The notes below the pieces were generated by a model that saw nothing but the letters and a program-made list of their open reading frames with translations, did not search any database and was not told the origin of the DNA. Position numbers and translations under genes: made by a program. From the IMG/VR virus record IMGVR_UViG_3300035670_000040, positions 62,001-126,000 of that record: a stretch of 64,000 nt of DNA. One strand, 5' to 3'. The stretch is from a virus. Each line of letters starts with the position of its first letter. The stretch's first letter is position 1. Shown piece by piece: positions 1 to 64,000 of the stretch.

Positions 1-1
1 G

Positions 2-313
2 TTAAAGTACTTTTTAGAAAAAATTAATAAAGATGAAGAAAAACAATCTAATTCTTTTTTAGATAATTTTTATTCTAAAGTTCGTTCAATGATAACTAAC
101 TTAAGTGTGCCTTTATTGGAATCATTTTTTTTAATGGAAAAACCAACATATAAAAACCTTGATAAAGAGCAAATGGTTATTGCTATTGAATCGAAAAAAC
201 TTGTTTCAAGTAAATTATCCGAAATGAAAGATATTTTGTCTGAAATAAATTTAGTTTTACCAACAGAAATAGTTGAAGAAATTATAGTTGATGCTATTAT
301 TTCTTCTAAATGA
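2..313 (+). CDS. Unknown protein, 5' end outside the window
   Basis: The reading frame is open from base 2, so the gene very probably begins before the window; the first in-frame ATG is at 89 but about 29 sense codons precede it. The visible 103 residues are rich in Leu, Glu and Lys and look helical, with no motif I recognise. The TGA stop overlaps the next gene's start codon (ATGA at 310-313), so the two are probably translated together. I cannot assign a function. Confidence 0.6.
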   Translation, partial: LKYFLEKINKDEEKQSNSFLDNFYSKVRSMITNLSVPLLESFFLMEKPTYKNLDKEQMVIAIESKKLVSSKLSEMKDILSEINLVLPTEIVEEIIVDAIISSK

Positions 314-765
314 CGGATTATTTGTTTTTTTCTTTAAAAAATCGCTTGACAATTTTTAATTATACCTTATATTTAAATATAATTGAAGAAACCATTATAA
401 AATATATAGAAGAATGGGATTTATTAGATAAAGATTATAAAGTTCCTAATAAAATACCATATTATTATGATTTTTTATCTAAAGTATTAAAAGAAGAAAT
501 AGATAAAATTAAAAAAATTCAAAAAAACACCAATACTAAATCGATTGTATTAATAAATTTACAAAAAAAAGGAAAGTTTTCAAAATATTTTGACAATTAT
601 GATGTTTTTATAAAACAAAATGTAAAAATCTTAAAAAAACTTGAAAAAAACGTGTTTATTACAGATTTAGAGTTTTCCAAAACAAATGGAACATTTCAAC
701 ATTTAAACTGTTTGGATCTTTTAGGAGAAGAAGAAGAATTTTTAAAAAAACTAACAATTGTTTGA
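310..765 (+). CDS. Unknown protein, 151 aa
   Basis: Its start overlaps the stop of the preceding gene (ATGA), which supports translational coupling. The product is Lys-rich and predicted mostly helical, with an aromatic N-terminal third (many Tyr/Phe) and a Glu-rich C-terminal end. No signal peptide, membrane segment or catalytic motif is apparent. Its last 15 bases overlap the end of the convergent gene at 751-1044. Function unknown. Confidence 0.6.
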   Translation: MTDYLFFSLKNRLTIFNYTLYLNIIEETIIKYIEEWDLLDKDYKVPNKIPYYYDFLSKVLKEEIDKIKKIQKNTNTKSIVLINLQKKGKFSKYFDNYDVFIKQNVKILKKLEKNVFITDLEFSKTNGTFQHLNCLDLLGEEEEFLKKLTIV

Positions 766-1044
766 TTTTTTCTCCAACTCATAGAGTTCTTTCAATGCAT
801 CTTCAAATGAATATGTTTTTAAACCAATAGAAGTTTCTGGTTTTATTGTAGGATTTGTTTTTTCTTCTTCTGACAATATAGAATTGAATGTATTGATTAA
901 ATCGTTCTCAAGTTTTTGATTCTGTGGATCTCTTTCAAAAAAAGGAGAAAATGAAGGACTAGATGAAGGAGTTAAAATTATTGAATTTTTACCCTTTACT
1001 TGTGAAGAATAAACTTGTTCAAGGCTTTTATGCACAGCTTTCAA
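751..1044 (-). CDS. Unknown 97-aa protein with a non-ATG start, end of lysis operon
   Basis: The frame contains no methionine at all, so it must start at a non-ATG codon: TTG at 1044 or GTG at 1035. It directly follows the endolysin gene and overlaps its last 17 bases, which is consistent with coupled translation. The product has a Ser/Pro-rich middle stretch and an acidic, helical C-terminal half. A TAA lies in frame immediately upstream of the TTG. It is +1 to the endolysin frame, so a frameshift extension of the endolysin is conceivable, but I see no slippery site. Function unknown, and the ORF itself is less certain than its neighbours. Confidence 0.45.
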   Translation of the reverse strand: MKAVHKSLEQVYSSQVKGKNSIILTPSSSPSFSPFFERDPQNQKLENDLINTFNSILSEEEKTNPTIKPETSIGLKTYSFEDALKELYELEKKSNNC

Positions 1045-1645
1045 TTAATTTTGCTTCGGTTTCTCTTCTTTCAAGAAGTCCATCAAGACCTTTTCCAACC
1101 CAAAGTCTTTTCATTTTTCTTACTTCTTTTGCAATCCCTTTATAATCTTTAAAAGGTATCAATTCTTTAATATTTCTCATTTCCAGTCTAGATTGACCAT
1201 TTAAACTTGTTCCTCTATTAAAAACAATCGAGACAATAGCACCATAGGCATCTTCTTTTAGCTCTGTAGCCCCCAGAAACGTTTTATTTGTTAGTTTGGT
1301 AAACTTGGGCCATGTTATACTGTAAAAAATATCTAGAGCTTTTTCCCAATCAACAGTTATTCCTGCATTTCTCAGAATTCTAGTATATTCTCTTCCTTTT
1401 TCACCAGTCTTACCAACAGAACCTTGAATTAATTCAATTTGATTTTGTGGAAGAAAATTAAATATTTTTGAAAGTTCTGTTTTAGTATAATATGCACAAT
1501 CAATTCCTATTGCTATTGTTGGTCCAGATGCTCCTTTTGGCCATGTAAATTTAGATAAGAATTTATCATAATAAGATTTTCCACCACCTACTTCGTATTT
1601 TAAGAGCAAGTCAAGTGTTTTTGGAGAAGGTTTATCGTAATTCAT
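1028..1645 (-). CDS. Endolysin (phage lysozyme-like muramidase)
   Basis: Predicted to cut host peptidoglycan at lysis. The N-terminus has the lysozyme-type element L-L-x-K-Y-E-V-G-G with the candidate catalytic Glu at residue 18, followed by a Gly-rich 'TIAIGIDCAY' segment. The C-terminal half has 'FNRGTSL' and a 'GLLERRETEA' helix, features of phage lysozymes of the GH24/pesticin-like type. Two ATGs are possible (1651 and 1645). The Shine-Dalgarno AAGGAAG at 1652-1658 is correctly spaced only for 1645, so I chose that one. The start lies inside the end of the holin-like gene. About 205 aa, full length for the family. Subfamily is inferred; a lytic role is well supported by neighbours. Confidence 0.8.
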   Translation of the reverse strand: MNYDKPSPKTLDLLLKYEVGGGKSYYDKFLSKFTWPKGASGPTIAIGIDCAYYTKTELSKIFNFLPQNQIELIQGSVGKTGEKGREYTRILRNAGITVDWEKALDIFYSITWPKFTKLTNKTFLGATELKEDAYGAIVSIVFNRGTSLNGQSRLEMRNIKELIPFKDYKGIAKEVRKMKRLWVGKGLDGLLERRETEAKLIESCA

Positions 1646-2063
1646 AGTCATCTTCCTTTGAATTACTTGTAATTACTGTTATTTCTTCAAATTTTTCTGT
1701 TTTATTTTCTGATTTAAAATCAACATTTGAATCAGATTTATATCTAAAGTCTAATAATGTCTGAACACCTAAATAACTACCGATTATTACTGCTAATATT
1801 TTTATTGTTTCAACAAATATTGTAACAAATGCAGATGTTATTGTTGCTGACATTCCAGATGTTAAAAATAAAACAAAAATACTAACCGCATAAAACACAG
1901 AAAGTATTATTACAGAACAAAAAACAACAAAAAATTTTTTTGATGCTAAAAAGTTTATATTACTCAAGTCTTTTTGATATTCTGTTGGTGTATTTGGTGG
2001 AATATCACCAGAATGCAACATTGAACTTGCTGTTTTTGCTATTTCAATAATTTTTGCCCACAT
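1632..2063 (-). CDS. Holin-like membrane protein
   Basis: A 143-aa protein with two strongly hydrophobic segments at about residues 44-67 and 76-100, an N-terminal soluble tail of about 40 residues and a charged C-terminal tail. It sits between the spanin-like lipoprotein gene and the endolysin gene and overlaps the endolysin start by about 14-20 bases. Size, two membrane helices and position fit a holin that permeabilises the inner membrane at lysis. The family cannot be named from sequence alone; an antiholin or other membrane protein remains possible. Confidence 0.65.
   Translation of the reverse strand: MWAKIIEIAKTASSMLHSGDIPPNTPTEYQKDLSNINFLASKKFFVVFCSVIILSVFYAVSIFVLFLTSGMSATITSAFVTIFVETIKILAVIIGSYLGVQTLLDFRYKSDSNVDFKSENKTEKFEEITVITSNSKEDDYELR
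1652..1658 (-). promoter_or_regulatory. Shine-Dalgarno that decides the endolysin start
   Basis: On the minus strand this reads AAGGAAG. It abuts the ATG at 1651 (too close to act) but is about 6 bases from the ATG at 1645. Most genes in this window have no obvious Shine-Dalgarno, so the element is informative. Confidence 0.55.
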
Positions 2064-2065
2064 TT

Positions 2066-2686
2066 TTATAAAATTCCTTTCATTCTTAAATAAATTCCAC
2101 CAGCAATAATGAGAATCAAAATAACTGAAATAATATTTCTTTTTAAAATAGCAAAATCCTTTTCTACAAGCTTTTTTTGCATCAAATTATTGTCATTAAC
2201 AAGTTTTTCTGCGTTTTTTTGTTCCGAAATAATTTGTTGATCAACTTTTTCTTGTAAATTTTTTAGATTTTTATAATCATTTTGTAATTGTACAAATATT
2301 TCTTTATCTTTTAAAAGTTGAGAATATTCTTCGGAATTTACAACAACAACAGTTGTTCCTTTGAATTTTTCAGGAACAATTATTATTCTTTCACCTGTTT
2401 GCTTGTTTTTCCCACTATTAGATGCTATTACATGTAAACTTGGTGTAGTGGATGATGTCTTTTTATTAATGATTTCTTCAACAGGTATTCTTTTTTCAGG
2501 GGGTCTTACAATACGAACTGCTTCGTCTAAAGAACTATCTGTTAAATCAAATCTTCCTTTATCAAAGGAATCATTTGCATGATATACAGATTGAGAAAGA
2601 ATCTCTGACTGTTTTGTTGTGTAAACAGTACATGAAACAATAAAAAAAGAGATTGTAATTATATATATAAACTTTAAAAGGCTCAT
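2066..2686 (-). CDS. Lipoprotein with C-terminal membrane anchor; candidate unimolecular spanin
   Basis: Residues 1-19 form a lipoprotein signal peptide with lipobox I-V-S-C (Cys19 would be lipidated). A Lys/Glu/Gln-rich helical, coiled-coil-prone region spans about 120-175. A single hydrophobic helix at about 184-200 is followed by a short basic tail (R-M-K). An outer-membrane lipid anchor at one end and an inner-membrane helix at the other is the architecture of unimolecular spanins such as T1 gp11, which fuse inner and outer membranes in the last step of lysis. The adjacent holin-like and endolysin genes support this. At 206 aa it is longer than T1 gp11, with a Pro/Thr-rich middle. Function is inferred from architecture, not homology. 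Confidence 0.65.
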   Translation of the reverse strand: MSLLKFIYIITISFFIVSCTVYTTKQSEILSQSVYHANDSFDKGRFDLTDSSLDEAVRIVRPPEKRIPVEEIINKKTSSTTPSLHVIASNSGKNKQTGERIIIVPEKFKGTTVVVVNSEEYSQLLKDKEIFVQLQNDYKNLKNLQEKVDQQIISEQKNAEKLVNDNNLMQKKLVEKDFAILKRNIISVILILIIAGGIYLRMKGIL

Positions 2687-2712
2687 ATATATAATTACAA
2701 TTTATAATGTTT

Positions 2713-2919
2713 TTAAGAAACTATATTTTCAGATTCTGTCTTTTCTTTTAAAGATTTATTCTCTTCTGATAAAGACTGAGATATAGCATTTAATTTTAAT
2801 AATTCAGTTTCTAAAACCGATACTCTGTCTAGTGCATCGTTTCTTTGAATAATTAATCTATCAAATAATACTTGTAGATAATTTTCATCTTTTAAATTAT
2901 TTTTGATAATGTCTCTCAT
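2713..2919 (-). CDS. Small coiled-coil protein, 68 aa
   Basis: Lies between the large tail-fibre gene and the lipoprotein gene, 6 bases after the fibre stop, so it is part of the same transcript. The sequence is almost entirely helical with heptad-like spacing of Leu/Val/Ile and ends in a Glu/Lys/Ser-rich tail. It could be a fibre-assembly helper or a small lysis accessory protein; there is no family evidence for either. Confidence 0.5.
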   Translation of the reverse strand: MRDIIKNNLKDENYLQVLFDRLIIQRNDALDRVSVLETELLKLNAISQSLSEENKSLKEKTESENIVS

Positions 2920-2925
2920 AGAAAA

Positions 2926-5900
2926 TTATTTAATCTTGCCTTCTAACTTTTCAAGTCTTTCTGTTAATTCTTTAACAGCATTTATTAAATACCAAACCAA
3001 AGGATCTGTATTAACAGAAAGAATTCCTGATTCGTTTTCATTAACACAATCTGGTAAAATTTCTTTAAATTCTTGTGCAATAACACCTAATTGTATACCT
3101 TCTTTATTAACAAAAGATGATTTAGCAATTTCTTCTATTTCTGATAATTTTTTATATTCAAAATTTCTAACTCTGATTGATTTAATTTTATTTAAACCTT
3201 CAGAATTATCTGTTATGTTCTTTTTAATTCTTTTATCACACGTAGTTACCCATGTAGTTGTATTTTTTCCATTATAAGCACCTCCAGTACCGCCTATAAA
3301 TGCAGTATTGTTACCCTTACCAGCAAGAGAATCACCTATAACAATTTGATATGTTCCAGTAGCAACACTTGGTCTTGCATATTGACCTATAAGAATATTG
3401 TTTGTACCAGTTGTTAAAGCAGCACCACCAGTTCCTGTCATTCTACCTGCATTTGCACCAATTCCTATATTATAGGAACCGTCACATTCATAAAGAGAAA
3501 GACGACCAATAGATGTATTATAAGATGAAGAACTACCTTGATTAAGTGATCTATCACCAACCGCTGTATTTCCTGAACCCATTGATACTGCACCAGCACC
3601 ATTTCCTATGTATGTTACTCCACTTGAAGTTGTAAGATCAGAACCAATCGATGAACCTGCATTATAACCAACAGCAGTATTAGAACTAGAACGAACATAG
3701 ATTAAAGCATTTATCCCAATAGCAACATTATTAGAAACATTACTTGTTCCATTTAAAGCACTGCTACCAATAGCAATATTACCATAGCCTGTTGTAATTC
3801 CATACATACTGCTACCAATAGCAATATTATAGTCACCGCTAGTAATAGAATAACCAGAATACGCTCCTATACAATTATTATATCCACCAGATGTAATATT
3901 TGCACCAGCATCAATACCTACTAAAGAATTTTGAGATCCTGATGTAAGTAAGGAAGCAGCATTTGATCCAATTGCTGTATTAGAATTCCCAGTACTACAT
4001 TTAAGTAAGCAATTAGCCCCGACAGCTGTATTATGATAATTAAATCCATCGTCATCTGTTCCTTCACGCATTGCATTTGCTCCAATTGCTGTATTATTAT
4101 ACCCATATATAATTTTTTCTAGTGCATTGCAACCAACTGCGGTATTATACTCAGAAAATGGATCATTTGATGCATCCATTGCATTTGATCCAATTGCTGT
4201 ATTGAAGCTTCCTGTATTAAGTCTTAAAGCATCGTAACCAACAGCGGTGTTTTGTTGTCCATCTGTAACGTTTCCTAGAGAAGAATATCCTACAGAAGTA
4301 TTATATTGTCCAGATGTTTCTTTTTGTTGAGAAGCATAACCAATAGCAGTATTAAATCTTCCAGTTGTAATTGCTGATAATGCATATACACCCAAAGAAG
4401 TATTAAAGGATCCAAAACTTGAAGATGTACCACTGCTAAATTCTCCACCATTACCTATATAAATATTTCTTCCACTACTGCCTGAACGATAATTGGTTGA
4501 TATTAATATTTCTTGTCCACTTGAATTTATGTAAGTATCTTTCAACCTTGAATCACCTTCAACCCTAAATACTTCAGTTGATGTTGTTGTAGTGTTTACT
4601 AACAATTTAGGAGTATATGTCCAAGCATTTGAAACTCTAAATCTTTCTGTTCCTGCAATTGTTGTTGAAACCTGATTTGTTGCAAAATAAAAACCAGTAC
4701 TTGTACTTCCTGTAAAATTTATGGATGGAGTTGCTGCCGCACCATTAGGAAATGTAGTATTTCCGCTAAATGTCTTAATACCAGCAATCGTTTGATTGCC
4801 AGCATTCATAACAAAGTCCGCATTTGCACCAGCATTAGGAATTGTATATGTTCTTGCTGTATTGGTTGTATATGTTAAGGTTGCCTTGTTGGTTTGAGTA
4901 CCCATCTGGATGGTTCCAGCACCGGTTATATTTCCACTAATATTAGCACTTCCATTGAAACTCTGACCCCAAATTGTTCTTGAAGTTGCAAGAATTGTTG
5001 CTGTTGCTGCATTTCCAGTAACACTAATTGGCCATGTTCCTGTAGCATTTGTTCCGTCTGTAAATGCAATATCTTTATATGTAGAAAATGGACTGTTTGA
5101 ACCAAAAGATGCTTGCCACAATCTCATTCCGATAGCATCTTTTCTAATAGAAATCATATTATCATTTCCACCACCAGAAGAACTCCATGTTCTAAGTATA
5201 ATATTATCAGAGTATGGCGAAGCATTATTATTATTCCATGTACCAAATGCAACACTTGCATATGTTGTTCTAAATGCAGAAGGAGCAACAGTTCTATTAT
5301 CTATTGCTTTAATAGCTGATATGCTTATGTTTGATGTTCCATCAAAAGAAATATCGTTTATTGTTCTTGCTGTTTGTAATTTTGTTGCTGTTCCAGCATT
5401 TCCTGTTATAGAACCAGCTATATTTGAACTAAATGTTTTAGTACCAGCAATAGTCTGATTACCAGCATTCATAACAAAGTCCGCATTTGCACCAGCATCA
5501 GGAATTGTATATGTTCTTGATGCATTGGTTGTATATGTTAAGGTAGCCTTGTTAGCCTGAGTACCCATAACAAAATTTGAAGCGGTAATATTAGAACTAG
5601 CACTAATATTTCCAAGAACAGTTAATCTTTCATTTGGAGAAGAAGTTCCAATACCAACATTTCCAACAGCATTAGTACTACTAGATGTTCTGGTTAAAGT
5701 TAATAATCCATTTCCAGTTCCACTAGTATTTTGTGGTCCTATAATTAAAGGTTTTCCTGATGTTGGTGTAATCTCATCTATCCACATCGCCCATCTATTG
5801 TTATTCGATGTATCGCCTCTTAAAATATATTGAGGATATGAAGTATTAGTAGCAGCTATGCTACCATTAGCAAAAATAAATCCATCTACAACAAAATTAT

Positions 5901-8307
5901 CATTTGTCCTTAATGAATTTGCAGAATCTCTATAAAGATTTGCATCTCCACCAAGAACTATAGCATCTCCAACAGAAGTAGCATTAGGAAAGTTTACTGG
6001 ACCTCCATTGAATGTTAATGTGTCAAGAGAATCCGAACCTAAAACAACATTTCCATTAACTGTTAAATTTCCAGTGGCACTAATATTACCAGAAACAGTC
6101 AATGTTTCATTTGGTGTTGTTGTTAGAACACCTATTCTATTATTAGTTGAATCAACATATAATGTATTACTATCAACATTTAGATTACCTGTTACAGAAA
6201 CAGTTGAACCATTATCTGTTATAGAACTATTACCTATAGTATTTGGACCTGTTGATTTTAAAATTGTATTTGTGGTTCCAGAACCACTTAAAAATGTAGC
6301 AGCAGTATCCCAAACTCTTGAATTTATTATTCTTGATTGAAGAGTTCCTGCATTTTGTGTTATAATATTGTTAGTAGATCCTGTAGCTAATGTAGTAGGA
6401 ACAGTTATATTTCCAACAACTAATGTATTATCTGTTTTTAATGTATTAGTGGCAGATCTATATAAATTTGTATCACTTCCAATTAATAAAGTATTATCTA
6501 ATTTTAAATTACCTGATGCAGAAACATTACCAGAAATAGTCAATGCTTGATTTGCTACCGATGAACTTGTGTTTATCGAAACACCTTGATTGTTTACATA
6601 TAGTCTTGGTTGTCCAAAATAATTAAATCTTGCTGAATCCAAAGTTCCTACAAGTGGTGTTTTATTTTGATCAACCTGTAATGGAACTATATCATACAGA
6701 AAGTTATTAATATTAAATGCACTAACATTTCCAGTTACTGTATTAACACTTGTAATATTTCCACCAGCAGTAATATTTCCTGTGATAGTTAAATTTCCTT
6801 GTGAAATGATTTCCGGTAAATAAACCACATTATCCCTATTAACAACAACGCTATTTCTTCCTATAATAGTAACATTTGAAAAATTTGCAGTATTATTACC
6901 ACTTCCACCAATAACTATTGAATTATTTTGTACAGAATTATCTTTTCCACCAATAATAATACCGTTATTTCCTGTTTTGTTGTTATTACCACCTATTATA
7001 AATGAATTATTACCATTACTTATTCCATTAGGAACATTAGCAGAAGCATTGTTTTGTCCACCTAAAAATACAGAATTGGATGAATTAAAATCATTATTTG
7101 AACCACCAATTGATTGAGAGTTTTGACCTATTATTTGTGTATTAACAGAACCGATAGCAACAGCACTTAAAGAAGCAGTATTTCCCTTACCACCTATTAC
7201 AGAACTTTCCTGATAAGCCTTACTTGCACTTGAAGCAACAACAAATGAAAAATCATTAACTATATTTGAATTTCCACCCAAAACAACAGAATTACCAGTT
7301 ACACTACTATTATCTGTATTAAATGCCAAACTGTTTGTTGCAATTGTGTTGTTTGAACCATTTAATAAAACCGATCTATCATTTAGAGTATTATTATTTC
7401 CTAATAAATTAATTGAACTTAGTCTAGATGTTGTATTTCTACTATTTATTAAAATAGAATTTGTTGATAAACCAGAATTAAATGTGTTTATTGCTAAAGA
7501 TGTATCTCTTAAATTCGAATCAAAAGAATTTAATGCAACAGAATTTGATGAAACTAAATTGTTAAATCCATCAATGTTTAAGGAATTGTTATAAATTTTA
7601 TTATTATTAGAAGCAATATTTGTTGATGAATTTGTTACAAAATTAGAACTTCCTAGAATAGATAAACTATTGTTATCAACAAAGTTATCATTTCCATTTA
7701 TTTGTACAGATCCGGAAGATACTGTACTATTATTTGAATTAAATAAAATTGAATTATTATTTAATATATTATTTTTTCCTAAAATATTAATAGATGAATT
7801 TGCTAAAGTATTTGAATCACCTAATAAGGAAATAGAGTCATGTTTAGATATAGAATTTTTTGAATTTACTGAAAGAGAATTTGATGATACTGTTGAATTT
7901 GTTGTTGTTATTGAAACAGATGTGTCTAATGTTGTATTCCCGTTATTTACAATACCTACACAAGACTTACCAACAGTACCATTATCAACGGCTTTAAAAT
8001 TATTTACATTAACATCCGAACTAAAAGAAATTACTCCATTTAAAAAACTTATATTCTTATTATTAACATCTAGGTTAATACCTTCTGTACCAAAAACATT
8101 AAATTGTTTTGTATTTCCGCTTAGAGAAATAGCATCAGTTAGAACATTAATTTTTTTATTAATAACATCTAATGCAATACCCTCTTTATCAAATAAATTA
8201 AATTCTTTTTTTGTGGTTGTTGAACTCAACGAGATAGCATCATTTAGAACGTTAAATTCCTTATTTACGGTATCTATCAAAAGACCTTCAGTTTTTATGT
8301 ATTGCAT
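2926..8307 (-). CDS. Giant tail fibre with collar-like repeats and C-terminal S74 self-chaperone domain
   Basis: A 1793-aa host-recognition fibre. Roughly residues 100-520 are Asn/Ser-rich short beta repeats. Residues about 520-1050 hold fibre modules such as 'LTVSGNISATGNL', repeated with variation. Two near-identical copies of a segment starting 'NKATLTYTTN' follow. Residues about 1280-1640 have dozens of 'NTAIGxNA'-type repeats resembling trimeric autotransporter head repeats. The last 104 residues are a peptidase S74 intramolecular chaperone domain, which trimerises the fibre and in relatives cuts itself off. The usual catalytic Ser of S-D-x-R-x-K is Cys1690 here (codon 3238-3240); the Lys is present. 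It heads the operon that ends in the lysis genes. High confidence in fibre; receptor unknown. Confidence 0.9.
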   Translation of the reverse strand: MQYIKTEGLLIDTVNKEFNVLNDAISLSSTTTKKEFNLFDKEGIALDVINKKINVLTDAISLSGNTKQFNVFGTEGINLDVNNKNISFLNGVISFSSDVNVNNFKAVDNGTVGKSCVGIVNNGNTTLDTSVSITTTNSTVSSNSLSVNSKNSISKHDSISLLGDSNTLANSSINILGKNNILNNNSILFNSNNSTVSSGSVQINGNDNFVDNNSLSILGSSNFVTNSSTNIASNNNKIYNNSLNIDGFNNLVSSNSVALNSFDSNLRDTSLAINTFNSGLSTNSILINSRNTTSRLSSINLLGNNNTLNDRSVLLNGSNNTIATNSLAFNTDNSSVTGNSVVLGGNSNIVNDFSFVVASSASKAYQESSVIGGKGNTASLSAVAIGSVNTQIIGQNSQSIGGSNNDFNSSNSVFLGGQNNASANVPNGISNGNNSFIIGGNNNKTGNNGIIIGGKDNSVQNNSIVIGGSGNNTANFSNVTIIGRNSVVVNRDNVVYLPEIISQGNLTITGNITAGGNITSVNTVTGNVSAFNINNFLYDIVPLQVDQNKTPLVGTLDSARFNYFGQPRLYVNNQGVSINTSSSVANQALTISGNVSASGNLKLDNTLLIGSDTNLYRSATNTLKTDNTLVVGNITVPTTLATGSTNNIITQNAGTLQSRIINSRVWDTAATFLSGSGTTNTILKSTGPNTIGNSSITDNGSTVSVTGNLNVDSNTLYVDSTNNRIGVLTTTPNETLTVSGNISATGNLTVNGNVVLGSDSLDTLTFNGGPVNFPNATSVGDAIVLGGDANLYRDSANSLRTNDNFVVDGFIFANGSIAATNTSYPQYILRGDTSNNNRWAMWIDEITPTSGKPLIIGPQNTSGTGNGLLTLTRTSSSTNAVGNVGIGTSSPNERLTVLGNISASSNITASNFVMGTQANKATLTYTTNASRTYTIPDAGANADFVMNAGNQTIAGTKTFSSNIAGSITGNAGTATKLQTARTINDISFDGTSNISISAIKAIDNRTVAPSAFRTTYASVAFGTWNNNNASPYSDNIILRTWSSSGGGNDNMISIRKDAIGMRLWQASFGSNSPFSTYKDIAFTDGTNATGTWPISVTGNAATATILATSRTIWGQSFNGSANISGNITGAGTIQMGTQTNKATLTYTTNTARTYTIPNAGANADFVMNAGNQTIAGIKTFSGNTTFPNGAAATPSINFTGSTSTGFYFATNQVSTTIAGTERFRVSNAWTYTPKLLVNTTTTSTEVFRVEGDSRLKDTYINSSGQEILISTNYRSGSSGRNIYIGNGGEFSSGTSSSFGSFNTSLGVYALSAITTGRFNTAIGYASQQKETSGQYNTSVGYSSLGNVTDGQQNTAVGYDALRLNTGSFNTAIGSNAMDASNDPFSEYNTAVGCNALEKIIYGYNNTAIGANAMREGTDDDGFNYHNTAVGANCLLKCSTGNSNTAIGSNAASLLTSGSQNSLVGIDAGANITSGGYNNCIGAYSGYSITSGDYNIAIGSSMYGITTGYGNIAIGSSALNGTSNVSNNVAIGINALIYVRSSSNTAVGYNAGSSIGSDLTTSSGVTYIGNGAGAVSMGSGNTAVGDRSLNQGSSSSYNTSIGRLSLYECDGSYNIGIGANAGRMTGTGGAALTTGTNNILIGQYARPSVATGTYQIVIGDSLAGKGNNTAFIGGTGGAYNGKNTTTWVTTCDKRIKKNITDNSEGLNKIKSIRVRNFEYKKLSEIEEIAKSSFVNKEGIQLGVIAQEFKEILPDCVNENESGILSVNTDPLVWYLINAVKELTERLEKLEGKIK
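4768..4905 (-). repeat. Direct repeat inside tail-fibre gene, copy 1
   Basis: A 138-base segment that matches 5431-5568 at most positions and encodes a repeated 46-residue fibre module ending in 'NQTIAG(I/T)KTFS'. Coding, in frame, and likely produced by duplication. Confidence 0.8.
5431..5568 (-). repeat. Direct repeat inside tail-fibre gene, copy 2
   Basis: Partner of the repeat at 4768-4905, same orientation and frame. The two copies differ by scattered substitutions and no indels that I could see. Confidence 0.8.
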
Positions 8308-8322
8308 ATAATAATTTACTTA

Positions 8323-8330
8323 TATTTATT
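8323..8330 (-). promoter_or_regulatory. Late-type promoter box before tail fibre
   Basis: Minus strand reads AATAAATA, matching the T4/cyanophage late box NATAAATA, 15 bases before the fibre ATG. It lies in the short divergent gap between minus- and plus-strand operons. Confidence 0.5.
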
Positions 8331-8363
8331 TAAAAATTGTCCATAAAACTGTAAATATAAAAT

Positions 8364-8756
8364 ATGAGTAGTTTTTTAAAAACATATAATAACATTAGAC
8401 AAAAATTGTTGTCAGAACAGGAAACTCAACAACAAGAAGATCAAATTCAATCAGAACCGATAGAAGGAATGGACGACACAGAAAATACTCCAGTTAAAAC
8501 AGGTCAGGAGGATGCAACAGTTTCTCCTAAATTAGATCCAGATGAAGAAGCATCAGCATTAAAGGAAGAAGAAAAGGGTCTTATAGAAAAAAATTGGATA
8601 GATAAAATCGTAAAATTATTAAATTTCTTGGATAAAGATAATGACAATGTAAAAGATATTATTAGTAAATTGTCAGAAGACACAGATAATATACAAGGCC
8701 AAAAACAAAAAATAGAAGAGCTACTCAATTCTATACCACCAGAAAAAACATCTTGA
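8364..8756 (+). CDS. Acidic unknown protein; candidate internal head protein
   Basis: 130 aa, very rich in Glu, Asp and Gln in the first half and helical in the second. The N-terminus is a short amphipathic stretch ending in L-S-E at residues 16-18, followed by a hydrophilic region. This resembles the capsid-targeting peptides of T4 internal proteins, which are cut by gp21 after (L/I)-x-E. First gene on the plus strand after the fibre. A TGTAAATA box (8350-8357) precedes it by six bases. Function is inferred only from the N-terminal motif. Confidence 0.55.
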   Translation: MSSFLKTYNNIRQKLLSEQETQQQEDQIQSEPIEGMDDTENTPVKTGQEDATVSPKLDPDEEASALKEEEKGLIEKNWIDKIVKLLNFLDKDNDNVKDIISKLSEDTDNIQGQKQKIEELLNSIPPEKTS

Positions 8757-8781
8757 CTTTTATAATAAATTTTCGTATATT
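8753..8781 (+). promoter_or_regulatory. Sigma70-like promoter before the kinase operon
   Basis: TTGACT at 8753-8758, a 17-base spacer, then TATATT at 8776-8781. The ATG at 8796 follows 14 bases after the -10 box. This is a close match to the bacterial housekeeping consensus and distinct from the late-type boxes in front of structural genes. Confidence 0.65.
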
Positions 8782-8795
8782 TTGTTTCTTAATAT

Positions 8796-9071
8796 ATGGA
8801 AAATTTAAACTTTACAGAAAATGAACTTTCGTACATCACAGAAAGTTTATTATTTTCACTGGGTTGTGATGTTTGTGCGAATTGGGACAGAGATGATATT
8901 GAAAATCTTTTTGAAATAGCACAAAAAATAAAAAATAATTGTTCTAATTTAGAAATGAACAATATTTTTATTCATAATCCTTTACTTGAAAACGGAAATA
9001 CGTATTTTGATGAAATAACACCAAAAATTATTTTAAATTTCCCTGAAATCTTAAAGGAGGATTTAGTATGA
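8796..9071 (+). CDS. Unknown protein, 91 aa
   Basis: Acidic, helical protein with two Cys close together ('LGCDVCANW', residues about 27-35). It is the first gene after a sigma70-like promoter and its stop overlaps the next start (ATGA at 9068-9071), so it is coupled to the kinase-like gene. No recognised family. Confidence 0.6.
   Translation: MENLNFTENELSYITESLLFSLGCDVCANWDRDDIENLFEIAQKIKNNCSNLEMNNIFIHNPLLENGNTYFDEITPKIILNFPEILKEDLV
9053..9060 (+). promoter_or_regulatory. Strong Shine-Dalgarno for the kinase-like gene
   Basis: AAAGGAGG, seven bases before the ATG at 9068. It is the clearest ribosome binding site in the window, inside the 3' end of the preceding gene. Confidence 0.7.
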
Positions 9072-9700
9072 AAATAGCAGTTTGTGGAACATCTTGTGTT
9101 GGTAAAAGTACATATATAAAAGATTTCTGTAAAGAATGGGCTTCTTATGAAAATCCAGAAAAAACATATAGAGATTTGATTAAATCAAAAAATTTAAACC
9201 ATTCATCCAATGGTGATGAGGATTCACAGAGACAAATTTTAAATGCTTTAATTGATCAGGCAACACAATTTTCAAAAAAGGAAAATATTATTTTTGATAG
9301 ATGTGTATTAGACAATATGGCATATACAAGTTGGCTTTATTTGAAGGATAAAGTATCGGATAAATTTTTAGACGAAACAAGAATCTTAGTAAGAGAAACA
9401 TTAAAACTTTATGATATTATATTTTTCATACCACTAACAAAGGTTTCACCTGTTGAATTAACAGAATCGGAATTGAGAGACAATGATCCAATTTATAGAG
9501 AAGAAATCGATAACATATTTAAAACATTTGTTGCTTCTTATCATAAAGCAGAAGGAAAAGTTTTCCCGTCAGAAGATTGTCCTGCTATTATTGAAATTTT
9601 TGGATCTCCACAGGAAAGAATACAAATGACTAAATTATATCTAACAGAACAAGGAACTCCTTATGGAGAAAATGAAAGTTTATTAACTGGAATATTTTGA
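9068..9700 (+). CDS. P-loop NTPase, nucleotide/nucleoside kinase-like
   Basis: Residues 7-14 (G-T-S-C-V-G-K-S) are a Walker A loop at the very N-terminus. 'IFDRCVLDNMAY' at about residues 77-88 looks like the D-R-x-x-x-D-N substrate/Mg site of deoxynucleoside-kinase-like and NadR/AAA_28-type phosphotransferases. The 210-aa length fits a single kinase domain. It has the best ribosome binding site in the region, suggesting high expression. Its place upstream of primase fits a role in nucleotide supply, but substrate cannot be read from the sequence; an NAD-related kinase is the main alternative. Confidence 0.7.
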   Translation: MKIAVCGTSCVGKSTYIKDFCKEWASYENPEKTYRDLIKSKNLNHSSNGDEDSQRQILNALIDQATQFSKKENIIFDRCVLDNMAYTSWLYLKDKVSDKFLDETRILVRETLKLYDIIFFIPLTKVSPVELTESELRDNDPIYREEIDNIFKTFVASYHKAEGKVFPSEDCPAIIEIFGSPQERIQMTKLYLTEQGTPYGENESLLTGIF

Positions 9701-9708
9701 GATAAATA
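9701..9708 (+). promoter_or_regulatory. Late-type promoter box
   Basis: GATAAATA directly after the kinase stop and 18 bases before the ATG at 9727. It matches NATAAATA. A late box here would fit the idea that the downstream protein is a head component. Confidence 0.5.
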
Positions 9709-9726
9709 AAAATATAATATAATAAT

Positions 9727-10590
9727 ATGAAAAAACTTAAATTCGATACTTTATTTGAATCTCTAATGTTAAATGAAGGAACTATCTCAAAACAACAGAG
9801 GTATGGTAATGTTAATTTTAATGTAGAAAAACTTATAAACAAACTAGAAGATTCTGAATCAGATGATTACAAATCAATCATTGATCCAGCAATAGAACGT
9901 TGGAAAGGTCAAGGTTATCTAGGAAACTTAACCACAGATAACATTAAATCTATGTTGGATGAAATAGCAACTCATTTAGAGGAAACTAAAAATGATGGAA
10001 TTGACTCTTTGAGATATTCTGATATAAATTCTTTAGTAGATAACGTAACTAGAGAAAGATTTAAGGGAAATAAAGAAGGGATGTCTACCTTAGCTACTAG
10101 ATGGAGTTCTAAATTGCAAGGATTGATTCAAAAGATGAAAGATACCCATGAACAGGGTTCAGGTGAACAAGAGATTTCTGATGAAAGCGATGAAGATTTT
10201 TCATCAGAACCACAGGATAATACATCTAAAAACGAAGGTATAAAGGAAAAAGTTCTACAGACTGTTCAAGCATCTGATTCCATGTCAAAAGAAGAAATAG
10301 TCCGTTATCTTATAGGAAGAATGGGTAGAAATGAAATATCTGCCGAAAGCATAGTAGATTCTTTGATTTCTTCTGGTGATTTAGTACAAAACGAGGAAGG
10401 AAATCTAGAAATAAGCAAGGAAACAAAGGAAATAGAGACTTTAGGTACTGTTTCAGATGAAGATTTTGATATTCAGGACGAAACAGGAATTCCATTCAGA
10501 GAAGATGATTTAACAGATGAAGACGAAGATGTTGATGCGGCATTCAGAGATGCAATTGAAAGCGATCCATATAAGAGTAGAGATTATTAA
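9727..10590 (+). CDS. Acidic protein with possible capsid-targeting N-terminus
   Basis: 287 aa. The N-terminus is amphipathic and ends in L-N-E at residues 15-17, like a gp21-cleaved capsid-targeting peptide. The middle is helical. A segment at about residues 180-235 has the helix-turn-helix rhythm of a winged-helix domain ('KEEIVRYLIGRMG...ISAESIVDSLI' style). The C-terminal 50 residues are extremely acidic. It is preceded by a late-type box, unlike its early-looking neighbours. A packaged DNA-associated head protein is one reading; a regulator with an acidic tail is another. No family recognised. Confidence 0.55.
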   Translation: MKKLKFDTLFESLMLNEGTISKQQRYGNVNFNVEKLINKLEDSESDDYKSIIDPAIERWKGQGYLGNLTTDNIKSMLDEIATHLEETKNDGIDSLRYSDINSLVDNVTRERFKGNKEGMSTLATRWSSKLQGLIQKMKDTHEQGSGEQEISDESDEDFSSEPQDNTSKNEGIKEKVLQTVQASDSMSKEEIVRYLIGRMGRNEISAESIVDSLISSGDLVQNEEGNLEISKETKEIETLGTVSDEDFDIQDETGIPFREDDLTDEDEDVDAAFRDAIESDPYKSRDY

Positions 10591-10619
10591 TTGACATTAT
10601 ATTAAAAAAATGATAAAAA
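10591..10619 (+). promoter_or_regulatory. Possible promoter before primase
   Basis: TTGACA (10591-10596) is a perfect -35 box directly after the previous stop. The -10 region (GATAAA at 10612 or TAAAAA at 10614) is weaker. Transcription would begin at about 10623-10626, inside the left arm of the hairpin described next. Confidence 0.4.
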
Positions 10620-10649
10620 GAGTCTGGCATGAAAATACCAGACTCTTTT
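10616..10649 (+). promoter_or_regulatory. Hairpin with the primase start codon in its loop
   Basis: A perfect 12-bp stem (10616-10627 with 10638-10649) encloses a 10-base loop containing the ATG at 10629. The right arm is followed by a T-rich run, so it also looks like an intrinsic terminator. Readthrough RNA from upstream would fold it; RNA started at the promoter just upstream would lack most of the left arm. This recalls T4 genes whose starts are hidden in long transcripts. Confidence 0.6.
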
Positions 10650-11588
10650 CTTTTAAAGAAATTTTATAACTATAGTTATAATCCAACTTTTAAAAAAAGT
10701 GAAGGAATTTATAATGCAGGATGTCCTGTGTGTAAAGAGGGTAAAAGTTTTGGAAAAAGAAAAAGATTGTTTTTTTATCCAAAAACTCAAAGTTTTTACT
10801 GTTTTAATTGTTCTAAGTCATGGAATGCTTTTTCTTGGATATTAGATGTATCTAATTCATCTATTGATGAATTAAAAAATGAAATTTTACATGAATCTTC
10901 ATCAGAAGAAGTTTTTGTTTTACAAAATATAAAACAAAAAGGGATTAAATCCAATGATTTACCATTAGATAGTATAAATTTAGAAGATAACTCTCAGGTT
11001 TTTTATTATAAAGACAATATCATACTTAAAAAATGTCTTTCTTATATAAAACAAAGAAAACTTGATACAGCAATAAACAAATGTGAATCGTTTTATATAA
11101 GTTTTAATGATTATATTCACAAAAATCGTTTATGTATACCATTTTATGAAAAAAACAAAGTTGTTTTTTATCAAACAAGATCTTTAGATGAGTCTTGTCC
11201 AAAATATCTAAGTAAAAGCGGAGGAGAAAAAGGTCTTTTTAATATAAACAATATTGATGAAGAATTTGATTATATCTTTTTAACAGAAGGACCAATAGAT
11301 TCTATGTTTATTAAAAACGGTGTCGGTGTGGCTGGATTGAGTTTAACGGATTTACAAAAAAATCAACTTTCAAAATATCCATTTCATAAAAAAATCTGGA
11401 TATTGGATAATCCATCTGTTGATGAAACTTCTAAAGAAAAAACAAAAGAATTTGTTTATAATAAAGAAAATGTTTATATGTGGCCGTTAGGTTGTAAATT
11501 TAAAGATTTGAACGAGTGGTGTATAAAACAAAATATAAATGGTATAGATTATAAATCTATTATAAATAACATTTATCCAACTAATTAA
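10629..11588 (+). CDS. DNA primase (zinc finger plus Toprim)
   Basis: Makes RNA primers for lagging-strand synthesis with the replicative helicase. A zinc-binding motif C32-x2-C35 ... C58-x2-C61 at the N-terminus matches DnaG/gp61-type primases. The Toprim core has the catalytic 'TEGPIDS' (Glu220) and a strand ending in 'WILDN' (Asp260), although the usual D-x-D is not intact. At 319 aa it is close to T4 gp61 (about 340 aa). The start codon lies inside a hairpin loop, and no other start fits before the zinc finger. Its stop shares a TTAA with the convergent gene. Family strong; equivalence to T4 gene 61 inferred. Confidence 0.85.
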   Translation: MKIPDSFLLKKFYNYSYNPTFKKSEGIYNAGCPVCKEGKSFGKRKRLFFYPKTQSFYCFNCSKSWNAFSWILDVSNSSIDELKNEILHESSSEEVFVLQNIKQKGIKSNDLPLDSINLEDNSQVFYYKDNIILKKCLSYIKQRKLDTAINKCESFYISFNDYIHKNRLCIPFYEKNKVVFYQTRSLDESCPKYLSKSGGEKGLFNINNIDEEFDYIFLTEGPIDSMFIKNGVGVAGLSLTDLQKNQLSKYPFHKKIWILDNPSVDETSKEKTKEFVYNKENVYMWPLGCKFKDLNEWCIKQNINGIDYKSIINNIYPTN

Positions 11589-12109
11589 CCTCCACTAGTT
11601 ACTGGTTCTTGATCTCTTAATTTTTTTGGAGCAAGAATAATAAATGAATTTAAAACTTCTTTTAATTTTTCAATTTCACCAGCAACTCTAGTTATACCAT
11701 CAGAGGTTTTTCTTGTTATACCACGAAGAAGTGAACCAGGTTTGTCGTTATCTGATAAAATTTTATGCAAACTTTCAGTGCTGTGAGGATCGTTTAAATA
11801 AGCAGCAAAGTCATTTAATTTATCCGAAAATTGTTTAATTTTTTTTATATTTTCTATATGAACTTCAATAGAAACTCCGTCTACATCAAATTCTTTTTCA
11901 GAAGTTTCTGGTTGTAAAGAATTATCAAAATCTTCTTTGTTTTTTTCTGGTGTAAAATTTTCTGGGTTTTGAGGAGGTTCATCTTGTTCTTTTAAGAGAC
12001 TTGAGAGAAATGTTTTAGCAAAAAGATTATTTGATTCAAATAATCCTTTTCCTGAATTTTTTTTAATAATTCTTTCTACTTTTAATTTTGTTTTTGATGA
12101 AGTCTTCAT
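11585..12109 (-). CDS. Unknown protein; candidate internal head protein
   Basis: 174 aa, on the minus strand inside a plus-strand replication operon. The N-terminal 41 residues are basic and amphipathic and end in L-K-E (39-41), followed by an acidic Pro/Glu/Asn-rich linker and a helical C-terminal domain. The L-x-E element resembles gp21 processing sites. It has its own late-type box (TATAAATA, 12127-12134), which fits late expression of a head protein. Stop codon shared with primase through TTAA. No family recognised. Confidence 0.55.
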   Translation of the reverse strand: MKTSSKTKLKVERIIKKNSGKGLFESNNLFAKTFLSSLLKEQDEPPQNPENFTPEKNKEDFDNSLQPETSEKEFDVDGVSIEVHIENIKKIKQFSDKLNDFAAYLNDPHSTESLHKILSDNDKPGSLLRGITRKTSDGITRVAGEIEKLKEVLNSFIILAPKKLRDQEPVTSGG

Positions 12110-12126
12110 TTATTTATATAGAATAA

Positions 12127-12134
12127 TATTTATA
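12127..12134 (-). promoter_or_regulatory. Late-type promoter box
   Basis: Minus strand reads exactly TATAAATA, the T4 late consensus, 17 bases before the ATG at 12109. A second exact copy (12111-12118) is only one base from the ATG, too close to serve as the promoter. Confidence 0.6.
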
Positions 12135-12158
12135 TTTACTCTTTTTTAATGTAAAAAC

Positions 12159-12187
12159 TTGATTTTTTATTTATTGTATTATATTAT
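12159..12187 (+). promoter_or_regulatory. Sigma70-like promoter before the glycosyltransferase-like gene
   Basis: TTGATT at 12159-12164, a 17-base spacer and TATTAT at 12182-12187, ten bases before the ATG at 12198. The TTG that could be read as an upstream start is part of this -35 box, which supports the ATG as the true start. Confidence 0.55.
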
Positions 12188-12197
12188 ATTAAAAATA

Positions 12198-12872
12198 ATG
12201 AAAAAAATAATAGCAGTGATTTGCACTTTAAGCAAGACAGTTGATGAATTTAAAGAAAGACCGATTTATAAAACATTAGAGAAACTGCATAAACTATATT
12301 CAGAATCGGAATTTGATGTTAGAATAATAAAAGATAATAAAAAAGGATTATCTGAAGTATATAACTCTTATATAACAGAAGAATATAAGAATAATATTTT
12401 AGTCTTTATGCATGATGATATAGAGATAAACGATCTTTTTTTAATTGAAAAATTAAACGAATCACCATATGTTGTTACTGGTTTGGCTGGATCTAAAACA
12501 TGTGATTTATCAAAAGATAAATTAGCATGGCACTTATGTTGTAAAAAAGAAGATATGATGGGTGAGGTTGCTCACAAAAAAAACAATTTTATATGGACAT
12601 CTGTATTTGGTCCAACCATTGGAAGGGTACTAATTATAGACGGGTTGTTTATCTCTATAAACGTCGAAGAAATTCTAAAAACAAATGCCAGATTTAATGA
12701 AAAATTTAAATTTCATCACTATGACATGGCTTTTTGTTTAAATTGTAATAAACAAAAAGTTAAGGTAGGAGTTTTGCCTATAACAGTTGTTCATCATGGG
12801 TTGGGTGATAGTATGTTGACACAAGATTGGGAAAACAGTAATATTATATTTAAAAAAGAATACAAATCATGA
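12198..12872 (+). CDS. Glycosyltransferase-like protein (GT-A/GT2 style)
   Basis: 224 aa from the ATG at 12198 (an upstream TTG extension would add 13 unlikely hydrophobic residues that overlap the promoter). It has the layout of a GT-A fold: N-terminal strand 'IIAVICTLSKT', a 'GLSEVYNSYI' segment typical of donor-site helices, then 'FMHDDIEIND' with Asp73-Asp74 as a D-x-D-like metal site. 'HHYDMAFCL' lies near the end. Likely transfers a sugar to phage DNA, a phage protein or host surface; the acceptor is unknown. Tightly coupled to the next gene (ATGA). Fold call moderate, substrate not determinable. Confidence 0.65.
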   Translation: MKKIIAVICTLSKTVDEFKERPIYKTLEKLHKLYSESEFDVRIIKDNKKGLSEVYNSYITEEYKNNILVFMHDDIEINDLFLIEKLNESPYVVTGLAGSKTCDLSKDKLAWHLCCKKEDMMGEVAHKKNNFIWTSVFGPTIGRVLIIDGLFISINVEEILKTNARFNEKFKFHHYDMAFCLNCNKQKVKVGVLPITVVHHGLGDSMLTQDWENSNIIFKKEYKS

Positions 12873-13399
12873 TATATAAACAAAATAAAATAACATTTAA
12901 TGGATTATTATTAAAACAAAAATTTGGTTATGATTTTTATGAGCAAAATTATAAACCAACTGGGGTTGTTGTAATATTTAGAGGAGAGATGGATATTCAA
13001 TTTGATAAGGATTGTTTTTTTCATGACTATCCTACATTTAATGATTCTATAAATATATGTTGGGAAATTCCCAACATAGGACAACTCGGTAATATTTGTT
13101 TCAAAAAGCTATTCTTATATAAGATAAAAGAATGTCTGAATGATTTAAATCTATACACTAAAGTTGAATTAAATAAAAATGATTCTATATTTGTGCATCA
13201 AGAAAATAAAAAAGCAAAAGAAGTAAATTTTTGTATGTTAAAACAACCAGATAATGTTTTCTCATTAGGATATATTGGATTAAACAATGAGAAACTTTCA
13301 TTAAATGATAAACAAATAGAAGAATTAAATGAAAAAATAAACGAATCTTTTTATGAAATAATTAAATCTATATCTCTAGAAATAATAAAACCATCATGA
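12869..13399 (+). CDS. Unknown protein, 176 aa
   Basis: Start overlaps the previous stop, and its own stop overlaps the next start, so it is locked into the replication operon. Composition is mixed alpha/beta with aromatic residues and two Trp/Cys-containing strands in the first half. No recognisable motif. Its position just before the gp62-like gene suggests a replication or nucleotide role, without direct evidence. Confidence 0.6.
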   Translation: MIYKQNKITFNGLLLKQKFGYDFYEQNYKPTGVVVIFRGEMDIQFDKDCFFHDYPTFNDSINICWEIPNIGQLGNICFKKLFLYKIKECLNDLNLYTKVELNKNDSIFVHQENKKAKEVNFCMLKQPDNVFSLGYIGLNNEKLSLNDKQIEELNEKINESFYEIIKSISLEIIKPS

Positions 13400-13779
13400 A
13401 TGATTCCATCTTTGATTTAATTAATTGGATTTTAAAAAAACCAAAAACAAAGTTAAATATACAAGAAAGCAGTTCGACCTATTTGTTAAATAGATGGTTA
13501 AGTATGGTTGGACCAGATCATTCAAATATTATCAATGAAACATTGAATAGGTGGTATTATACAAATTCAATGTATACAGATACAGAGTGTGTTGCTAGTT
13601 TATATAGAATTATAATTCCAAAAAACACTAAAAAAATAAATTATATAAAAAAGAATAAGGAAAAAAAACAAAAAAGCAATTCAGATGTATGCTTTGAACA
13701 CATACAAAGAGAAATATCTAAAAAAGAGATAGAAGAACAAAAAAGAATGCTTGAAGAATTAAATTCACTACATAAGTAA
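13396..13779 (+). CDS. 62: Clamp loader small subunit-like (gp62)
   Basis: 127 aa. The N-terminus reads like gp62 of T4-like marine phages: 'SIFDLINWI' (F-D-x-x-x-x-I), then a Tyr/Leu and 'NRWLSM' block, then 'NETLNRWYY', then a basic 'IPKNTKKINYIKK' stretch where relatives have a K-R-rich motif. gp62 partners gp44 to load the sliding clamp. The gp44 homologue is also in this window (43493-44431, minus), although not adjacent as in T4. The C-terminal 40 residues are charged and helical. Short and divergent, so the call rests on pattern rather than strong identity. Confidence 0.55.
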   Translation: MNDSIFDLINWILKKPKTKLNIQESSSTYLLNRWLSMVGPDHSNIINETLNRWYYTNSMYTDTECVASLYRIIIPKNTKKINYIKKNKEKKQKSNSDVCFEHIQREISKKEIEEQKRMLEELNSLHK

Positions 13780-13784
13780 AACAT

Positions 13785-14171
13785 ATGATACAAAGACCAA
13801 CAAACTTAGAAGACAAAATTGGTGGAATAGTTCAACTTGAACAATATCAGGGTCACGCACTGGAACTCGATGGATGGAAACTTACAAATGTATTGGACGA
13901 TATATTAATGGTTCAATATATAGATGTAAACGAAGACGGAACAGAAATAAAAAGAGGGTCTTTGTGGGTTCCTATAAATACAGTAACTTTTGTTTGGCGT
14001 GTAGGAAAGGTAATTTTAGCTGGTCCTAATTGCAAAACAGTTAAAGTTAATGATCACATTGTATTCCCTAATGATAAAGGAATACAAGCAGCTAACATAA
14101 ATGATATTAAAAATATTGTTTTCTTAAGTGAAAGCAGAATTTTTGGTGTGTGTGAACCGAAGTTCACATAA
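13785..14171 (+). CDS. GroES-like co-chaperonin (gp31-like)
   Basis: 128 aa. The C-terminal half has the GroES rhythm: 'VGKVILAGPNC', 'VKVNDHIVFPND', then a closing strand 'RIFGVCEP', equivalent to G-K-V...V-K-x-G-D-x-V-x-F...I-L-A-V in GroES. The middle 'WKLTNVLDDILMVQYIDV' starts the beta-barrel. T4 gp31 replaces GroES in folding of capsid protein gp23 by host GroEL, and this protein likely does the same for the gp23 at 47880-49322. Spaced only 5 bases from the previous gene. Fold moderately certain; the role is inferred. Confidence 0.6.
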   Translation: MIQRPTNLEDKIGGIVQLEQYQGHALELDGWKLTNVLDDILMVQYIDVNEDGTEIKRGSLWVPINTVTFVWRVGKVILAGPNCKTVKVNDHIVFPNDKGIQAANINDIKNIVFLSESRIFGVCEPKFT

Positions 14172-14173
14172 AA

Positions 14174-14560
14174 ATGAATAAACTTACTCTTAATGGACTT
14201 AAGTCTTTGTGTGAAACACATTTGGTTGAATTAAAATTTATAAGGAGAAATAAAACATCTTCCAATATTCCAACCAGAAGAATGTTATGCACAAGAGATA
14301 TGAGAATTTTGAATTCAGAAATTGGTAAACTAACATTTAATTTTGTAGTCCCTACAAAAGCAGCACCATACAATACAGTTTCAAAAAATCTTCTTACGGT
14401 TTTTGATATTATTTTCCAAGATTGGAGAAATATACCAGTAGAAAATACAATGGTTGTTATGGCTGTTCCAACAAATCCACAAAAATCATTTTGGGAATAT
14501 TTTGACAAAGTATTAAGAAACATGTCCAAAAAAGAAAAACAAAACTTTATAATAAAATGA
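14174..14560 (+). CDS. Unknown protein, 128 aa
   Basis: Two bases after the previous stop, and its own stop overlaps the next start, so operon membership is clear. The N-terminus ('LTLNGLKSLCETHLVELKFIRRN') and the Arg-rich 'TRRMLCTRDMRIL' segment suggest a small mixed alpha/beta protein that might bind nucleic acid. Late residues have 'WEYFDKVLRNM'. I do not recognise a family; an antisense frame of similar length is a shadow. Confidence 0.6.
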   Translation: MNKLTLNGLKSLCETHLVELKFIRRNKTSSNIPTRRMLCTRDMRILNSEIGKLTFNFVVPTKAAPYNTVSKNLLTVFDIIFQDWRNIPVENTMVVMAVPTNPQKSFWEYFDKVLRNMSKKEKQNFIIK

Positions 14561-14922
14561 ATATTTCATCTTCTCTTTTAGAAAAAACATGTAGTTCGTT
14601 GTTGCAACGAAATGTTAATTTTATTATTAAAAATAAAATAATAAAAAAAGGAAAGATTGAATTATTTGTTCAAAGAAATTTTTATTTAGTTTTTCATATT
14701 TTAACAGAAAGCAAAAAAAAGGAAAAATTTGAAATACCTATACCATTTTCATTAGAAAATCACGAAGAAGATGGTTTAGTTTATTTTGATTATAGATTTA
14801 AAACAATTTCAAAATATTATCCAGAAAGCTTAGATGTTTTACAAAAAATATTTGACAAAAATAAAAAAAATAATAAATTTGGAGATTCTATCTTAATGAT
14901 AGAAACAATAAAACATGAATAA
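14557..14922 (+). CDS. Unknown protein, 121 aa
   Basis: Coupled to the previous gene (ATGA-type overlap) and overlapping the next by eight bases. Lys- and Phe-rich, alternating strands and a helical C-terminus, no Cys pair clusters or catalytic motif. Function unknown; location among replication genes is the only clue. Confidence 0.6.
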   Translation: MNISSSLLEKTCSSLLQRNVNFIIKNKIIKKGKIELFVQRNFYLVFHILTESKKKEKFEIPIPFSLENHEEDGLVYFDYRFKTISKYYPESLDVLQKIFDKNKKNNKFGDSILMIETIKHE

Positions 14923-15163
14923 AGAACCGTTAATTTGTTATAATTTGTTTAATTCAAATTATTATAGTATTTTTGCAGATGATTTTAAACTATTATCAGA
15001 AGGACAAATTCCACTGAAGAAAAAACCATCATCTTCTTGCAAGAAATGTTATGGAAGAGGCTATTCTGGAAAAAATACAACAGATTTTACTTATATACCA
15101 TGTTCTTGCTTGAAAAAACAAATAAATGTAGATATCCTCTTAACAAGGAATGCAAACATTTAA
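14915..15163 (+). CDS. Small zinc-finger protein
   Basis: 82 aa with a C-x2-C ... C-x-C set in 'CKKCYGRGYSGKN' and 'YIPCSCLKK' (residues about 42-70). The G-R-G-Y-S-G element resembles a DnaJ-type central zinc repeat, and the pattern fits one bound zinc ion. Overlaps the end of the previous gene by 8 bases and the start of the helicase by 14, so it is likely co-translated with the helicase. Role unknown; an adaptor for replication or transcription is plausible. Confidence 0.6.
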   Translation: MNKEPLICYNLFNSNYYSIFADDFKLLSEGQIPLKKKPSSSCKKCYGRGYSGKNTTDFTYIPCSCLKKQINVDILLTRNANI

Positions 15164-16817
15164 AGAATCAGTATTTTTAAAATTTTTTCCAAAAAATTCT
15201 AAACCAAGACAATCTCAAATTGATGCTTTTGATAAAATAGAAAAAGCATGGAATTCTGATAAAAAATATGTTATAGCCTGTTTACCAACAGGGATAGGAA
15301 AAAGTCATATAGCAACCTCAATAGCTAACTCCTCAAAAGAAATAGATCAATCGAGGAAAGATGATATAAAAAACTATGAATTATACAGAATGGATTCTAG
15401 TGGGAATTACTCATACGATGAAAAGTATGTAAATCATCCCAATTATGGTTCTTTTATATTAACTAAAACAAAATCTTTACAAGACCAATATCAACATATT
15501 TTTAATGATATCCATGTCTTTAAGGGTAAAAACAATTATCAATGTCAGGTTGACTTATCTCAAACTACTGAATTTGCTCCATGTGTATACTCTAGAAAGG
15601 TAAAAGATTCATGTTTTGATTCTTGTATATGTCCATATTATGAGGCAAAAAATAAAGCAATATATTCAAATGTCTCTGTTTTAAATTATAAAAGTTTTTT
15701 TAACTTAAGACCTTTTTTGCAAAAAAGAGAATTTTTTATATGTGACGAAGCAGACGGTATAGAAAATGAACTAGTATCTCATTTTACACTAGAAATAAAT
15801 TATTCTTTTCTTAAAAGTTGTGGAATATCTTTCACCAAAATAAAAGAAGATAATATAGAAAAGGTAAGAGTTTGGATTATTGATATTTTTTCTCAAGTAG
15901 AAGATGAATTAGAAAAGTTAAAGAAAAAATCTTTAACTTTATCTAAAAAATCTGAAATGGGTGATTTATACATACATCAACTTAATCAAATAAGCAAATT
16001 GTCGAAAATATATTCATCACTAAAAAACACTATAGAGAACTGGTATGAATGCAATTATCTTATAGAAGAGATGAAAACAGACAAAATTGTTCTTGTTCCT
16101 TATAATATAAGGCAATTATTTAAATATATATTTGGTTCTTCTGATAAGGTTTTATTAATGTCAGCAACATTAAGCAATCATAAACAATTCGCTAAAACAA
16201 TGGGAATAGAAGAATCTGAATATGAATATATAGAACTACAATCTCCATTTGATTCAAAAAAATCTCCAATATATTGTTCAAGTATTTTTAACCTGTCTTA
16301 TAAAAACAATAATAAAGATTTGGATAAAATGTTAAATGCGTGTCAGGAAATATGTAAATCACACAAAGATTATAAAGGACTAATTCATACTCATACAAAT
16401 GAAATCACTAAAAAACTTTATTCTGTATTGAAAGATGATCCTAGATTTCTATTTAAAATAGAGGGTGTATCAAATGAAGATATTTTAAAACTTCATAAAG
16501 AAAGTAAAAACGCATCTATTTTAGTTAGTCCATCATTAGATACAGGAATAAGTTTGGACGGAGACTTGGGTAGATTTCAAATTGTTTTGAAAGCCCCGTT
16601 TCTTCCTTTAAGCTCAAAAAGAATAAAAAGAAAATTTGAATCTGACCCAGATCAATATATGTTTTATATGCTTAATGCATTGATACAAATGTCTGGTAGA
16701 TGTACAAGATCTAAAGACGATTATTCTATTACATATATACTTGATGGTAATGCAACAAAAGCTATTAAAAAATATAAAAACACTTTACCGAAACACTTTT
16801 TAAGTAGAATACACTAA
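15150..16817 (+). CDS. Superfamily 2 DNA helicase of XPD/DinG type with Fe-S-like cysteines
   Basis: ATP-driven 5'-3' type helicase. A Q-motif-like 'RQSQIDAF' and Walker A 'LPTGIGKS' (45-52) start domain 1. Cys132, 145, 155, 159 and 161 lie between Walker A and the DEAD box (199-202), exactly where XPD/DinG/Rad3 helicases hold a 4Fe-4S cluster. Motif III 'LMSATL' is at about residue 335 and motif VI 'QMSGRCTRS' at about 513 has the arginine fingers. 555 aa, near complete. Last of the plus-strand replication genes. Likely acts in recombination, repair or replication-fork processing; it does not look like T4 Dda, UvsW or gp41. Confidence 0.85.
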   Translation: MQTFKESVFLKFFPKNSKPRQSQIDAFDKIEKAWNSDKKYVIACLPTGIGKSHIATSIANSSKEIDQSRKDDIKNYELYRMDSSGNYSYDEKYVNHPNYGSFILTKTKSLQDQYQHIFNDIHVFKGKNNYQCQVDLSQTTEFAPCVYSRKVKDSCFDSCICPYYEAKNKAIYSNVSVLNYKSFFNLRPFLQKREFFICDEADGIENELVSHFTLEINYSFLKSCGISFTKIKEDNIEKVRVWIIDIFSQVEDELEKLKKKSLTLSKKSEMGDLYIHQLNQISKLSKIYSSLKNTIENWYECNYLIEEMKTDKIVLVPYNIRQLFKYIFGSSDKVLLMSATLSNHKQFAKTMGIEESEYEYIELQSPFDSKKSPIYCSSIFNLSYKNNNKDLDKMLNACQEICKSHKDYKGLIHTHTNEITKKLYSVLKDDPRFLFKIEGVSNEDILKLHKESKNASILVSPSLDTGISLDGDLGRFQIVLKAPFLPLSSKRIKRKFESDPDQYMFYMLNALIQMSGRCTRSKDDYSITYILDGNATKAIKKYKNTLPKHFLSRIH

Positions 16818-16825
16818 ATATATAA

Positions 16826-18013
16826 GTGAAAAGTTGGTCTTATAATAAAGAAATTCAAACCCTTGTTGAACAATTTGCTGGAGCGTTTAACGATATAATA
16901 ATTAAACGATTTGATAAAGATGATAATTTCAGCAATCAACAAAAGGTTAAATTTGTATATGCTCCTAAACAAAGAGTATTAGAAAGCCTAAGAACACCCG
17001 CACCAGGTGGGTTAACGGTTCCAGCAATAGCTATCAACATAGCATCGTTACAAAGAGATGGTTCAAGAGTTTTTAATAAAAATAATGGGTTTGAACTTGA
17101 AGCAAAATCGCTATATGGTAGAGATTTAGATTTTGTAAAATTTATAAGACAACCAGTTCCTATTAATATAGGAATAAACATGTCTATTATAACAAAATAT
17201 CAAACAGACATGGATCAAATTTTGTCAAATTTTATCCCATATTGTGATTCTTATATTATCATTTCATGGAAAATGCCTATTGGATATAATAAAGATTATG
17301 AAATAAGAACAGAAATACTTTGGTCTGGAACAGTAAATTTAGTATATCCTACAGATTTACCACCATCACAATCATTTAGAATAACAGCAGACACATCATT
17401 TACTATAAAGGGTTGGTTGTTTAAAAGTACCCAATACAATGAAACTTACAAGAAAATTTATTACATAAATAGTGATTTTGTTGTCTCTAATGAGGATGAC
17501 ATTAATAGTTGTGATCTTATAACAGATTTAGACCAATATCAAACTTCCAGAATCAGCATATCAGCAAGACCACATGTTGAATGGGTAAGTCCATTAACTA
17601 TAACAAAAAATAATATAGATTTTTATTATAATAACAGAGCAATTTATGTTGTTGGTAAATTCTTGTCATATACTAGAGCAGTATACATAAGTGCATCTAA
17701 TAGTGGATTTATGGGACAAGAACCACAGCTATTAAGTCCTTTTGCTGGTTTAACTTCATTAGAACCACATTATCCTAGTTTCTATGGTTATCCTATATCT
17801 TCTTTTGAAATTTTGGATGATGAGACATTAACAATTTCTTTACCATTCTCATCAATAAATACCGGAGGTTCAATAGATGTAATTGTTGAAAATGAAGCTG
17901 GCTATAGGAGTTTTATAAAAGAATCAACAGAAAAATACTTAACATATAGTAATGAAGTTTCTTCTTCTCTCTATATGCCTATATCTTTAAGCGGTATAAG
18001 GTTGGTTTTTTGA
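16826..18013 (+). CDS. 15: Tail terminator / sheath stabiliser (gp15-like) with added C-terminal domain
   Basis: GTG start at 16826, eight bases after the helicase stop. The first 60 residues carry the gp15 pattern: 'YNKEIQTLVEQFAGAFNDI', 'IKRFDKD', then 'VKFVYAPKQRVLESL', equivalent to F-G-x-L-F-N-x-I...V-P-L-A-Y-x-P-K-x-K in T4-like phages. gp15 caps the tail tube and sheath and joins tail to neck. At 395 aa it is over 100 residues longer than T4 gp15; the extra C-terminal part (about 245-345) has IPT/TIG-like Ig strands. It is a late-type protein placed at the end of an early-looking operon. Its last 43 bases overlap the convergent gene. Confidence 0.75.
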   Translation: MKSWSYNKEIQTLVEQFAGAFNDIIIKRFDKDDNFSNQQKVKFVYAPKQRVLESLRTPAPGGLTVPAIAINIASLQRDGSRVFNKNNGFELEAKSLYGRDLDFVKFIRQPVPINIGINMSIITKYQTDMDQILSNFIPYCDSYIIISWKMPIGYNKDYEIRTEILWSGTVNLVYPTDLPPSQSFRITADTSFTIKGWLFKSTQYNETYKKIYYINSDFVVSNEDDINSCDLITDLDQYQTSRISISARPHVEWVSPLTITKNNIDFYYNNRAIYVVGKFLSYTRAVYISASNSGFMGQEPQLLSPFAGLTSLEPHYPSFYGYPISSFEILDDETLTISLPFSSINTGGSIDVIVENEAGYRSFIKESTEKYLTYSNEVSSSLYMPISLSGIRLVF

Positions 18014-18471
18014 TCATTTGTTTCTAGCATAGAGACAAGATATCTTACTTTATTACATAAAGACAATAATTCTTCGATTAGATTGTTTATTCCATTAAAT
18101 GTCGATTTGACAAAATCATTCATTTCATCGTTCTTTATTGTTTTTTCTAAATTTTCTATTATATAGAAAAGATCATCTATTTGACTAGCCAAACATTTTG
18201 AATCGTTTACATTTTTTAAACTAACCTCTGGACAAGAGACTGAAAAACATATATTTTGACTATTGGATACTCCTATTATTTCTTCCATTAATGAATCAAA
18301 TAAAGAATCAAAATCTTCATAAAATTTACCAACAAGTTTGTGAAAATTATAATCCTTTGAATACCAATGAAGAATTTTAAATGAAGTTAGGATATTACAA
18401 AGATACAAAGAAAAGTCATTTATATTATTTTCTTTTATTGTCATATTTTGTGAAATGTATGTGTTTATCAT
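17971..18471 (-). CDS. Ferritin-like helical protein
   Basis: 166 aa, all helical, with 'KILHWYSKDYNFHKLVGKF' near residues 33-51 and 'FYEDFDSLFDSLMEEIIG' after it. The H-W-x-x-x-x-x-x-x-H...D...D-x-x-x-E spacing resembles Dps/ferritin-like four-helix bundles found in phages (DUF5856 type). If the metal residues are real it may bind iron; otherwise a structural bundle. It is the last gene of the 25-kb tail operon, and its 3' end overlaps the gp15-like gene by 43 bases on the other strand. Family by pattern only. Confidence 0.5.
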   Translation of the reverse strand: MINTYISQNMTIKENNINDFSLYLCNILTSFKILHWYSKDYNFHKLVGKFYEDFDSLFDSLMEEIIGVSNSQNICFSVSCPEVSLKNVNDSKCLASQIDDLFYIIENLEKTIKNDEMNDFVKSTFNGINNLIEELLSLCNKVRYLVSMLETNDQKTNLIPLKDIGI

Positions 18472-18884
18472 TTTTTCTTATATATTATTATTTTAAATAT
18501 GTAATCATCAATTTCTGTTGATGATTCACTTAATATTTTGTATTCTGGAATAGAAACATTCACTTCTTCCATAACAAGTTCTTTTATTTCTTCATCAGAT
18601 TGAATTACAATATCATTCTTTGGTTCTTTTTCTTCTTCTTTTAAATCAAAATACTTTTGAAGATCTTGTAATTTTTTGTCATAATTTTCAAAAAAAACCT
18701 TCCAAAATGGAATTGGAAAAATATAATTTAATGCTTGTCTTCTTTTATCACAAGAAAAACATATTTCTTCAGATCCAGTTATTAATTTTGTTACTGGTAA
18801 TATAAATTTACTATGAAGGGTACACGCAATAAAATCACCTAACCCCTCAGAATGTCTATATTGTAGATAAGGATTCTTGTTCAT
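18468..18884 (-). CDS. Unknown protein, 138 aa
   Basis: Starts inside the 3' end of the tail assembly chaperone gene (29-base overlap) and its stop overlaps the next start, so it is part of the tail operon. 'EEICFSCDKRRQALN' holds a C-x2-C pair near residue 45. The first 70 residues are compact, and the C-terminal half is acidic. It could be a second, assembly-related factor. Function unknown. Confidence 0.55.
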   Translation of the reverse strand: MNKNPYLQYRHSEGLGDFIACTLHSKFILPVTKLITGSEEICFSCDKRRQALNYIFPIPFWKVFFENYDKKLQDLQKYFDLKEEEKEPKNDIVIQSDEEIKELVMEEVNVSIPEYKILSESSTEIDDYIFKIIIYKKK

Positions 18885-19095
18885 TTAATTTTTCTATTTC
18901 TGGAGAAATCGGCCAAACAACCTCATTAGGTACTCTATATGTCTTTGTTATATCTCTTAATTTTAATCTGTATTCTTTCCATTTACGTTTTTCTTCATCA
19001 GACATATCGACATCATCAAATTGTGTCCAATCAGATTGTTTCAAAAAATAATTTCTTATTTCTCTTATTGTATTCCATGACATGGTATTATTCAT
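18856..19095 (-). CDS. Phage tail assembly chaperone-like protein
   Basis: 79 aa with the signature of phage tail assembly chaperones near fibre genes: 'IREIRNYFLKQSDWTQ', then 'DMSDEEKRKWKEYRLKLRDI', matching the R-x-x-R-x-x-x-L-x-x-S-D-W-T-Q ... W-x-x-Y-R-x-x-L-R pattern. These helpers assist fibre folding or attachment. One base downstream of a small fibre/adaptor gene, which is the usual context. Start could be the ATG at 19095 or 19083. Confidence 0.75.
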   Translation of the reverse strand: MNNTMSWNTIREIRNYFLKQSDWTQFDDVDMSDEEKRKWKEYRLKLRDITKTYRVPNEVVWPISPEIEKLNEQESLSTI

Positions 19096-19096
19096 A

Positions 19097-19672
19097 TTAT
19101 TGTGTTTCTATAAGCCAAAGATCCGAATCAATCAGACATTGTGAAGTATTAACTGTTTGTGTAAATCTTGCACTTATTTTAAAATATCCAGAAGATTGAG
19201 GAATAAAAGGAGTTATGAATAGACAATTATTATTAGTAATAGTACTAGGATGATTTGATATAATAAGGTTTTGGTTTTCAAAAATAGTTATATCATCTTT
19301 ACCCTTTGCAGCAGGCTTCCAAACCAGATCAAATACACAAATAACACTATTTTCTATTGGTGAACCACTTGTTCTATTACATGATATTTGTAAAATTCCA
19401 TAAACATTTTTTAAAGAGTCATTAAATGTTATTAACTCATTTGCATCTGTTTTAATATCTAAAGTATTATTTTTTATTGTAACATCCACCTTTTTACTTG
19501 CATTATATACGGTATTTTTTACAATCAAACCATTATGAATGTTCTTTTTTAAAACATCTAATGATACTCTTCCTTCAGGTGAAATTTTTTCTTTATTTCT
19601 ATTAGTTATAAAAAAATCATTCTTAGTTATACTGCTTCTTATCGGTAAATCTCCAAAAGTTTTATTAGCCAT
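19097..19672 (-). CDS. Tail fibre / adaptor protein
   Basis: 191 aa. The N-terminus 'KTFGDLPIRSSITKNDFFIT' and 'VSLDVLKKNI' resemble the virion-attachment ends of T4-like fibre proteins, and also the start of the protein at 29818-31662. The rest is beta-rich, with a jelly-roll-like alternation. Followed by a tail assembly chaperone gene. A late-type box lies five bases upstream of its ATG. Probably a short fibre or fibre cap. Confidence 0.6.
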   Translation of the reverse strand: MANKTFGDLPIRSSITKNDFFITNRNKEKISPEGRVSLDVLKKNIHNGLIVKNTVYNASKKVDVTIKNNTLDIKTDANELITFNDSLKNVYGILQISCNRTSGSPIENSVICVFDLVWKPAAKGKDDITIFENQNLIISNHPSTITNNNCLFITPFIPQSSGYFKISARFTQTVNTSQCLIDSDLWLIETQ

Positions 19673-19677
19673 AACAT

Positions 19678-19685
19678 TATTTATT
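19678..19685 (-). promoter_or_regulatory. Late-type promoter box, very close to the ATG
   Basis: Minus strand reads AATAAATA, only five bases before the ATG at 19672, so a transcript from it would be essentially leaderless. It may be chance in AT-rich DNA. Confidence 0.35.
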
Positions 19686-19706
19686 TTTAAAATACAAAAA
19701 ACAAGT

Positions 19707-21167
19707 TTATCCTAAAAGATAGGTATCTCCTTTTTTTGTTGTTAAAGTATCACCGGAATCTGTTAAGATAGTTGTAGGAAACTGTTTTATCTCAAAAACA
19801 GTTGGAACGGTTTTAGTATATTTAGGAGCCTCGTCTACTGTTTTTATTGTTGTGTCTCCTTTTTTATAAGGTTTTCCTATAGAGGCATTCACAAATTCCC
19901 AAAAATTTTCTTTTTTTATTTTTGGTATAGAAGAATTTGGATTTTCAACAAACATTGTTTTTGTTTTTTTAATGTATTTTACCGTTACAATTTTTTCGAT
20001 ATATGTATCTTTTTTTGTAAATTCTATATTAAATGTAGTATTTGAACTTGGTGCAATTAAATTCAATTCTCCTGATTTTATAATTTTAGTATCTTTTAAA
20101 GGTTTTATTAATTCTGGTTGTTCCCAATAATCGGTAACAATTTTTGCAGAAATACTATCATATCCAACCATATTATATAAAAAGAAAACAACATTTACAA
20201 TAGTATCATCTTGATAATTTTTTGGATTATAATTTTTATTTAAAAATGTTAGAGCAAGATTATTTAATTTTGGATTGCTTAAATAACTTTCTAAAAATGA
20301 ATCATTTATTTTTGTTATTTTTGACTTAAACTCGTTACTTTTGAATGTAATTATCTCTGATAATTTTTTAACAGTTGGTTTATATCTAGTAACATTTAAT
20401 ATTTGATTTGTATCAGACAATTCTTTTTTTGTATCCACAGAATAAACTATTAAATTGTTATTATTTATATTGTTTTTATCAGAAACAAATGTTTTTCCAG
20501 AAACAGAATAACTTTTATTATTAAAATCAGGAGTCAAATTTTTTGTTGATATACTAACATTTTTTGGAGCTATTATGCTATAATAAGGTATTCTATAAAT
20601 ATCAACTAAATTTCCATTTAGATAAAAGTTTCCGGCTATATCAATTGATAATGAAAAAAGAGAAGAATAATCAAATAAATCCCAAGAAATAAAATCACCA
20701 GAATTATCTCTTTTCACATATATAATTTCTTTATTGGAAAGAGCATTTATTGCATCCGTTTTATTATCGTAAAGTTTATTAATAATTAATGCATCTGCTA
20801 TTATATTTTTTTGTGTCTTTTCATCTGTAGAAGAATTTAAATTACCCAATTCACCAGCAGATACCAAAGTACTAACAAATCCATTAGTTGAATTAAATGG
20901 ATAATTCACAGTAAACTCAAATTTATTCCAATATGAACTTAGTAGAATAACTGTAGTTTCCATTTTTTCAAGAAAATCATAATTTATATCTTCTATTAAA
21001 TCATCTAATTGAATCATTAAATTTTCAAAATCATCTAAAAATTTTTCATTTTCAATTTTTTTACTTTGTAATTCACAATTTTCTAAATTAATATTTAAAA
21101 AATTATAGTTTATTTTTGATAAACCATCACCAACATTATCTTCTAAACTTAAAGGAATTATATTCAT
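19707..21167 (-). CDS. Tail/baseplate structural protein, 486 aa
   Basis: The N-terminus 'IIPLSLEDNVGDGLSKINYN' is a D-x-x-G-D-G-L-x-K-I-N-x-N-F pattern seen in fibre- and baseplate-attached proteins of T4-like phages. A helical region follows, then a long Thr/Lys/Ile-rich beta region to the end, with a Gly-rich terminal hook. Two bases downstream of the Cys-rich gene and in the same operon. Probably a virion component at the baseplate periphery; no exact homologue named. Confidence 0.6.
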   Translation of the reverse strand: MNIIPLSLEDNVGDGLSKINYNFLNINLENCELQSKKIENEKFLDDFENLMIQLDDLIEDINYDFLEKMETTVILLSSYWNKFEFTVNYPFNSTNGFVSTLVSAGELGNLNSSTDEKTQKNIIADALIINKLYDNKTDAINALSNKEIIYVKRDNSGDFISWDLFDYSSLFSLSIDIAGNFYLNGNLVDIYRIPYYSIIAPKNVSISTKNLTPDFNNKSYSVSGKTFVSDKNNINNNNLIVYSVDTKKELSDTNQILNVTRYKPTVKKLSEIITFKSNEFKSKITKINDSFLESYLSNPKLNNLALTFLNKNYNPKNYQDDTIVNVVFFLYNMVGYDSISAKIVTDYWEQPELIKPLKDTKIIKSGELNLIAPSSNTTFNIEFTKKDTYIEKIVTVKYIKKTKTMFVENPNSSIPKIKKENFWEFVNASIGKPYKKGDTTIKTVDEAPKYTKTVPTVFEIKQFPTTILTDSGDTLTTKKGDTYLLG

Positions 21168-21169
21168 TT

Positions 21170-21934
21170 TTATGTTTTATCTACTTTCCAAATACAATCT
21201 TCTACTATAAATTTTACAAATCCAAATTTGGTTTCAAAATATTCTTCAAATGATAATGATGTATTTGAATTTAAATATCTATTTGCTGTTTTACTTACAA
21301 TATTATTATCTGAATAATTACATGTTGCTGTTTCGGTAACTGAACAAGTAGCCTCTCCCGAACAATTTACACAACCACAACCATCAATACAAACACTTCC
21401 AGATCTCTTAGATACGCAGTTAACAGTAACATCTTTATCTGCTGTTTGGCATGGAATAGATGAAGTATTTAATTCTCCTTTTATATTCATAGTATCTTCT
21501 GCACATTTTATATAATATATTATAGCTTTTTGACCCTCAATATAATTAGGATTAATTATTTTTTTTGGTTTTATTACATATGTGTTAGTAATCCAGTCGT
21601 GAATTATATTTTCTATATAAGTATTAGAAACTTGACGCAAATCATCTCTAAATTTTTCAGGATATATTGTTATTATAGGTTTTATATATTTGTCTTTATT
21701 ATTTAAAATATCTTCCCATGTTTCCATATAAACAGGGTTTCTTTTTCTCATAAATTCATTAGCAAATTTTAATTTATCATAAATCAAAGAAATAGAATCT
21801 TTAAAATCATTAAATTCATTTAAAAAATCTTTTTGATTTTCTATTTGTGTTTTTAAAGAATTAAAAACATTATTTATTGTTTTAAGAGAGTTGCCAATAT
21901 CTTGTGTTTTTTTTGGGAGATTATATTTTTGCAT
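21170..21934 (-). CDS. Cys-rich tail structural protein
   Basis: 254 aa. The first 60 residues are coiled-coil-like ('NSLKTINNVFNSLKTQIE'). Residues about 150-210 contain nine Cys in short spacing, including 'CIDGCGCVNCSGEATC'. A pattern like this usually means disulfides or metal sites, unusual for a phage protein folded in the cytoplasm. The neighbour at 21938-22795 is built the same way, so the pair may be related or interacting. Function unknown. Confidence 0.6.
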   Translation of the reverse strand: MQKYNLPKKTQDIGNSLKTINNVFNSLKTQIENQKDFLNEFNDFKDSISLIYDKLKFANEFMRKRNPVYMETWEDILNNKDKYIKPIITIYPEKFRDDLRQVSNTYIENIIHDWITNTYVIKPKKIINPNYIEGQKAIIYYIKCAEDTMNIKGELNTSSIPCQTADKDVTVNCVSKRSGSVCIDGCGCVNCSGEATCSVTETATCNYSDNNIVSKTANRYLNSNTSLSFEEYFETKFGFVKFIVEDCIWKVDKT

Positions 21935-21937
21935 ATA

Positions 21938-22795
21938 TTAAACTCGTTTCCAACTATTGTTACTATTTATTGATAAATTAATCTTAGAATAACCAATAAA
22001 AAACTTGTCATTATTAAAAATTATTTCTCTGGAAATCTTTAAATCCTGTCCTTTCCATAACTTTGGGTCTGTTCCAGATTTCCACCCTGAACAAGATCCA
22101 GTAGCACAATTTGAACTATGATAGTACGCACCAGGACATCTTGAAAACATGTTTCCACAAACATGTTCGTCTTTTCCGCCCATTCTATTGCATGGCGCAA
22201 AACCACCAAAACCACACGGTTTACAGCAAACCTTGGTTGATTTCCCGCCTACTATGCATTTTTCATTATATGTTGCATTCATTTTATATTTTATAGGTAT
22301 TTCTATATAAAAATAAATGCGTACTGATATATTTTTATATATACCATATTCATTTTCTGGAAATTTGCTATTAACCCAAGTTTCTATGTTATTAATAGTT
22401 TTTGCGGTTTCAACAGAATTAACCTCTGTTATTTCACCTGTTTTAATATTAAAAGACCCCCATTTTTCTATTGATAATATTTCTGGATAAAAAATCTCCA
22501 TGGGAGTAGATATAACTGACCATATATTTTTATATTGAGAATGTACTTGTTGAACATTTTCTAATGAAGAACTGAATTGAGAAACAAATGTCAAAAATTT
22601 TCTATATTTGTCTTTATTTTTCTCGTATTTGTCTTTTAAAATTTGAAACCTGTCAAATTGATCATTTGTCATTGCTAAATCATTAGAAAAAACATTAAAA
22701 TTTTGAATGATAATATCAAAAGATTTATCTAAACAATAATCCTCAGATATTAATATCGCTTTCTGACAAGATGTATTTAAAAGATCAAAGTTCAT
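21938..22795 (-). CDS. Cys-rich tail structural protein
   Basis: 285 aa. The N-terminal 100 residues are helical. Residues about 175-245 hold nine Cys ('KVCCKPCGFGGFAPC', then 'HVCGNMFSRC', 'SNCATGSC'). The layout (helical N-terminus, beta region, Cys-rich insert, beta C-terminus) parallels the next gene downstream. The 'FSLV/IYFYIEIPI' strands suggest a receptor-facing or baseplate accessory protein. Overlaps the large LamG protein gene by four bases. No family recognised. Confidence 0.6.
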   Translation of the reverse strand: MNFDLLNTSCQKAILISEDYCLDKSFDIIIQNFNVFSNDLAMTNDQFDRFQILKDKYEKNKDKYRKFLTFVSQFSSSLENVQQVHSQYKNIWSVISTPMEIFYPEILSIEKWGSFNIKTGEITEVNSVETAKTINNIETWVNSKFPENEYGIYKNISVRIYFYIEIPIKYKMNATYNEKCIVGGKSTKVCCKPCGFGGFAPCNRMGGKDEHVCGNMFSRCPGAYYHSSNCATGSCSGWKSGTDPKLWKGQDLKISREIIFNNDKFFIGYSKINLSINSNNSWKRV

Positions 22796-25700
22796 AACCA
22801 GTTTATTTTATTTAAGAATGTATTATAAGGTGATATTGTGTTTATATTATTTTTTATTGATTCTTCTATTAATTTTTTAATTCTATTGGATACTTTTAAA
22901 TTGTGTATATTAATGTTGTAATAATTAGTTTTACTACCTGGTAATTGATACTTAAAGAAGTGACTTATTTTTTCTACATAATTCCTTTCACCAACACTGA
23001 TATTCCAATTTAAATTATTTCTGTTTATAGATTTATTATTAGAAAAATATAATTGTTCTATTTCTGATGAATTAAAACTTTTATTGTAAATTCTTAAATC
23101 AGAAACTTTTCCTATAAATTTATATCCATCTTCTATACCAACTAAATCATTTAAAGATGTATTTTTTACTGTTGTTGCTCCTAATAATAGAGGAGATAAA
23201 TATTCATAATAAATTAAACTGTTTTTTGAAATGTTTTTCTCATTTACTTTTATAGAATCTATATAAAAAACAACTTTTCCAGCTACTCCATCAAAAACCA
23301 AAGAAAAATTATGCCATTTAGGTGGCAATTGTGAAACATCATAATCTAAAGTTAAATTTTGAAAATTTTCTTTTAAATGATCCGATGTTTTAAGATTCCA
23401 ACTTAATTTTTTTTCAGATGGATTTAAATATTTTCTTATATAATCAAATCCCGTAAAATCACCCTTTGCTGAAAATTTCCAATAAGTTTCAAATCTTATA
23501 CTTTCATCTTGTATATATGTTCGTAAATCGGTTCTTTTTATTAATTGTCCAGATGTTTGAAAGAAATATAATTTAAAATTAATTGTATCAACCACACAAA
23601 TAACATCATATAGTTGTTTTTGTAACTCTTTGCAGTTATTGAAAAATTCAGAAGCAGATGTTCTTATTATACCTATATGTGAATATGGATATGATTCATC
23701 CGTCATTTCATTTGTATTAACAAAATCATCCAGCAATTTTTTATTAACATCAAATGAATCGGTTGTTGTATTATACTTTATAAGTGTATTGTCTTTAGTT
23801 ATAAACCAAAGATTATTTTCACTATCACATGTTATACTCTGACATTTACCAACATGTGCTTTTATTTGTTTATCTTTGTAATAATTACTATTTCCTCCAA
23901 CATAGTTTGTGCATAGGTATAAATTCTCTCCAACTATTTCCCATAAATTATCATTATTATCTATTATTGAGATATTAGAATCACATTTTACAAGATTTCC
24001 ATTTGATCTAAAATCTATTCTTGGTTTGTTTATTCCTTCTGTTAAAGATACAAATTTTCCTAAAGAATTTAATTTTAACATTAAATTCTCTTCAGAATCA
24101 AGTATAACTAAATTCATGTCTTTATCTAATAAAATTTGATTTATACTTGTTATGGATTTTTTAATATTACGGTTATCTGTGTTTAATATTTTTCCATTAC
24201 TATCAATTCTATATGCAACAAAATTTGAAATATCTATTAACCAATAACTAAAATCAGGAAGTCTTAAAACCCATTCAAAAAAAGAATTTTTTGGATTAAT
24301 AAATCCTTCGCCTGATAGTTGATATGAATCAGTAAGACCAGATCTATAATTAATAGCATAAGATCTTTTACCATTGTTTTCCACTATTGTTAAAAGAGGT
24401 GATATCTGACCATTATTGTTTATTAATCCCCAACCACCATTATAATAATTTCCAAAAATCTGCCATCCATATATGTTTGACCAGTCATCAACATTTAACC
24501 AAAGAGATACAGTCATTCTTTGTGTTTCTAATAAATCTGATGTTGATGGAAATATTATATGATTAGAACCATATAGACTATATGAAGTTTTATCAGGTTG
24601 TGTTGTGTTTCTATTTATTACAATACCATTGTTGTTATATTTAGATGAGTCTGTAGCTTCGTTGGAAGTCCATGTATTAATGTGTAATGTTTTAGATCCA
24701 TATTTTGTTTCTGATGTATAATCTAAATAATTAATAAACTCTTGTGAGCTTTTTATACCTTGTCTAAAGTATTTGTATCTTGCACCAGGTTCCAGAATAA
24801 GACTAGATTCAACATCATAAATATATGGTTTAGATGGATCTAATCTTTCGTTATATTTAAGATAACCGCTAGATAAAGCCTCGTTTGTTGTTAGATATGC
24901 AGAATTATAATATCTATCCATCCATTTCTTTGAACCGTTTTGTGACCCTTTTAACCAAGAACAAAGCCATGTACCAGTTTCTCTAAAAAAAGAAATGGGT
25001 TGTGATATTTCTGGAAGTGTGTTTTTGTAATTTACAGATAGACCATAAATTCTATCAGAAGTCAAAGGATGTTCACCAGCTATTGAACCAGATTCTATTA
25101 AATTAGATGAACTTAAAGGAACTCTTTGTGATGCAGGAGAATATTGAAACTCGGTTTCCCTGTCTGGTCTAAGAACTAATTTAGTACTATTTGACGTGTA
25201 TCCTAAATAAATATCATCGTATCCATTTTCTTGATTTGAACCACTGTATATCTGCCAATATATTCTCCTTATGTAAGGATTGTCTTCAGCAAAATATGGA
25301 CCTTTCACATAATCATATTCGGGATTTTGATAATTTTTAAGACCATTATAATCAGCAATATAAACAGCTTCATCATCAATTATTATAGGATTTTCTGTTG
25401 GAAACATCAAAAGAAAATTCTGTAAAAATGGTTTATTAAAAATACTAGAATCCTTATAGAGAGAATCTATGGGGTCTATTGGTTTATTATTATATTCTAC
25501 AATTTTACTATCAACAATATAGTCTTCATTAGAATTAATTTTATTATAACAATCTAATTTGAAAATTATCTCATTAGGTATTCTAAAAAATTGATCTTTC
25601 AAAGAAACAGAAGACAATACTAAATTATTATTAGAGTTTAATGACAAACATTTTGATGCATTTGATCCAGCTAAAAACAATACAATTTCTCCACTATTAC

Positions 25701-26238
25701 TTAAAAAATATTCAAACCTTTGTTTGTTTATTGCTGGAGTTGCTTTTGTTGTAAAAAACGTAGAATTGTCTAATTCAGAATTGCATTGTAAAATTTGACC
25801 TGATTGATCTTCTATATATAATAGGTCTTTATTTTCTTTGTCTATAACAAAATTTAAAAGATCAACATCAGACAATTTTTTTCTTTCGGTTTTATTTATA
25901 ATTTTTATATCTTTTTTACCTATTTTTACATTTAATGGAGTTAAAACAAATCCATCTTTATTAGAAATTGTAGTTTTTATTTCAGTTAACTCTGTTGAAT
26001 CTTCTGGTTTACTTTTATTTTTAAAAATTTCAGAAGAAGATAATAAATCAGTTAAAAATAAACTAGTTTTATTATTGTTTTTATAATCCATTCCTTCTAA
26101 TAAGAAGGCATGACCGTTAAAAACCATTCCATTATTAAAATAATATTTCTGATATATTGTTTCATAATGATTTCCTTGTAGTTCAAATTTTAAAGGATAC
26201 CAATAAAATGCAGATGCGTTGTTATATATAGTAATCAT
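22792..26238 (-). CDS. Giant tail adhesin with LamG-like domain split by a beta-propeller
   Basis: 1148 aa. A beta-rich N-terminal half has repeated 'YKYFRQG'-type segments. At about residues 575-640 comes the first half of a LamG/concanavalin-A-like fold ('TVSLWLNVDDWSNIYGWQIF'). About 665-905 is a string of NHL-like propeller blades ('LLDKDMNLVILDSEENLM', 'ITCDSENNLWFITKDN'). At about 975-1090 the LamG fold resumes ('FSLVFDGVAGKVVFYIDSIK', 'KVSDLRIYNKSFNSSEIE'). LamG domains bind sugars, so a surface-glycan-binding baseplate adhesin is likely. Start ATG overlaps the previous stop. Domain calls are by pattern. Confidence 0.7.
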   Translation of the reverse strand: MITIYNNASAFYWYPLKFELQGNHYETIYQKYYFNNGMVFNGHAFLLEGMDYKNNNKTSLFLTDLLSSSEIFKNKSKPEDSTELTEIKTTISNKDGFVLTPLNVKIGKKDIKIINKTERKKLSDVDLLNFVIDKENKDLLYIEDQSGQILQCNSELDNSTFFTTKATPAINKQRFEYFLSNSGEIVLFLAGSNASKCLSLNSNNNLVLSSVSLKDQFFRIPNEIIFKLDCYNKINSNEDYIVDSKIVEYNNKPIDPIDSLYKDSSIFNKPFLQNFLLMFPTENPIIIDDEAVYIADYNGLKNYQNPEYDYVKGPYFAEDNPYIRRIYWQIYSGSNQENGYDDIYLGYTSNSTKLVLRPDRETEFQYSPASQRVPLSSSNLIESGSIAGEHPLTSDRIYGLSVNYKNTLPEISQPISFFRETGTWLCSWLKGSQNGSKKWMDRYYNSAYLTTNEALSSGYLKYNERLDPSKPYIYDVESSLILEPGARYKYFRQGIKSSQEFINYLDYTSETKYGSKTLHINTWTSNEATDSSKYNNNGIVINRNTTQPDKTSYSLYGSNHIIFPSTSDLLETQRMTVSLWLNVDDWSNIYGWQIFGNYYNGGWGLINNNGQISPLLTIVENNGKRSYAINYRSGLTDSYQLSGEGFINPKNSFFEWVLRLPDFSYWLIDISNFVAYRIDSNGKILNTDNRNIKKSITSINQILLDKDMNLVILDSEENLMLKLNSLGKFVSLTEGINKPRIDFRSNGNLVKCDSNISIIDNNDNLWEIVGENLYLCTNYVGGNSNYYKDKQIKAHVGKCQSITCDSENNLWFITKDNTLIKYNTTTDSFDVNKKLLDDFVNTNEMTDESYPYSHIGIIRTSASEFFNNCKELQKQLYDVICVVDTINFKLYFFQTSGQLIKRTDLRTYIQDESIRFETYWKFSAKGDFTGFDYIRKYLNPSEKKLSWNLKTSDHLKENFQNLTLDYDVSQLPPKWHNFSLVFDGVAGKVVFYIDSIKVNEKNISKNSLIYYEYLSPLLLGATTVKNTSLNDLVGIEDGYKFIGKVSDLRIYNKSFNSSEIEQLYFSNNKSINRNNLNWNISVGERNYVEKISHFFKYQLPGSKTNYYNINIHNLKVSNRIKKLIEESIKNNINTISPYNTFLNKINWL

Positions 26239-27020
26239 TATAAATCTAAATCTATTGTTAATTTTTTCTGAATAATGGATTCATAGTCAACATCTGTTGT
26301 ATCTTGGAATGGAAAAAATGCATTTATTGAATTAACATTCAAATTTTGGTCTTTAAGTACATTTATACTAACAAGACCAAATTCATTATTTGGTCCTCTG
26401 CATATATGTGATATATTAAATGTTTTAGTAAATCTATTATATGACAACTTTAAAGGTTCAACAATAGGTAATATTTTGTAAAAATTCTTAATATTAAAAT
26501 TAAAAAACACTTTAAAATAATATTTTACATCTAAAACAGAAGAGTTCATATCAAACTCTTCTATTATATATCCAAGTTTTAATCCATTTAAATTTTCATA
26601 TTCTTCTATCTTATTGGTTACTATATATATTTTTTTATTATTTTCATCAAAATAATAATCAGGAAAGGTTAATCTTTTTGAAAGTAAAGACGTAGTAAAA
26701 TTATTGTCTTGATTTCTTGGTAAAATTTTATTATTTTCTACTACTATTTGATCAAATATATTTCCTCTAGGTGTTTCAACAAATAAAACATCTTGAATCA
26801 TATCAAATCTTAAAAAGAAATTTCCTTCCATTAAATCCTGATAAATAGTTCTTCCAGAAGAATCTTGTTCTGATAGTTCTGATGAAACATTTTTATATTT
26901 TAAAAACACTTCAGACAAAGCTTCTTGTGCAGGAACTATTGAATTATTAGGTGTTCTGACCCATAATTCTCCTTCCTGTCTATTTTTTTCGTAAAAAGTT
27001 AATGAAAAATATTTTCCCAT
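26238..27020 (-). CDS. Tail/baseplate structural protein, 260 aa
   Basis: Its stop shares bases with the start of the LamG adhesin gene. Beta-rich, with many Phe/Tyr/Asn and no Cys cluster. The N-terminus ('YFSLTFYEKNRQEGELWVRT') looks like a beta-sandwich. Only operon position supports a virion role. Family unknown. Confidence 0.55.
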   Translation of the reverse strand: MGKYFSLTFYEKNRQEGELWVRTPNNSIVPAQEALSEVFLKYKNVSSELSEQDSSGRTIYQDLMEGNFFLRFDMIQDVLFVETPRGNIFDQIVVENNKILPRNQDNNFTTSLLSKRLTFPDYYFDENNKKIYIVTNKIEEYENLNGLKLGYIIEEFDMNSSVLDVKYYFKVFFNFNIKNFYKILPIVEPLKLSYNRFTKTFNISHICRGPNNEFGLVSINVLKDQNLNVNSINAFFPFQDTTDVDYESIIQKKLTIDLDL

Positions 27021-27021
27021 T

Positions 27022-27651
27022 TTAGATATTTAGTTCATAAGTGTTATAATCCTCTAAAGGAATAGGTGATTCTTCTCCTACTTTTGTTCTCCAATCTGTT
27101 ATTACTGGAAAAATCCAAGAAGGATCTTTTCCTTCAAAAATATATAATATCTTATTATCAGGCCCAAATATCTTAGAATTAATAAGATGAAAATGTTTAA
27201 AAAAACCAGTTTTAGAACCATCAAGTTTTGGTGCTGTTAATAAAATTCTAAATTTATAAGTTAATGGATTTTTTACACCAAACATATAAATTTTAACATT
27301 ACCATTTATAACACTTTTAAACGTATCTGTTAAATTATATATGTGATTTTTAGAAAAATTTCTAGGATCTCCTTTTTCTTTTTCTAATGGATATGATAAA
27401 GAAGAAGAAGAATTGAAGGAAGAAGGTTGTATTTTTTGTGTTTCAATATTTCCATCACCCCAATCATAAACTATTTTATAAATTTTTGATTCAAATTTAA
27501 ATTGACCTTGACCAGTTTCTGACTCTTGATTAGAGAGAGGTCTTGCATTAAATGGATTTACAGTGAAATTAAGAGGAGCAAATTGTGTTATTACGGCTGT
27601 TTTATCAGAACTTAATAAGTCGAATGTTGTTTCGTAAAATTTTAAATTCAT
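27022..27651 (-). CDS. Tail structural protein with PKD-like element
   Basis: 209 aa. 'KIVYDWGDGNIETQ' is the hallmark W-G-D-G turn of PKD/Ig-like domains, followed by strands 'KNHIYNLTDTF' and 'VKIYMFGVKNPLTYKFRILL' that complete such a fold. Sits one base upstream of the 260-aa gene and four after the propeller protein gene. A PKD module also begins the 36292-40608 protein, so these may share an ancestry. Virion role inferred from context. Confidence 0.6.
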   Translation of the reverse strand: MNLKFYETTFDLLSSDKTAVITQFAPLNFTVNPFNARPLSNQESETGQGQFKFESKIYKIVYDWGDGNIETQKIQPSSFNSSSSLSYPLEKEKGDPRNFSKNHIYNLTDTFKSVINGNVKIYMFGVKNPLTYKFRILLTAPKLDGSKTGFFKHFHLINSKIFGPDNKILYIFEGKDPSWIFPVITDWRTKVGEESPIPLEDYNTYELNI

Positions 27652-27655
27652 AATA

Positions 27656-29788
27656 TTATCCTAAAGGTGTTTTAATGTTTGAACAACAAATACTTGTTGC
27701 CTCTTCCCATGTTTTAGTTTGAACATAGTTTGTTGGAAATTTACTTTCAAGTTCTTTAAAAGAAATTGGATTTATATTACAAAGTCTTATAACTGGTTTT
27801 TTTATATTATATGTTGACATGGCTTTCCAAGACCAGCAAAAAGGAGATTTACATTTTTCTAAATTTCTTCCAACATCACTTTCTGTAGATATAACTTCTA
27901 CATCTAAAAATTTTTTAAGTGCTAATAAAGCATCATAAATTTTTTGAAGTTCTTTATTTATAACAGATGGTGTATGAAGTTCATTTACACCTACAGCTAT
28001 TTGATTATTTTCTATTTCTGTACCTAAATTTGGTCTTGTACTAGCTTTTATTGGATATGTTCTAAAATAAGAAATTTCCCCTGCTGGAGTAAATTCTTTT
28101 GTTAGTTCTAATTTTGATTCTAGTGAGTTTCTAAAATTTATGATATTTTGACATAATCTAGATAAAGATCTATTTAAAACAATGTCTTGAACCATTTCGT
28201 CGTTTTTAATTAAAATTTGATTCAAGCTCCAATAATTTATATCTAGTCCTTCGCCTGTTTTTAAAATATCAGTGATTTCTTGACATTTTATAATTGCATT
28301 ATTATGAGCTAATAGAATATTTCTATTTTTCCCTTTTTTTCCTGTAACATATTTAGCATTAGGAATTTCTAAAAAATCCATGTATAAACCAAGTGCTGTA
28401 TATTTAAAAACTGCACTAAATTTTTCTGTGGTAGAATTTTCCGTTATTATGTAAAAAAATTCACCAGCTTCATCAAAAAATATTTTTTTTGGTATTAAAT
28501 TTTGTATATTTTGTATACTAAAAATTGATGGAGAACTTTTGGATTTGTGACGATATACATATACATTTTTTTCTGTTAAAACGTATAAAAATCTTGTAAT
28601 AGGATGAACTGCTATTGAAATTGGAATATCTGTTTTAAAAATAGCAGGATTACAGGTGTAAATCCATTCTAAATTTTCACTGTATACCTTCACACATTGA
28701 TTATTATAATCCAAAACATAAACCATTTTATTATTATAAATTAATTGTGTGGGGTTATTAAATGTGAAAGGATCGGTTTCATCTCCATATGTTCCTATAT
28801 TTAAAGTAAATGATAATATAGGATTATAAGATTCGTATAAACTATTAGTAGAATCAAAATCCATATCTATTCTATATACTTTATTTTGAACTTGATCCAA
28901 TAAATAAATCATTTTACCATTATCACTCACATCAAATGAAATTATTTCTGTTAAAGTGTTGGTAATCTCATCTTGATTATCAAAGTTTATTCTTTTTAAT
29001 TTATTAGAATTTTTAAAAATTCTAAATCCTTTATCATCTAAAACAAATATTAAAGAATTTGTCTCTGCTATATCTTTTATATTTATAAATCCATTATATT
29101 GTTTACCCAAAGCATTTATAATACTTCTACCAGTATATTTATCTGGATCTGAATATGCTTCTATACTATATTTATAATCCAAAGTTTGCCATGATATACC
29201 CGATGACAAAGTAGAAGCATTTAATCCTAACCATCCATAATATAATGAGGGAGTTTTTGTATTTAAAATTCTTGTATTATATTTTAAATACTCTAAACAT
29301 TCGTATAGTTTTTTTAAAAAATTATTATATATGGAGCTTACTCCAAATTCATTAGGATTTATTTTTATCTCATCAAAGGTATAAGGAAGTTGTAATATAT
29401 TTTCACCCAAAAGTCTTATATTTTCTTGATTAAATTTAGGCCATTCTTTATATACACGAATAGGGGTTTCTAAATAATAAATTTTTTTAGTATCATTAAC
29501 ATATGTTACTTCGTAACTTATATAATAAGTGCCTTGTTCAAGATATTTATATGTAACATTGTCTAAAATAGGAGTATTTGGATCAAGATCTAATATTACT
29601 TTGCTTGAAACAACTTGTTCTATATTTTCACCAGTAAATAATTCAATTGTTTTTATATTATTTAATGGATCAATATTTGTAGGTACTTCAAATTTAAAAA
29701 ATATGGATTGTCCAACTATTGTATAATATGATGATATATACAATTTTGGTTGAGAAGAATTTGAACCTGTGTTAAGAGTGTACGCCAT
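27656..29788 (-). CDS. Tail/baseplate protein with beta-propeller
   Basis: 710 aa. Ig-like N-terminal part (residues 1-115), a helical linker ('YNNFLKKLYECLEYLKYN'), then at about 235-485 repeated propeller blades of NHL/YncE type ('ISFDVSDNGKMIYLLDQVQN', 'VAVHPITRFLYVLTEKNVYV' style). The helical C-terminal region has several Cys ('CKSPFCWSW', 'SICCSN'). Third beta-propeller in this operon. Such propellers are rare in phage baseplates and could bind host ligands or act as protein hubs. An exact TATAAATA late box precedes it. Confidence 0.65.
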   Translation of the reverse strand: MAYTLNTGSNSSQPKLYISSYYTIVGQSIFFKFEVPTNIDPLNNIKTIELFTGENIEQVVSSKVILDLDPNTPILDNVTYKYLEQGTYYISYEVTYVNDTKKIYYLETPIRVYKEWPKFNQENIRLLGENILQLPYTFDEIKINPNEFGVSSIYNNFLKKLYECLEYLKYNTRILNTKTPSLYYGWLGLNASTLSSGISWQTLDYKYSIEAYSDPDKYTGRSIINALGKQYNGFINIKDIAETNSLIFVLDDKGFRIFKNSNKLKRINFDNQDEITNTLTEIISFDVSDNGKMIYLLDQVQNKVYRIDMDFDSTNSLYESYNPILSFTLNIGTYGDETDPFTFNNPTQLIYNNKMVYVLDYNNQCVKVYSENLEWIYTCNPAIFKTDIPISIAVHPITRFLYVLTEKNVYVYRHKSKSSPSIFSIQNIQNLIPKKIFFDEAGEFFYIITENSTTEKFSAVFKYTALGLYMDFLEIPNAKYVTGKKGKNRNILLAHNNAIIKCQEITDILKTGEGLDINYWSLNQILIKNDEMVQDIVLNRSLSRLCQNIINFRNSLESKLELTKEFTPAGEISYFRTYPIKASTRPNLGTEIENNQIAVGVNELHTPSVINKELQKIYDALLALKKFLDVEVISTESDVGRNLEKCKSPFCWSWKAMSTYNIKKPVIRLCNINPISFKELESKFPTNYVQTKTWEEATSICCSNIKTPLG

Positions 29789-29797
29789 TTAATATAC

Positions 29798-29805
29798 TAT
29801 TTATA
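29798..29805 (-). promoter_or_regulatory. Late-type promoter box
   Basis: Minus strand reads exactly TATAAATA, nine bases before the ATG at 29788, in a 29-base gap. It matches the T4 late consensus. The short distance implies a nearly leaderless mRNA. Confidence 0.6.
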
Positions 29806-29817
29806 ATTACTGTAAAA

Positions 29818-31662
29818 TTATAAATAAAGAGGCATTTTATATATAGTTCCATTAACTTCAATATCTATCCAAGAAACGGGAGTTGTTATATCAATTGGAG
29901 CAGTCGATTCAAATTTATATTTTAATTTTCCTTCTATTTCGATATCACCTGATGCAGAAATTTGATTAACAAATGCATTTTGTGTTGTTATATTATCTGA
30001 TATTATACTTGAAGCAAAAAACTCTGGAACATTAGCAGAAAGACCATCTAAAATATTTAAGTTTTTAATTGTAGTTATGGCACTACTATTTCCTATAAAA
30101 GTATTTGTGGTTGATAATGAATCTGTGTTTATATAAACGGAATTACCTTTAATGTATAGCTCATTATTACCATTACCTATAAACAAATGACCGGAATAGT
30201 CTTCATTATTTATATATGTATTTTTCTCTACACCATCATTTTGATTATTAATTTGTAAAATAACACCATTTATTTTTGTTGAGGTTTGATCCCCACCTAA
30301 ATTTATATTTCCACCAGATAATGTTGTAATATTAATATCATTAGTAGAATTCAAATTTAAATTAGAACTTTTTATATTAAATAAAAAGTTATCATTTCCT
30401 AAATTTATTATATCATCGATTAAATTTATATTTTGAGCTTCGACTAATTGTAATACCTTATATTGAAAACTTGTTATTTGTGGATTTAAACTGTTTACAT
30501 TTAATCCACTAAAAACAACTGTATTATTAAACAAAATGTCATCTATAGTACCTGTTAATGATTCATAATCAGTAAAATTAATATATATATAATCACTGGT
30601 TAATAAAGAATTTACAGAAAAAATGTTTGAATTTATTTCAGTTTTATTTAAATTATTTCCTATATATACAATACCTGTGTTATCATTTGTATTGATATAT
30701 GTATTATCAATACCACCAGAATTTATATTTATAGCACCATCAATATAGTTAACACCACTTACCAAGTTTGTTCCTAAAATAACATTAGTAGAATTTTCAT
30801 TTCCTATTGAAATACTGTATAAATCTGTAGGATTTGTATTTAAAGAAATATTTCCAGATGATGAAATTTCTTTTGTAAAAAGATATCCATTTATAAAAAC
30901 ATCTGAATCAGAATTACCAATTACAGTACTAACACCTGAATATAATGTATTTAAAGTTATGTTACCATTTATATCAATGTTTGAAGAAGAATTTCCAAAA
31001 TTAATTAATGAATAATCATTAACACCTAAATTAACAAAATTATTAACGTATAAATAATTGGTTTTTAAATCATTCGAACTAGCTGTTTCTATAATTGAAC
31101 TTGGAGAATATATTATAGAATTGGAACTTATGTTTCCATTTACAGTTAATGATTCATTTGGTGTTAATGTTTTTATTCCAACATTTCCAGCCCTAACAGA
31201 TTCACCATCAATGTGCAAAGATATGTTTGTTCCATCATAAAACTGAGCTATAGGGAAATCTAAAGTTTGCTCTACTTTTAAAAGAACACCTGAAGCACCA
31301 CTTAAAAACATTGAAGATGTTTTTATAACATCTGTATTAATGGATGTAATACCACTTAATGCACTTAAAGAACCATTTATTAACACATTTCCATCAACAT
31401 AAAGTTTGTGTCCAGTGTTTTCAAATATTTGACCAACGTTTAAAAAATTCTGAATAATAGCCGAATTAACTACATTCAAAGTGTTTATAGAAGATTCTTG
31501 GTTTTCAAAATCAACATAGTTGAAAATTTCTTTTAAGGTAGTTGCTCTTGTTTCGAAACCTTCGTTTTCGTCTCCTATTACAACCGGAAAAAGATTACTC
31601 GATATAAGAGGTTGAACGGTTTGATCTAAATGTCTAATTTCTATTGGTAAAAAATCACTCAT
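29818..31662 (-). CDS. Tail fibre with shared repeat modules
   Basis: 614 aa. N-terminal attachment-type region ('ATTLKEIFNYVDFENQESSI'), then beta-helical Asn/Ser/Ile/Gly repeats to the end, with 'PNESLTVNGNISSNSI' shared with other fibres in the window (2926-8307, 57439-58572). Four-base overlap with the large gene upstream. The C-terminal tip ends in an Ig-like 'PVSWIDIEVNGTIYKMPLYL'. No S74 or assembly chaperone domain. A side fibre is likely. Confidence 0.7.
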   Translation of the reverse strand: MSDFLPIEIRHLDQTVQPLISSNLFPVVIGDENEGFETRATTLKEIFNYVDFENQESSINTLNVVNSAIIQNFLNVGQIFENTGHKLYVDGNVLINGSLSALSGITSINTDVIKTSSMFLSGASGVLLKVEQTLDFPIAQFYDGTNISLHIDGESVRAGNVGIKTLTPNESLTVNGNISSNSIIYSPSSIIETASSNDLKTNYLYVNNFVNLGVNDYSLINFGNSSSNIDINGNITLNTLYSGVSTVIGNSDSDVFINGYLFTKEISSSGNISLNTNPTDLYSISIGNENSTNVILGTNLVSGVNYIDGAININSGGIDNTYINTNDNTGIVYIGNNLNKTEINSNIFSVNSLLTSDYIYINFTDYESLTGTIDDILFNNTVVFSGLNVNSLNPQITSFQYKVLQLVEAQNINLIDDIINLGNDNFLFNIKSSNLNLNSTNDINITTLSGGNINLGGDQTSTKINGVILQINNQNDGVEKNTYINNEDYSGHLFIGNGNNELYIKGNSVYINTDSLSTTNTFIGNSSAITTIKNLNILDGLSANVPEFFASSIISDNITTQNAFVNQISASGDIEIEGKLKYKFESTAPIDITTPVSWIDIEVNGTIYKMPLYL

Positions 31663-34600
31663 ATTGTAAGCAGATAATTATTGTGTGTTGATATTGCATT
31701 ATAGGTTGAAATGGTTTCGGTTTCTGATGTAATTGTATTTATCTTGGAAATAAGAATTTCATATACTGGTTTATCTTCATTCCCTATTGCTATTTGATAA
31801 ACACTACCCCATAAATCTCTTTCACCAGTATATTCGGAAGAGCTATAGTTACTAAATGTATAAGGAGTAATTTTTGTTGAAACCAAAGCAGATGCTGTTA
31901 ATACTAAAGTACCCACTTCATAATCATTTATGGTTAATGGTACAAAAGCATCACCAACATTTAAATTAAATAAATCTATATATTCATTTGATGTTGCTGG
32001 AACCACAGTAGAAACAGTCCAATATAATGAACTTAATTCATAAACAACACTCGATTCATTGAATTGTATTAGATTAGGAGCATTTACAGGATCAACTTCT
32101 ATTATTTGTTTTACTCTTAATGTTCTTTTTTGATCCAAATCGAAGTTAGAAACTTCTGGATAAAATCTAAACTTAACAGGTTCATAATCATAAAGTCTAG
32201 GATTATAGTTTGCATAATTTCCTGTAACAAAACCTTCGTCATCATATTCTCTTAAATGGGTTTTAGCTGTTATTGGGTAGTTAAAAACACTTATTTCTGT
32301 TGAACTTAATTCATTTAATCCATAATACGAAACACCACCAGTTGATGGAAAAAATCTATTAAAAGCTGTAACATAAACAGTCATACCCCCCTCAGTATAC
32401 ATATCAGGATAGCAAGGTATTTTAAAATCTTTTATTTTTATATCATTTGCATCTAAAGAATATTGATCAGGAGTTTCTATGATTTGTTCATCTAAAAAAA
32501 CTTGTTCTTCATTTCCTACAGAAAATAAAATTTGAATAGGATCAGTTGGTTCTATATCTAAGTTTTGTGTATCGGTAATAATAATTCCAAATTCTTGGCA
32601 TGACAATCTATTACCATATGTTTTTCCTGTTAAAAAATATTGATACGTAGTATCATATCCATCTAAAACAGTAACAAATTTTTCAGTCTTTTTTGACCAT
32701 GCTTCTCCTAAAGTATTATACCTCCACTTGGGAATCCATATATGTTTAGGTATTACAAAAATATCAGGATATGTTGTAAATTCTGATTCAGATGTAATAA
32801 CTATCTTTCCTTTTGTTTCAAAATCATAAAGATTGTTCCAATTTAAAATTGAAACATTCTCCGCTTTCAATGTTACATCTGTTTCAAAATATGCTTCTTT
32901 TTGTATATATTGTTCTAATAATGTATATTCAAAAGATGTTGTTTTGTTTGTTGTTGTATAAAAATCTAATAAATTTGAATTTGATACTATATTTACAGAG
33001 CTAAAATCAGTTACAGTTGTTTGATCATCGGAAATTAAAATATTTTGACCAGACAACCAAAAGTCGGCTATATATAAAATATATTCAGAAGTAAACAAAT
33101 CTCCATCAATTATTTCATCAACATTTATAGATGATGTATATAAATTGTATTTGTATAAATTATTTATTTCTTGTAAAAATGAATAATCACTCTCTTGAAA
33201 GAAAGCTGATGTATAAAAAGATGTACTGGTTACAAATAAAGAGGTAGCTAATGGTGTTAAATTTTCTATAGAAGAAATTGATATTAATGTTGATGTAAGT
33301 GCTGTTAATCTATCAAAACTCAAATATGAACAAAGTAAATTTACATCTGTTTGTGTTAAAATAGTTGAAGTTAATCCGTTTATATACTCAAGATTTTTAT
33401 ATGTATTTTCTTCATAGTAATATGAATTTAAATCTTTAAAAATTACGGAATTATAAGATCCACTTGAATCAGGTGTTAATGTTCGCGTTTCATTTATATA
33501 ATAATAGGAATTTAAAGCAGAAATTGGTGAAATTTTTGTTTCAAATATCCACTTCAAAGATGAGATAGAAGTATTTAATGAATTTAAACCTAAAGCATTA
33601 AATGCAAAATAATTTGTTCCATTTGGTGGTCTTGTGAAGGAATTTAAATTATCATTTGTATTTAATATGGAAACAGTTTCAAAATTTGGATAATATACTG
33701 AAAAATTTGTACCGAAAATTATAGGATTTGGATATGTGTTTAGTTGAATTGTTTTATTACCATTAAAAATTTCACCTAAATCATATAATTCAACAGAAAC
33801 ATTAAAAGGTATTGTTTCTTCTGTTAGTGTATAATCAGTTTCTACTAAAAAATAAATACTGCTTATTAAATCTGAATAAGATGTTGTATTTTCTTCATAT
33901 ATAGAAAAATTAAAAACTTCGTTTAGACTAAAAAATTCTTCTAAACTATTAATTGTTAGTTCTGGAGGAACTATAAAAGCTGTTACAGGAGTAATATCTT
34001 CTATATTATTATATGACCATTTCCAAAAAAGATTTCCTCCAGAGTTAATATCATAAGTTTTATTTAAAATAGGAACCTTACAATCGACTTTTAATAATTT
34101 TATTTTATTATTAAGATCTATTTCATTATGATCTATGAATATGTTATTTTCAGAATATAGATAAAAATAATCAGGAGAAATTATTATTGAATTTATAGTT
34201 TGATATAAAATAGATGATAAAGTAACAACAAATTCTTTATTTGATACACCTGTTATTTCTATTTGATTTGTATAGTCGAATGAATAAGGTTCATTTTTAT
34301 TTAAAAGAGAAAAAGGACCAAAATCAACAGGAGTTACGTTTTTTATTACAAAATCACTTGTATTTTCACCTTGTATATTCCAAACTATTTCACTATTTCT
34401 AAGATCCAAACCAAATGCAGAATTTTCACTAGTCAATTGTGCTATAGACAAAGTTACACTAGAAATGTTTTGATTTAAAACCGTTATAGTGGGAGGTAAA
34501 ACTGAATTTCTTACAAAATAATCGCTACCAATAGTAAAGGTTGTTGACCAATAAGCATCAAAATTTCCTACTTTTGTTGAAATTGATGGTTTTATTGTTA

Positions 34601-36260
34601 GACTAGTCCCACCAAAATCCAAATCATATTTTATTCTTAAATATGTTCCAGAAATAGCAGGTATATATGGTGAATTTACTATATCATATTCCTGTAATAA
34701 TATACCATTTTCAGTATCATTTATATTAGTCGAAGATAATATAAATGCTTTTATTTTATCTCCTCTTAAAGTATTTTGTTTATTTTCTAAACTAAATTTA
34801 ATATAATCATTATGACCATACTCTTGTAATGGAAGTTCTAATATATCATAATCCGAATATATACTTGTATATAAATCGGCTTCAGAAAAATGTTCATTTA
34901 AGTTTTCACTTGATACATTATTAATGTTTCTAACAACAGTAGATGTTAAATTAAAATTTAAAGAATTAATATTTTCATAATTAAAAACATTAGATGCGTC
35001 TTTATAAGAATTTTTAAATGAATAATAATAAGGGGGATATTTAGTATGCCAACTCACATAATTATTGTGAGTTGAAACCAATATAGGTGAATTTAGATTT
35101 ATAGAAAAAGAAGAAGGGCTTGATATAGAACAAACACTAGACATTATTGTTTCATTTTCTGAAATAAATGGCAACTCTGCTATATATCTTAAAGATAACG
35201 ATGTATTAGGAATGCCTGATATTGGTGTAAAAATATTAGCAGGATAATCTAAATCCTTTTTACCAAAACTTTGGTAAACAAAAACACCAGTATCGAAATT
35301 TAAGGTAGAACTCAAAACACAGTTTAGAGGGTCTTCTAATGATAAATTTTGATTTATAGAAGACTGAAGTAGCTGAAAGGTTAATGTTTTATTTAAATCG
35401 TTTTGATTTAAAATATATCCTGTAACTAATGAACTATCTGGAAAAGTTAAGAAATCATCATAAGAATCTCCTATTTCTCTAATAGAATTGTCTTTAGAAA
35501 AATAATCTATATATCTTATAAAATAAGATAACCTACAAGTATCTGGTCTAATCTTACAACCATTTTTTTCTAGTAAACTTCTATAAAAAATTGGGTTATA
35601 AGTATCGGTAAATTTTATGATTTCATTATTTCCTCTGGTTATATTTCCAGATAAACTATACATTATATTTGTTATCTGAGAAGAATTAAATGGTATAAAA
35701 TTCTCTGGGTTTTTTGATATAAATTGACTATGTCCTTGTTTTACTCTTTCTGTGTAAAAATTATCTATAAATTGAAAATAATCAGAACTTAATAAAACTG
35801 TTGATGTTTTTAATACATAAGACTTTATTCCATTATCATCTAAAACTTCACAAGATGTTGGGTACAAAAACAATTGAGAAGGATATGAAACTATTCCAAA
35901 AAAATTATTTTCTGATGTTTGTAACATAACAGAACCTAGAATATTACCGTAATTATTTTTTCTAAAAGCAGATGGATTCCAAGAAAATGTTAATAAATTT
36001 GTTGTTAGGTCTGCATTTAGTTCATAATTGTTTGGAGTAAAAACCAAAGGTTTACTTGAACTAAGACCTATTAAATTAGTATTTAATCCAGCAGGATCAT
36101 AATATTTTTTTGTATATGTGTTATCTTCGCAATAATAAGGAGAAAAAATTGCATGTATAGGCAATAAAGAATATCTATAATCAACAACGGATCTATCGAC
36201 AGAAAACAAATATTTTTCATTTGGCCATGTTCCTGATGTTGTTACTATATATGGATTCAT
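31659..36260 (-). CDS. Giant virion protein, 1533 aa
   Basis: Mostly beta-strand, very rich in Ser/Thr/Asn/Tyr, with no long helices. It starts with a beta-sandwich-like region and shows repeated Ig-like strand pairs ('SLSIAQLTSENSAFGLDL', 'TYPNPIIFGTNFSVYYPN'). Placed between the putative gp7-like gene and a fibre gene in the baseplate operon, so a baseplate or fibre-base component is the best guess. I recognise no family. Four-base overlap with the downstream fibre gene suggests coupled expression. Confidence 0.6.
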   Translation of the reverse strand: MNPYIVTTSGTWPNEKYLFSVDRSVVDYRYSLLPIHAIFSPYYCEDNTYTKKYYDPAGLNTNLIGLSSSKPLVFTPNNYELNADLTTNLLTFSWNPSAFRKNNYGNILGSVMLQTSENNFFGIVSYPSQLFLYPTSCEVLDDNGIKSYVLKTSTVLLSSDYFQFIDNFYTERVKQGHSQFISKNPENFIPFNSSQITNIMYSLSGNITRGNNEIIKFTDTYNPIFYRSLLEKNGCKIRPDTCRLSYFIRYIDYFSKDNSIREIGDSYDDFLTFPDSSLVTGYILNQNDLNKTLTFQLLQSSINQNLSLEDPLNCVLSSTLNFDTGVFVYQSFGKKDLDYPANIFTPISGIPNTSLSLRYIAELPFISENETIMSSVCSISSPSSFSINLNSPILVSTHNNYVSWHTKYPPYYYSFKNSYKDASNVFNYENINSLNFNLTSTVVRNINNVSSENLNEHFSEADLYTSIYSDYDILELPLQEYGHNDYIKFSLENKQNTLRGDKIKAFILSSTNINDTENGILLQEYDIVNSPYIPAISGTYLRIKYDLDFGGTSLTIKPSISTKVGNFDAYWSTTFTIGSDYFVRNSVLPPTITVLNQNISSVTLSIAQLTSENSAFGLDLRNSEIVWNIQGENTSDFVIKNVTPVDFGPFSLLNKNEPYSFDYTNQIEITGVSNKEFVVTLSSILYQTINSIIISPDYFYLYSENNIFIDHNEIDLNNKIKLLKVDCKVPILNKTYDINSGGNLFWKWSYNNIEDITPVTAFIVPPELTINSLEEFFSLNEVFNFSIYEENTTSYSDLISSIYFLVETDYTLTEETIPFNVSVELYDLGEIFNGNKTIQLNTYPNPIIFGTNFSVYYPNFETVSILNTNDNLNSFTRPPNGTNYFAFNALGLNSLNTSISSLKWIFETKISPISALNSYYYINETRTLTPDSSGSYNSVIFKDLNSYYYEENTYKNLEYINGLTSTILTQTDVNLLCSYLSFDRLTALTSTLISISSIENLTPLATSLFVTSTSFYTSAFFQESDYSFLQEINNLYKYNLYTSSINVDEIIDGDLFTSEYILYIADFWLSGQNILISDDQTTVTDFSSVNIVSNSNLLDFYTTTNKTTSFEYTLLEQYIQKEAYFETDVTLKAENVSILNWNNLYDFETKGKIVITSESEFTTYPDIFVIPKHIWIPKWRYNTLGEAWSKKTEKFVTVLDGYDTTYQYFLTGKTYGNRLSCQEFGIIITDTQNLDIEPTDPIQILFSVGNEEQVFLDEQIIETPDQYSLDANDIKIKDFKIPCYPDMYTEGGMTVYVTAFNRFFPSTGGVSYYGLNELSSTEISVFNYPITAKTHLREYDDEGFVTGNYANYNPRLYDYEPVKFRFYPEVSNFDLDQKRTLRVKQIIEVDPVNAPNLIQFNESSVVYELSSLYWTVSTVVPATSNEYIDLFNLNVGDAFVPLTINDYEVGTLVLTASALVSTKITPYTFSNYSSSEYTGERDLWGSVYQIAIGNEDKPVYEILISKINTITSETETISTYNAISTHNNYLLTI

Positions 36261-36291
36261 TTATATTACAATATAATTAGTATTATTAACC

Positions 36292-39200
36292 TTAAATTAT
36301 ACCCAATCCTTTTTGAAGTTCATAGTTTATCATTCTATCAAATAATCCATTATTAGAATACCAAGTATTTTGATTTGAATTTACTTTAATTGTCGTTTGC
36401 GAATTATCCCAATCAACAAAATTTTCTACCCTATATTTTTCGTTTAGTTTTATAAACTGTTTATACTTAATTGCTGATAATTTATTTATAATAAATGTAT
36501 GTTTGTTATAACCATTCATATCTTTTATTTCTAATAATTTATTATCGAATAGAGATAAATCTGTCATTGGTATAGAAAAAGCAGATGTTTCTATATAATA
36601 AAAAGCAGAAGATAAATTTACACTATATGAGGAACTGAAGTTTAAAATTGTTTTTGTTTTTAAATCCTCAATGTGAATTGACCAGTCTTTAAGACTTTCT
36701 GTAGAAAATTCTGAAAATGATGTTATTGCATAATATATACTTGAAACTAATGGAACTTCTATTTCACTAACAAATATTTCTGCACTATTACTATTAACTT
36801 TGCTATAAAATGCAGTTAATTGTTGAGTATTGAATGCTGAAGTAAACCTATAATTTGTTATAGAATAATCATCAGGTGTTGGTTTATATTCATAAAATTG
36901 ATAATCAACTCTCCATTCCTCTGGTAAACCTATAGAAGTGGCTAATTGTGTTATAGAATAAATGTTTTGATTATCAATAAAACCAGTGCTTATTTTTCTA
37001 TATTTTTTATCTAAGTTTTTGTATCTTAAAACAACAGGTATTCCTGCTGTTATATTATAATATAAAGTATCTATTAAATTTCCTTTATTTGATTGTTTTT
37101 CTTTCCCACAATATGAACATATACCATATCCATATTCATTAGACGTAAAAACATCACCACACTTACATTTTATTCCCATCAATTTATTCGGAGAAATGGA
37201 TGCATAGTCAACAATTCTAGATATTCCTTCAGGAAATCTTACTCTAAAACTTTCATCTTGAAAATCTATTTTAGACATTACATCATATAGATGTTTTATA
37301 TCACAAGTATCTATGTCGGCAGTATTATCAACAAAGTTCGCAATCTTCGAAAATGTGGATACTCCTAGATCACTTGGTTCATATGGATATGTTCCAAAAA
37401 TAGATCCCATAAATCCCTTTTTATTTGTTTTAGTTAATCTTATTTCTTCCAAATCATCATATTGTTTTTTTAATTCATCATTTAAATATATTTCTAGTTC
37501 ACTATTTCCTTCATAAGAAGAAGTATTTTTAATATCGTTAAGTTCTTTTTGTAATTCTCTTATCTTTTGCTTTGCTTCCGATGAAACTTCTGAAAGAATA
37601 TCAGAATCATTAAATTTATTATTATATAAAAAAGGACTTTCTTTTAATGATCTCATAAAACTGAAATCATACATATATTTTCCCATATCAAAATCTTCAT
37701 TTTTTACAAATATCTTATAACTGTCTTTGTTAGAAAAAATTATATTTTTACTTGTACCTGTCACATATCCTGTTTTATTACTATCAATCAAGTATGTATA
37801 TTTATAACACCATTTCCAACCATTTAAATCACCATTAGCTTTTAATGATTTAGAAAATTTTGAATATTTAATACTATAAGGAGTTATTATTTGTCCTTCA
37901 GAATCAATATCATATTCTATATTGGAAGGATTTATAAAAAAGAATGATTCTTCCTTTAAATTAGATGTATTTAAAACATGAACTTTATTCTGTAACGAAT
38001 TTAAAACATATATTCTTTCATTTAAATTGTAAGCTATACCATCTATTATTGATTTGTTTTTAGTATCATTGATATTACTATTTTTTATTTCAAATTCTTT
38101 TAATATAAAATAAGTAGAAGATATTTTAGTTATTTTACTATAAGAATGATTAAAATATAAATTTCCATTTTTATCTAAAACCATATGTTTTATATTAGAA
38201 TATATTGGAAGTTTTTTAATTAACTCAAAATTTATTGTATTAAAAACCTGTATAAAAGAATCGTTTGTGTAAATGTATTTTAAATCTTTATTAAGATGAC
38301 CATTATTAATAACATATATTTTATTTTCAGGTGATAACAATATATTTCCTAAAAAAATGTTGTCAAATTCTTTTATTAATAACTGATGTAATAATTTATT
38401 GTCATATTTTAATAATACACTTTTTTTATTTTGGTTTTTATATATACCACTAATATATAAGTTATTATCTTTATCAGTATCTATACAAACAGGTATAATG
38501 TTGTTTAATTTTAAAATACCAATCAAATTTCCGTTATCATTAAATTTTAAAATTGTTCCAGCATTAGATAAACCAACAAACAAATTTAAATTTCCATCAA
38601 CAACCAAATTATCTGGAGTATATTTTACTAAATTAGGTATATTCAAATTTATTGTTTTTAAATCTATTGTTTTATAAATCTTACCATCAGAAGTTATTCT
38701 GTAAATTTTATCTAATTCAACATCTGAAACCCATGCATGGTAGGTTGGAAAGTTTAAACAAGCAACAGAATGAAGTCCAGTTAAACTCTTTTTATTGTCA
38801 TAATTACTGGATATATGAGGATATGTTTTTTTATCTGTTTTAGTATTCCATAAAACAGCAGTGTCCATATTTGGATTTTTTTTAACAGATCCTTTAATTG
38901 GGATTTTTTTCTGTGAAAACAAATCATTATAAGAATCTAAAGTACTACTATAAAAATATTGTGGCGAATCTATAATAGAATTTTTAGTAAAAACATATTG
39001 AGCAATATTAACTTCACCAGTTGTTGAATTCAATAACCATAAATTTGAATTATAATTATTAGCTTCAAGATTTGGTTTATTGAACGTAATAGATGCTGAT
39101 AAATTTACAGTACTAGCATTTTTTTGTTCGTATGTGGATTTATAATAACCTCCTGTTAAAAAATTGTTAGAATCTTTATATTTTATAAAAGGTTCTTCTT

Positions 39201-40608
39201 GTGGTTTTAAAAAAGAACTAACTGGTAAGAAATTATTAGAAAAAACAAGATTTAAAGGTATTTCTTCTTCTTTTGATATTGGTATATAATGTGCAAATCC
39301 TCCATTTTTATCAGCTAGTCTTATTGATGCTTCTAAATTATGTGGATCGGCTATTTGATGGGTTAAGTATCCCACACTAGCAATAAACGGAATATCTGAA
39401 CCTTGCCATTGAATAGGAGGTATTGGATTAACTCCATTTCTTGTAAATTTTATAGTTTCTGGTTCCCTCCATAATGTTACATAAGGAACATATGTTTGGG
39501 CTGTATTATTTGCATGACTAGGATGAGGCCCATCTATATTTGTTTTTGATTGATTGTCTCTAATATTAGAACTTCTTAAGGTTGCCCATAATACAGTATA
39601 TTGTTCATTATTAATAATTTGATCTTGATTATACCAATCATCAACAAAATAAAACTTTGCTTTTCCTTTTGTTCCTACTTCTATACCATTTTTATATTCT
39701 TCAGAATAAAGAATAGAAACACTTCCATCTGTCATGGGAAGTTCAATTTTTATATTTTTTATTTCTTCTCCGTATTCATTAACACGTATAGTGTCTTTGT
39801 CTTTTATTACTTTTATTTCTTTTATTACATTTAATGATTCATCTAAAAATCTCCACTCAGGTCTTAAAAAAGAATACTTTGTTGGTACATCAAGAGAAGG
39901 TAAAGATTTTGAAAATTGAGAATATAGATCAATATATCTATCATCATTAGTAATTGAATATGTAACTTCTAATTCAAAAGGAAATCTATTTAAATGTCCT
40001 GCATATGTTGGTGGCGGTACTTTTGAGAATCGTATAGAATCATTTATATATTCTTCGACAATTATGATTTCAGAATATTCGTATTTTATATTTGCTGATG
40101 TATATGCAATCATTTCGACCTTAAAAACTCCAGCAGAATCAAATGTCGCATCTTTTACTATTGATCTATTTGATAATACACCATTACCAAAGTTCCATTG
40201 AATATATTTTATATTTTTTGCATCAATGTCAAAAATATCAGGATTAGGTGTAAATGTAAACTTTGTTACTCTTGAATAGTTTTTATCATTTTCGTTTCTA
40301 ACTGTTCTTGTTATTAAAAATTTCTTGTCTGGAATATTTTTTACATTAATATCTATATATTCAATTTTACTTAAAGTTTTTTTCCCTTTTTTATAAAAAA
40401 TGGTGGCTTTTACTTTGTATTTTTTTGCTTTTCCAAAAACTTTTGTTGTTGTTTTTGTTTTTACATCATTTTTAGTATTATCACCCCAAACATAAGTTAC
40501 ATTTGAAAAAACAGATCCATCAGAAAAGTCATCAACAGTAAATGTAAAAACAGTATCGTTTATAAACCCCTCATTAGGTAGTAATGAATTTGAAGTTACT
40601 GTAATCAT
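36292..40608 (-). CDS. Giant baseplate protein with PKD, beta-propeller and zinc ribbon (possible gp7-like)
   Basis: 1438 aa. Two PKD/Ig-like modules at the N-terminus (about 10-90 and 110-185, 'YIQWNFGNG'). NHL-like propeller at about 615-900 ('NLFVGLSNAG', 'NLYFNHSYSK'). Coiled coil at about 1040-1075. 'ADIDTCDIKHLYDVMSKI' and 'VRFPEGISRIVDYASI' resemble gp7-type wedge proteins of marine T4-like phages. A zinc ribbon follows: Cys1148, 1150, 1164, 1167. It lies immediately downstream of gp6 (six bases), the place of gene 7 in T4. Wedge-scaffold role inferred from position and that segment; the added domains are not part of T4 gp7. Confidence 0.65.
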   Translation of the reverse strand: MITVTSNSLLPNEGFINDTVFTFTVDDFSDGSVFSNVTYVWGDNTKNDVKTKTTTKVFGKAKKYKVKATIFYKKGKKTLSKIEYIDINVKNIPDKKFLITRTVRNENDKNYSRVTKFTFTPNPDIFDIDAKNIKYIQWNFGNGVLSNRSIVKDATFDSAGVFKVEMIAYTSANIKYEYSEIIIVEEYINDSIRFSKVPPPTYAGHLNRFPFELEVTYSITNDDRYIDLYSQFSKSLPSLDVPTKYSFLRPEWRFLDESLNVIKEIKVIKDKDTIRVNEYGEEIKNIKIELPMTDGSVSILYSEEYKNGIEVGTKGKAKFYFVDDWYNQDQIINNEQYTVLWATLRSSNIRDNQSKTNIDGPHPSHANNTAQTYVPYVTLWREPETIKFTRNGVNPIPPIQWQGSDIPFIASVGYLTHQIADPHNLEASIRLADKNGGFAHYIPISKEEEIPLNLVFSNNFLPVSSFLKPQEEPFIKYKDSNNFLTGGYYKSTYEQKNASTVNLSASITFNKPNLEANNYNSNLWLLNSTTGEVNIAQYVFTKNSIIDSPQYFYSSTLDSYNDLFSQKKIPIKGSVKKNPNMDTAVLWNTKTDKKTYPHISSNYDNKKSLTGLHSVACLNFPTYHAWVSDVELDKIYRITSDGKIYKTIDLKTINLNIPNLVKYTPDNLVVDGNLNLFVGLSNAGTILKFNDNGNLIGILKLNNIIPVCIDTDKDNNLYISGIYKNQNKKSVLLKYDNKLLHQLLIKEFDNIFLGNILLSPENKIYVINNGHLNKDLKYIYTNDSFIQVFNTINFELIKKLPIYSNIKHMVLDKNGNLYFNHSYSKITKISSTYFILKEFEIKNSNINDTKNKSIIDGIAYNLNERIYVLNSLQNKVHVLNTSNLKEESFFFINPSNIEYDIDSEGQIITPYSIKYSKFSKSLKANGDLNGWKWCYKYTYLIDSNKTGYVTGTSKNIIFSNKDSYKIFVKNEDFDMGKYMYDFSFMRSLKESPFLYNNKFNDSDILSEVSSEAKQKIRELQKELNDIKNTSSYEGNSELEIYLNDELKKQYDDLEEIRLTKTNKKGFMGSIFGTYPYEPSDLGVSTFSKIANFVDNTADIDTCDIKHLYDVMSKIDFQDESFRVRFPEGISRIVDYASISPNKLMGIKCKCGDVFTSNEYGYGICSYCGKEKQSNKGNLIDTLYYNITAGIPVVLRYKNLDKKYRKISTGFIDNQNIYSITQLATSIGLPEEWRVDYQFYEYKPTPDDYSITNYRFTSAFNTQQLTAFYSKVNSNSAEIFVSEIEVPLVSSIYYAITSFSEFSTESLKDWSIHIEDLKTKTILNFSSSYSVNLSSAFYYIETSAFSIPMTDLSLFDNKLLEIKDMNGYNKHTFIINKLSAIKYKQFIKLNEKYRVENFVDWDNSQTTIKVNSNQNTWYSNNGLFDRMINYELQKGLGII

Positions 40609-40614
40609 GTTAGA

Positions 40615-42420
40615 TTAAAATTGTGTTGCTTCTATTGTTGATGGTTCTTTATAAATTTCTATTTGAGAACCTATGTTTGAAAGGTTGTTGAATATAGGAA
40701 ACTTAAATTCATCTAAAAATACATTTTGTGTATAAACCTTTTTATCATTGTCTGGATAATAAAAATTCCATGCTAGTAAACTAACACCATCTGTGTATGA
40801 ATTTGTTTTTTTATTATAAGTTTTAATATCTTCAACATCATCAAGAGCGAGTATGGATGATGTTATTCTATTAATATCAATATATTGACCTAGTTTAGAG
40901 TTTTCTGGTAAAAACTGATCTTTAAAAACATCAGCAATTTGATTTATTATCATAGAATCAGAAAGAGTGGATGTTCTAGATTTAAAAACTCTTAAAATTG
41001 TTGGAGTAAGATCGTTTAATGATATTTCAGTACCTGCCTTTGGAGGAACAAAAAAATCAAACATGATATATACGGGATCTGTTGCTACAAGTTCTGTTGT
41101 AACAATTTTCCAAGGTTCAAGTCCATTAATCATTAATTCTTTTTGTGGCGGATTTAAAAATGATTGATTTGATGTTTTTGGAACAGCACAAATATAAAGA
41201 TTATTAAAATTACAAGCATTCGAGAATTTAACCTGATTAAATAAAATATTAAATTCTTTATGAGGATTTTTAAGACCTATATCATAAAAATATTTCATAT
41301 ATTTCATTAAATAATCATTATTGTTTAATATTTTTACATCTCTTATAAAATTTGAATAATTATTTTTTATATAAGATTCGTAGTCTCGTTTTGTTGCTAA
41401 TCTGTATTGAGATCTAAAAGATTGCGGTGCATTTTTTCTTATTTCATCAACAGATTCTTCTTGTTTAAAATCGGTTGATGGAAATGCATTATTTATAAAA
41501 ATGTTTCTAAGTTGAGAAGGTTCTAAATAATTTGCATTAACAGAATTTGTATCATCTAAAACATTAGAAAATAAAACAGAATTAAATCTAACAACGAATT
41601 GATTTCCCAATCCACCAGATCCAATAGAAACATCATCTGGATTTATTCTTAAATAATAAACCAAAACTTCATCTCCTGTATTTAATTTTTTACCATTTAT
41701 ATCATTACCAAATGTTATTTCGTATCTCTTATTTTCATTATATCTTATTTCATAAACAGTTTCATTTGAAGTATGAAGAAATAATTCATTTACAGGAGAA
41801 TATTTAACCCATTGATTTGAGTTTCTTTCTCTTACATATACATCGATACTATAATGATCAATAAACATTGATTCATCCAAACTCAAAAATAAACTTTCAT
41901 TATCAAATCCTAATGCAGTATAAACAGGATATTCTTCATATATACCTTGTTTTAATAAAACATTATCATTCAATGCTGTTATTAATTCATTCACACCTTC
42001 ATTAAGTTTTGTAAAAAAAGTATCCTTTGTAAAAGAAAATGCACTACCACCAACATTAACATAACTATATCTAGGAATTGTGTAATTGTTTGCTGGAATA
42101 GACAACCCAGCAATTATTCTTACAGGAACAACTGAAGCTGTTTTACCTATTGGTTTATATCCCAAAATCTTAACTATTTTATTCATGTTCTCATAAAGTT
42201 GAGCTTCAGAAAACATACTTTCAGATGAAGTTTTATTTAAATAAAATAAAAGATTACCAAAAACAAGACTTATAACATCTATTAAAGCAGAAAGATTTGA
42301 CCCTTGATAGTTTTGATCAGTAAAAACCTTTCCTTTGTTTAATCTGTCAATTATCAATGACTTTAAGCTCAAGGCATCAAAGTTTAAGTATGTATTTTTA
42401 TCAAAATATATTTCGTTCAT
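40615..42420 (-). CDS. 6: Baseplate wedge protein gp6
   Basis: 601 aa. The N-terminus has the gp6/J-like signature: 'FDALSLKSLIIDRL', 'GSNLSALIDVISLVFGNLLF', 'YLNKTSSESMFSEAQL', then 'AKxLGY'-like 'KILGYKPIGKTASVVP'. gp6 dimers form the ring of the baseplate wedge and anchor gp25 and gp53. Near T4 length (660 aa). Preceded at five bases by gp25, the same order as in other contractile tail modules. High confidence. Confidence 0.9.
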   Translation of the reverse strand: MNEIYFDKNTYLNFDALSLKSLIIDRLNKGKVFTDQNYQGSNLSALIDVISLVFGNLLFYLNKTSSESMFSEAQLYENMNKIVKILGYKPIGKTASVVPVRIIAGLSIPANNYTIPRYSYVNVGGSAFSFTKDTFFTKLNEGVNELITALNDNVLLKQGIYEEYPVYTALGFDNESLFLSLDESMFIDHYSIDVYVRERNSNQWVKYSPVNELFLHTSNETVYEIRYNENKRYEITFGNDINGKKLNTGDEVLVYYLRINPDDVSIGSGGLGNQFVVRFNSVLFSNVLDDTNSVNANYLEPSQLRNIFINNAFPSTDFKQEESVDEIRKNAPQSFRSQYRLATKRDYESYIKNNYSNFIRDVKILNNNDYLMKYMKYFYDIGLKNPHKEFNILFNQVKFSNACNFNNLYICAVPKTSNQSFLNPPQKELMINGLEPWKIVTTELVATDPVYIMFDFFVPPKAGTEISLNDLTPTILRVFKSRTSTLSDSMIINQIADVFKDQFLPENSKLGQYIDINRITSSILALDDVEDIKTYNKKTNSYTDGVSLLAWNFYYPDNDKKVYTQNVFLDEFKFPIFNNLSNIGSQIEIYKEPSTIEATQF

Positions 42421-42425
42421 ATTTA

Positions 42426-42929
42426 TTATTTAGAATCTTGCACGTTGGATTTTAATACTATATCAGTAGATGTTTGTTTGTTTAAACTAGGTATGTCATA
42501 AAAAACAGAAATTCTGTAAATATTTTCGTCAAATAGAACATTAACAAGTATCTTTGAGATATTTATTCTTTTTTCTAAACCAGATAATCTATTTAACACA
42601 TATCTACCTATATAATCACCGTTTGTTTCACTCATTGGTTCAAACAAAAATTTATCTAAATTCATACCAAAATTTGGATCAAGAACTTTTTCGTTTGGTT
42701 TTGTATTAATACAATTAAATATAGAATTTGCTATTGCTGATTCGTCAAAAGAAACCTTAATATCATTAGATACACCTGACTTTAATCTAGTTCCAACAGC
42801 AACAGACATTTTTATATCCAAATGTAAATCGGTATAAGTAATATCATCATAAGTATCTTCGGATACTTTTGTTTGTTGTGTATTAACCTGTTTTGGTTTT
42901 ATTATGTTATCTAAACGAACTGTAGCCAT
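42426..42929 (-). CDS. 25: Baseplate wedge protein gp25
   Basis: 167 aa. The gp25/lysozyme-like fold signature is present: 'AIANSIFNCINTKPNEKVLD', 'NFGMNLDKFLFEPMSE' (the conserved F-E-P), then 'IGRYVLNRLSGLEKRINISK'. gp25 initiates sheath polymerisation and links wedge to tube. First gene of the 25-kb minus-strand tail operon. A TATAAGTA box lies 13 bases upstream. N-terminal 40 residues are an extra hydrophilic tail. Very confident family. Confidence 0.9.
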   Translation of the reverse strand: MATVRLDNIIKPKQVNTQQTKVSEDTYDDITYTDLHLDIKMSVAVGTRLKSGVSNDIKVSFDESAIANSIFNCINTKPNEKVLDPNFGMNLDKFLFEPMSETNGDYIGRYVLNRLSGLEKRINISKILVNVLFDENIYRISVFYDIPSLNKQTSTDIVLKSNVQDSK

Positions 42930-42934
42930 ACTAG

Positions 42935-42942
42935 GATAAATA
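42935..42942 (+). promoter_or_regulatory. Late-type promoter box, plus strand
   Basis: GATAAATA, 23 bases before the ATG at 42966. Lies back to back with the minus-strand box for gp25 in a 36-base divergent gap. Confidence 0.5.
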
Positions 42943-42950
42943 TACTTATA
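42943..42950 (-). promoter_or_regulatory. Late-type promoter box for gp25 and tail operon
   Basis: Minus strand reads TATAAGTA, one change from TATAAATA, 13 bases before the gp25 ATG. It adjoins the plus-strand box. Confidence 0.5.
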
Positions 42951-42965
42951 GAAAAACTAAATATT

Positions 42966-43496
42966 ATGGCAAAATATAATTCATTCGACGTTATTTATGA
43001 AAAGGCATTTTCAAAATATGCCAATGGTGGTGCATTTAGAGAAAATACACCAATAAAAATAAAAGACACTTATTTTAATAGTGATTATTATAAAGAAAGA
43101 TATTCTGGAGATAATGGTTTCACAGATTGGTTAAAAAATATGATTAAACAAGGTATATTCTTTTTTATTCATAAAATAAATGCTAGTGATACAACTGGTG
43201 ATGCTAAAGATGCGGTAGACTATTCAGGGGCAAAACACTTGTTTTTAACAATTAAAACAGATCCAAGATGTCCTGCATATTCTACTGAATATAACGAGTT
43301 TGATGTTCCAGCAAATTTTAAATATTTAGAGGTCTTAGATTTTGGTCCAAATCTTCCACCAGTTCAGGGTGTACCTAATAAATACGAAAAACCCTTTACA
43401 GATCATACACCACAAGAAGCACCTGATTTTATGAATTTAGGAAATAGACCTAAAGATGATAAACTTACTGTTAAAAATATAAAAATAAAAGTTTAA
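42966..43496 (+). CDS. Unknown protein, 176 aa
   Basis: Divergent from gp25 and convergent with clamp loader gp44, whose stop it shares through TTAA. Mixed alpha/beta with a helical middle ('FTDWLKNMIKQGIFFFIHKI'), a Pro-rich C-terminal half and a basic end. The late-type box suggests a virion or assembly protein. It does not match gp53 or gp3 by eye. Function unknown. Confidence 0.55.
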   Translation: MAKYNSFDVIYEKAFSKYANGGAFRENTPIKIKDTYFNSDYYKERYSGDNGFTDWLKNMIKQGIFFFIHKINASDTTGDAKDAVDYSGAKHLFLTIKTDPRCPAYSTEYNEFDVPANFKYLEVLDFGPNLPPVQGVPNKYEKPFTDHTPQEAPDFMNLGNRPKDDKLTVKNIKIKV

Positions 43497-43502
43497 ACTT
43501 TT
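43487..43502. other. Perfect palindrome at convergent stop codons
   Basis: A 16-base self-complementary sequence (AAAAGTTT and its complement) carrying the stops of both converging genes. It could fold as a weak AT-only hairpin; a strong terminator is unlikely without GC. Confidence 0.4.
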
Positions 43503-44431
43503 AAAGTATTTTCTATCGAATAGATACAACAATAGAAATTAATTTCGTGATCAGTTACAAAATTATCTTTATACATATATTCACCAATATCCAATAAAAT
43601 CATCTTTTTAAGATTATCTGATAAATCAGATTCATAGAATATCTCGAAAAGATTTTTTAAAAGTATTTGATAATTTGAATTAAAAAGATTCTCAGATTCG
43701 ATAATATATTTTCTTATATTTAAAGAAGAAGTTTTCTGAATTATCTTTTTATATACAGAATTAGCAAAATCCAATACTTCATCATTTTCTAGAATAAAAA
43801 GATTTCCTGATATAGAGAATTTTTGTAAATCGTTTATTGTTTTTCTTATATCAGGAAATCTTGAAGATACGAAATTATTTATTTTCTTTTTTTCATCATC
43901 ACTTATTTGAATTTTCTCTTTAACAAGTATTGATACACATCTTTTAATAACATCATCTATATTAGATTTTAATTCAAACATAGAACACCTTGATTTAATC
44001 GGTTCTATAATTTTTTTAATATAGTTCGCTGTTAATATAAATCTTGTCGAATTATGAAATTCCTCCATGACATTTCGAAGAGTCTTTTGAGCATCCAAAG
44101 TCATTCCACAAAACTCATCGAGTATGATAACCTTTTTTCTTCCATCAAATGATCTAACCTGAGAAAAAGACATTACCTTACCACGAATTGTGTCTATACC
44201 ATTCTCATCGCTTGCATTGATGTATAAATATTGACAATTCAAAACATCATTAACAAGTATTTTTGCTAAAGTAGTTTTTCCTGTACCAGCATCACCATAA
44301 AACAAAAGGTTTGGTATATCCTCTTCTAGTGAAAGAAAGTATTTCTTTGTTTCTTCATCTAAGATAAGATCATCTAGTTTTTTTGGTCTGTATTTTTCAA
44401 CCCACAAATCGTTATAATGAGATATTTTCAT
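43493..44431 (-). CDS. 44: Sliding clamp loader large subunit gp44
   Basis: 312-aa AAA+ ATPase of the RFC/gp44 family that opens the DNA polymerase clamp. RFC box 'WVEKYRPKKLDDLI' (10-23), Walker A 'GDAGTGKT' (46-53), Walker B with Asp105-Glu106 ('IILDEFCG'; the usual D-E-A/C-D is D-E-F-C), sensor 1 'FILTANY', and the S-R-C arginine-finger motif (147-149). Near T4 gp44 length (319 aa). The probable partner gp62 is 30 kb away on the other strand, unlike the adjacent T4 pair. Confident. Confidence 0.92.
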   Translation of the reverse strand: MKISHYNDLWVEKYRPKKLDDLILDEETKKYFLSLEEDIPNLLFYGDAGTGKTTLAKILVNDVLNCQYLYINASDENGIDTIRGKVMSFSQVRSFDGRKKVIILDEFCGMTLDAQKTLRNVMEEFHNSTRFILTANYIKKIIEPIKSRCSMFELKSNIDDVIKRCVSILVKEKIQISDDEKKKINNFVSSRFPDIRKTINDLQKFSISGNLFILENDEVLDFANSVYKKIIQKTSSLNIRKYIIESENLFNSNYQILLKNLFEIFYESDLSDNLKKMILLDIGEYMYKDNFVTDHEINFYCCIYSIENTLKV

Positions 44432-44523
44432 TGAATTTTTACAATATTACTATATTATTATCTCAATGTCCATTAAAAATGGAAAAATATTCAAAAGCAA
44501 GTAAATATATATAGTTCATAAAC

Positions 44524-45000
44524 ATGGATAATTCAAACGAAATAGATTCTATTATAGATCAGTTGAAGAATGATTCTGTTCAAAATTCAACAAGTTCAAA
44601 AAGAAAACCAACACTAACAGGATTGACTGATGAAAATGTAAACGATTATGTTTATAATAAAACAGCAGAAGTCATTGAATCTGGTTTAGATGCTATAAGC
44701 AATTTAAAAGACTCCGTAATGACAGGACAAGACCCAAAGGAGATATCGGCCTTGGCGCAGCTTATAGGAGCAACAACAAAGGCAATTGATGGTCTTAATA
44801 AGATTAATCTACAGATTAAACAACATAAGAATAATATTGAGGTTGCTAAACTTGAAAACGAAAGTTTAAAGAAAATGCAAACATCAACAACAAATGTTCT
44901 TGCTATAGCAACAAGAGAAGAAGTAATGAAAAAACTTTTTGATAAAAATCCAAGAACAGATAAAGTTGAGCTTATAGAGGATGCTGTTGTTGAAGATTAA
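44524..45000 (+). CDS. 16: Small terminase subunit-like protein (gp16)
   Basis: 158 aa, all helical. The centre ('AEVIESGLDAISNLKD', 'GQDPKEISALAQLIGATTKA', 'IDGLNKINLQIKQ') has the pattern of gp16-type small terminases of T4-like phages, in which paired coiled-coil helices form a ring that recognises DNA and regulates the large terminase. Near T4 gp16 length (164 aa). No gp17 is in the window, so the usual 16-17 pairing is broken or lies elsewhere. Family by pattern, moderate. Confidence 0.55.
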   Translation: MDNSNEIDSIIDQLKNDSVQNSTSSKRKPTLTGLTDENVNDYVYNKTAEVIESGLDAISNLKDSVMTGQDPKEISALAQLIGATTKAIDGLNKINLQIKQHKNNIEVAKLENESLKKMQTSTTNVLAIATREEVMKKLFDKNPRTDKVELIEDAVVED

Positions 45001-46034
45001 GAAGATGTTAATCCAGCCTTGTCCATACCTCTATAGAGTTTAGCGAATCTTTCATCTGTAGGTGGATATTTTTCTTTGAATGCTTTAAATGCTTCGTCAT
45101 TTTTAACCATCTGTTTAATTTCAGTAACAGTTTTTCCAATCATTGATCTAGGACCATAACCAAATCCTGCTGGCGGTGGTGTTCTTTGCCCTAACATGGT
45201 TCCACCACCTTTTTGAAAAGGAGGTGTGGTTAATTTAACATTATCTTCTTTTTCTTTTAAGGTAGAGTATTTTTGAGATTCTACTGGATCAATAGTTACT
45301 AATGATCTAAACGGATTTCCTTCTCTATCAAAGAAGAAAATTACAGATTTATCTCTAGATTCAAGACCAGCAATTTGTTTTCCTGATGTTTCACTATCAG
45401 TTGAAATATCAGTCTTTGATTTTGGTTTATAATATTTTACAATTTTTGGTTTAATGAAGTTTCTTTGTGCAACCTCACCCATATTATAAAAATCCTGTTC
45501 TGTAATTCCATATTCTGATGGATTTTGAAGAATATCTAGTTTGGTTAAAAGAAACGCAATATTAAAATAAAGACCGTGCCACTGTTGAAGATTTTCAATT
45601 AATTGTTTAGAAACATTCGGTCTTAATTTAGATTCACGTATTTTCTGTGTATTATAATATTTAAATTGAATTACATTATTTTCTTTAACCTGATCAAATG
45701 AATGATAAGGTGAAGTTGTTGCATTTATAAGACCTTCTACCAATTTTCTTTTTGTCTTTTTGAGTTCCAAATCGGGTAAATTATTAATTAAATTGAATAA
45801 ATTAATAGCTTTATCAATATCATCATTTCCAGATAAAATTGATTTTGATAATTCAGCAAATACAGCCTTGTCTTTTCCACCAGCAAAAACTGCTTTTGCT
45901 TTTTTTATAGCATCTTTCTGTGTTATTGATGCTCTTTTAATTCCAGTTTGCTCTACATCAGCCATCTTTGTTTTAAGACGACTTCTTGCCATTTCATTTA
46001 CCAAATCTTTATAATAATCATTAAACAAATTCAT
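44997..46034 (-). CDS. Unknown protein, 345 aa; candidate internal head protein
   Basis: Basic helical N-terminal half, then a beta region, then a Gly/Pro-rich linker ('TPPPAGFGYGPRS') and a helical end. The extreme N-terminus is amphipathic with Tyr/Phe and ends in L-V-N-E (11-14), like a capsid-targeting peptide. Stop shared with the small terminase through TTAA. In the same direction as the head genes. No family recognised. Confidence 0.5.
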   Translation of the reverse strand: MNLFNDYYKDLVNEMARSRLKTKMADVEQTGIKRASITQKDAIKKAKAVFAGGKDKAVFAELSKSILSGNDDIDKAINLFNLINNLPDLELKKTKRKLVEGLINATTSPYHSFDQVKENNVIQFKYYNTQKIRESKLRPNVSKQLIENLQQWHGLYFNIAFLLTKLDILQNPSEYGITEQDFYNMGEVAQRNFIKPKIVKYYKPKSKTDISTDSETSGKQIAGLESRDKSVIFFFDREGNPFRSLVTIDPVESQKYSTLKEKEDNVKLTTPPFQKGGGTMLGQRTPPPAGFGYGPRSMIGKTVTEIKQMVKNDEAFKAFKEKYPPTDERFAKLYRGMDKAGLTSS

Positions 46035-46051
46035 ACTATATATTTACCAAA

Positions 46052-46285
46052 TTACCAGTACAGGTTGTGATGTAATGCTTCATCAAGAAAACCTTCTTGT
46101 TTCAAATAATCTTTAAGAGAATTTAACAAAGATTTATCAACAACACTATTAGAAATCATTTTTACATTAAAATCTTGAAATGTAGTATTATCTATTGTAA
46201 CGGTAAAATCAGTTCCTTTATATGTCAATTTAACTTTATATGGTCCTTTTGGATTTTTGATTTTTTGGATTGATTTTTTATTCAT
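46052..46285 (-). CDS. Unknown small protein, 77 aa
   Basis: I start at the ATG at 46285; the frame runs further upstream but that part would be a hydrophobic extension overlapping the divergent gene. The product begins with a basic stretch and then a small alpha/beta fold ('PYKVKLTYKGTDFTVTIDN'). 17 bases upstream of the 345-aa gene, same strand, probably one operon. Function unknown. Confidence 0.5.
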   Translation of the reverse strand: MNKKSIQKIKNPKGPYKVKLTYKGTDFTVTIDNTTFQDFNVKMISNSVVDKSLLNSLKDYLKQEGFLDEALHHNLYW

Positions 46286-46370
46286 CGTATGAATTTTAAA
46301 AATAAAAAACTGTATTGTCAAGTCAAAGATTTTTCTTGAAGTTACGATACAGGTAATATAATTATAATAT

Positions 46371-47822
46371 ATGGAAATTATTAAAAATTGTGCATGTGGA
46401 TGTGGAGAAATATTAAAAAACCCAAAAAACAAATATGTAGTAGGTCATTCAAACAGAGATCCAGAAGTAAAAGCTAAAAAAGAAAAAGCTTATTTGGAAA
46501 AATATGGCGTAACAAATCCTAGCAAATCCAAAGATATTAAAACTAAAAAAGAAGAAACCAATTTAAAAAAATTTGGAACAAAATATGCAGCACAAAGTAT
46601 AGATGTAAAAAACAAATTAAAAGAAAAATGGTTAGAAAAGTATGGAGTAGATAATCCTTCAAAATTAGATCACATCAAAACTTTAATTTCAGAAAAAGTA
46701 AAAGCTACAAGAGAAGAGGTAAGAGAAAAATCACAGAAATCATTTTATAAAACTATCCTAAATAGGTTAAAAGAAGAAGGGAAAATGGGAACATTAGAAC
46801 CTTTGTTTGATATAGATGATTATCAAGGAAGACTTTTAAAATACCCATTTAAATGTAGTGTTTGTTCAACTGTATCAGAAACCAATTTAAGATTATCATC
46901 AGAATCATTGAGATGTTTTACATGTAACCCAAAGATAACAACAGGGGGACAATCTTTATTAGAAAGAGATATATGTGATTTTGTAAAAATATTAGATCCA
47001 GATATTAAAGAACAAAATAGAGATATTATATCACCATTAGAATTAGATATAGTTTCAGAAAAATATAAATTAGCAATAGAAATAGATGGATTATATTGGC
47101 ATTCTGAAATAACAGGAAGAAAAACAAAATTCTATCATTCACTAAAAAGAAAAAATACCAATAATAGTGGATATAAATTAATACAAATATTTGAGGATGA
47201 ATGGATAGAAAAACAAAAAATTGTAAAATCCAGAATTAAAAATTTATTTAATAAGAACCTTAAAAAAATATATGCTAGAAAATGCGTAGTTAAAGAAATA
47301 TCATCAGAAATTAAATCTAAATTTCTAAAAAAATACCATATACAAGGAAATGATAAATCTAATTTACACTTAGGTTTATTTTATAAAAATAGATTGGTGT
47401 CTGTTATGACATTTAATCCTTATAGAGTTGCACTAGGAAACAAAGCAAAAGAAAATTGTTATGAATTAACTAGGTTTTGTTCAAACTTTAACTTCTCTGT
47501 CATTGGTGGTGCATCAAAAATATTAAAATATTTTGAAACTAAATATAATCCAAAAGAAATAATTTCTTATGCTGATAAAAGATGGTCAGATGGAAATCTT
47601 TATAAAATACTAGGATTTAATTTAGTAGGAGAAACTCAACCTAATTATTGGTATATCATAAAAAACCAAAGAAAACATAGATTTGCTTACAGAAAATCTG
47701 AACTATCAAAGTTGTTAAAGACATATGATGGAAATCTATCAGAATGGCAAAATATGCAACTAAATGGATATGATAGAATATGGGATTGTGGAAGTTTTAA
47801 GTTTGAAAAAACTTATACATAG
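46371..47822 (+). CDS. Homing endonuclease-like protein (EDxHD/Vsr-like nuclease)
   Basis: 483 aa. N-terminal Zn-type 'CACGCG' followed by three 'L(E/K)K(Y/F)G(V/T)xNPSK' DNA-binding repeats (NUMOD-like), a second C-x2-C pair ('CSVCSTV', 'CFTCNP'), then a nuclease core at about residues 223-260: 'LELDIVSEKYKLAIEIDGLY' and 'GYKLIQIFEDEW', the EDxHD/Vsr-like family seen in phage homing enzymes. A conserved C-terminal domain follows ('GGASKILKYFE...SYADKRWSDG'). Stands alone on the plus strand directly beside the capsid gene; a mobile gene by nature. Target site unknown. Confidence 0.8.
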   Translation: MEIIKNCACGCGEILKNPKNKYVVGHSNRDPEVKAKKEKAYLEKYGVTNPSKSKDIKTKKEETNLKKFGTKYAAQSIDVKNKLKEKWLEKYGVDNPSKLDHIKTLISEKVKATREEVREKSQKSFYKTILNRLKEEGKMGTLEPLFDIDDYQGRLLKYPFKCSVCSTVSETNLRLSSESLRCFTCNPKITTGGQSLLERDICDFVKILDPDIKEQNRDIISPLELDIVSEKYKLAIEIDGLYWHSEITGRKTKFYHSLKRKNTNNSGYKLIQIFEDEWIEKQKIVKSRIKNLFNKNLKKIYARKCVVKEISSEIKSKFLKKYHIQGNDKSNLHLGLFYKNRLVSVMTFNPYRVALGNKAKENCYELTRFCSNFNFSVIGGASKILKYFETKYNPKEIISYADKRWSDGNLYKILGFNLVGETQPNYWYIIKNQRKHRFAYRKSELSKLLKTYDGNLSEWQNMQLNGYDRIWDCGSFKFEKTYT

Positions 47823-47830
47823 AAAATAAA

Positions 47831-47860
47831 AAACCCGTTGATATTTCTATCAACGGGTTT
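47831..47860. terminator. Bidirectional terminator between homing endonuclease and capsid gene
   Basis: Perfect 13-bp stem (47831-47843 with 47848-47860), four-base loop, GC core CCCGTTG, A-run on the left and T-run on the right. It sits between two convergent genes and would stop transcription from both. Confidence 0.9.
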
Positions 47861-47879
47861 TTTTGAGGATTCTATCAAC

Positions 47880-49322
47880 TTAGAGATAGAGACGACCAGC
47901 AGTTTGAGCAACATTGTCGGTACCAAGTCCCTTAACGATGATAAGGTGGTAGTATAAGCTCGCACCGAAGATATGATCAACAACACCATATCTAGTCATA
48001 AGACCAACTCTTGGGGAGAAGTCGTTAGGACCGATAGTGCGCTGAATCATAACCGGAATATACGGACAATATACAATACCTGTATCATAATATTCAGAAC
48101 CTTTGTAACCTAAAAGTGCATACTCAATTGCATCAGCTTGGCTTCTTGCGCCAGCAAGGAGTTGAGCTTCGGTACGAGTATCACGGTAGATGGTGAAACG
48201 TCCACCAACAGTACCAACCTTGGCAATACCAGTAGGTTGAGTGTTGACGTTGCCGTTTACAGGCATCCATTGAAACTCTGGTAACATCTCCAAGATTGTG
48301 CAAACGCGAGGAGTGGCAACGATGAAGTTGGCAGATCCACGGCGGTTACGAATTGCGATGCGGTTAGCCTCGACAATAATCTTGCTGTAGAAGTCACGGT
48401 TGCGTTCGCCAAGCCAACGGGCATCAGCGGAAGCAGCGTACCAGAAACTATATCCATTACCTTTACCTGCATTAAGAGCGATCTGGACCATTCTCATGAT
48501 CATTTCACGGTCGATTTCGGCCTGAATTTCATACGACATAGCGTTTGTTAATTCAGAATCAACATCGAGTCCGTTCATGTTCTTCATGTCCTGCTCAAGT
48601 TCAACAGACCAGCGAGCAGCAAGACGACGAGTCTTAGCTTCAACAGCTGTTTTAGCGAACTCAAGAGAAACTTGAGGAATATTTCCAGTTAACTCAAACT
48701 GACTTAAAAGTTGAGCAACACCTTGATCTTCGGAGACGTACTTGAAGTCGTCATGACCGGAGAGGAATGCACCACTAGTGCCAGTAAAGCGGGTATCAAG
48801 GTTTTGATAACCAAGTTCACCACCGTTATTTTGGCGTGGAACGCCATCATTTCCGACGGTTTGTGGTCCAAGTGAGCCGTATCCGTCAACACCTGTTCCA
48901 CCTAAACTTGCGGTATCATACTTGTAACGCATAGCGAATGCCAAACCAACTGGACCAGCCATTGGCTGAACACCGACGATTTCGTTAGTGATAAGCTCAG
49001 GGAATGTACGACGAACCATTGGTATTAATACCTTTGGAAGTCTTGCATCACCTGTTGCATAACTATCACTGTTAGAAAGACCAGTCTGACCAGGTGCACT
49101 TCCACCGTAAACACCACCGAGAACTCCTGCGGTATTTCCAGCTTCTTCAATGCACCAACGCTCTTGGTTTTCCATGAGAATAGCCGTAGCGAGACGAGAA
49201 TGCTCGTCTTCGATAGGCTTCACACGATCTGAACTATAGTTCAAAACGGGTGCCCATTTCTCTAAGAGAGTGTTAGCACGACCTTTGTCGATAAATCCTG
49301 TTGAGGGTTTGATTGTATTCAT
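47880..49322 (-). CDS. 23: Major capsid protein gp23
   Basis: 480 aa, the main shell protein of the head. 'LPKVLIPMVRRTFPELITNE' and 'VGVQPMAGPVGLAFAMRYKY' match the conserved N-arm of T4-type gp23. The N-terminus 'LATAILMENQERWCIEEAG' carries a gp21 cleavage site (I58-E-E60, cut before Ala61), so about 420 residues would remain. The nucleotide composition is unlike its neighbours (about 47% G+C in a 60-base stretch I counted, versus 25-30% typical), with C-ending codons, consistent with selection for high expression. Terminated by a strong hairpin. Confidence 0.95.
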   Translation of the reverse strand: MNTIKPSTGFIDKGRANTLLEKWAPVLNYSSDRVKPIEDEHSRLATAILMENQERWCIEEAGNTAGVLGGVYGGSAPGQTGLSNSDSYATGDARLPKVLIPMVRRTFPELITNEIVGVQPMAGPVGLAFAMRYKYDTASLGGTGVDGYGSLGPQTVGNDGVPRQNNGGELGYQNLDTRFTGTSGAFLSGHDDFKYVSEDQGVAQLLSQFELTGNIPQVSLEFAKTAVEAKTRRLAARWSVELEQDMKNMNGLDVDSELTNAMSYEIQAEIDREMIMRMVQIALNAGKGNGYSFWYAASADARWLGERNRDFYSKIIVEANRIAIRNRRGSANFIVATPRVCTILEMLPEFQWMPVNGNVNTQPTGIAKVGTVGGRFTIYRDTRTEAQLLAGARSQADAIEYALLGYKGSEYYDTGIVYCPYIPVMIQRTIGPNDFSPRVGLMTRYGVVDHIFGASLYYHLIIVKGLGTDNVAQTAGRLYL

Positions 49323-49406
49323 ATGTTTTTTATTTTACCTTTCTTTTTTTTGGATTATGTTTTTCTAGAAAAGAACCATTCTCTTCTACAACTTTAAATC
49401 TTTTTT

Positions 49407-50294
49407 TTATGATCTTTTGAGTTCTGTTAAATAATCAGTTACAGGGTTATAATCCTGTAAATTTGGTTTTACAGATTCAACTACTAATGAAGGAACTTTT
49501 GCATCTTTTGATACAGATTTTGTCTTTGCTTGTTCAGCAAGAACTGTTCTTTCTTCGTTTTCGTCTTTCTCAAACATATCAACAACATAATTGAAATTTT
49601 CTTCAATATATTCTGGAGATTTGTCACATAAAATTTTTCTTAAATATTCCTTTTTGGATGAACCCATTCCTTTTGTTTTCTTTTCAAGAAGAAGTGCTGA
49701 ATTTGATTGTTCTACAAGTGTAGAAAGTTTAGCATTTTCATTGTAGGATTCATTTAGTTTTTCTTGAAGTTCATTAATTTGATTATTTCCTTTTTTAAGA
49801 ACTTCTTTTACATTTTCATTTAATTGTTCAGGATCAAGATTAAGCATGTTCTTGATTTTTTCCAATTGAGTCCTTGCGTGTGTATTTGCAACAGCTTCTT
49901 CTAATTGTTGAACTGGCATTTGTTTTTCTAAATAAAGATCCAGATAATTGCTAATTTGATTAATTAAATTATTACTAAATTGTTCAGCTTTTTCATTCAA
50001 AGAATTTTTATAAAGGTCTATAACTTCTTCAAGCTTTGTTGTATGGTTTTCATTGATTGCTTCAACTACTTGCTTTAACTTATTGGTGTGATCAAGATCC
50101 AATGCTTCTATTAAGTTCTGAAGTTTTTCTGCGTGTTCTTCATCTTGTTTTAAAAGAGCAGATTCTAATTGTAAAGAAACTTTTGTTTCTACCTTTTCAT
50201 TTACCGCTTTGTTAAAAGCTTCTGCAATTGCGGAAGCGGTTTCTTCATTAAGAACGGTTTGATCCAAATTTTTGAGAATCGATGAAATATCCAT
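49407..50294 (-). CDS. 22: Prohead scaffold protein gp22
   Basis: 295 aa, almost wholly helical with long coiled-coil stretches ('LEEVIDLYKNSLNEKAEQF'), Glu/Lys/Asn-rich. It lies between gp21 and gp23, the T4 position of gene 22. The N-terminus 'SILKNLDQTVLNEE' contains L-N-E (15-17), a gp21 site. gp22 forms the prohead core that shapes the shell and is digested by gp21 before DNA packaging. An 84-base gap, probably with the gp23 promoter, follows. Confident by position and composition. Confidence 0.85.
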   Translation of the reverse strand: MDISSILKNLDQTVLNEETASAIAEAFNKAVNEKVETKVSLQLESALLKQDEEHAEKLQNLIEALDLDHTNKLKQVVEAINENHTTKLEEVIDLYKNSLNEKAEQFSNNLINQISNYLDLYLEKQMPVQQLEEAVANTHARTQLEKIKNMLNLDPEQLNENVKEVLKKGNNQINELQEKLNESYNENAKLSTLVEQSNSALLLEKKTKGMGSSKKEYLRKILCDKSPEYIEENFNYVVDMFEKDENEERTVLAEQAKTKSVSKDAKVPSLVVESVKPNLQDYNPVTDYLTELKRS

Positions 50295-50307
50295 AAGTTA
50301 TATAATT

Positions 50308-50526
50308 TTATTTACCTTTCTTTGATACAGTTTTGTTATTTTTTTTACAGTCACTACAATGTTTTTTCTTTTTTTTACAATCATCACAGCAATATTCTTT
50401 TTCTTTAACTATTTTTTTTACCTTTTGTTTTACCTTTTCTGTCAAAATAGTTTTCAATAGAGAATCCGCTAAAGAATAATTTTTTTCACAAATAGCTGTT
50501 ATAAATTTTGAAATGTCATTTCTCAT
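50308..50526 (-). CDS. Small prohead-core-like protein with Cys cluster
   Basis: 72 aa between gp21 and gp22. The N-terminal part ('DISKFITAICEKNYSLADSL') is amphipathic helix as in small core proteins of T4-like phages (gp67/gp68-like position). The C-terminal part is Lys-rich with C-C-x-x-C and C-x-x-C ('YCCDDCKKKKKHCSDCKK'), a likely zinc site that T4 gp67 lacks. Role in the prohead core is inferred from location. Confidence 0.55.
   Translation of the reverse strand: MRNDISKFITAICEKNYSLADSLLKTILTEKVKQKVKKIVKEKEYCCDDCKKKKKHCSDCKKNNKTVSKKGK
50309..50316 (-). promoter_or_regulatory. Late-type promoter box before gp22
   Basis: Minus strand reads GGTAAATA, 14 bases before the gp22 ATG. One change from NATAAATA. 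Confidence 0.4.
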
Positions 50527-50536
50527 ATTTTAATAC

Positions 50537-51208
50537 TTACAAAGTTTTGAGTGCATTAATAAACGCAATTACTTGTTCTTTTAAATATTGATTTTTATTG
50601 TTTCTTGGAAGATTACCAATATTTTTTTCAAATCTTTCAAACAATGGTTCAAAATTTCCATTTTCAGTTAAAATCCATTGTTTTGATTCAAGAATACCAT
50701 TAACAAATGCTGTTGGAACGGATGGATCAGCAACAACATCAACAGCAACAAGTCTAAAGTCTGAAACTTTATTGTATTGACCATCTGAATCAAGTCTTCC
50801 TAATGCTCTAGAAGAAACACCTAATTTAACTCCATCAAGAATAAGTGATCTAACAATTTGTCCCATAGGGGTAGAAAGAATTCTGGATTTTCCTTCAAAT
50901 ATATTTCCGTTTTGTTTTAATTCTGTCACCATATGACAGATTCTTTCTAGATTTATTTCTGGCGAGGAAGGATGGTTTAATTCTCCTGTAGACCTTTTTC
51001 CTAAAATCATCTCGTTAGAATATCTATCGACCTCTTTAACCATTTCTTCCAATGGATAAATTCTTTTGTTTTTGTTAGCTTCATTAGCCATCAAAAATGG
51101 ACCATGAATAAATAAATTAGAAGGAGAGTTCCTGTTTTTTTCTTCAACTAAATATTGAACTTCATATGTTGGTTCTTCAACTAAAAGTCGATAGGCGTTA
51201 TTCTGCAT
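50537..51208 (-). CDS. 21: Prohead protease gp21
   Basis: 223 aa serine protease of the herpesvirus-assemblin-like fold that matures the head by cutting gp22, gp23 and internal proteins after (L/I)-x-E. His79 in 'STGELNHPSS' and Ser132 in 'LGVSSRALG' are the expected catalytic pair, followed by 'DVVADPSVP'. The N-terminal 'YRLLVEEPTYE' offers its own L-x-E site. Full T4 length (212 aa). A TGTAAATA box lies 15 bases upstream. Confident. Confidence 0.92.
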   Translation of the reverse strand: MQNNAYRLLVEEPTYEVQYLVEEKNRNSPSNLFIHGPFLMANEANKNKRIYPLEEMVKEVDRYSNEMILGKRSTGELNHPSSPEINLERICHMVTELKQNGNIFEGKSRILSTPMGQIVRSLILDGVKLGVSSRALGRLDSDGQYNKVSDFRLVAVDVVADPSVPTAFVNGILESKQWILTENGNFEPLFERFEKNIGNLPRNNKNQYLKEQVIAFINALKTL

Positions 51209-51223
51209 AATATATTATATTAT

Positions 51224-51231
51224 TATTTACA
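51224..51231 (-). promoter_or_regulatory. Late-type promoter box before gp21
   Basis: Minus strand reads TGTAAATA, one change from the consensus, 15 bases before the gp21 ATG. Confidence 0.45.
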
Positions 51232-51702
51232 CTAGTTAAGTGTAATTTCATTCTCAGTTAGTATTAAAAATAAAAAATTATTTTTTTCGCACCATTTTTT
51301 TGCTGCATTAAACTTAGCTGTATTTGTAGCATATTGAACATTTTCATATATTGTTGTCTTCTGTGACTTTTTATTAGAAGGAATAGGAGGTTGTGTTTGT
51401 TTAAATGGTTTTACTTCTATTAAAACTTTTTTTATACTACCATCTTTCTGTTTTATACTAGCTACCATATCAACAAAATATCTATGTAATTTATTATCAA
51501 GAGGAGAAATGTACGGAATAACAACAGATTCAGAACCCCATGTTAATACATTTGAATTGTTATCTAGCATTCTCATTGCATTAAGTTCCATTTTAGATCT
51601 ATATATAATAGGAAGAGTTCCTTTATATTTTGATGGATTTAGTGGTCTAAATCTACCTTGTTTATAATTTGTATTTTTTTTAATTAATTGAGGTTTTATC
51701 AT
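51232..51702 (-). CDS. 4: Head completion protein gp4
   Basis: 156 aa. The T4 gp4 (gp50/65) signature is clear: 'GRFRPLNPSKYKGTLPIIYR', 'SKMELNAMRMLD', 'VLTWGSESVVIPYISPLDN', 'HRYFVDM' and 'LIEVKPFKQTQPP'. The E...D...E-x-K pattern is that of a restriction-nuclease-like fold; in T4 the protein caps the filled head before neck addition. Four-base overlap with the gp13-like gene. Confident. Confidence 0.9.
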   Translation of the reverse strand: MIKPQLIKKNTNYKQGRFRPLNPSKYKGTLPIIYRSKMELNAMRMLDNNSNVLTWGSESVVIPYISPLDNKLHRYFVDMVASIKQKDGSIKKVLIEVKPFKQTQPPIPSNKKSQKTTIYENVQYATNTAKFNAAKKWCEKNNFLFLILTENEITLN

Positions 51703-52598
51703 CCAACAAAAAATGCTGTTATTGGTTCTCTATCTATTAAGTCTTTTGTAATTTCTTCTTCAAGCTGTTGTTTTTCTGCTATACCTTGACTCATTACATC
51801 TTGATGATTAACTGTTTGATTACCAAACAAGTTAGTTCCACTATATTTCCCTCTTACATGACCAATTGTAATTTTACTAAGAGCAAGAACATATCTATAA
51901 ATCCAAAGTTGACTAACAATATCTCTGATTGGTTTTTGTACATGACAACCAACTAATCCATAATATATTTGTTGTGTTGATGGTTCTGGAATTAATCTTA
52001 AATATTGTGTTTCTGGAGAAAATCTAAAATATGGTTTTAGTGCTAATAATTTCTCTCTAGTATCTAACCATTCTTTTAGTGCATTCCATGTAATTAAATC
52101 ATATCCAACATTTCCTAATAGATGACCAAAATATGCTTGTTGTGCTATTGTATGTTCTATTGTAAAAAGTGTATTAACACCAGAATTATTTCCTTCCATG
52201 AACGAGAATACATCAATAACCTTTCTATAGTCATCCATGTCGAAATCATAAGCAGCACTTAATCCAACAGAATCGGTCAGTATATCGTTTCTATTTGGAT
52301 TATACATCTCTGGTGTTACACTGAAAAGTTTATCCATTCTAAGACCTTTTCCTGGTTCATAAAGGTCTGATCTAAATACTAAATATTCTTCAGTGGTCCC
52401 ACCAAATTTCGTGAAATATTCACAAGCAATATCTATATTTTCATACATTTGCTCACTGCTTATTTCTACTTCAATTAAAGGTTCTCCTAATGATCTTCTA
52501 ACTCTTTGAGCTAAGTGATCATAACTTTTAATTTTTGAATTAAAAGTTGTGCTTCCATGAAAAGGGTTAGGTAATACTGGCTGTGGAGGATATGACAT
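51699..52598 (-). CDS. 13: Neck protein gp13-like
   Basis: 299 aa. The motif 'LAQRVRRSLGEPLIEVEISS' followed by 'EQMYENIDIACEYFTKFGG' matches the N-terminus of gp13-type neck proteins of T4-like phages (L-G-x-P-x-I-x-V-E-x-x-x-x-Q-x-x-x-x-I-x-x-x-x-x-x-x-F). Neck proteins seal the portal after packaging and dock the tail. T4 gp13 is 309 aa. Between an adhesin gene and gp4, coupled to gp4. No separate gp14 was seen in the window. Confidence 0.75.
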   Translation of the reverse strand: MSYPPQPVLPNPFHGSTTFNSKIKSYDHLAQRVRRSLGEPLIEVEISSEQMYENIDIACEYFTKFGGTTEEYLVFRSDLYEPGKGLRMDKLFSVTPEMYNPNRNDILTDSVGLSAAYDFDMDDYRKVIDVFSFMEGNNSGVNTLFTIEHTIAQQAYFGHLLGNVGYDLITWNALKEWLDTREKLLALKPYFRFSPETQYLRLIPEPSTQQIYYGLVGCHVQKPIRDIVSQLWIYRYVLALSKITIGHVRGKYSGTNLFGNQTVNHQDVMSQGIAEKQQLEEEITKDLIDREPITAFFVG

Positions 52599-52608
52599 AT
52601 TATATTAC

Positions 52609-55600
52609 TTATATATTTGTAGTGTGTGGAACCAATATACTAGCTTTTTGTATACCTTGGTTAATAACCTTTTGATTGTTAATAATCTGTTGAAGGGTTC
52701 CAGTAGTACCAAACTCTAATTCATTTCTTCCAGTTGTAATTGCATCTGAATAAAGCAATATCGTACCAGCAACATCTACCTTTGCATATATAGTACCGCT
52801 TAAGGTAACACCACTAACAACATCTCCGTATAGGAATCTATAGATTGTTCCGGTTAAAGTATCTCCTTCATTTGTATTATTGTTTCTGTCGTTTTCGGTT
52901 GGGAATAAAGTTAAAGAAGTTACACCACCAAGTATTAATTCGCTATTAATATTTGTTGCTCTTATCTTAACGTCATCAGAATAAGTTGTTCCGTTTTGAG
53001 CAATTATATTTCCATTAGAAACAAAAAGAATATCTTCACTTAAACCAGAACACTTTAATGTTAATAAAGTAGAGCCGTTGTATGTCAGTATACTTCCAGA
53101 AGTTGCATCTAATGTAACGTTTTTATTAATAGTTATCGAACCAAATGCTTTACCATAGAACGGAACGTAATCAATACCAGATGTTGTAGTGGTCCAGTAG
53201 TTTAAATAATTGTAAATTTTTTCCGATGTATTTAAATCTGTATAAGCCGCAACGGTTGCTGGATCAGATGTAACAAAGTTATCAGGTGTATAACTAGGAG
53301 CAATTTCTATTGTAGCACCTGTATTACCATCAACTACAAAGGAACCTTGAATAAACTGATAACCGTATCTTGATATTTTATATGTCCAAGTACCCGTAGC
53401 ATTAGAAGGTAACACAATTGTGCCATCAGTATTTTGATAATATTGTCTCGTTCCTGTATCATCATATATTGCTAAATATCCACCATTTAAAGTTACATTT
53501 AAAATAGTTGGAATAAAGTCAACAATCTCAGCATCCGATCCATTAGCTATTGTAGAATTAGTTTTTTTGACTGTAACAATTCCACTACCATCATTCTGAA
53601 CAGTATCCATTGTACAATCTGTATATTCTATGGTTGTATTAGAATTAGTATTATATGCAAGAGTTCCTTCCATATAGATTCCAGACAAGCTTACAGGAGT
53701 TGCTTGGAATACATTTCCGTATATATCAATTTCTCCAATTGTTGAACCGCTCGAAAGGTAAATGTTGCCAGTTGTTCTTAAACCAATAAAATTACTTCCA
53801 CTTGATAACAACGGAGTTTTAATAGTTAAAGTACTAGAAGCTTCCACATATGAGAGCGCTTCAGAAACAGAATTATCAATAACAATATTTTTAGAACCAA
53901 GGTCTAAAATATTTCCGTCCCTAGTATGCAAATCTACGTAAGTGGAAAGAGATGGATTTGTAACAGACCAGTAGTTAGAAACATCGTATAAATAATCTAA
54001 ATTATTAACTACAGAAATTGCAGACACTTGATTTTCGGTTAATGTTGTTAACGTATCTACGGTTTTGTATGTAAACGGATCAAAAATAAAACCATAATGC
54101 CTAGAACCTGGGTTAATCGGGTCGAAAGTTAGTCCGTCTAAATATATATTGGCTGTTATAGATGAAGTCTGACCAAATACAGTCATTGTTATATCTCCGT
54201 CATTTACTGGAGTTACTGTTAAATCAAATTTTTGCCATTGATCAGGAAGAGGGTCACAATTAAACTCTTGGGTGACAGCAGGGTTACCAAAATCATCAGT
54301 AAATGTGACATAAGGTAAATTTTGATCACCGTAAATAGAATCGTATTTTAAATATCCAATGTATCTTTGCGAAATATTGGCTTTTGCTGGAATTTTTTCA
54401 GAAATATAAAAAGATTGGTTCGCTATTCTTGAGTTGAATTGATACGAAGCTAATCCTCTATTTCTAACTGAATAATTTCCACTCAATGCAACCCAAGAAT
54501 TATTTCTGCTGTTAGATAGAGGATTTTCTTGCAGAGAATACGCGTTTAATACAAATTGTTTGCTCGTTTTTAATGTGCCTACTGTAATCAACGAAGGAGA
54601 TAAAACGGTTGTACAATTTATAAAATCCATTAACCCAGTGGAAGATTCTGATATAGCAACCAGAGGGCCATTTACTGATTCGAGGTATGTATTTCGTACT
54701 GTAACCTTATCAAAAATACCAGGTCCGAGTCTAAAATTACTGGCATTGCCGTTTATTCTAAAATAGGAATCTAGAATGTTAATTCTTGCTGCTTGGAGGG
54801 CATCACCAAAAAGACTATTAGTGGTGAATGTTCTAAGATTATTAATATTTAAATCGAAACAGCCTCTACTGTCAAAACCATAAGCTGTTCTATATATACA
54901 AGAATTAGATACATTTGCCGAAGAACCAGAACCCAACCCGACACCTCTCGCAACACCTTGAATACCATAAGAAGCTATGTTATTAATAGTTGTTGGAAAT
55001 GACACACCTCCTCCGAGCGAAAGTATTGTACCAAATACGTTGCGAGGGGAATAGAATGATACACTATCAATGAGCACTGACCGTCTTGCGTATGTTGCAG
55101 CGACATATATGATACCACCCCCACCATAAACACCATGAAAATTAGTAAAGCTGCAGTTTTTAAATTCATATAAAGAACTGTTACCGTTGGTATTTATAAA
55201 CACCCCATAACCATTAGAAGAACCGCCAGATATAGAATCAATGCCGGGTCTTATTGTTACGTTGCTAGAAAAATTACCGACATATACACCTGATGGAAAA
55301 TTTGCATTTAGTGTGTTGCTTATTGTCACAACATTGCCGTTTATATTTGTAATTGTTGCTAAGATATTAGGAGTAGCTGGTGCTGGTACATAAGGAGGTT
55401 CTAACACTACAATATCTCCAACTTCCCAGTTAGTACAATCTAATACCGAAAGCGTGTTAGTTCCAGTTGAATGTGGTCCGTCTAATTGCGTGTTTCTGGT
55501 TTTATGTTTGCCGCAGAATGTAACACTACTATACTCAACTCCATTATCAGGGCTTTGAGTAGATCTGACGCTAATACCAAACCTTGTTGCTATTGCAGCA

Positions 55601-56019
55601 ACTCCTTGTACTAATTCAGCAGTTACTCCATTAGCAGATATTGGATCCGAAGAAGTTCCCCAATCAAACCATGCTCCATCGCGGTTATTAATCGAAATAG
55701 TTCCGTTAGCAGTAAGAGATGTGGAAATAGTTCTGCTTGCTTTTAATTTTCCACCAGACAAGCATATTGCGTTTGATAATACTTGAACATCAGTCGATAT
55801 TGAGGTAGGAGCAATTGGAGAAACAGTACCATCACCAAAGACACCATTAACGTCATACTCTACAACTGTATCCGCGCCACGAATAATAATTTTATCGCCT
55901 CCACCAGATTGCGGTGGAGCACCTGCATCAGCAGTAGGAGTAAAGGTACCAGCAGCTGCTGTTAGCCAAGTTGTTGCTGAACTCCAAAGACCAGATTGTT
56001 TAGAAATATACGTTGCCAT
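52609..56019 (-). CDS. Giant beta-helix adhesin with G8-like start
   Basis: 1136 aa. The first 110 residues ('QSGLWSSATTWLTAAAGT', 'GGDKIIIRGADTVVEYD') resemble a G8 domain; residues about 110-480 are a right-handed parallel beta-helix ('VRPGIDSISGGSSNGYGVF' style with repeated short strands). About 480-700 is a carbohydrate-binding-like beta sandwich, and the C-terminal third returns to beta repeats, ending in a helical tail. Fits a receptor-binding or glycan-degrading tail protein. The first half has a clearly higher G+C than the rest of the window. No catalytic residues assigned. Confidence 0.65.
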   Translation of the reverse strand: MATYISKQSGLWSSATTWLTAAAGTFTPTADAGAPPQSGGGDKIIIRGADTVVEYDVNGVFGDGTVSPIAPTSISTDVQVLSNAICLSGGKLKASRTISTSLTANGTISINNRDGAWFDWGTSSDPISANGVTAELVQGVAAIATRFGISVRSTQSPDNGVEYSSVTFCGKHKTRNTQLDGPHSTGTNTLSVLDCTNWEVGDIVVLEPPYVPAPATPNILATITNINGNVVTISNTLNANFPSGVYVGNFSSNVTIRPGIDSISGGSSNGYGVFINTNGNSSLYEFKNCSFTNFHGVYGGGGIIYVAATYARRSVLIDSVSFYSPRNVFGTILSLGGGVSFPTTINNIASYGIQGVARGVGLGSGSSANVSNSCIYRTAYGFDSRGCFDLNINNLRTFTTNSLFGDALQAARINILDSYFRINGNASNFRLGPGIFDKVTVRNTYLESVNGPLVAISESSTGLMDFINCTTVLSPSLITVGTLKTSKQFVLNAYSLQENPLSNSRNNSWVALSGNYSVRNRGLASYQFNSRIANQSFYISEKIPAKANISQRYIGYLKYDSIYGDQNLPYVTFTDDFGNPAVTQEFNCDPLPDQWQKFDLTVTPVNDGDITMTVFGQTSSITANIYLDGLTFDPINPGSRHYGFIFDPFTYKTVDTLTTLTENQVSAISVVNNLDYLYDVSNYWSVTNPSLSTYVDLHTRDGNILDLGSKNIVIDNSVSEALSYVEASSTLTIKTPLLSSGSNFIGLRTTGNIYLSSGSTIGEIDIYGNVFQATPVSLSGIYMEGTLAYNTNSNTTIEYTDCTMDTVQNDGSGIVTVKKTNSTIANGSDAEIVDFIPTILNVTLNGGYLAIYDDTGTRQYYQNTDGTIVLPSNATGTWTYKISRYGYQFIQGSFVVDGNTGATIEIAPSYTPDNFVTSDPATVAAYTDLNTSEKIYNYLNYWTTTTSGIDYVPFYGKAFGSITINKNVTLDATSGSILTYNGSTLLTLKCSGLSEDILFVSNGNIIAQNGTTYSDDVKIRATNINSELILGGVTSLTLFPTENDRNNNTNEGDTLTGTIYRFLYGDVVSGVTLSGTIYAKVDVAGTILLYSDAITTGRNELEFGTTGTLQQIINNQKVINQGIQKASILVPHTTNI

Positions 56020-56020
56020 G

Positions 56021-57127
56021 TTATAAAATTATTGCTTTTGTTGCTATTAGATTACTTAGGGTTGGACTAGAGAAATTACCATAAAAAGAATCCTCGCTTC
56101 CGTTTGTTTCTATGTATCTATAATATGTTATGTCGGCTCCAGTAGTTGCGTATACATAAGTGTATACTTCTCCTCCAGCTATAGTTTCTAGTAAGGTTGG
56201 TGTTGTCTTATAACCTCTTACTAATGTCATCCAATCGATTAAAGTACCTTGAAAGTGTTTTGCAGATACTGTATCTGTAACAGTTAAATTATTATTTACA
56301 AAAATATTAGTAGCTGTCAAATTTACAGAATTTGCACTAATATAAGCATAAGCACTTTGCCAATTACCAGAAAGTTCTTTTATATCTGTACCTTGATAGT
56401 TCCAATTAGCAGAGTTTGAACTAACTGTTGTAAAAGTAGAATCCCATATACCTGTTAAAGATCTAACCTCTAAGTCTAAACCAGAACTATAAGCAGAATC
56501 CCAATTTGCGCTATTATTTTGTACTGTTGTATATGTTGATTCCCAATTACCTGTTAAACTTCTAACTTCTGTATCAGCACCAGAACTTCCACCAGCAGTT
56601 ATTTCAACTCCATTTGCGTATATTTTTCCACTGGAACTTAAATTATTTACATAGGTAAAGTCAGATGAATGAGAACTTAATCCAGTACCTAAAACAAATA
56701 CATTTGAATGGTTTACTAAATTTCCAGATCCAGCAGCAATAAAAGAATAATCTCCATTAGAATTTATTTTGTTTTCTAAACCAGAACCAATTATCGAGAA
56801 ATCTCCTGCAATATCATTATCTTCACCATTTATTACAGTAGATCCCCCACCAATAATATCATTATTATATCCTCCTAAAATAGTAGCAAAAATTTGTGAA
56901 ATGGTATTGTTACCGTATTGTGGTAAAACACCACTTAAACTTTCATTCAACAAAAAAGGTCTACTTCTATCATTAGAAAAAGATTCAATTGTATTATCAA
57001 TTGTCTTTATGAATAATTTACCATCAGCTGTATTAAGAGCTAATTCACCAGCACTTAAAGAACTAACAGAAGGTGTTATTCCCGATGAAGGATTTCTTTT
57101 ATGTAAAATAATGGAACTAGGAAGCAT
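56021..57127 (-). CDS. Tail fibre with Mtd-like N-terminal domain
   Basis: 368 aa. The N-terminus 'LHKRNPSSGITPSVSSLSAG' then 'ELALNTADGKLFIKT' is the attachment signature of phage fibres such as those with Mtd_N-type domains. Then come Asn/Gly/Ile repeats ('GGYNNDIIGGG'), similar to the repeat region of the 1793-aa fibre, and two copies of 'VRSLTGNWEST' style units (57 bases apart). One base before the next gene. A late box GATAAATA precedes it. Confidence 0.75.
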   Translation of the reverse strand: MLPSSIILHKRNPSSGITPSVSSLSAGELALNTADGKLFIKTIDNTIESFSNDRSRPFLLNESLSGVLPQYGNNTISQIFATILGGYNNDIIGGGSTVINGEDNDIAGDFSIIGSGLENKINSNGDYSFIAAGSGNLVNHSNVFVLGTGLSSHSSDFTYVNNLSSSGKIYANGVEITAGGSSGADTEVRSLTGNWESTYTTVQNNSANWDSAYSSGLDLEVRSLTGIWDSTFTTVSSNSANWNYQGTDIKELSGNWQSAYAYISANSVNLTATNIFVNNNLTVTDTVSAKHFQGTLIDWMTLVRGYKTTPTLLETIAGGEVYTYVYATTGADITYYRYIETNGSEDSFYGNFSSPTLSNLIATKAIIL

Positions 57128-57134
57128 CTGTTTT

Positions 57135-57142
57135 TATTTATC
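57135..57142 (-). promoter_or_regulatory. Late-type promoter box before fibre gene
   Basis: Minus strand reads GATAAATA, seven bases before the ATG at 57127. Same form as the boxes at 9701 and 42935. Confidence 0.5.
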
Positions 57143-57150
57143 TTTAAAAT

Positions 57151-57342
57151 TTAAATATGTTTACGAGATTTTATGTTTTTCTTTTTTAAACGTTTAATCA
57201 TAGATTTTTCTTTTAATTGAATTTGATCACAATCTGAAACATTTTCTTCCTCTTCTTCTTGTTTGTTTATTTCAGAAGATTTAAAATTAGTTTTTTTTAT
57301 AACTACATCAAAAATGTTTTTAATACTTTTCCACATATTCAT
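57151..57342 (-). CDS. Small basic protein, 63 aa
   Basis: Very rich in Lys, Arg, Asn and Glu, with a mid-protein run of Glu and a basic end ('MIKRLKKKNIKSRKHI'). Located between two fibre genes; begins about 30 bases after a transcription terminator. Might bind DNA or RNA, but nothing is diagnostic. Coding status less certain because of its length and composition. Confidence 0.4.
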   Translation of the reverse strand: MNMWKSIKNIFDVVIKKTNFKSSEINKQEEEEENVSDCDQIQLKEKSMIKRLKKKNIKSRKHI

Positions 57343-57370
57343 ATATTTAGCTTATTAAATTTTAGTTAAA

Positions 57371-57409
57371 AAAAACTCTAGAATGGAATTAGACCATTCT
57401 AGAGTTTTT
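57371..57409. terminator. Terminator after the fibre gene
   Basis: Perfect 16-bp stem (57371-57386 with 57394-57409) with a 7-base loop and A/T runs on both sides. It ends transcripts coming from the gene at 57439-58572 on the minus strand, and could work in both directions. Confidence 0.85.
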
Positions 57410-57438
57410 GTTTTAAGTTTTAATATTTAAAACTTTTT

Positions 57439-58572
57439 TTAGAACGATCCTCCATCAACAATGAAGTTTATAAGCTGAGATACTCCAGCAGTACCAGTAA
57501 TTGTACCAGAACCATTGGTTGTTATCGTACCATTATCAAAAGAAGATGTACCAGTAACAATTAAATTATTGTTAATAGTAGTAATTCCATCTACAGTTAG
57601 AGTTGAATCAAATTCAACTGCACCAGCAGCAGAAACGCTAGAAGCAAATGTTGCAGCATTAGTTACATATAAAGTTGATCCTAATGTAGCAGCACCATCA
57701 GCATCAAATGTTCCAGTGAAATCACCATTTACAGCATATATAGTTTGTGAAGCAGATATATTACCAGAAACAGTTAATTTTTCATTTGGATTTGCAACAT
57801 TGATACCAACATTACCACCATCTTTGATAATTAATGCTGTAGTAGAATCATCAAGAAAACTAGCAATATCATTAGCACCAGTTTGAGTAACTGATAAAGC
57901 TGGTCCAGAACCAGTATTTGTAACGCTAAATGCACTAGCAACAGTAACGGTTGTTTCAATGGTAGTGCTGCTACCATAAACAGTCAAATCACCTTGGACA
58001 GTTAAATCTCCACTAGCATCGATGTTAGCAAAACTTGCATTCTTAGAAGAATCAATTACAGTATCACTATTGATATTGTAAGAATTAGCAGAAACACCTT
58101 CGGTAACTGATAAACCTTTTTCTAAATTGACTTGTGATTTAAAAGTAGAAACATCAAAGAAAGTTTTAGAACCAGAAACATCTTGATTGCTTGTACGATC
58201 TACGAAGTCTTGAGATACTGTAGAACTTAAATCATCTACATATTGTTTGGTCGCAGCATCTGCGCTAAGAACAGGAACTGAAAGATTTCCTATTACATTA
58301 CCACCAGCATCAATCACTGAACCAGTTGAGAATGTGGTAGAAGATAGAGTGGTTAAACTAGAAAAAGTTTTATCACCTGCTATTGTTTGTGACAATGTTC
58401 TGCTTACAAAAGCACCATCTCCACCAATTTCTAATGTACCAGATGATGCTCCGTAATATAGAGTATTGTTTTTCTCACTGAAAGCCAACTCACCACCACT
58501 CAATGTTGGTATGTTGTTGTATGGACTATCAGGTAAACGACGTTTAATTAATATTGTATTTATTGTTGACAT
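57439..58572 (-). CDS. Tail fibre with Mtd-like N-terminus and shared modules
   Basis: 377 aa starting at the ATG at 58572 (an in-frame TTG at 58578 would add two residues). 'INTILIKRRLPDSPYNNIPT' and 'LSGGELAFSEKNNTLYYGAS' form an attachment domain like that of the 56021 gene. The rest is Ser/Thr/Ala beta repeats, including 'LTVSGNISASQTIYAVNG', shared with other fibres in the window. It ends in 'GTAGVSQLINFIVDGGSF'. Followed by a strong terminator. Probably a receptor-binding fibre. Confidence 0.75.
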   Translation of the reverse strand: MSTINTILIKRRLPDSPYNNIPTLSGGELAFSEKNNTLYYGASSGTLEIGGDGAFVSRTLSQTIAGDKTFSSLTTLSSTTFSTGSVIDAGGNVIGNLSVPVLSADAATKQYVDDLSSTVSQDFVDRTSNQDVSGSKTFFDVSTFKSQVNLEKGLSVTEGVSANSYNINSDTVIDSSKNASFANIDASGDLTVQGDLTVYGSSTTIETTVTVASAFSVTNTGSGPALSVTQTGANDIASFLDDSTTALIIKDGGNVGINVANPNEKLTVSGNISASQTIYAVNGDFTGTFDADGAATLGSTLYVTNAATFASSVSAAGAVEFDSTLTVDGITTINNNLIVTGTSSFDNGTITTNGSGTITGTAGVSQLINFIVDGGSF

Positions 58573-58581
58573 AGGCAATAA

Positions 58582-58589
58582 TACTTATT
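58582..58589 (-). promoter_or_regulatory. Late-type promoter box before fibre gene
   Basis: Minus strand reads AATAAGTA, nine bases before the ATG at 58572. Same A-to-G variant as the gp25 box. Confidence 0.35.
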
Positions 58590-58626
58590 CAATCAAATGG
58601 ACAATTTAAAAAAAAATGAATAGTTT

Positions 58627-58968
58627 TTAAAAAAAACCTGCATCAACAACACCATCTTGAATATACTCTGTTACTTCTTGCCAACCACCAGAAAAATTTT
58701 GTTGTATAGTATCCATTTCTTCTGCCGTTTCCATCCATTTTCCTGTCAAGGTTTGCATCAAGTTAACTTCTTCAACTTCTTCTGGATTAAGATAAAGAGC
58801 AGAATTTGCTATTACATTGTTTACTACAGTATCTATTTTAGTTTGATATAGCCCTATAGCAATATTTAAAAGATCATTGATTTCATCAAACTGGGGAGCT
58901 TTATCATTAACAACAACTGTTACATTGCATTCATCTTCTTCATTTATTATTACAGTTTTATAACTCAT
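58627..58968 (-). CDS. Unknown protein, 113 aa, next to portal
   Basis: Acidic and helical ('DEINDLLNIAIGLYQTKID'); ends in 'WMETAEEMDTIQQNFSGGWQ' and a hydrophobic tail. It directly follows gp20 with 24 bases between. A late-type box (58990-58997) precedes it. Its helical character recalls portal-adjacent T4 core proteins, but the C-terminal 'SGGWQEVTEYIQDG' also resembles a fibre-end motif seen in this window. Function unknown. Confidence 0.5.
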   Translation of the reverse strand: MSYKTVIINEEDECNVTVVVNDKAPQFDEINDLLNIAIGLYQTKIDTVVNNVIANSALYLNPEEVEEVNLMQTLTGKWMETAEEMDTIQQNFSGGWQEVTEYIQDGVVDAGFF

Positions 58969-58989
58969 TTTTTAATTAATTATTAGTTG

Positions 58990-58997
58990 TATTTATG
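58990..58997 (-). promoter_or_regulatory. Late-type promoter box
   Basis: Minus strand reads CATAAATA and overlaps the gp20 stop codon, 21 bases before the ATG at 58968. Confidence 0.4.
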
Positions 58998-60909
58998 CTG
59001 GTGGAGTTGTTTCTGATTGAGCAGAGGTTTCTGATTCCGTTCCTTCTGGTGTTGTTCCTTCAGGAGAATTAGCTGAACCAGCCACAGGTGTTTCAGAACC
59101 TCCACCAAATTCAGGAATTTCTGATCCAATAGATCCTCCACCACCTTCTCCACCCATTGGTGCTGCTTCACCAGCAGCACCAGCTTCTTGGGCAGCATTT
59201 TGGGTAGCTTCAATTTGTTCTCTCCAATTTGGACCAGCCGCTTGAATCTGTTGAAGTTCCCAAGTTAAAGCGGCATCTTTTCTTTTCCATTCCATGTTTT
59301 CACTTATTGAAGAATCTGACATTTCTAGATAGTGTCTTTGTGCAAATGTATTAGATATACCTTCATTTTGAGACATATCGCTAAAGTTTTTAAGTTTTAA
59401 TTCTAAAAGTTGTTGTTGTCTAATAGCAAAGAAATTAGAAGGAGGAACCATTTCAAGATTAAAATACGATTCTTGAAGTTTATATTCTTTCCATAAACCA
59501 GTTAATTTTAAATGAGTTATGAAAGAAGTTTTAATTCCGGATGAAAATTGATTTTGTAATCTGACTATGAATTTAGCAAATCTTAATTCTTCTTTTAAAA
59601 TTTCAGCACCATCCTTAAATGATTCTTGTGGATTTAAACGACTTGTTGGAACTTTTAAACTTTTATATAATTTTAATACAAAATAATTTAGATCATCTAA
59701 TTGACCTAAGTTTTGTCCACCTTGAAGAACTTGCACATCTGATCCTTGTTCTCCTGCCCTTTTTGCAAACCAGAAAGAATCAAGCATTGATTGTGGATCA
59801 TATATATTTCCAGCAGATCCTCCACCTGATGCACTATTTGCAGATTGACTATCATATGTCTTTTTAGACCAATATTTTTGCATCAATTGTTTTACATATG
59901 CTTCTGCTTTAGCTGGAGGCATGTTTCCCACATCTATAACAAATTTTAATCTTTCTGGTGCGCGAACCATTCTATAAATGATAATAGCATCCTCAAGAAG
60001 AGACAATAATTTATATGCTCTTCTACAATTTTCAATAAAAGGAAGCTTAATAGTAACATTATCATTCCATATACCCGAATCAATATAAGTTACTTGATTA
60101 CCCTCTAATGTAATCATTTGATGTTGAAGAGCATTCGCACTTCCTGTATTAGTAGGAAGATTGTTTGCATTCGGAGTAAAATTAGGATTTCTTGGATCTG
60201 CCTGATTTACAAAATTAATAGGTTTTTGAAATAAAAAATTTTGAATAATATTATTTTGAACATTGTCGTAAATGGGGTTTATAAGCTCACCAGGTATAGA
60301 AAGAACACCTATAACCCCTTTATCCTTTCTTTCTTCATGTACAATGTTTTCAAAGAAAAGTTCGCCCTCCGTCAAAAGTTTTCTACAATAACCCCATCCC
60401 TTTGAATCAAGATCAAAACATTGTACAAATTTATAAAATTCTTTTTGTATTTCTGATTTTGTTTCTTCTTCTATTTTTGTTATGTTAGTAAAAATTATTT
60501 TTATAACTTTTCCATTATCATCTTTTGTTATGAATTCGTCACAAATTTCATCCAAACAATCAGATACTTCTGCAAATGCTGCCATTCTTCGGTATTCGGA
60601 TAGCCTTCTTTGTTTATCAACATCTAAATTCGCATATATGTATTGATGATATCCTTTGTCAGAACCAAAAACATTTGCAGGGTTCATTTGATTAAATCCA
60701 TCCTGATTTAAGTATGGACCAACCAAAACGGATTGTTTCATAACGTTCATTTGGTATCTTTTAGATAACCTATCAAACAATTCATATTTTGGATTGTTTG
60801 TTTCTGTTTCCATAACATCATTTATAAAAGGAAGTTTTGAAACTAGTGAACTCATGAAAGATCTACCATTATCTTTTTGTATATTTGCTTGTGGTGTTAT
60901 TTCTGACAT
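58993..60909 (-). CDS. 20: Portal protein gp20
   Basis: 638 aa dodecameric portal through which DNA enters the head. Conserved T4-type segments: 'LLEDAIIIYRMVRAPERLKF', 'VIDVGNMPPAKAEAYVKQLM', 'MLDSFWFAKRAGEQGSDVQV' with 'LQGGQNLGQLDDLNYF', and 'KLYKSLKVPTSRL'. Somewhat longer than T4 gp20 (524 aa), with an extra Gly/Ala/Glu-rich C-terminal tail (about 580-638) of low complexity. A late box precedes it. Very confident. Confidence 0.95.
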   Translation of the reverse strand: MSEITPQANIQKDNGRSFMSSLVSKLPFINDVMETETNNPKYELFDRLSKRYQMNVMKQSVLVGPYLNQDGFNQMNPANVFGSDKGYHQYIYANLDVDKQRRLSEYRRMAAFAEVSDCLDEICDEFITKDDNGKVIKIIFTNITKIEEETKSEIQKEFYKFVQCFDLDSKGWGYCRKLLTEGELFFENIVHEERKDKGVIGVLSIPGELINPIYDNVQNNIIQNFLFQKPINFVNQADPRNPNFTPNANNLPTNTGSANALQHQMITLEGNQVTYIDSGIWNDNVTIKLPFIENCRRAYKLLSLLEDAIIIYRMVRAPERLKFVIDVGNMPPAKAEAYVKQLMQKYWSKKTYDSQSANSASGGGSAGNIYDPQSMLDSFWFAKRAGEQGSDVQVLQGGQNLGQLDDLNYFVLKLYKSLKVPTSRLNPQESFKDGAEILKEELRFAKFIVRLQNQFSSGIKTSFITHLKLTGLWKEYKLQESYFNLEMVPPSNFFAIRQQQLLELKLKNFSDMSQNEGISNTFAQRHYLEMSDSSISENMEWKRKDAALTWELQQIQAAGPNWREQIEATQNAAQEAGAAGEAAPMGGEGGGGSIGSEIPEFGGGSETPVAGSANSPEGTTPEGTESETSAQSETTPPA

Positions 60910-60920
60910 TTTGTTATTTT

Positions 60921-60928
60921 TATTTATT
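60921..60928 (-). promoter_or_regulatory. Late-type promoter box before gp20
   Basis: Minus strand reads AATAAATA, 11 bases before the gp20 ATG, overlapping the end of the preceding gene. Confidence 0.5.
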
Positions 60929-63900
60929 AATCTTCTTGTAAGAATTCAAGATAATCTTGTTCTTTATCGTTGTATGTTATATTTTCATAATTTTCCGGAT
61001 TTTGTTGATCTTTCGGATAATCATCTGTTGATAACCTAGATTTATCATATTCTACATCATTATAATTTATTTTCAAATAATTTTCATCTAATTCTATAAA
61101 TCTTGAATCAATTTTTGATTTAAATAAAGAATAATTGTTTCCGTATAAATCCATACCCCAGTTTGTTACAATACCTAAATCAACCAAATATTTATTTCTT
61201 CTATCTAAATAAATATCTTTTGATACTTCTCCTCTGAAGTTTAAACCACCACCAGTCCATCTTCTATTTTCATTATAAAACTGAAATTGATCAGTTGGTC
61301 TACTAACTCCATACTGATTTATTCCTAATATTTCATATTCACTTTGATATGGTGTAAATTTTTGCGTATTTTTTGTATTTGTTATTATACCAGAAACTTC
61401 ACCTGACCCATAAGGAAGCATCATCCACCTATTATCTATAGAAGTTATTTTTGTTGGAGATAAATTATCAACATTTGAAAGTCCTCTTGTAATGGGTCCA
61501 TACTTTTCAGGATCTAAAAATATAGGCTCTATTCCTTTTTTTTCAAGTTCGTATACCTTTGCTTCATCTATTTGGATATTATATCCTATACCAGCAAAAA
61601 AAGGAACACCTAGTTTTGTTGGTAATAAATAATGACCAGTTTGTTTTTTGGAAACAAAATTATTTGTATAAGGAAGAATTGCTATTGTAGGGAAGTTTAC
61701 ATTATCCAAGTGTGCATATGGATTTTTTGCTTCTAATACTTTACCAGAAAGCAACTGTGCATATGTTGGATTACATTTATATAACAAGAAAAGATCCTGA
61801 GTAAACGATAATGCATTTCTGGCAAAATAGTTATATTTAGCTGGTTTAAATTCATATGTTTCTTCTAATACAAAATCAGATTTTTGAAAGGTTCCTTTCG
61901 CTATGTATTCTAAAGAATCGTTTTTAAATAATTTAGATAAATTTGAATATTGTTTAGAAAATTCTAATTTATTCCATTGATAATTTGTTTTAGATTCTTT
62001 CATTGGAATAATATGAGAAAATTTAACTCTTTCTGGGCTTCTTCTTACATATTCAATATGATCACTGTGTTCAAAAATCATTTCAGAAACTTCTGGTTGT
62101 TTTATTGGTAGATAATCCAACCACCTAACATGACCACCCATGTATATAAGTTCTTTATTAAAGTTATTATCTTTGTCTTCATCTACATATGCTTTACCCC
62201 AGAATGGTTTAGCTCCTCTATACACAATTATATTATCTTTAACATATTTGTTTGTTAAGTAATCCCATCCTCTTAATGGTATTTTTATTATAAAATTTTT
62301 AGATGGAGTTGAAAAGGAAATGTATTCATTTAAAGGCGAAGAGTAGTTTACTGCATCCCTGTGAACATATGCAATATTATCATTAGGTCTTAAAATGATG
62401 TCAGTTTCTTCTTCTGTAGATATCCAATCACCATTTCCGTTTCTAATCATTTTCATCCATCTTGATCTGATATCTCCACACTGAGATATTTTATAAACAA
62501 TATCTTTTATAATTCTTTCAACATTATCAATATCATTCGTGTTTAAATATTTCTGTAAATTAAAATATAATCCTTTTGTTGATATATTTTCCATTACATT
62601 GTTTAAAACAGACATAGGCCCAAGATCAATCGATTGAATCTGAATGGTGGAATCCTTTGTAGTTACCCATCCTGAACCATTCCATTTATATAAAGTATCA
62701 ATATCATCAATATAATATGCATCATTTTTAGATGCATCTGTTATATTGCTTAAATCGGAAAATGTATTAAGACTGGCTATTAAATTTAAATTTCCTGTAA
62801 TTTGATCTATATAAGACGGTAACAATAAATTACCATCTTTATCTTTTGCTAATTCTGATGTTTCGTTTCCATCACTTATAATAATAATTCGTTTTATTGC
62901 ATCTTGTCTAGGTTGATTGTAAACAGGAACTCTTTGTGCATTTACAATTGTTGCATTAACATCAGAACAAAGTTTTTTTAAATCTAAAACACTTTTTTTA
63001 TTATTTTCCGTTATTTGTGTTGTTAAAAGATAATATGCTAATTTTACAGCTTCATATATATTTGTTCTATAAGTAAATTCGTTATTTTCATTATAATCTT
63101 CTAATATATTTAAAAAGGAAAACAAGTCAGGGAATGTTGACATATAAGATGCTCTTATTTGTCTAGAATCAAAAACAACTATTCCTATTTGAACATTATC
63201 AGAAACATTTGAAACAATAGATTTTACTATTTCTTTAGATGTATCTAAATTGTATTTTTGTGATTGACTTATATCAACACATAAAACAATATCATATGGT
63301 ACAGAGGATAAACATTTTGATTTTTGATTCTTATAATCATAAGAAATTACAAATTTTGGTCCAGAATTGTCTACCTTTTTGAGATGTGATCTAAAATATG
63401 TATATCTTCTACCAGTTTTTAGAACCATTTTTGCGTTTGTTGATGTTTTCCAAGAACCTAACCCAAATCCAACTAAGTTTGAATTTGAAGAATTTAATTT
63501 AAAAAAAGAAAATTGAGGACTTGATTTATAATCAAGGCATCTTGTATCTTGCCAAGTACTAAAATCAAAATCTTCAGCAAGACCTTGTGGATCAGCATAA
63601 AGAACATCACACATTCCATCATAATCAGTAACATTGTTACCCTTATGTCCTATTGGAGAATATAAAACAGATTTACATGTACATAAATTCCAAAAATCTA
63701 TATTATCTGTTATTGGTTTTGGATTTGAATAATCTTGATTTATATAGTAATCTCTTTTTTTATCATCATATTCACAATTGGTTTGATGACTAGAATATTG
63801 AAAAACTTCATCAGCTAAAGTGTCTTCTCCACACCATATAAACGATATCCTTTGACCTGATTCTATAACAGTATGTAAACCATTTTGATTAGGACCATCT

Positions 63901-64000
63901 GTATATTTTTCACAACAAGTTGCTTTTGTTTTATACACAGGTATTTCATTTTCAAATATATTTAAATCATTAATACTTATATTTTTAAGCCAAGCAGCTT
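60927..64000 (-). CDS. vWA-domain virion protein, 5' end outside the window
   Basis: The frame is open to the right end of the window (about 20 codons beyond a GTG at 63938), so the N-terminus is missing. At least 1020 aa. A von Willebrand factor A domain lies in the first third: 'IVLCVDISQSQKYN' supplies the metal-binding D-x-S-x-S, followed by a 'RTNIYEAVKLAYYLL' helix and 'IIIISDGNETSE' with the second Asp. The rest is beta-rich and ends 'LGIVTNWGMDLYGNNYSLFK' plus an acidic tail. A Cys-rich start ('KATCCEKY') is visible. Upstream of gp20 in the same operon, so a virion or assembly role is likely; partner unknown. Confidence 0.7.
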   Translation of the reverse strand, partial: AAWLKNISINDLNIFENEIPVYKTKATCCEKYTDGPNQNGLHTVIESGQRISFIWCGEDTLADEVFQYSSHQTNCEYDDKKRDYYINQDYSNPKPITDNIDFWNLCTCKSVLYSPIGHKGNNVTDYDGMCDVLYADPQGLAEDFDFSTWQDTRCLDYKSSPQFSFFKLNSSNSNLVGFGLGSWKTSTNAKMVLKTGRRYTYFRSHLKKVDNSGPKFVISYDYKNQKSKCLSSVPYDIVLCVDISQSQKYNLDTSKEIVKSIVSNVSDNVQIGIVVFDSRQIRASYMSTFPDLFSFLNILEDYNENNEFTYRTNIYEAVKLAYYLLTTQITENNKKSVLDLKKLCSDVNATIVNAQRVPVYNQPRQDAIKRIIIISDGNETSELAKDKDGNLLLPSYIDQITGNLNLIASLNTFSDLSNITDASKNDAYYIDDIDTLYKWNGSGWVTTKDSTIQIQSIDLGPMSVLNNVMENISTKGLYFNLQKYLNTNDIDNVERIIKDIVYKISQCGDIRSRWMKMIRNGNGDWISTEEETDIILRPNDNIAYVHRDAVNYSSPLNEYISFSTPSKNFIIKIPLRGWDYLTNKYVKDNIIVYRGAKPFWGKAYVDEDKDNNFNKELIYMGGHVRWLDYLPIKQPEVSEMIFEHSDHIEYVRRSPERVKFSHIIPMKESKTNYQWNKLEFSKQYSNLSKLFKNDSLEYIAKGTFQKSDFVLEETYEFKPAKYNYFARNALSFTQDLFLLYKCNPTYAQLLSGKVLEAKNPYAHLDNVNFPTIAILPYTNNFVSKKQTGHYLLPTKLGVPFFAGIGYNIQIDEAKVYELEKKGIEPIFLDPEKYGPITRGLSNVDNLSPTKITSIDNRWMMLPYGSGEVSGIITNTKNTQKFTPYQSEYEILGINQYGVSRPTDQFQFYNENRRWTGGGLNFRGEVSKDIYLDRRNKYLVDLGIVTNWGMDLYGNNYSLFKSKIDSRFIELDENYLKINYNDVEYDKSRLSTDDYPKDQQNPENYENITYNDKEQDYLEFLQED

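Follow-up and report, generated by a model that had tools for sequence, protein, structure and literature searches.

Candidate head-targeting propeptides on four late-type proteins of an uncultured T4-like phage

We consider it likely that four proteins encoded in the window (the whole 64,000-nucleotide stretch of phage DNA analysed here) are late head-targeted proteins, each bearing an N-terminal propeptide that would be cut by a gp21-type protease. The four, designated 8364, 9727, 11585 and 44997 (Table 1), would be made late in infection with propeptides of 18, 17, about 41 and 14 residues, respectively. The amphipathic helix of the propeptide would dock onto the prohead's gp22-based scaffold core, and the gp21-type protease inside the prohead would then cut after [LIV]-x-E, freeing the mature protein in the head, with processing as for the internal proteins of T4. 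Such proteins are known as a kind from T4; the four proteins, their peptides and the breadth of the phenomenon are new.

Table 1. Coordinates of the candidate proteins, their late-type boxes and the head genes in the window
Feature	Coordinates	Strand	Description
8364	8364..8756	+	130-aa acidic protein; propeptide residues 1-18 predicted (8364-8417)
Late-type box of 8364	8351..8357	+	GTAAATA, 13 nt 5′ of start
9727	9727..10590	+	287-aa acidic protein; propeptide residues 1-17 predicted (9727-9777)
Late-type box of 9727	9702..9708	+	ATAAATA, 25 nt 5′ of start
11585	11585..12109	-	174-aa protein; propeptide residues 1-41 predicted (11987-12109)
Late-type boxes of 11585	12111..12139	-	three overlapping [AG]TAAATA, 8-30 nt 5′ of start
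44997	44997..46034	-	345-aa basic protein; propeptide residues 1-14 predicted (45993-46034)
Late-type box of 44997	46041..46047	-	GTAAATA, 13 nt 5′ of start
gp23 major capsid protein	47880..49322	-	PF07068, E=3e-91; 60-residue propeptide predicted (49143-49322)
gp22-like scaffold	49407..50294	-	weak T4_CASP match, E=0.002, in expected place
gp68-like small core protein, tentative	50308..50526	-	between gp21 and gp22; composition; basic C-terminal part
gp21, S77 prohead protease	50537..51208	-	PF03420, E=1.8e-28; PHROG head maturation protease, E=1.4e-59

Predicted cut sites and their conservation

The window encodes the S77 protease itself, and the identities of gp21 and gp23, as judged from profile matches, are secure. 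Sites resembling those of the four candidates are present in the head proteins, at L15-N-E17 in gp22 (where [LI]xE is kept in 8/8 relatives), at L9-V-E11 in gp21 itself and at I58-E-E60/A in gp23 (a slash marks the cut, predicted for this phage), the last being conserved in relatives. The tripeptides of the gp23 cut site recur in the N-terminal tags, whose P3/P1 pattern matches that of the gp22 and gp23 sites within this lineage. The small gp68-like gene in this cluster, which is absent from the preliminary description, gave no significant family match in profile searches.

Among the candidates, 8364 begins MSSFLKTYNNIRQKLLSE/Q and 9727 begins MKKLKFDTLFESLMLNE/G, with cuts predicted after L16-S-E18 and L15-N-E17, so that both propeptides fall within the range of 10-20 residues, ending in L/I-x-E, of T4-type targeting sequences. 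The leader of 11585, which ends in LFAKTFLSSLLKE/Q with a predicted cut after L39-K-E41, exceeds that range, and the homologue in genome G014 has a propeptide of 16 residues. Protein 44997, encoded on the same strand as gp23 and two genes past it, begins MNLFNDYYKDLVNE/M, and its predicted 14-residue propeptide has V at P3 (I in the G001 homologue). The preliminary description identified these motifs correctly in 8364, 9727, 11585, gp22, gp21 and gp23; its site at residues 11-14 of 44997 also exists, although the tripeptide is strictly V12-N-E14 and hence V-x-E rather than L/I-x-E.

The residues at P3 and P1 are conserved across homologues of the four proteins, bearing out the expectation that alignments would retain the motif. 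For 11585, which was found in 117 relatives and is present in all compared relatives but one, Glu occurs in 55/55 homologues and L, I or V occupies P3 in 54/55. All eight members of the 9727 family have [LMI]xE (8/8), with E11 and E17 invariant. Glu is likewise kept in 3/3 sequences for 44997 (VNE, VNE and IQE; two independent homologues) and in 2/2 for 8364 (LSE here and LAE in a relative, the one independent homologue). The exceptions to L or I at P3 are V in 44997 and M in some 9727 homologues.

In T4 IPIII, aromatic residues near positions 4 and 7 matter for targeting. Aromatics lie at F4/Y7 in 44997, F4/Y8 in 8364, F6/F10 in 9727 and F30/F34 in 11585, and such an aromatic layout is found in 77/1478 proteins of the phage and its relatives versus 3/487 cellular proteins.

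Searches of the candidates with Pfam, PHROGs and PADLOC yielded no significant family, the best profile matches of the four (E 0.0018 or worse) being to uncharacterised families, and tblastn against 50,697 phage records found no match for 11585 or 44997, nor for two further proteins of this genome (8954 and 61079), the MSLF family or the MKSKDQ tag of relatives. AlphaFold models of 11585 (37 sequences; pLDDT 65, pTM 0.31) and 44997 (3 sequences; pLDDT 56) are too weak for fold claims; in both, a helix spans the predicted cut region and a stretch of low confidence comes after it. A Foldseek search of 44997 against the PDB returned no match at E<=0.001. The location of 44997 after gp23 suggested gp24, an assignment rejected because neither Pfam nor PHROGs gave a match to Gp23.

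Shared peptides and late-type boxes

Among these peptides, those of 44997 and the 9727 slot, and the tags of relatives, behave as portable units. The similarity of 44997 to one protein family is confined to residues 1-19; the body of that family is homologous to 9727, and 44997 and 9727 are mutually unrelated. A body related to 9727 thus bears a different N-terminal peptide, and peptide and body vary independently. Elsewhere among relatives, the peptide MKSKDQxLLEEAY is found on 34 unrelated bodies (49 tagged proteins forming 34 body clusters), and the bodies named among tagged proteins include NUDIX, GP88 and PGDYG domain proteins. When unrelated bodies were compared, at least 8/18 identities were reached by 108 N-terminal pairs versus 4-6 pairs of internal segments. 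The same peptide on otherwise unrelated proteins, which the preliminary description had proposed to look for, was therefore seen, specifically for 44997, the 9727 slot and the relatives' tag class.

A short way upstream of each of the four genes lies [AG]TAAATA, a late-type box such as had been described for some of them, and these boxes suggest that all four would be expressed late. The box is kept in 50/54 homologues of 11585, and late-type boxes are enriched on tagged genes.

Three further proteins of this record that lie outside the window, 8954, 61079 and 129005, share the properties of the four proteins, so that a count of four is an underestimate. In addition, a gene 655 nt to the left of the window encodes a small protein in which such a peptide is followed by a copy of the N-arm of mature gp23, the join corresponding in position to the gp23 cut site; a lysine-rich stretch is also present.

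Chance, other signals and scaffold roles

As a weak motif, L-x-E will turn up near some N-termini in any scan of a hundred proteins, so the four cases could in principle be coincidental, although we regard this as very improbable. Taken by itself, the genome of this phage shows no significant excess of [LI]xE at residues 8-12 over positions further in (21/1000 vs 14/1000; OR 1.5, p=0.18), and two apparent chance carriers were found: exonuclease 8084 (LNE at 14, kept in only 2/5 relatives) and head-closure protein 10245 (LNE at 13, kept in 0/6). Both were rejected as tagged proteins since their motifs are not conserved, and they demonstrate that finding the motif is not in itself proof. Across the 1478 proteins of the phage and eight relatives, the motif is enriched at residues 8-12 (26.8 vs 12.2 per 1000; OR 2.2, p=2e-20), and 520 cellular proteins display no such rise (11.2 vs 12.7 per 1000). 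Cellular proteins at first seemed enriched at residues 13-18, but this was an artefact of the gene by which the control loci had been retrieved and disappeared once that gene was removed (11.9 at residues 8-12, 12.0 at 13-18). Against coincidence stand the conservation and late-type boxes of the four proteins, together with the portability of the peptides, which strongly disfavour it for 9727, 11585 and 44997.

If the peptides are real signals, they might still serve another purpose, with the Glu lying uncut in a binding helix that addresses, for example, the replication or late-transcription apparatus or a host structure, or forming a feature of the translation start region. Two of the four genes do sit among replication genes, as had been noted from the outset; the MKSKDQ tag lacks aromatics at positions 4 and 7, which matter for targeting in T4; and only 2/18 tag-bearing contigs tested, which are mostly fragments, show an S77 gene. 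The late-type boxes, the resemblance of the P3/P1 pattern to the lineage's own gp22 and gp23 sites, and the start of the gp23-arm mimic at the gp23 cut equivalent nevertheless make this explanation unlikely. A less easily dismissed possibility, which we rate somewhat short of evenly balanced, is that the proteins belong to the core or scaffold and are cut but mostly leave the head, being neither internal to the virion nor injected. T4 gp67 and gp22 are cut and then mostly leave in this way. Past their predicted cuts 8364, 9727 and 8954 are strongly acidic (charges of -16, -33 and -44), and 11585, mildly acidic past its cut with a basic leader, is predicted with low confidence to be helical and is nearly universal in the compared relatives. 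Yet further internal [LI]xE sites are few (4 in 8364, 3 in 9727 and 1 in 11585 vs 15 in gp22), and 44997 is basic, as the T4 internal proteins are. Within the preferred reading of late, head-targeted proteins, the strongest candidate for an internal, DNA-associated and possibly injected protein is 44997, while a place in the core or scaffold is likelier for the very acidic 8364 and 9727 and for 11585. The earlier proposal of at least four internal head proteins is partly supported, by conserved tags and an S77 protease, but up to three of its members may be scaffold-like core proteins.

The wider lineage and known systems

In T4, no more than a handful of proteins are packed and injected, and they were discovered singly. 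With tags on dozens of unrelated proteins in relatives, the present phages probably carry a large, so far unrecognised protein cargo in their heads and perhaps inject it. It seems to us evenly poised whether an expanded system of portable tags, loading heads for delivery with the DNA, operates across this uncultured T4-like lineage as a whole. In such a system, the tag classes MKSKDQxLLEEAY and MxLFxxxxxx[LV]xE may load dozens of cargo proteins, often of late type, and the gp23-N-arm fusion, with its lysine-rich stretch, could anchor DNA or cargo at the inside of the shell. Should the N-termini prove to be loading signals, sequence would suffice to read the internal cargo of uncultured T4-like phages: cargo genes would be recognised by tag and late box, whatever the body. 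Proteins of early host takeover and counter-defence could be sought in this way, and the peptides would offer new loading signals for protein delivery by laboratory phages.

The closest counterparts are the T4 internal proteins, which have propeptides of 10-19 residues cut after L/I-x-E (PMC9026906); in the T4 sequences checked, ipII and ipIII start MKTYQEFIAE/A, and ipI has ITE/A at 17-19. IPI, IPII, IPIII and Alt share with the present proteins a short propeptide, here a predicted one, ending in [LI]-x-E, as well as unrelated bodies and an S77 protease (PMC9026906, PMC3012670). The peptides of this phage differ from theirs in sequence, V and M occur at P3, the 11585 leader is longer and basic, the bodies match no known family (nor, for those searched, anything in the 50,697 phage records), and the relatives carry far more cargo types. 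The T4 core proteins gp22, gp67 and gp68 are acidic or helical and cut by gp21, and 8364, 9727 and 8954 are similar in composition, but there is no sequence relation and internal cut sites are few here. In phage P1, the N-terminal signal of DarB is enough to load cargo into the head (PMC9024508), although sequence and phage are unrelated and the present proteins are predicted to be cut after Glu by an S77 protease. Finally, many head proteins of phiKZ and SPN3US, among them inner-body and ejection proteins, undergo cleavage after x-x-E by a protease distantly related to gp21, and the cargo is ejected (PMC9026906, PMC5694885); the specificity in phiKZ is S/A-x-E and the propeptides of SPN3US are mostly much longer, in contrast to the short portable tags described here.

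Conserved predicted cleavage sites at the N-termini of candidate head proteins

The T4-like head cluster of the window phage lies within a viral-metagenome record of 130,820 bases, of which the window forms bases 62001-126000. A nucleotide search of 50,697 phage records with the first 25 kb of the window gave no match, and the closest cultured sequences of gp23, the major capsid protein, are from cyanophages at ~34% identity. With gp21, the S77 prohead protease, as query, 72 related contigs were recovered, such database contigs being fragmentary and partly redundant. Nine large relatives were set against the window record; one of them, contig G012, is a near-duplicate of G013 and was excluded from the main counts. 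No homologues of the searched families were found in the cultured phages of the collection.

Features of the head cluster and proteins with a gp23-like arm or a recurrent N-terminal tag (window positions; "own" denotes positions in the record and L numbers individual loci)
Feature	Position	Strand	Remarks
gp21	50537-51208	minus	T4-like head cluster
gp68-like gene (tentative)	50308-50526		T4-like head cluster
gp22	49407-50294		T4-like head cluster
gp23	47880-49322		T4-like head cluster
gp23-arm protein, 88 aa	own 61079-61345 (G000:C1; L005:4079-4345)		655 nt left of window
Recurrent tag MKSKDQxLLEEAY	L083, L085, L105, L114, L115, L139, L294-L335		found in related phages on 34 or more unrelated small proteins, often with a late-type box

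In T4, gp21 cleaves after L/I-x-E (PMC9026906). The protease specificity of the present lineage can be read, at the sequence level, from the predicted gp23 site: the window phage and most relatives show IEE, LEE or LNE at aligned positions, and contig G014 shows INE a few residues downstream. The scaffold protein gp22 retains [LI]xE in 8/8 sequences, and the tripeptides of the four candidates (8364, 9727, 11585 and 44997, named by gene start) are of the same kind. Every motif position in the preliminary description, which had assigned these proteins gp21-type sites, is confirmed in the sequence; the site present in 44997 is V-N-E and not L/I-x-E. That evidence is insufficient by itself, because the [LI]xE count in the window genome alone does not exceed chance expectation (OR 1.5, p=0.18).

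When the window phage is pooled with eight relatives (1478 proteins), [LI]xE reaches 26.8 per 1000 positions at residues 8-12, versus 12.2 at residues 31-100 (OR 2.2, p=2e-20; OR 2.0 with one recurrent tag removed). No N-terminal rise is seen in 520 low-GC cellular proteins from the same caller (11.2 versus 12.7). In T4 IPIII, residues 4 and 7 bear on targeting, and residues 8 and 10 on processing (PMC9026906). A T4-like layout, defined as an aromatic near residue 4, a hydrophobic near 7 and [LIV]xE complete by residue 19, was counted in 77/1478 phage proteins, compared with 3/487 cellular proteins and a mean of 25 among shuffled phage N-termini.

The 11585 site is embedded in FxxxFxxxLLxE, followed by a variable-length linker; its Glu is invariant in 55 non-identical sequences, with L/I/V at P3 and Q or A at P1′ in 54/55 each. 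In the distant G014 homologue the peptide stands almost at the protein start (MSKNIFKNQFISILNE↓D, the arrow marking the predicted cut). Sites of the 9727 family read LNE, MSE, LNE, MNE, ITE, LNE, LQE and LKE, and E11 and E17 are among its 12 invariant residues; those of 44997 and its homologues read VNE, VNE and IQE, those of 8364 and its homologue LSE and LAE, and own 8954, outside the window, has [LIV]xE in all aligned N-termini. Genome-wide, the motif persists in 63% of ortholog comparisons for sites at residues 8-20 versus 38% for internal ones, the comparisons not being mutually independent. An exonuclease and a head-closure protein were rejected as targets: they are chance carriers whose motif is not conserved in relatives, and the conservation test therefore discriminates.

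The head cluster also contains, flanked by gp23 and 44997, an oppositely oriented gene (46371-47822) whose 483-aa product has weak-to-moderate matches to DUF7487 (E=7e-11) and the Mom DNA modification protein (E=2e-7), and its identification as a plain HNH endonuclease was rejected. The gp21 gene of G013 (L137:2303-4081), like that of G012, is interrupted in frame by ~370 residues. These have intein-splicing similarity (E=9e-9) and a weak resemblance to LAGLIDADG proteins, so that the prohead protease probably contains an intein. Another probable intein, containing a LAGLIDADG homing endonuclease (E=2e-17), splits the ribonucleotide reductase large subunit of G012 (L123:9725-12502); the gene is uninterrupted in the window phage.

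Portability of the N-terminal peptides

Four relatives carry a family that starts MSLFxxxxxxxLEEMA and whose body shows homology to 9727 (hhalign E=1.2e-5, residues 53-229); it occupies the corresponding neighbourhood, close to the homologue of 11585. Its first 19 residues nevertheless match 44997 (MNLFNDYYKDLVNEMARSR versus MSLFEDLYQQQLEEMARST; 53% identity, E=2e-4), the alignment ending at residue 19. Since a comparison of 44997 with 9727 revealed no relationship, peptide and body vary independently. The same peptide on unrelated proteins, which the preliminary description had suggested seeking in relatives, was thus found for the 44997 N-terminus and also for the tag.

More broadly, 108 protein pairs with unrelated bodies agree at 8 or more of residues 2-19, versus 4-6 for equal-length internal segments, and 56 agree at 9 or more, versus 0-1. 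The largest such group carries the tag M(K/R)(S/T)KDxxLLEEAY, which holds LEE↓A, comparable to MKTYQEFIAE↓A of T4. Scanning IMG/VR for the pattern yielded 49 different proteins with the tag, which group into 34 body clusters and include NUDIX (E=6e-19), GP88 (E=4e-35) and PGDYG (E=2e-7) domains; a second [LIVM]xE directly follows the tag in 38 of the 49. Of 18 records checked for an S77 gene, 16 of them tag-bearing contigs, only 2 have a recognisable one, although the tag-bearing G001, G007, G009, G012 and G013 each possess it.

A 108-aa protein of the window record (G000:C1:2521-2847; MKTEDFKNLEQVYESINKKE...), with a late box, resembles a degenerate MKSKDQ-type tag. Two DUF6267 proteins of 880-900 aa (L095:12951-15593, L103:12845-15547) start MNFKEFFSE↓A, which closely resembles MKTYQEFIAE↓A, the targeting peptide of T4; one has a weak cytidylyltransferase-like match.

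A gp23-arm protein, late-type boxes and a predicted route into the head

The own 61079 protein (MNKLQQIILNVIQE↓MDWGGVYGSTSG...DSYATG...PMQKRTFPELINQ, then KKKKKNGKQKQKQRK) opens with a 14-residue peptide ending IQE, continues as a copy of the N-arm of mature gp23 and closes with a lysine-rich tail. The sequence after IQE corresponds to gp23 residues 65-114, just past the gp23 cut site (50% identity, E=3e-12); because the predicted propeptide end coincides with that site, the site reading is independently supported. Small genes of this plan adjoin the same conserved neighbour in seven genomes, the Glu being lost in one of the seven (G009), and their GGxFG/GGxYG motif tends to track the form in the gp23 of the same genome. 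The protein itself has no match among the 50,697 phage records.

A late-type box, [AG]TAAATA, as inferred by sequence from the window phage's structural genes and knowledge of T4, lies 8-30 nt upstream of all four candidate genes, and also precedes gp21, gp22, the sheath gene and own 8954, 61079 and 129005; it occurs at 29/132 genes versus 1.9% of coding 45-mers. The neighbours 8796 and 10629 (primase-like) are preceded by promoters of the TTGAC type. Homologues retain the box in 50/54 cases for 11585, 19/22 for own 8954 and 6/6 for own 61079, and it marks 22/49 tagged genes of relatives versus 77/574 other ORFs at the same loci (p=4e-7).

Most likely, the candidate proteins would be synthesised late, dock on the gp22 core through the N-terminal helix, be cut by gp21 after [LIV]xE and be released in mature form inside the head. 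Structure predictions were too weak for function assignment. By charge, 44997 (+17), own 129005 (+10) and own 61079 (+10) resemble DNA-associated internal proteins, and 8364 (-16), 9727 (-33) and own 8954 (-44) resemble acidic components of the core.
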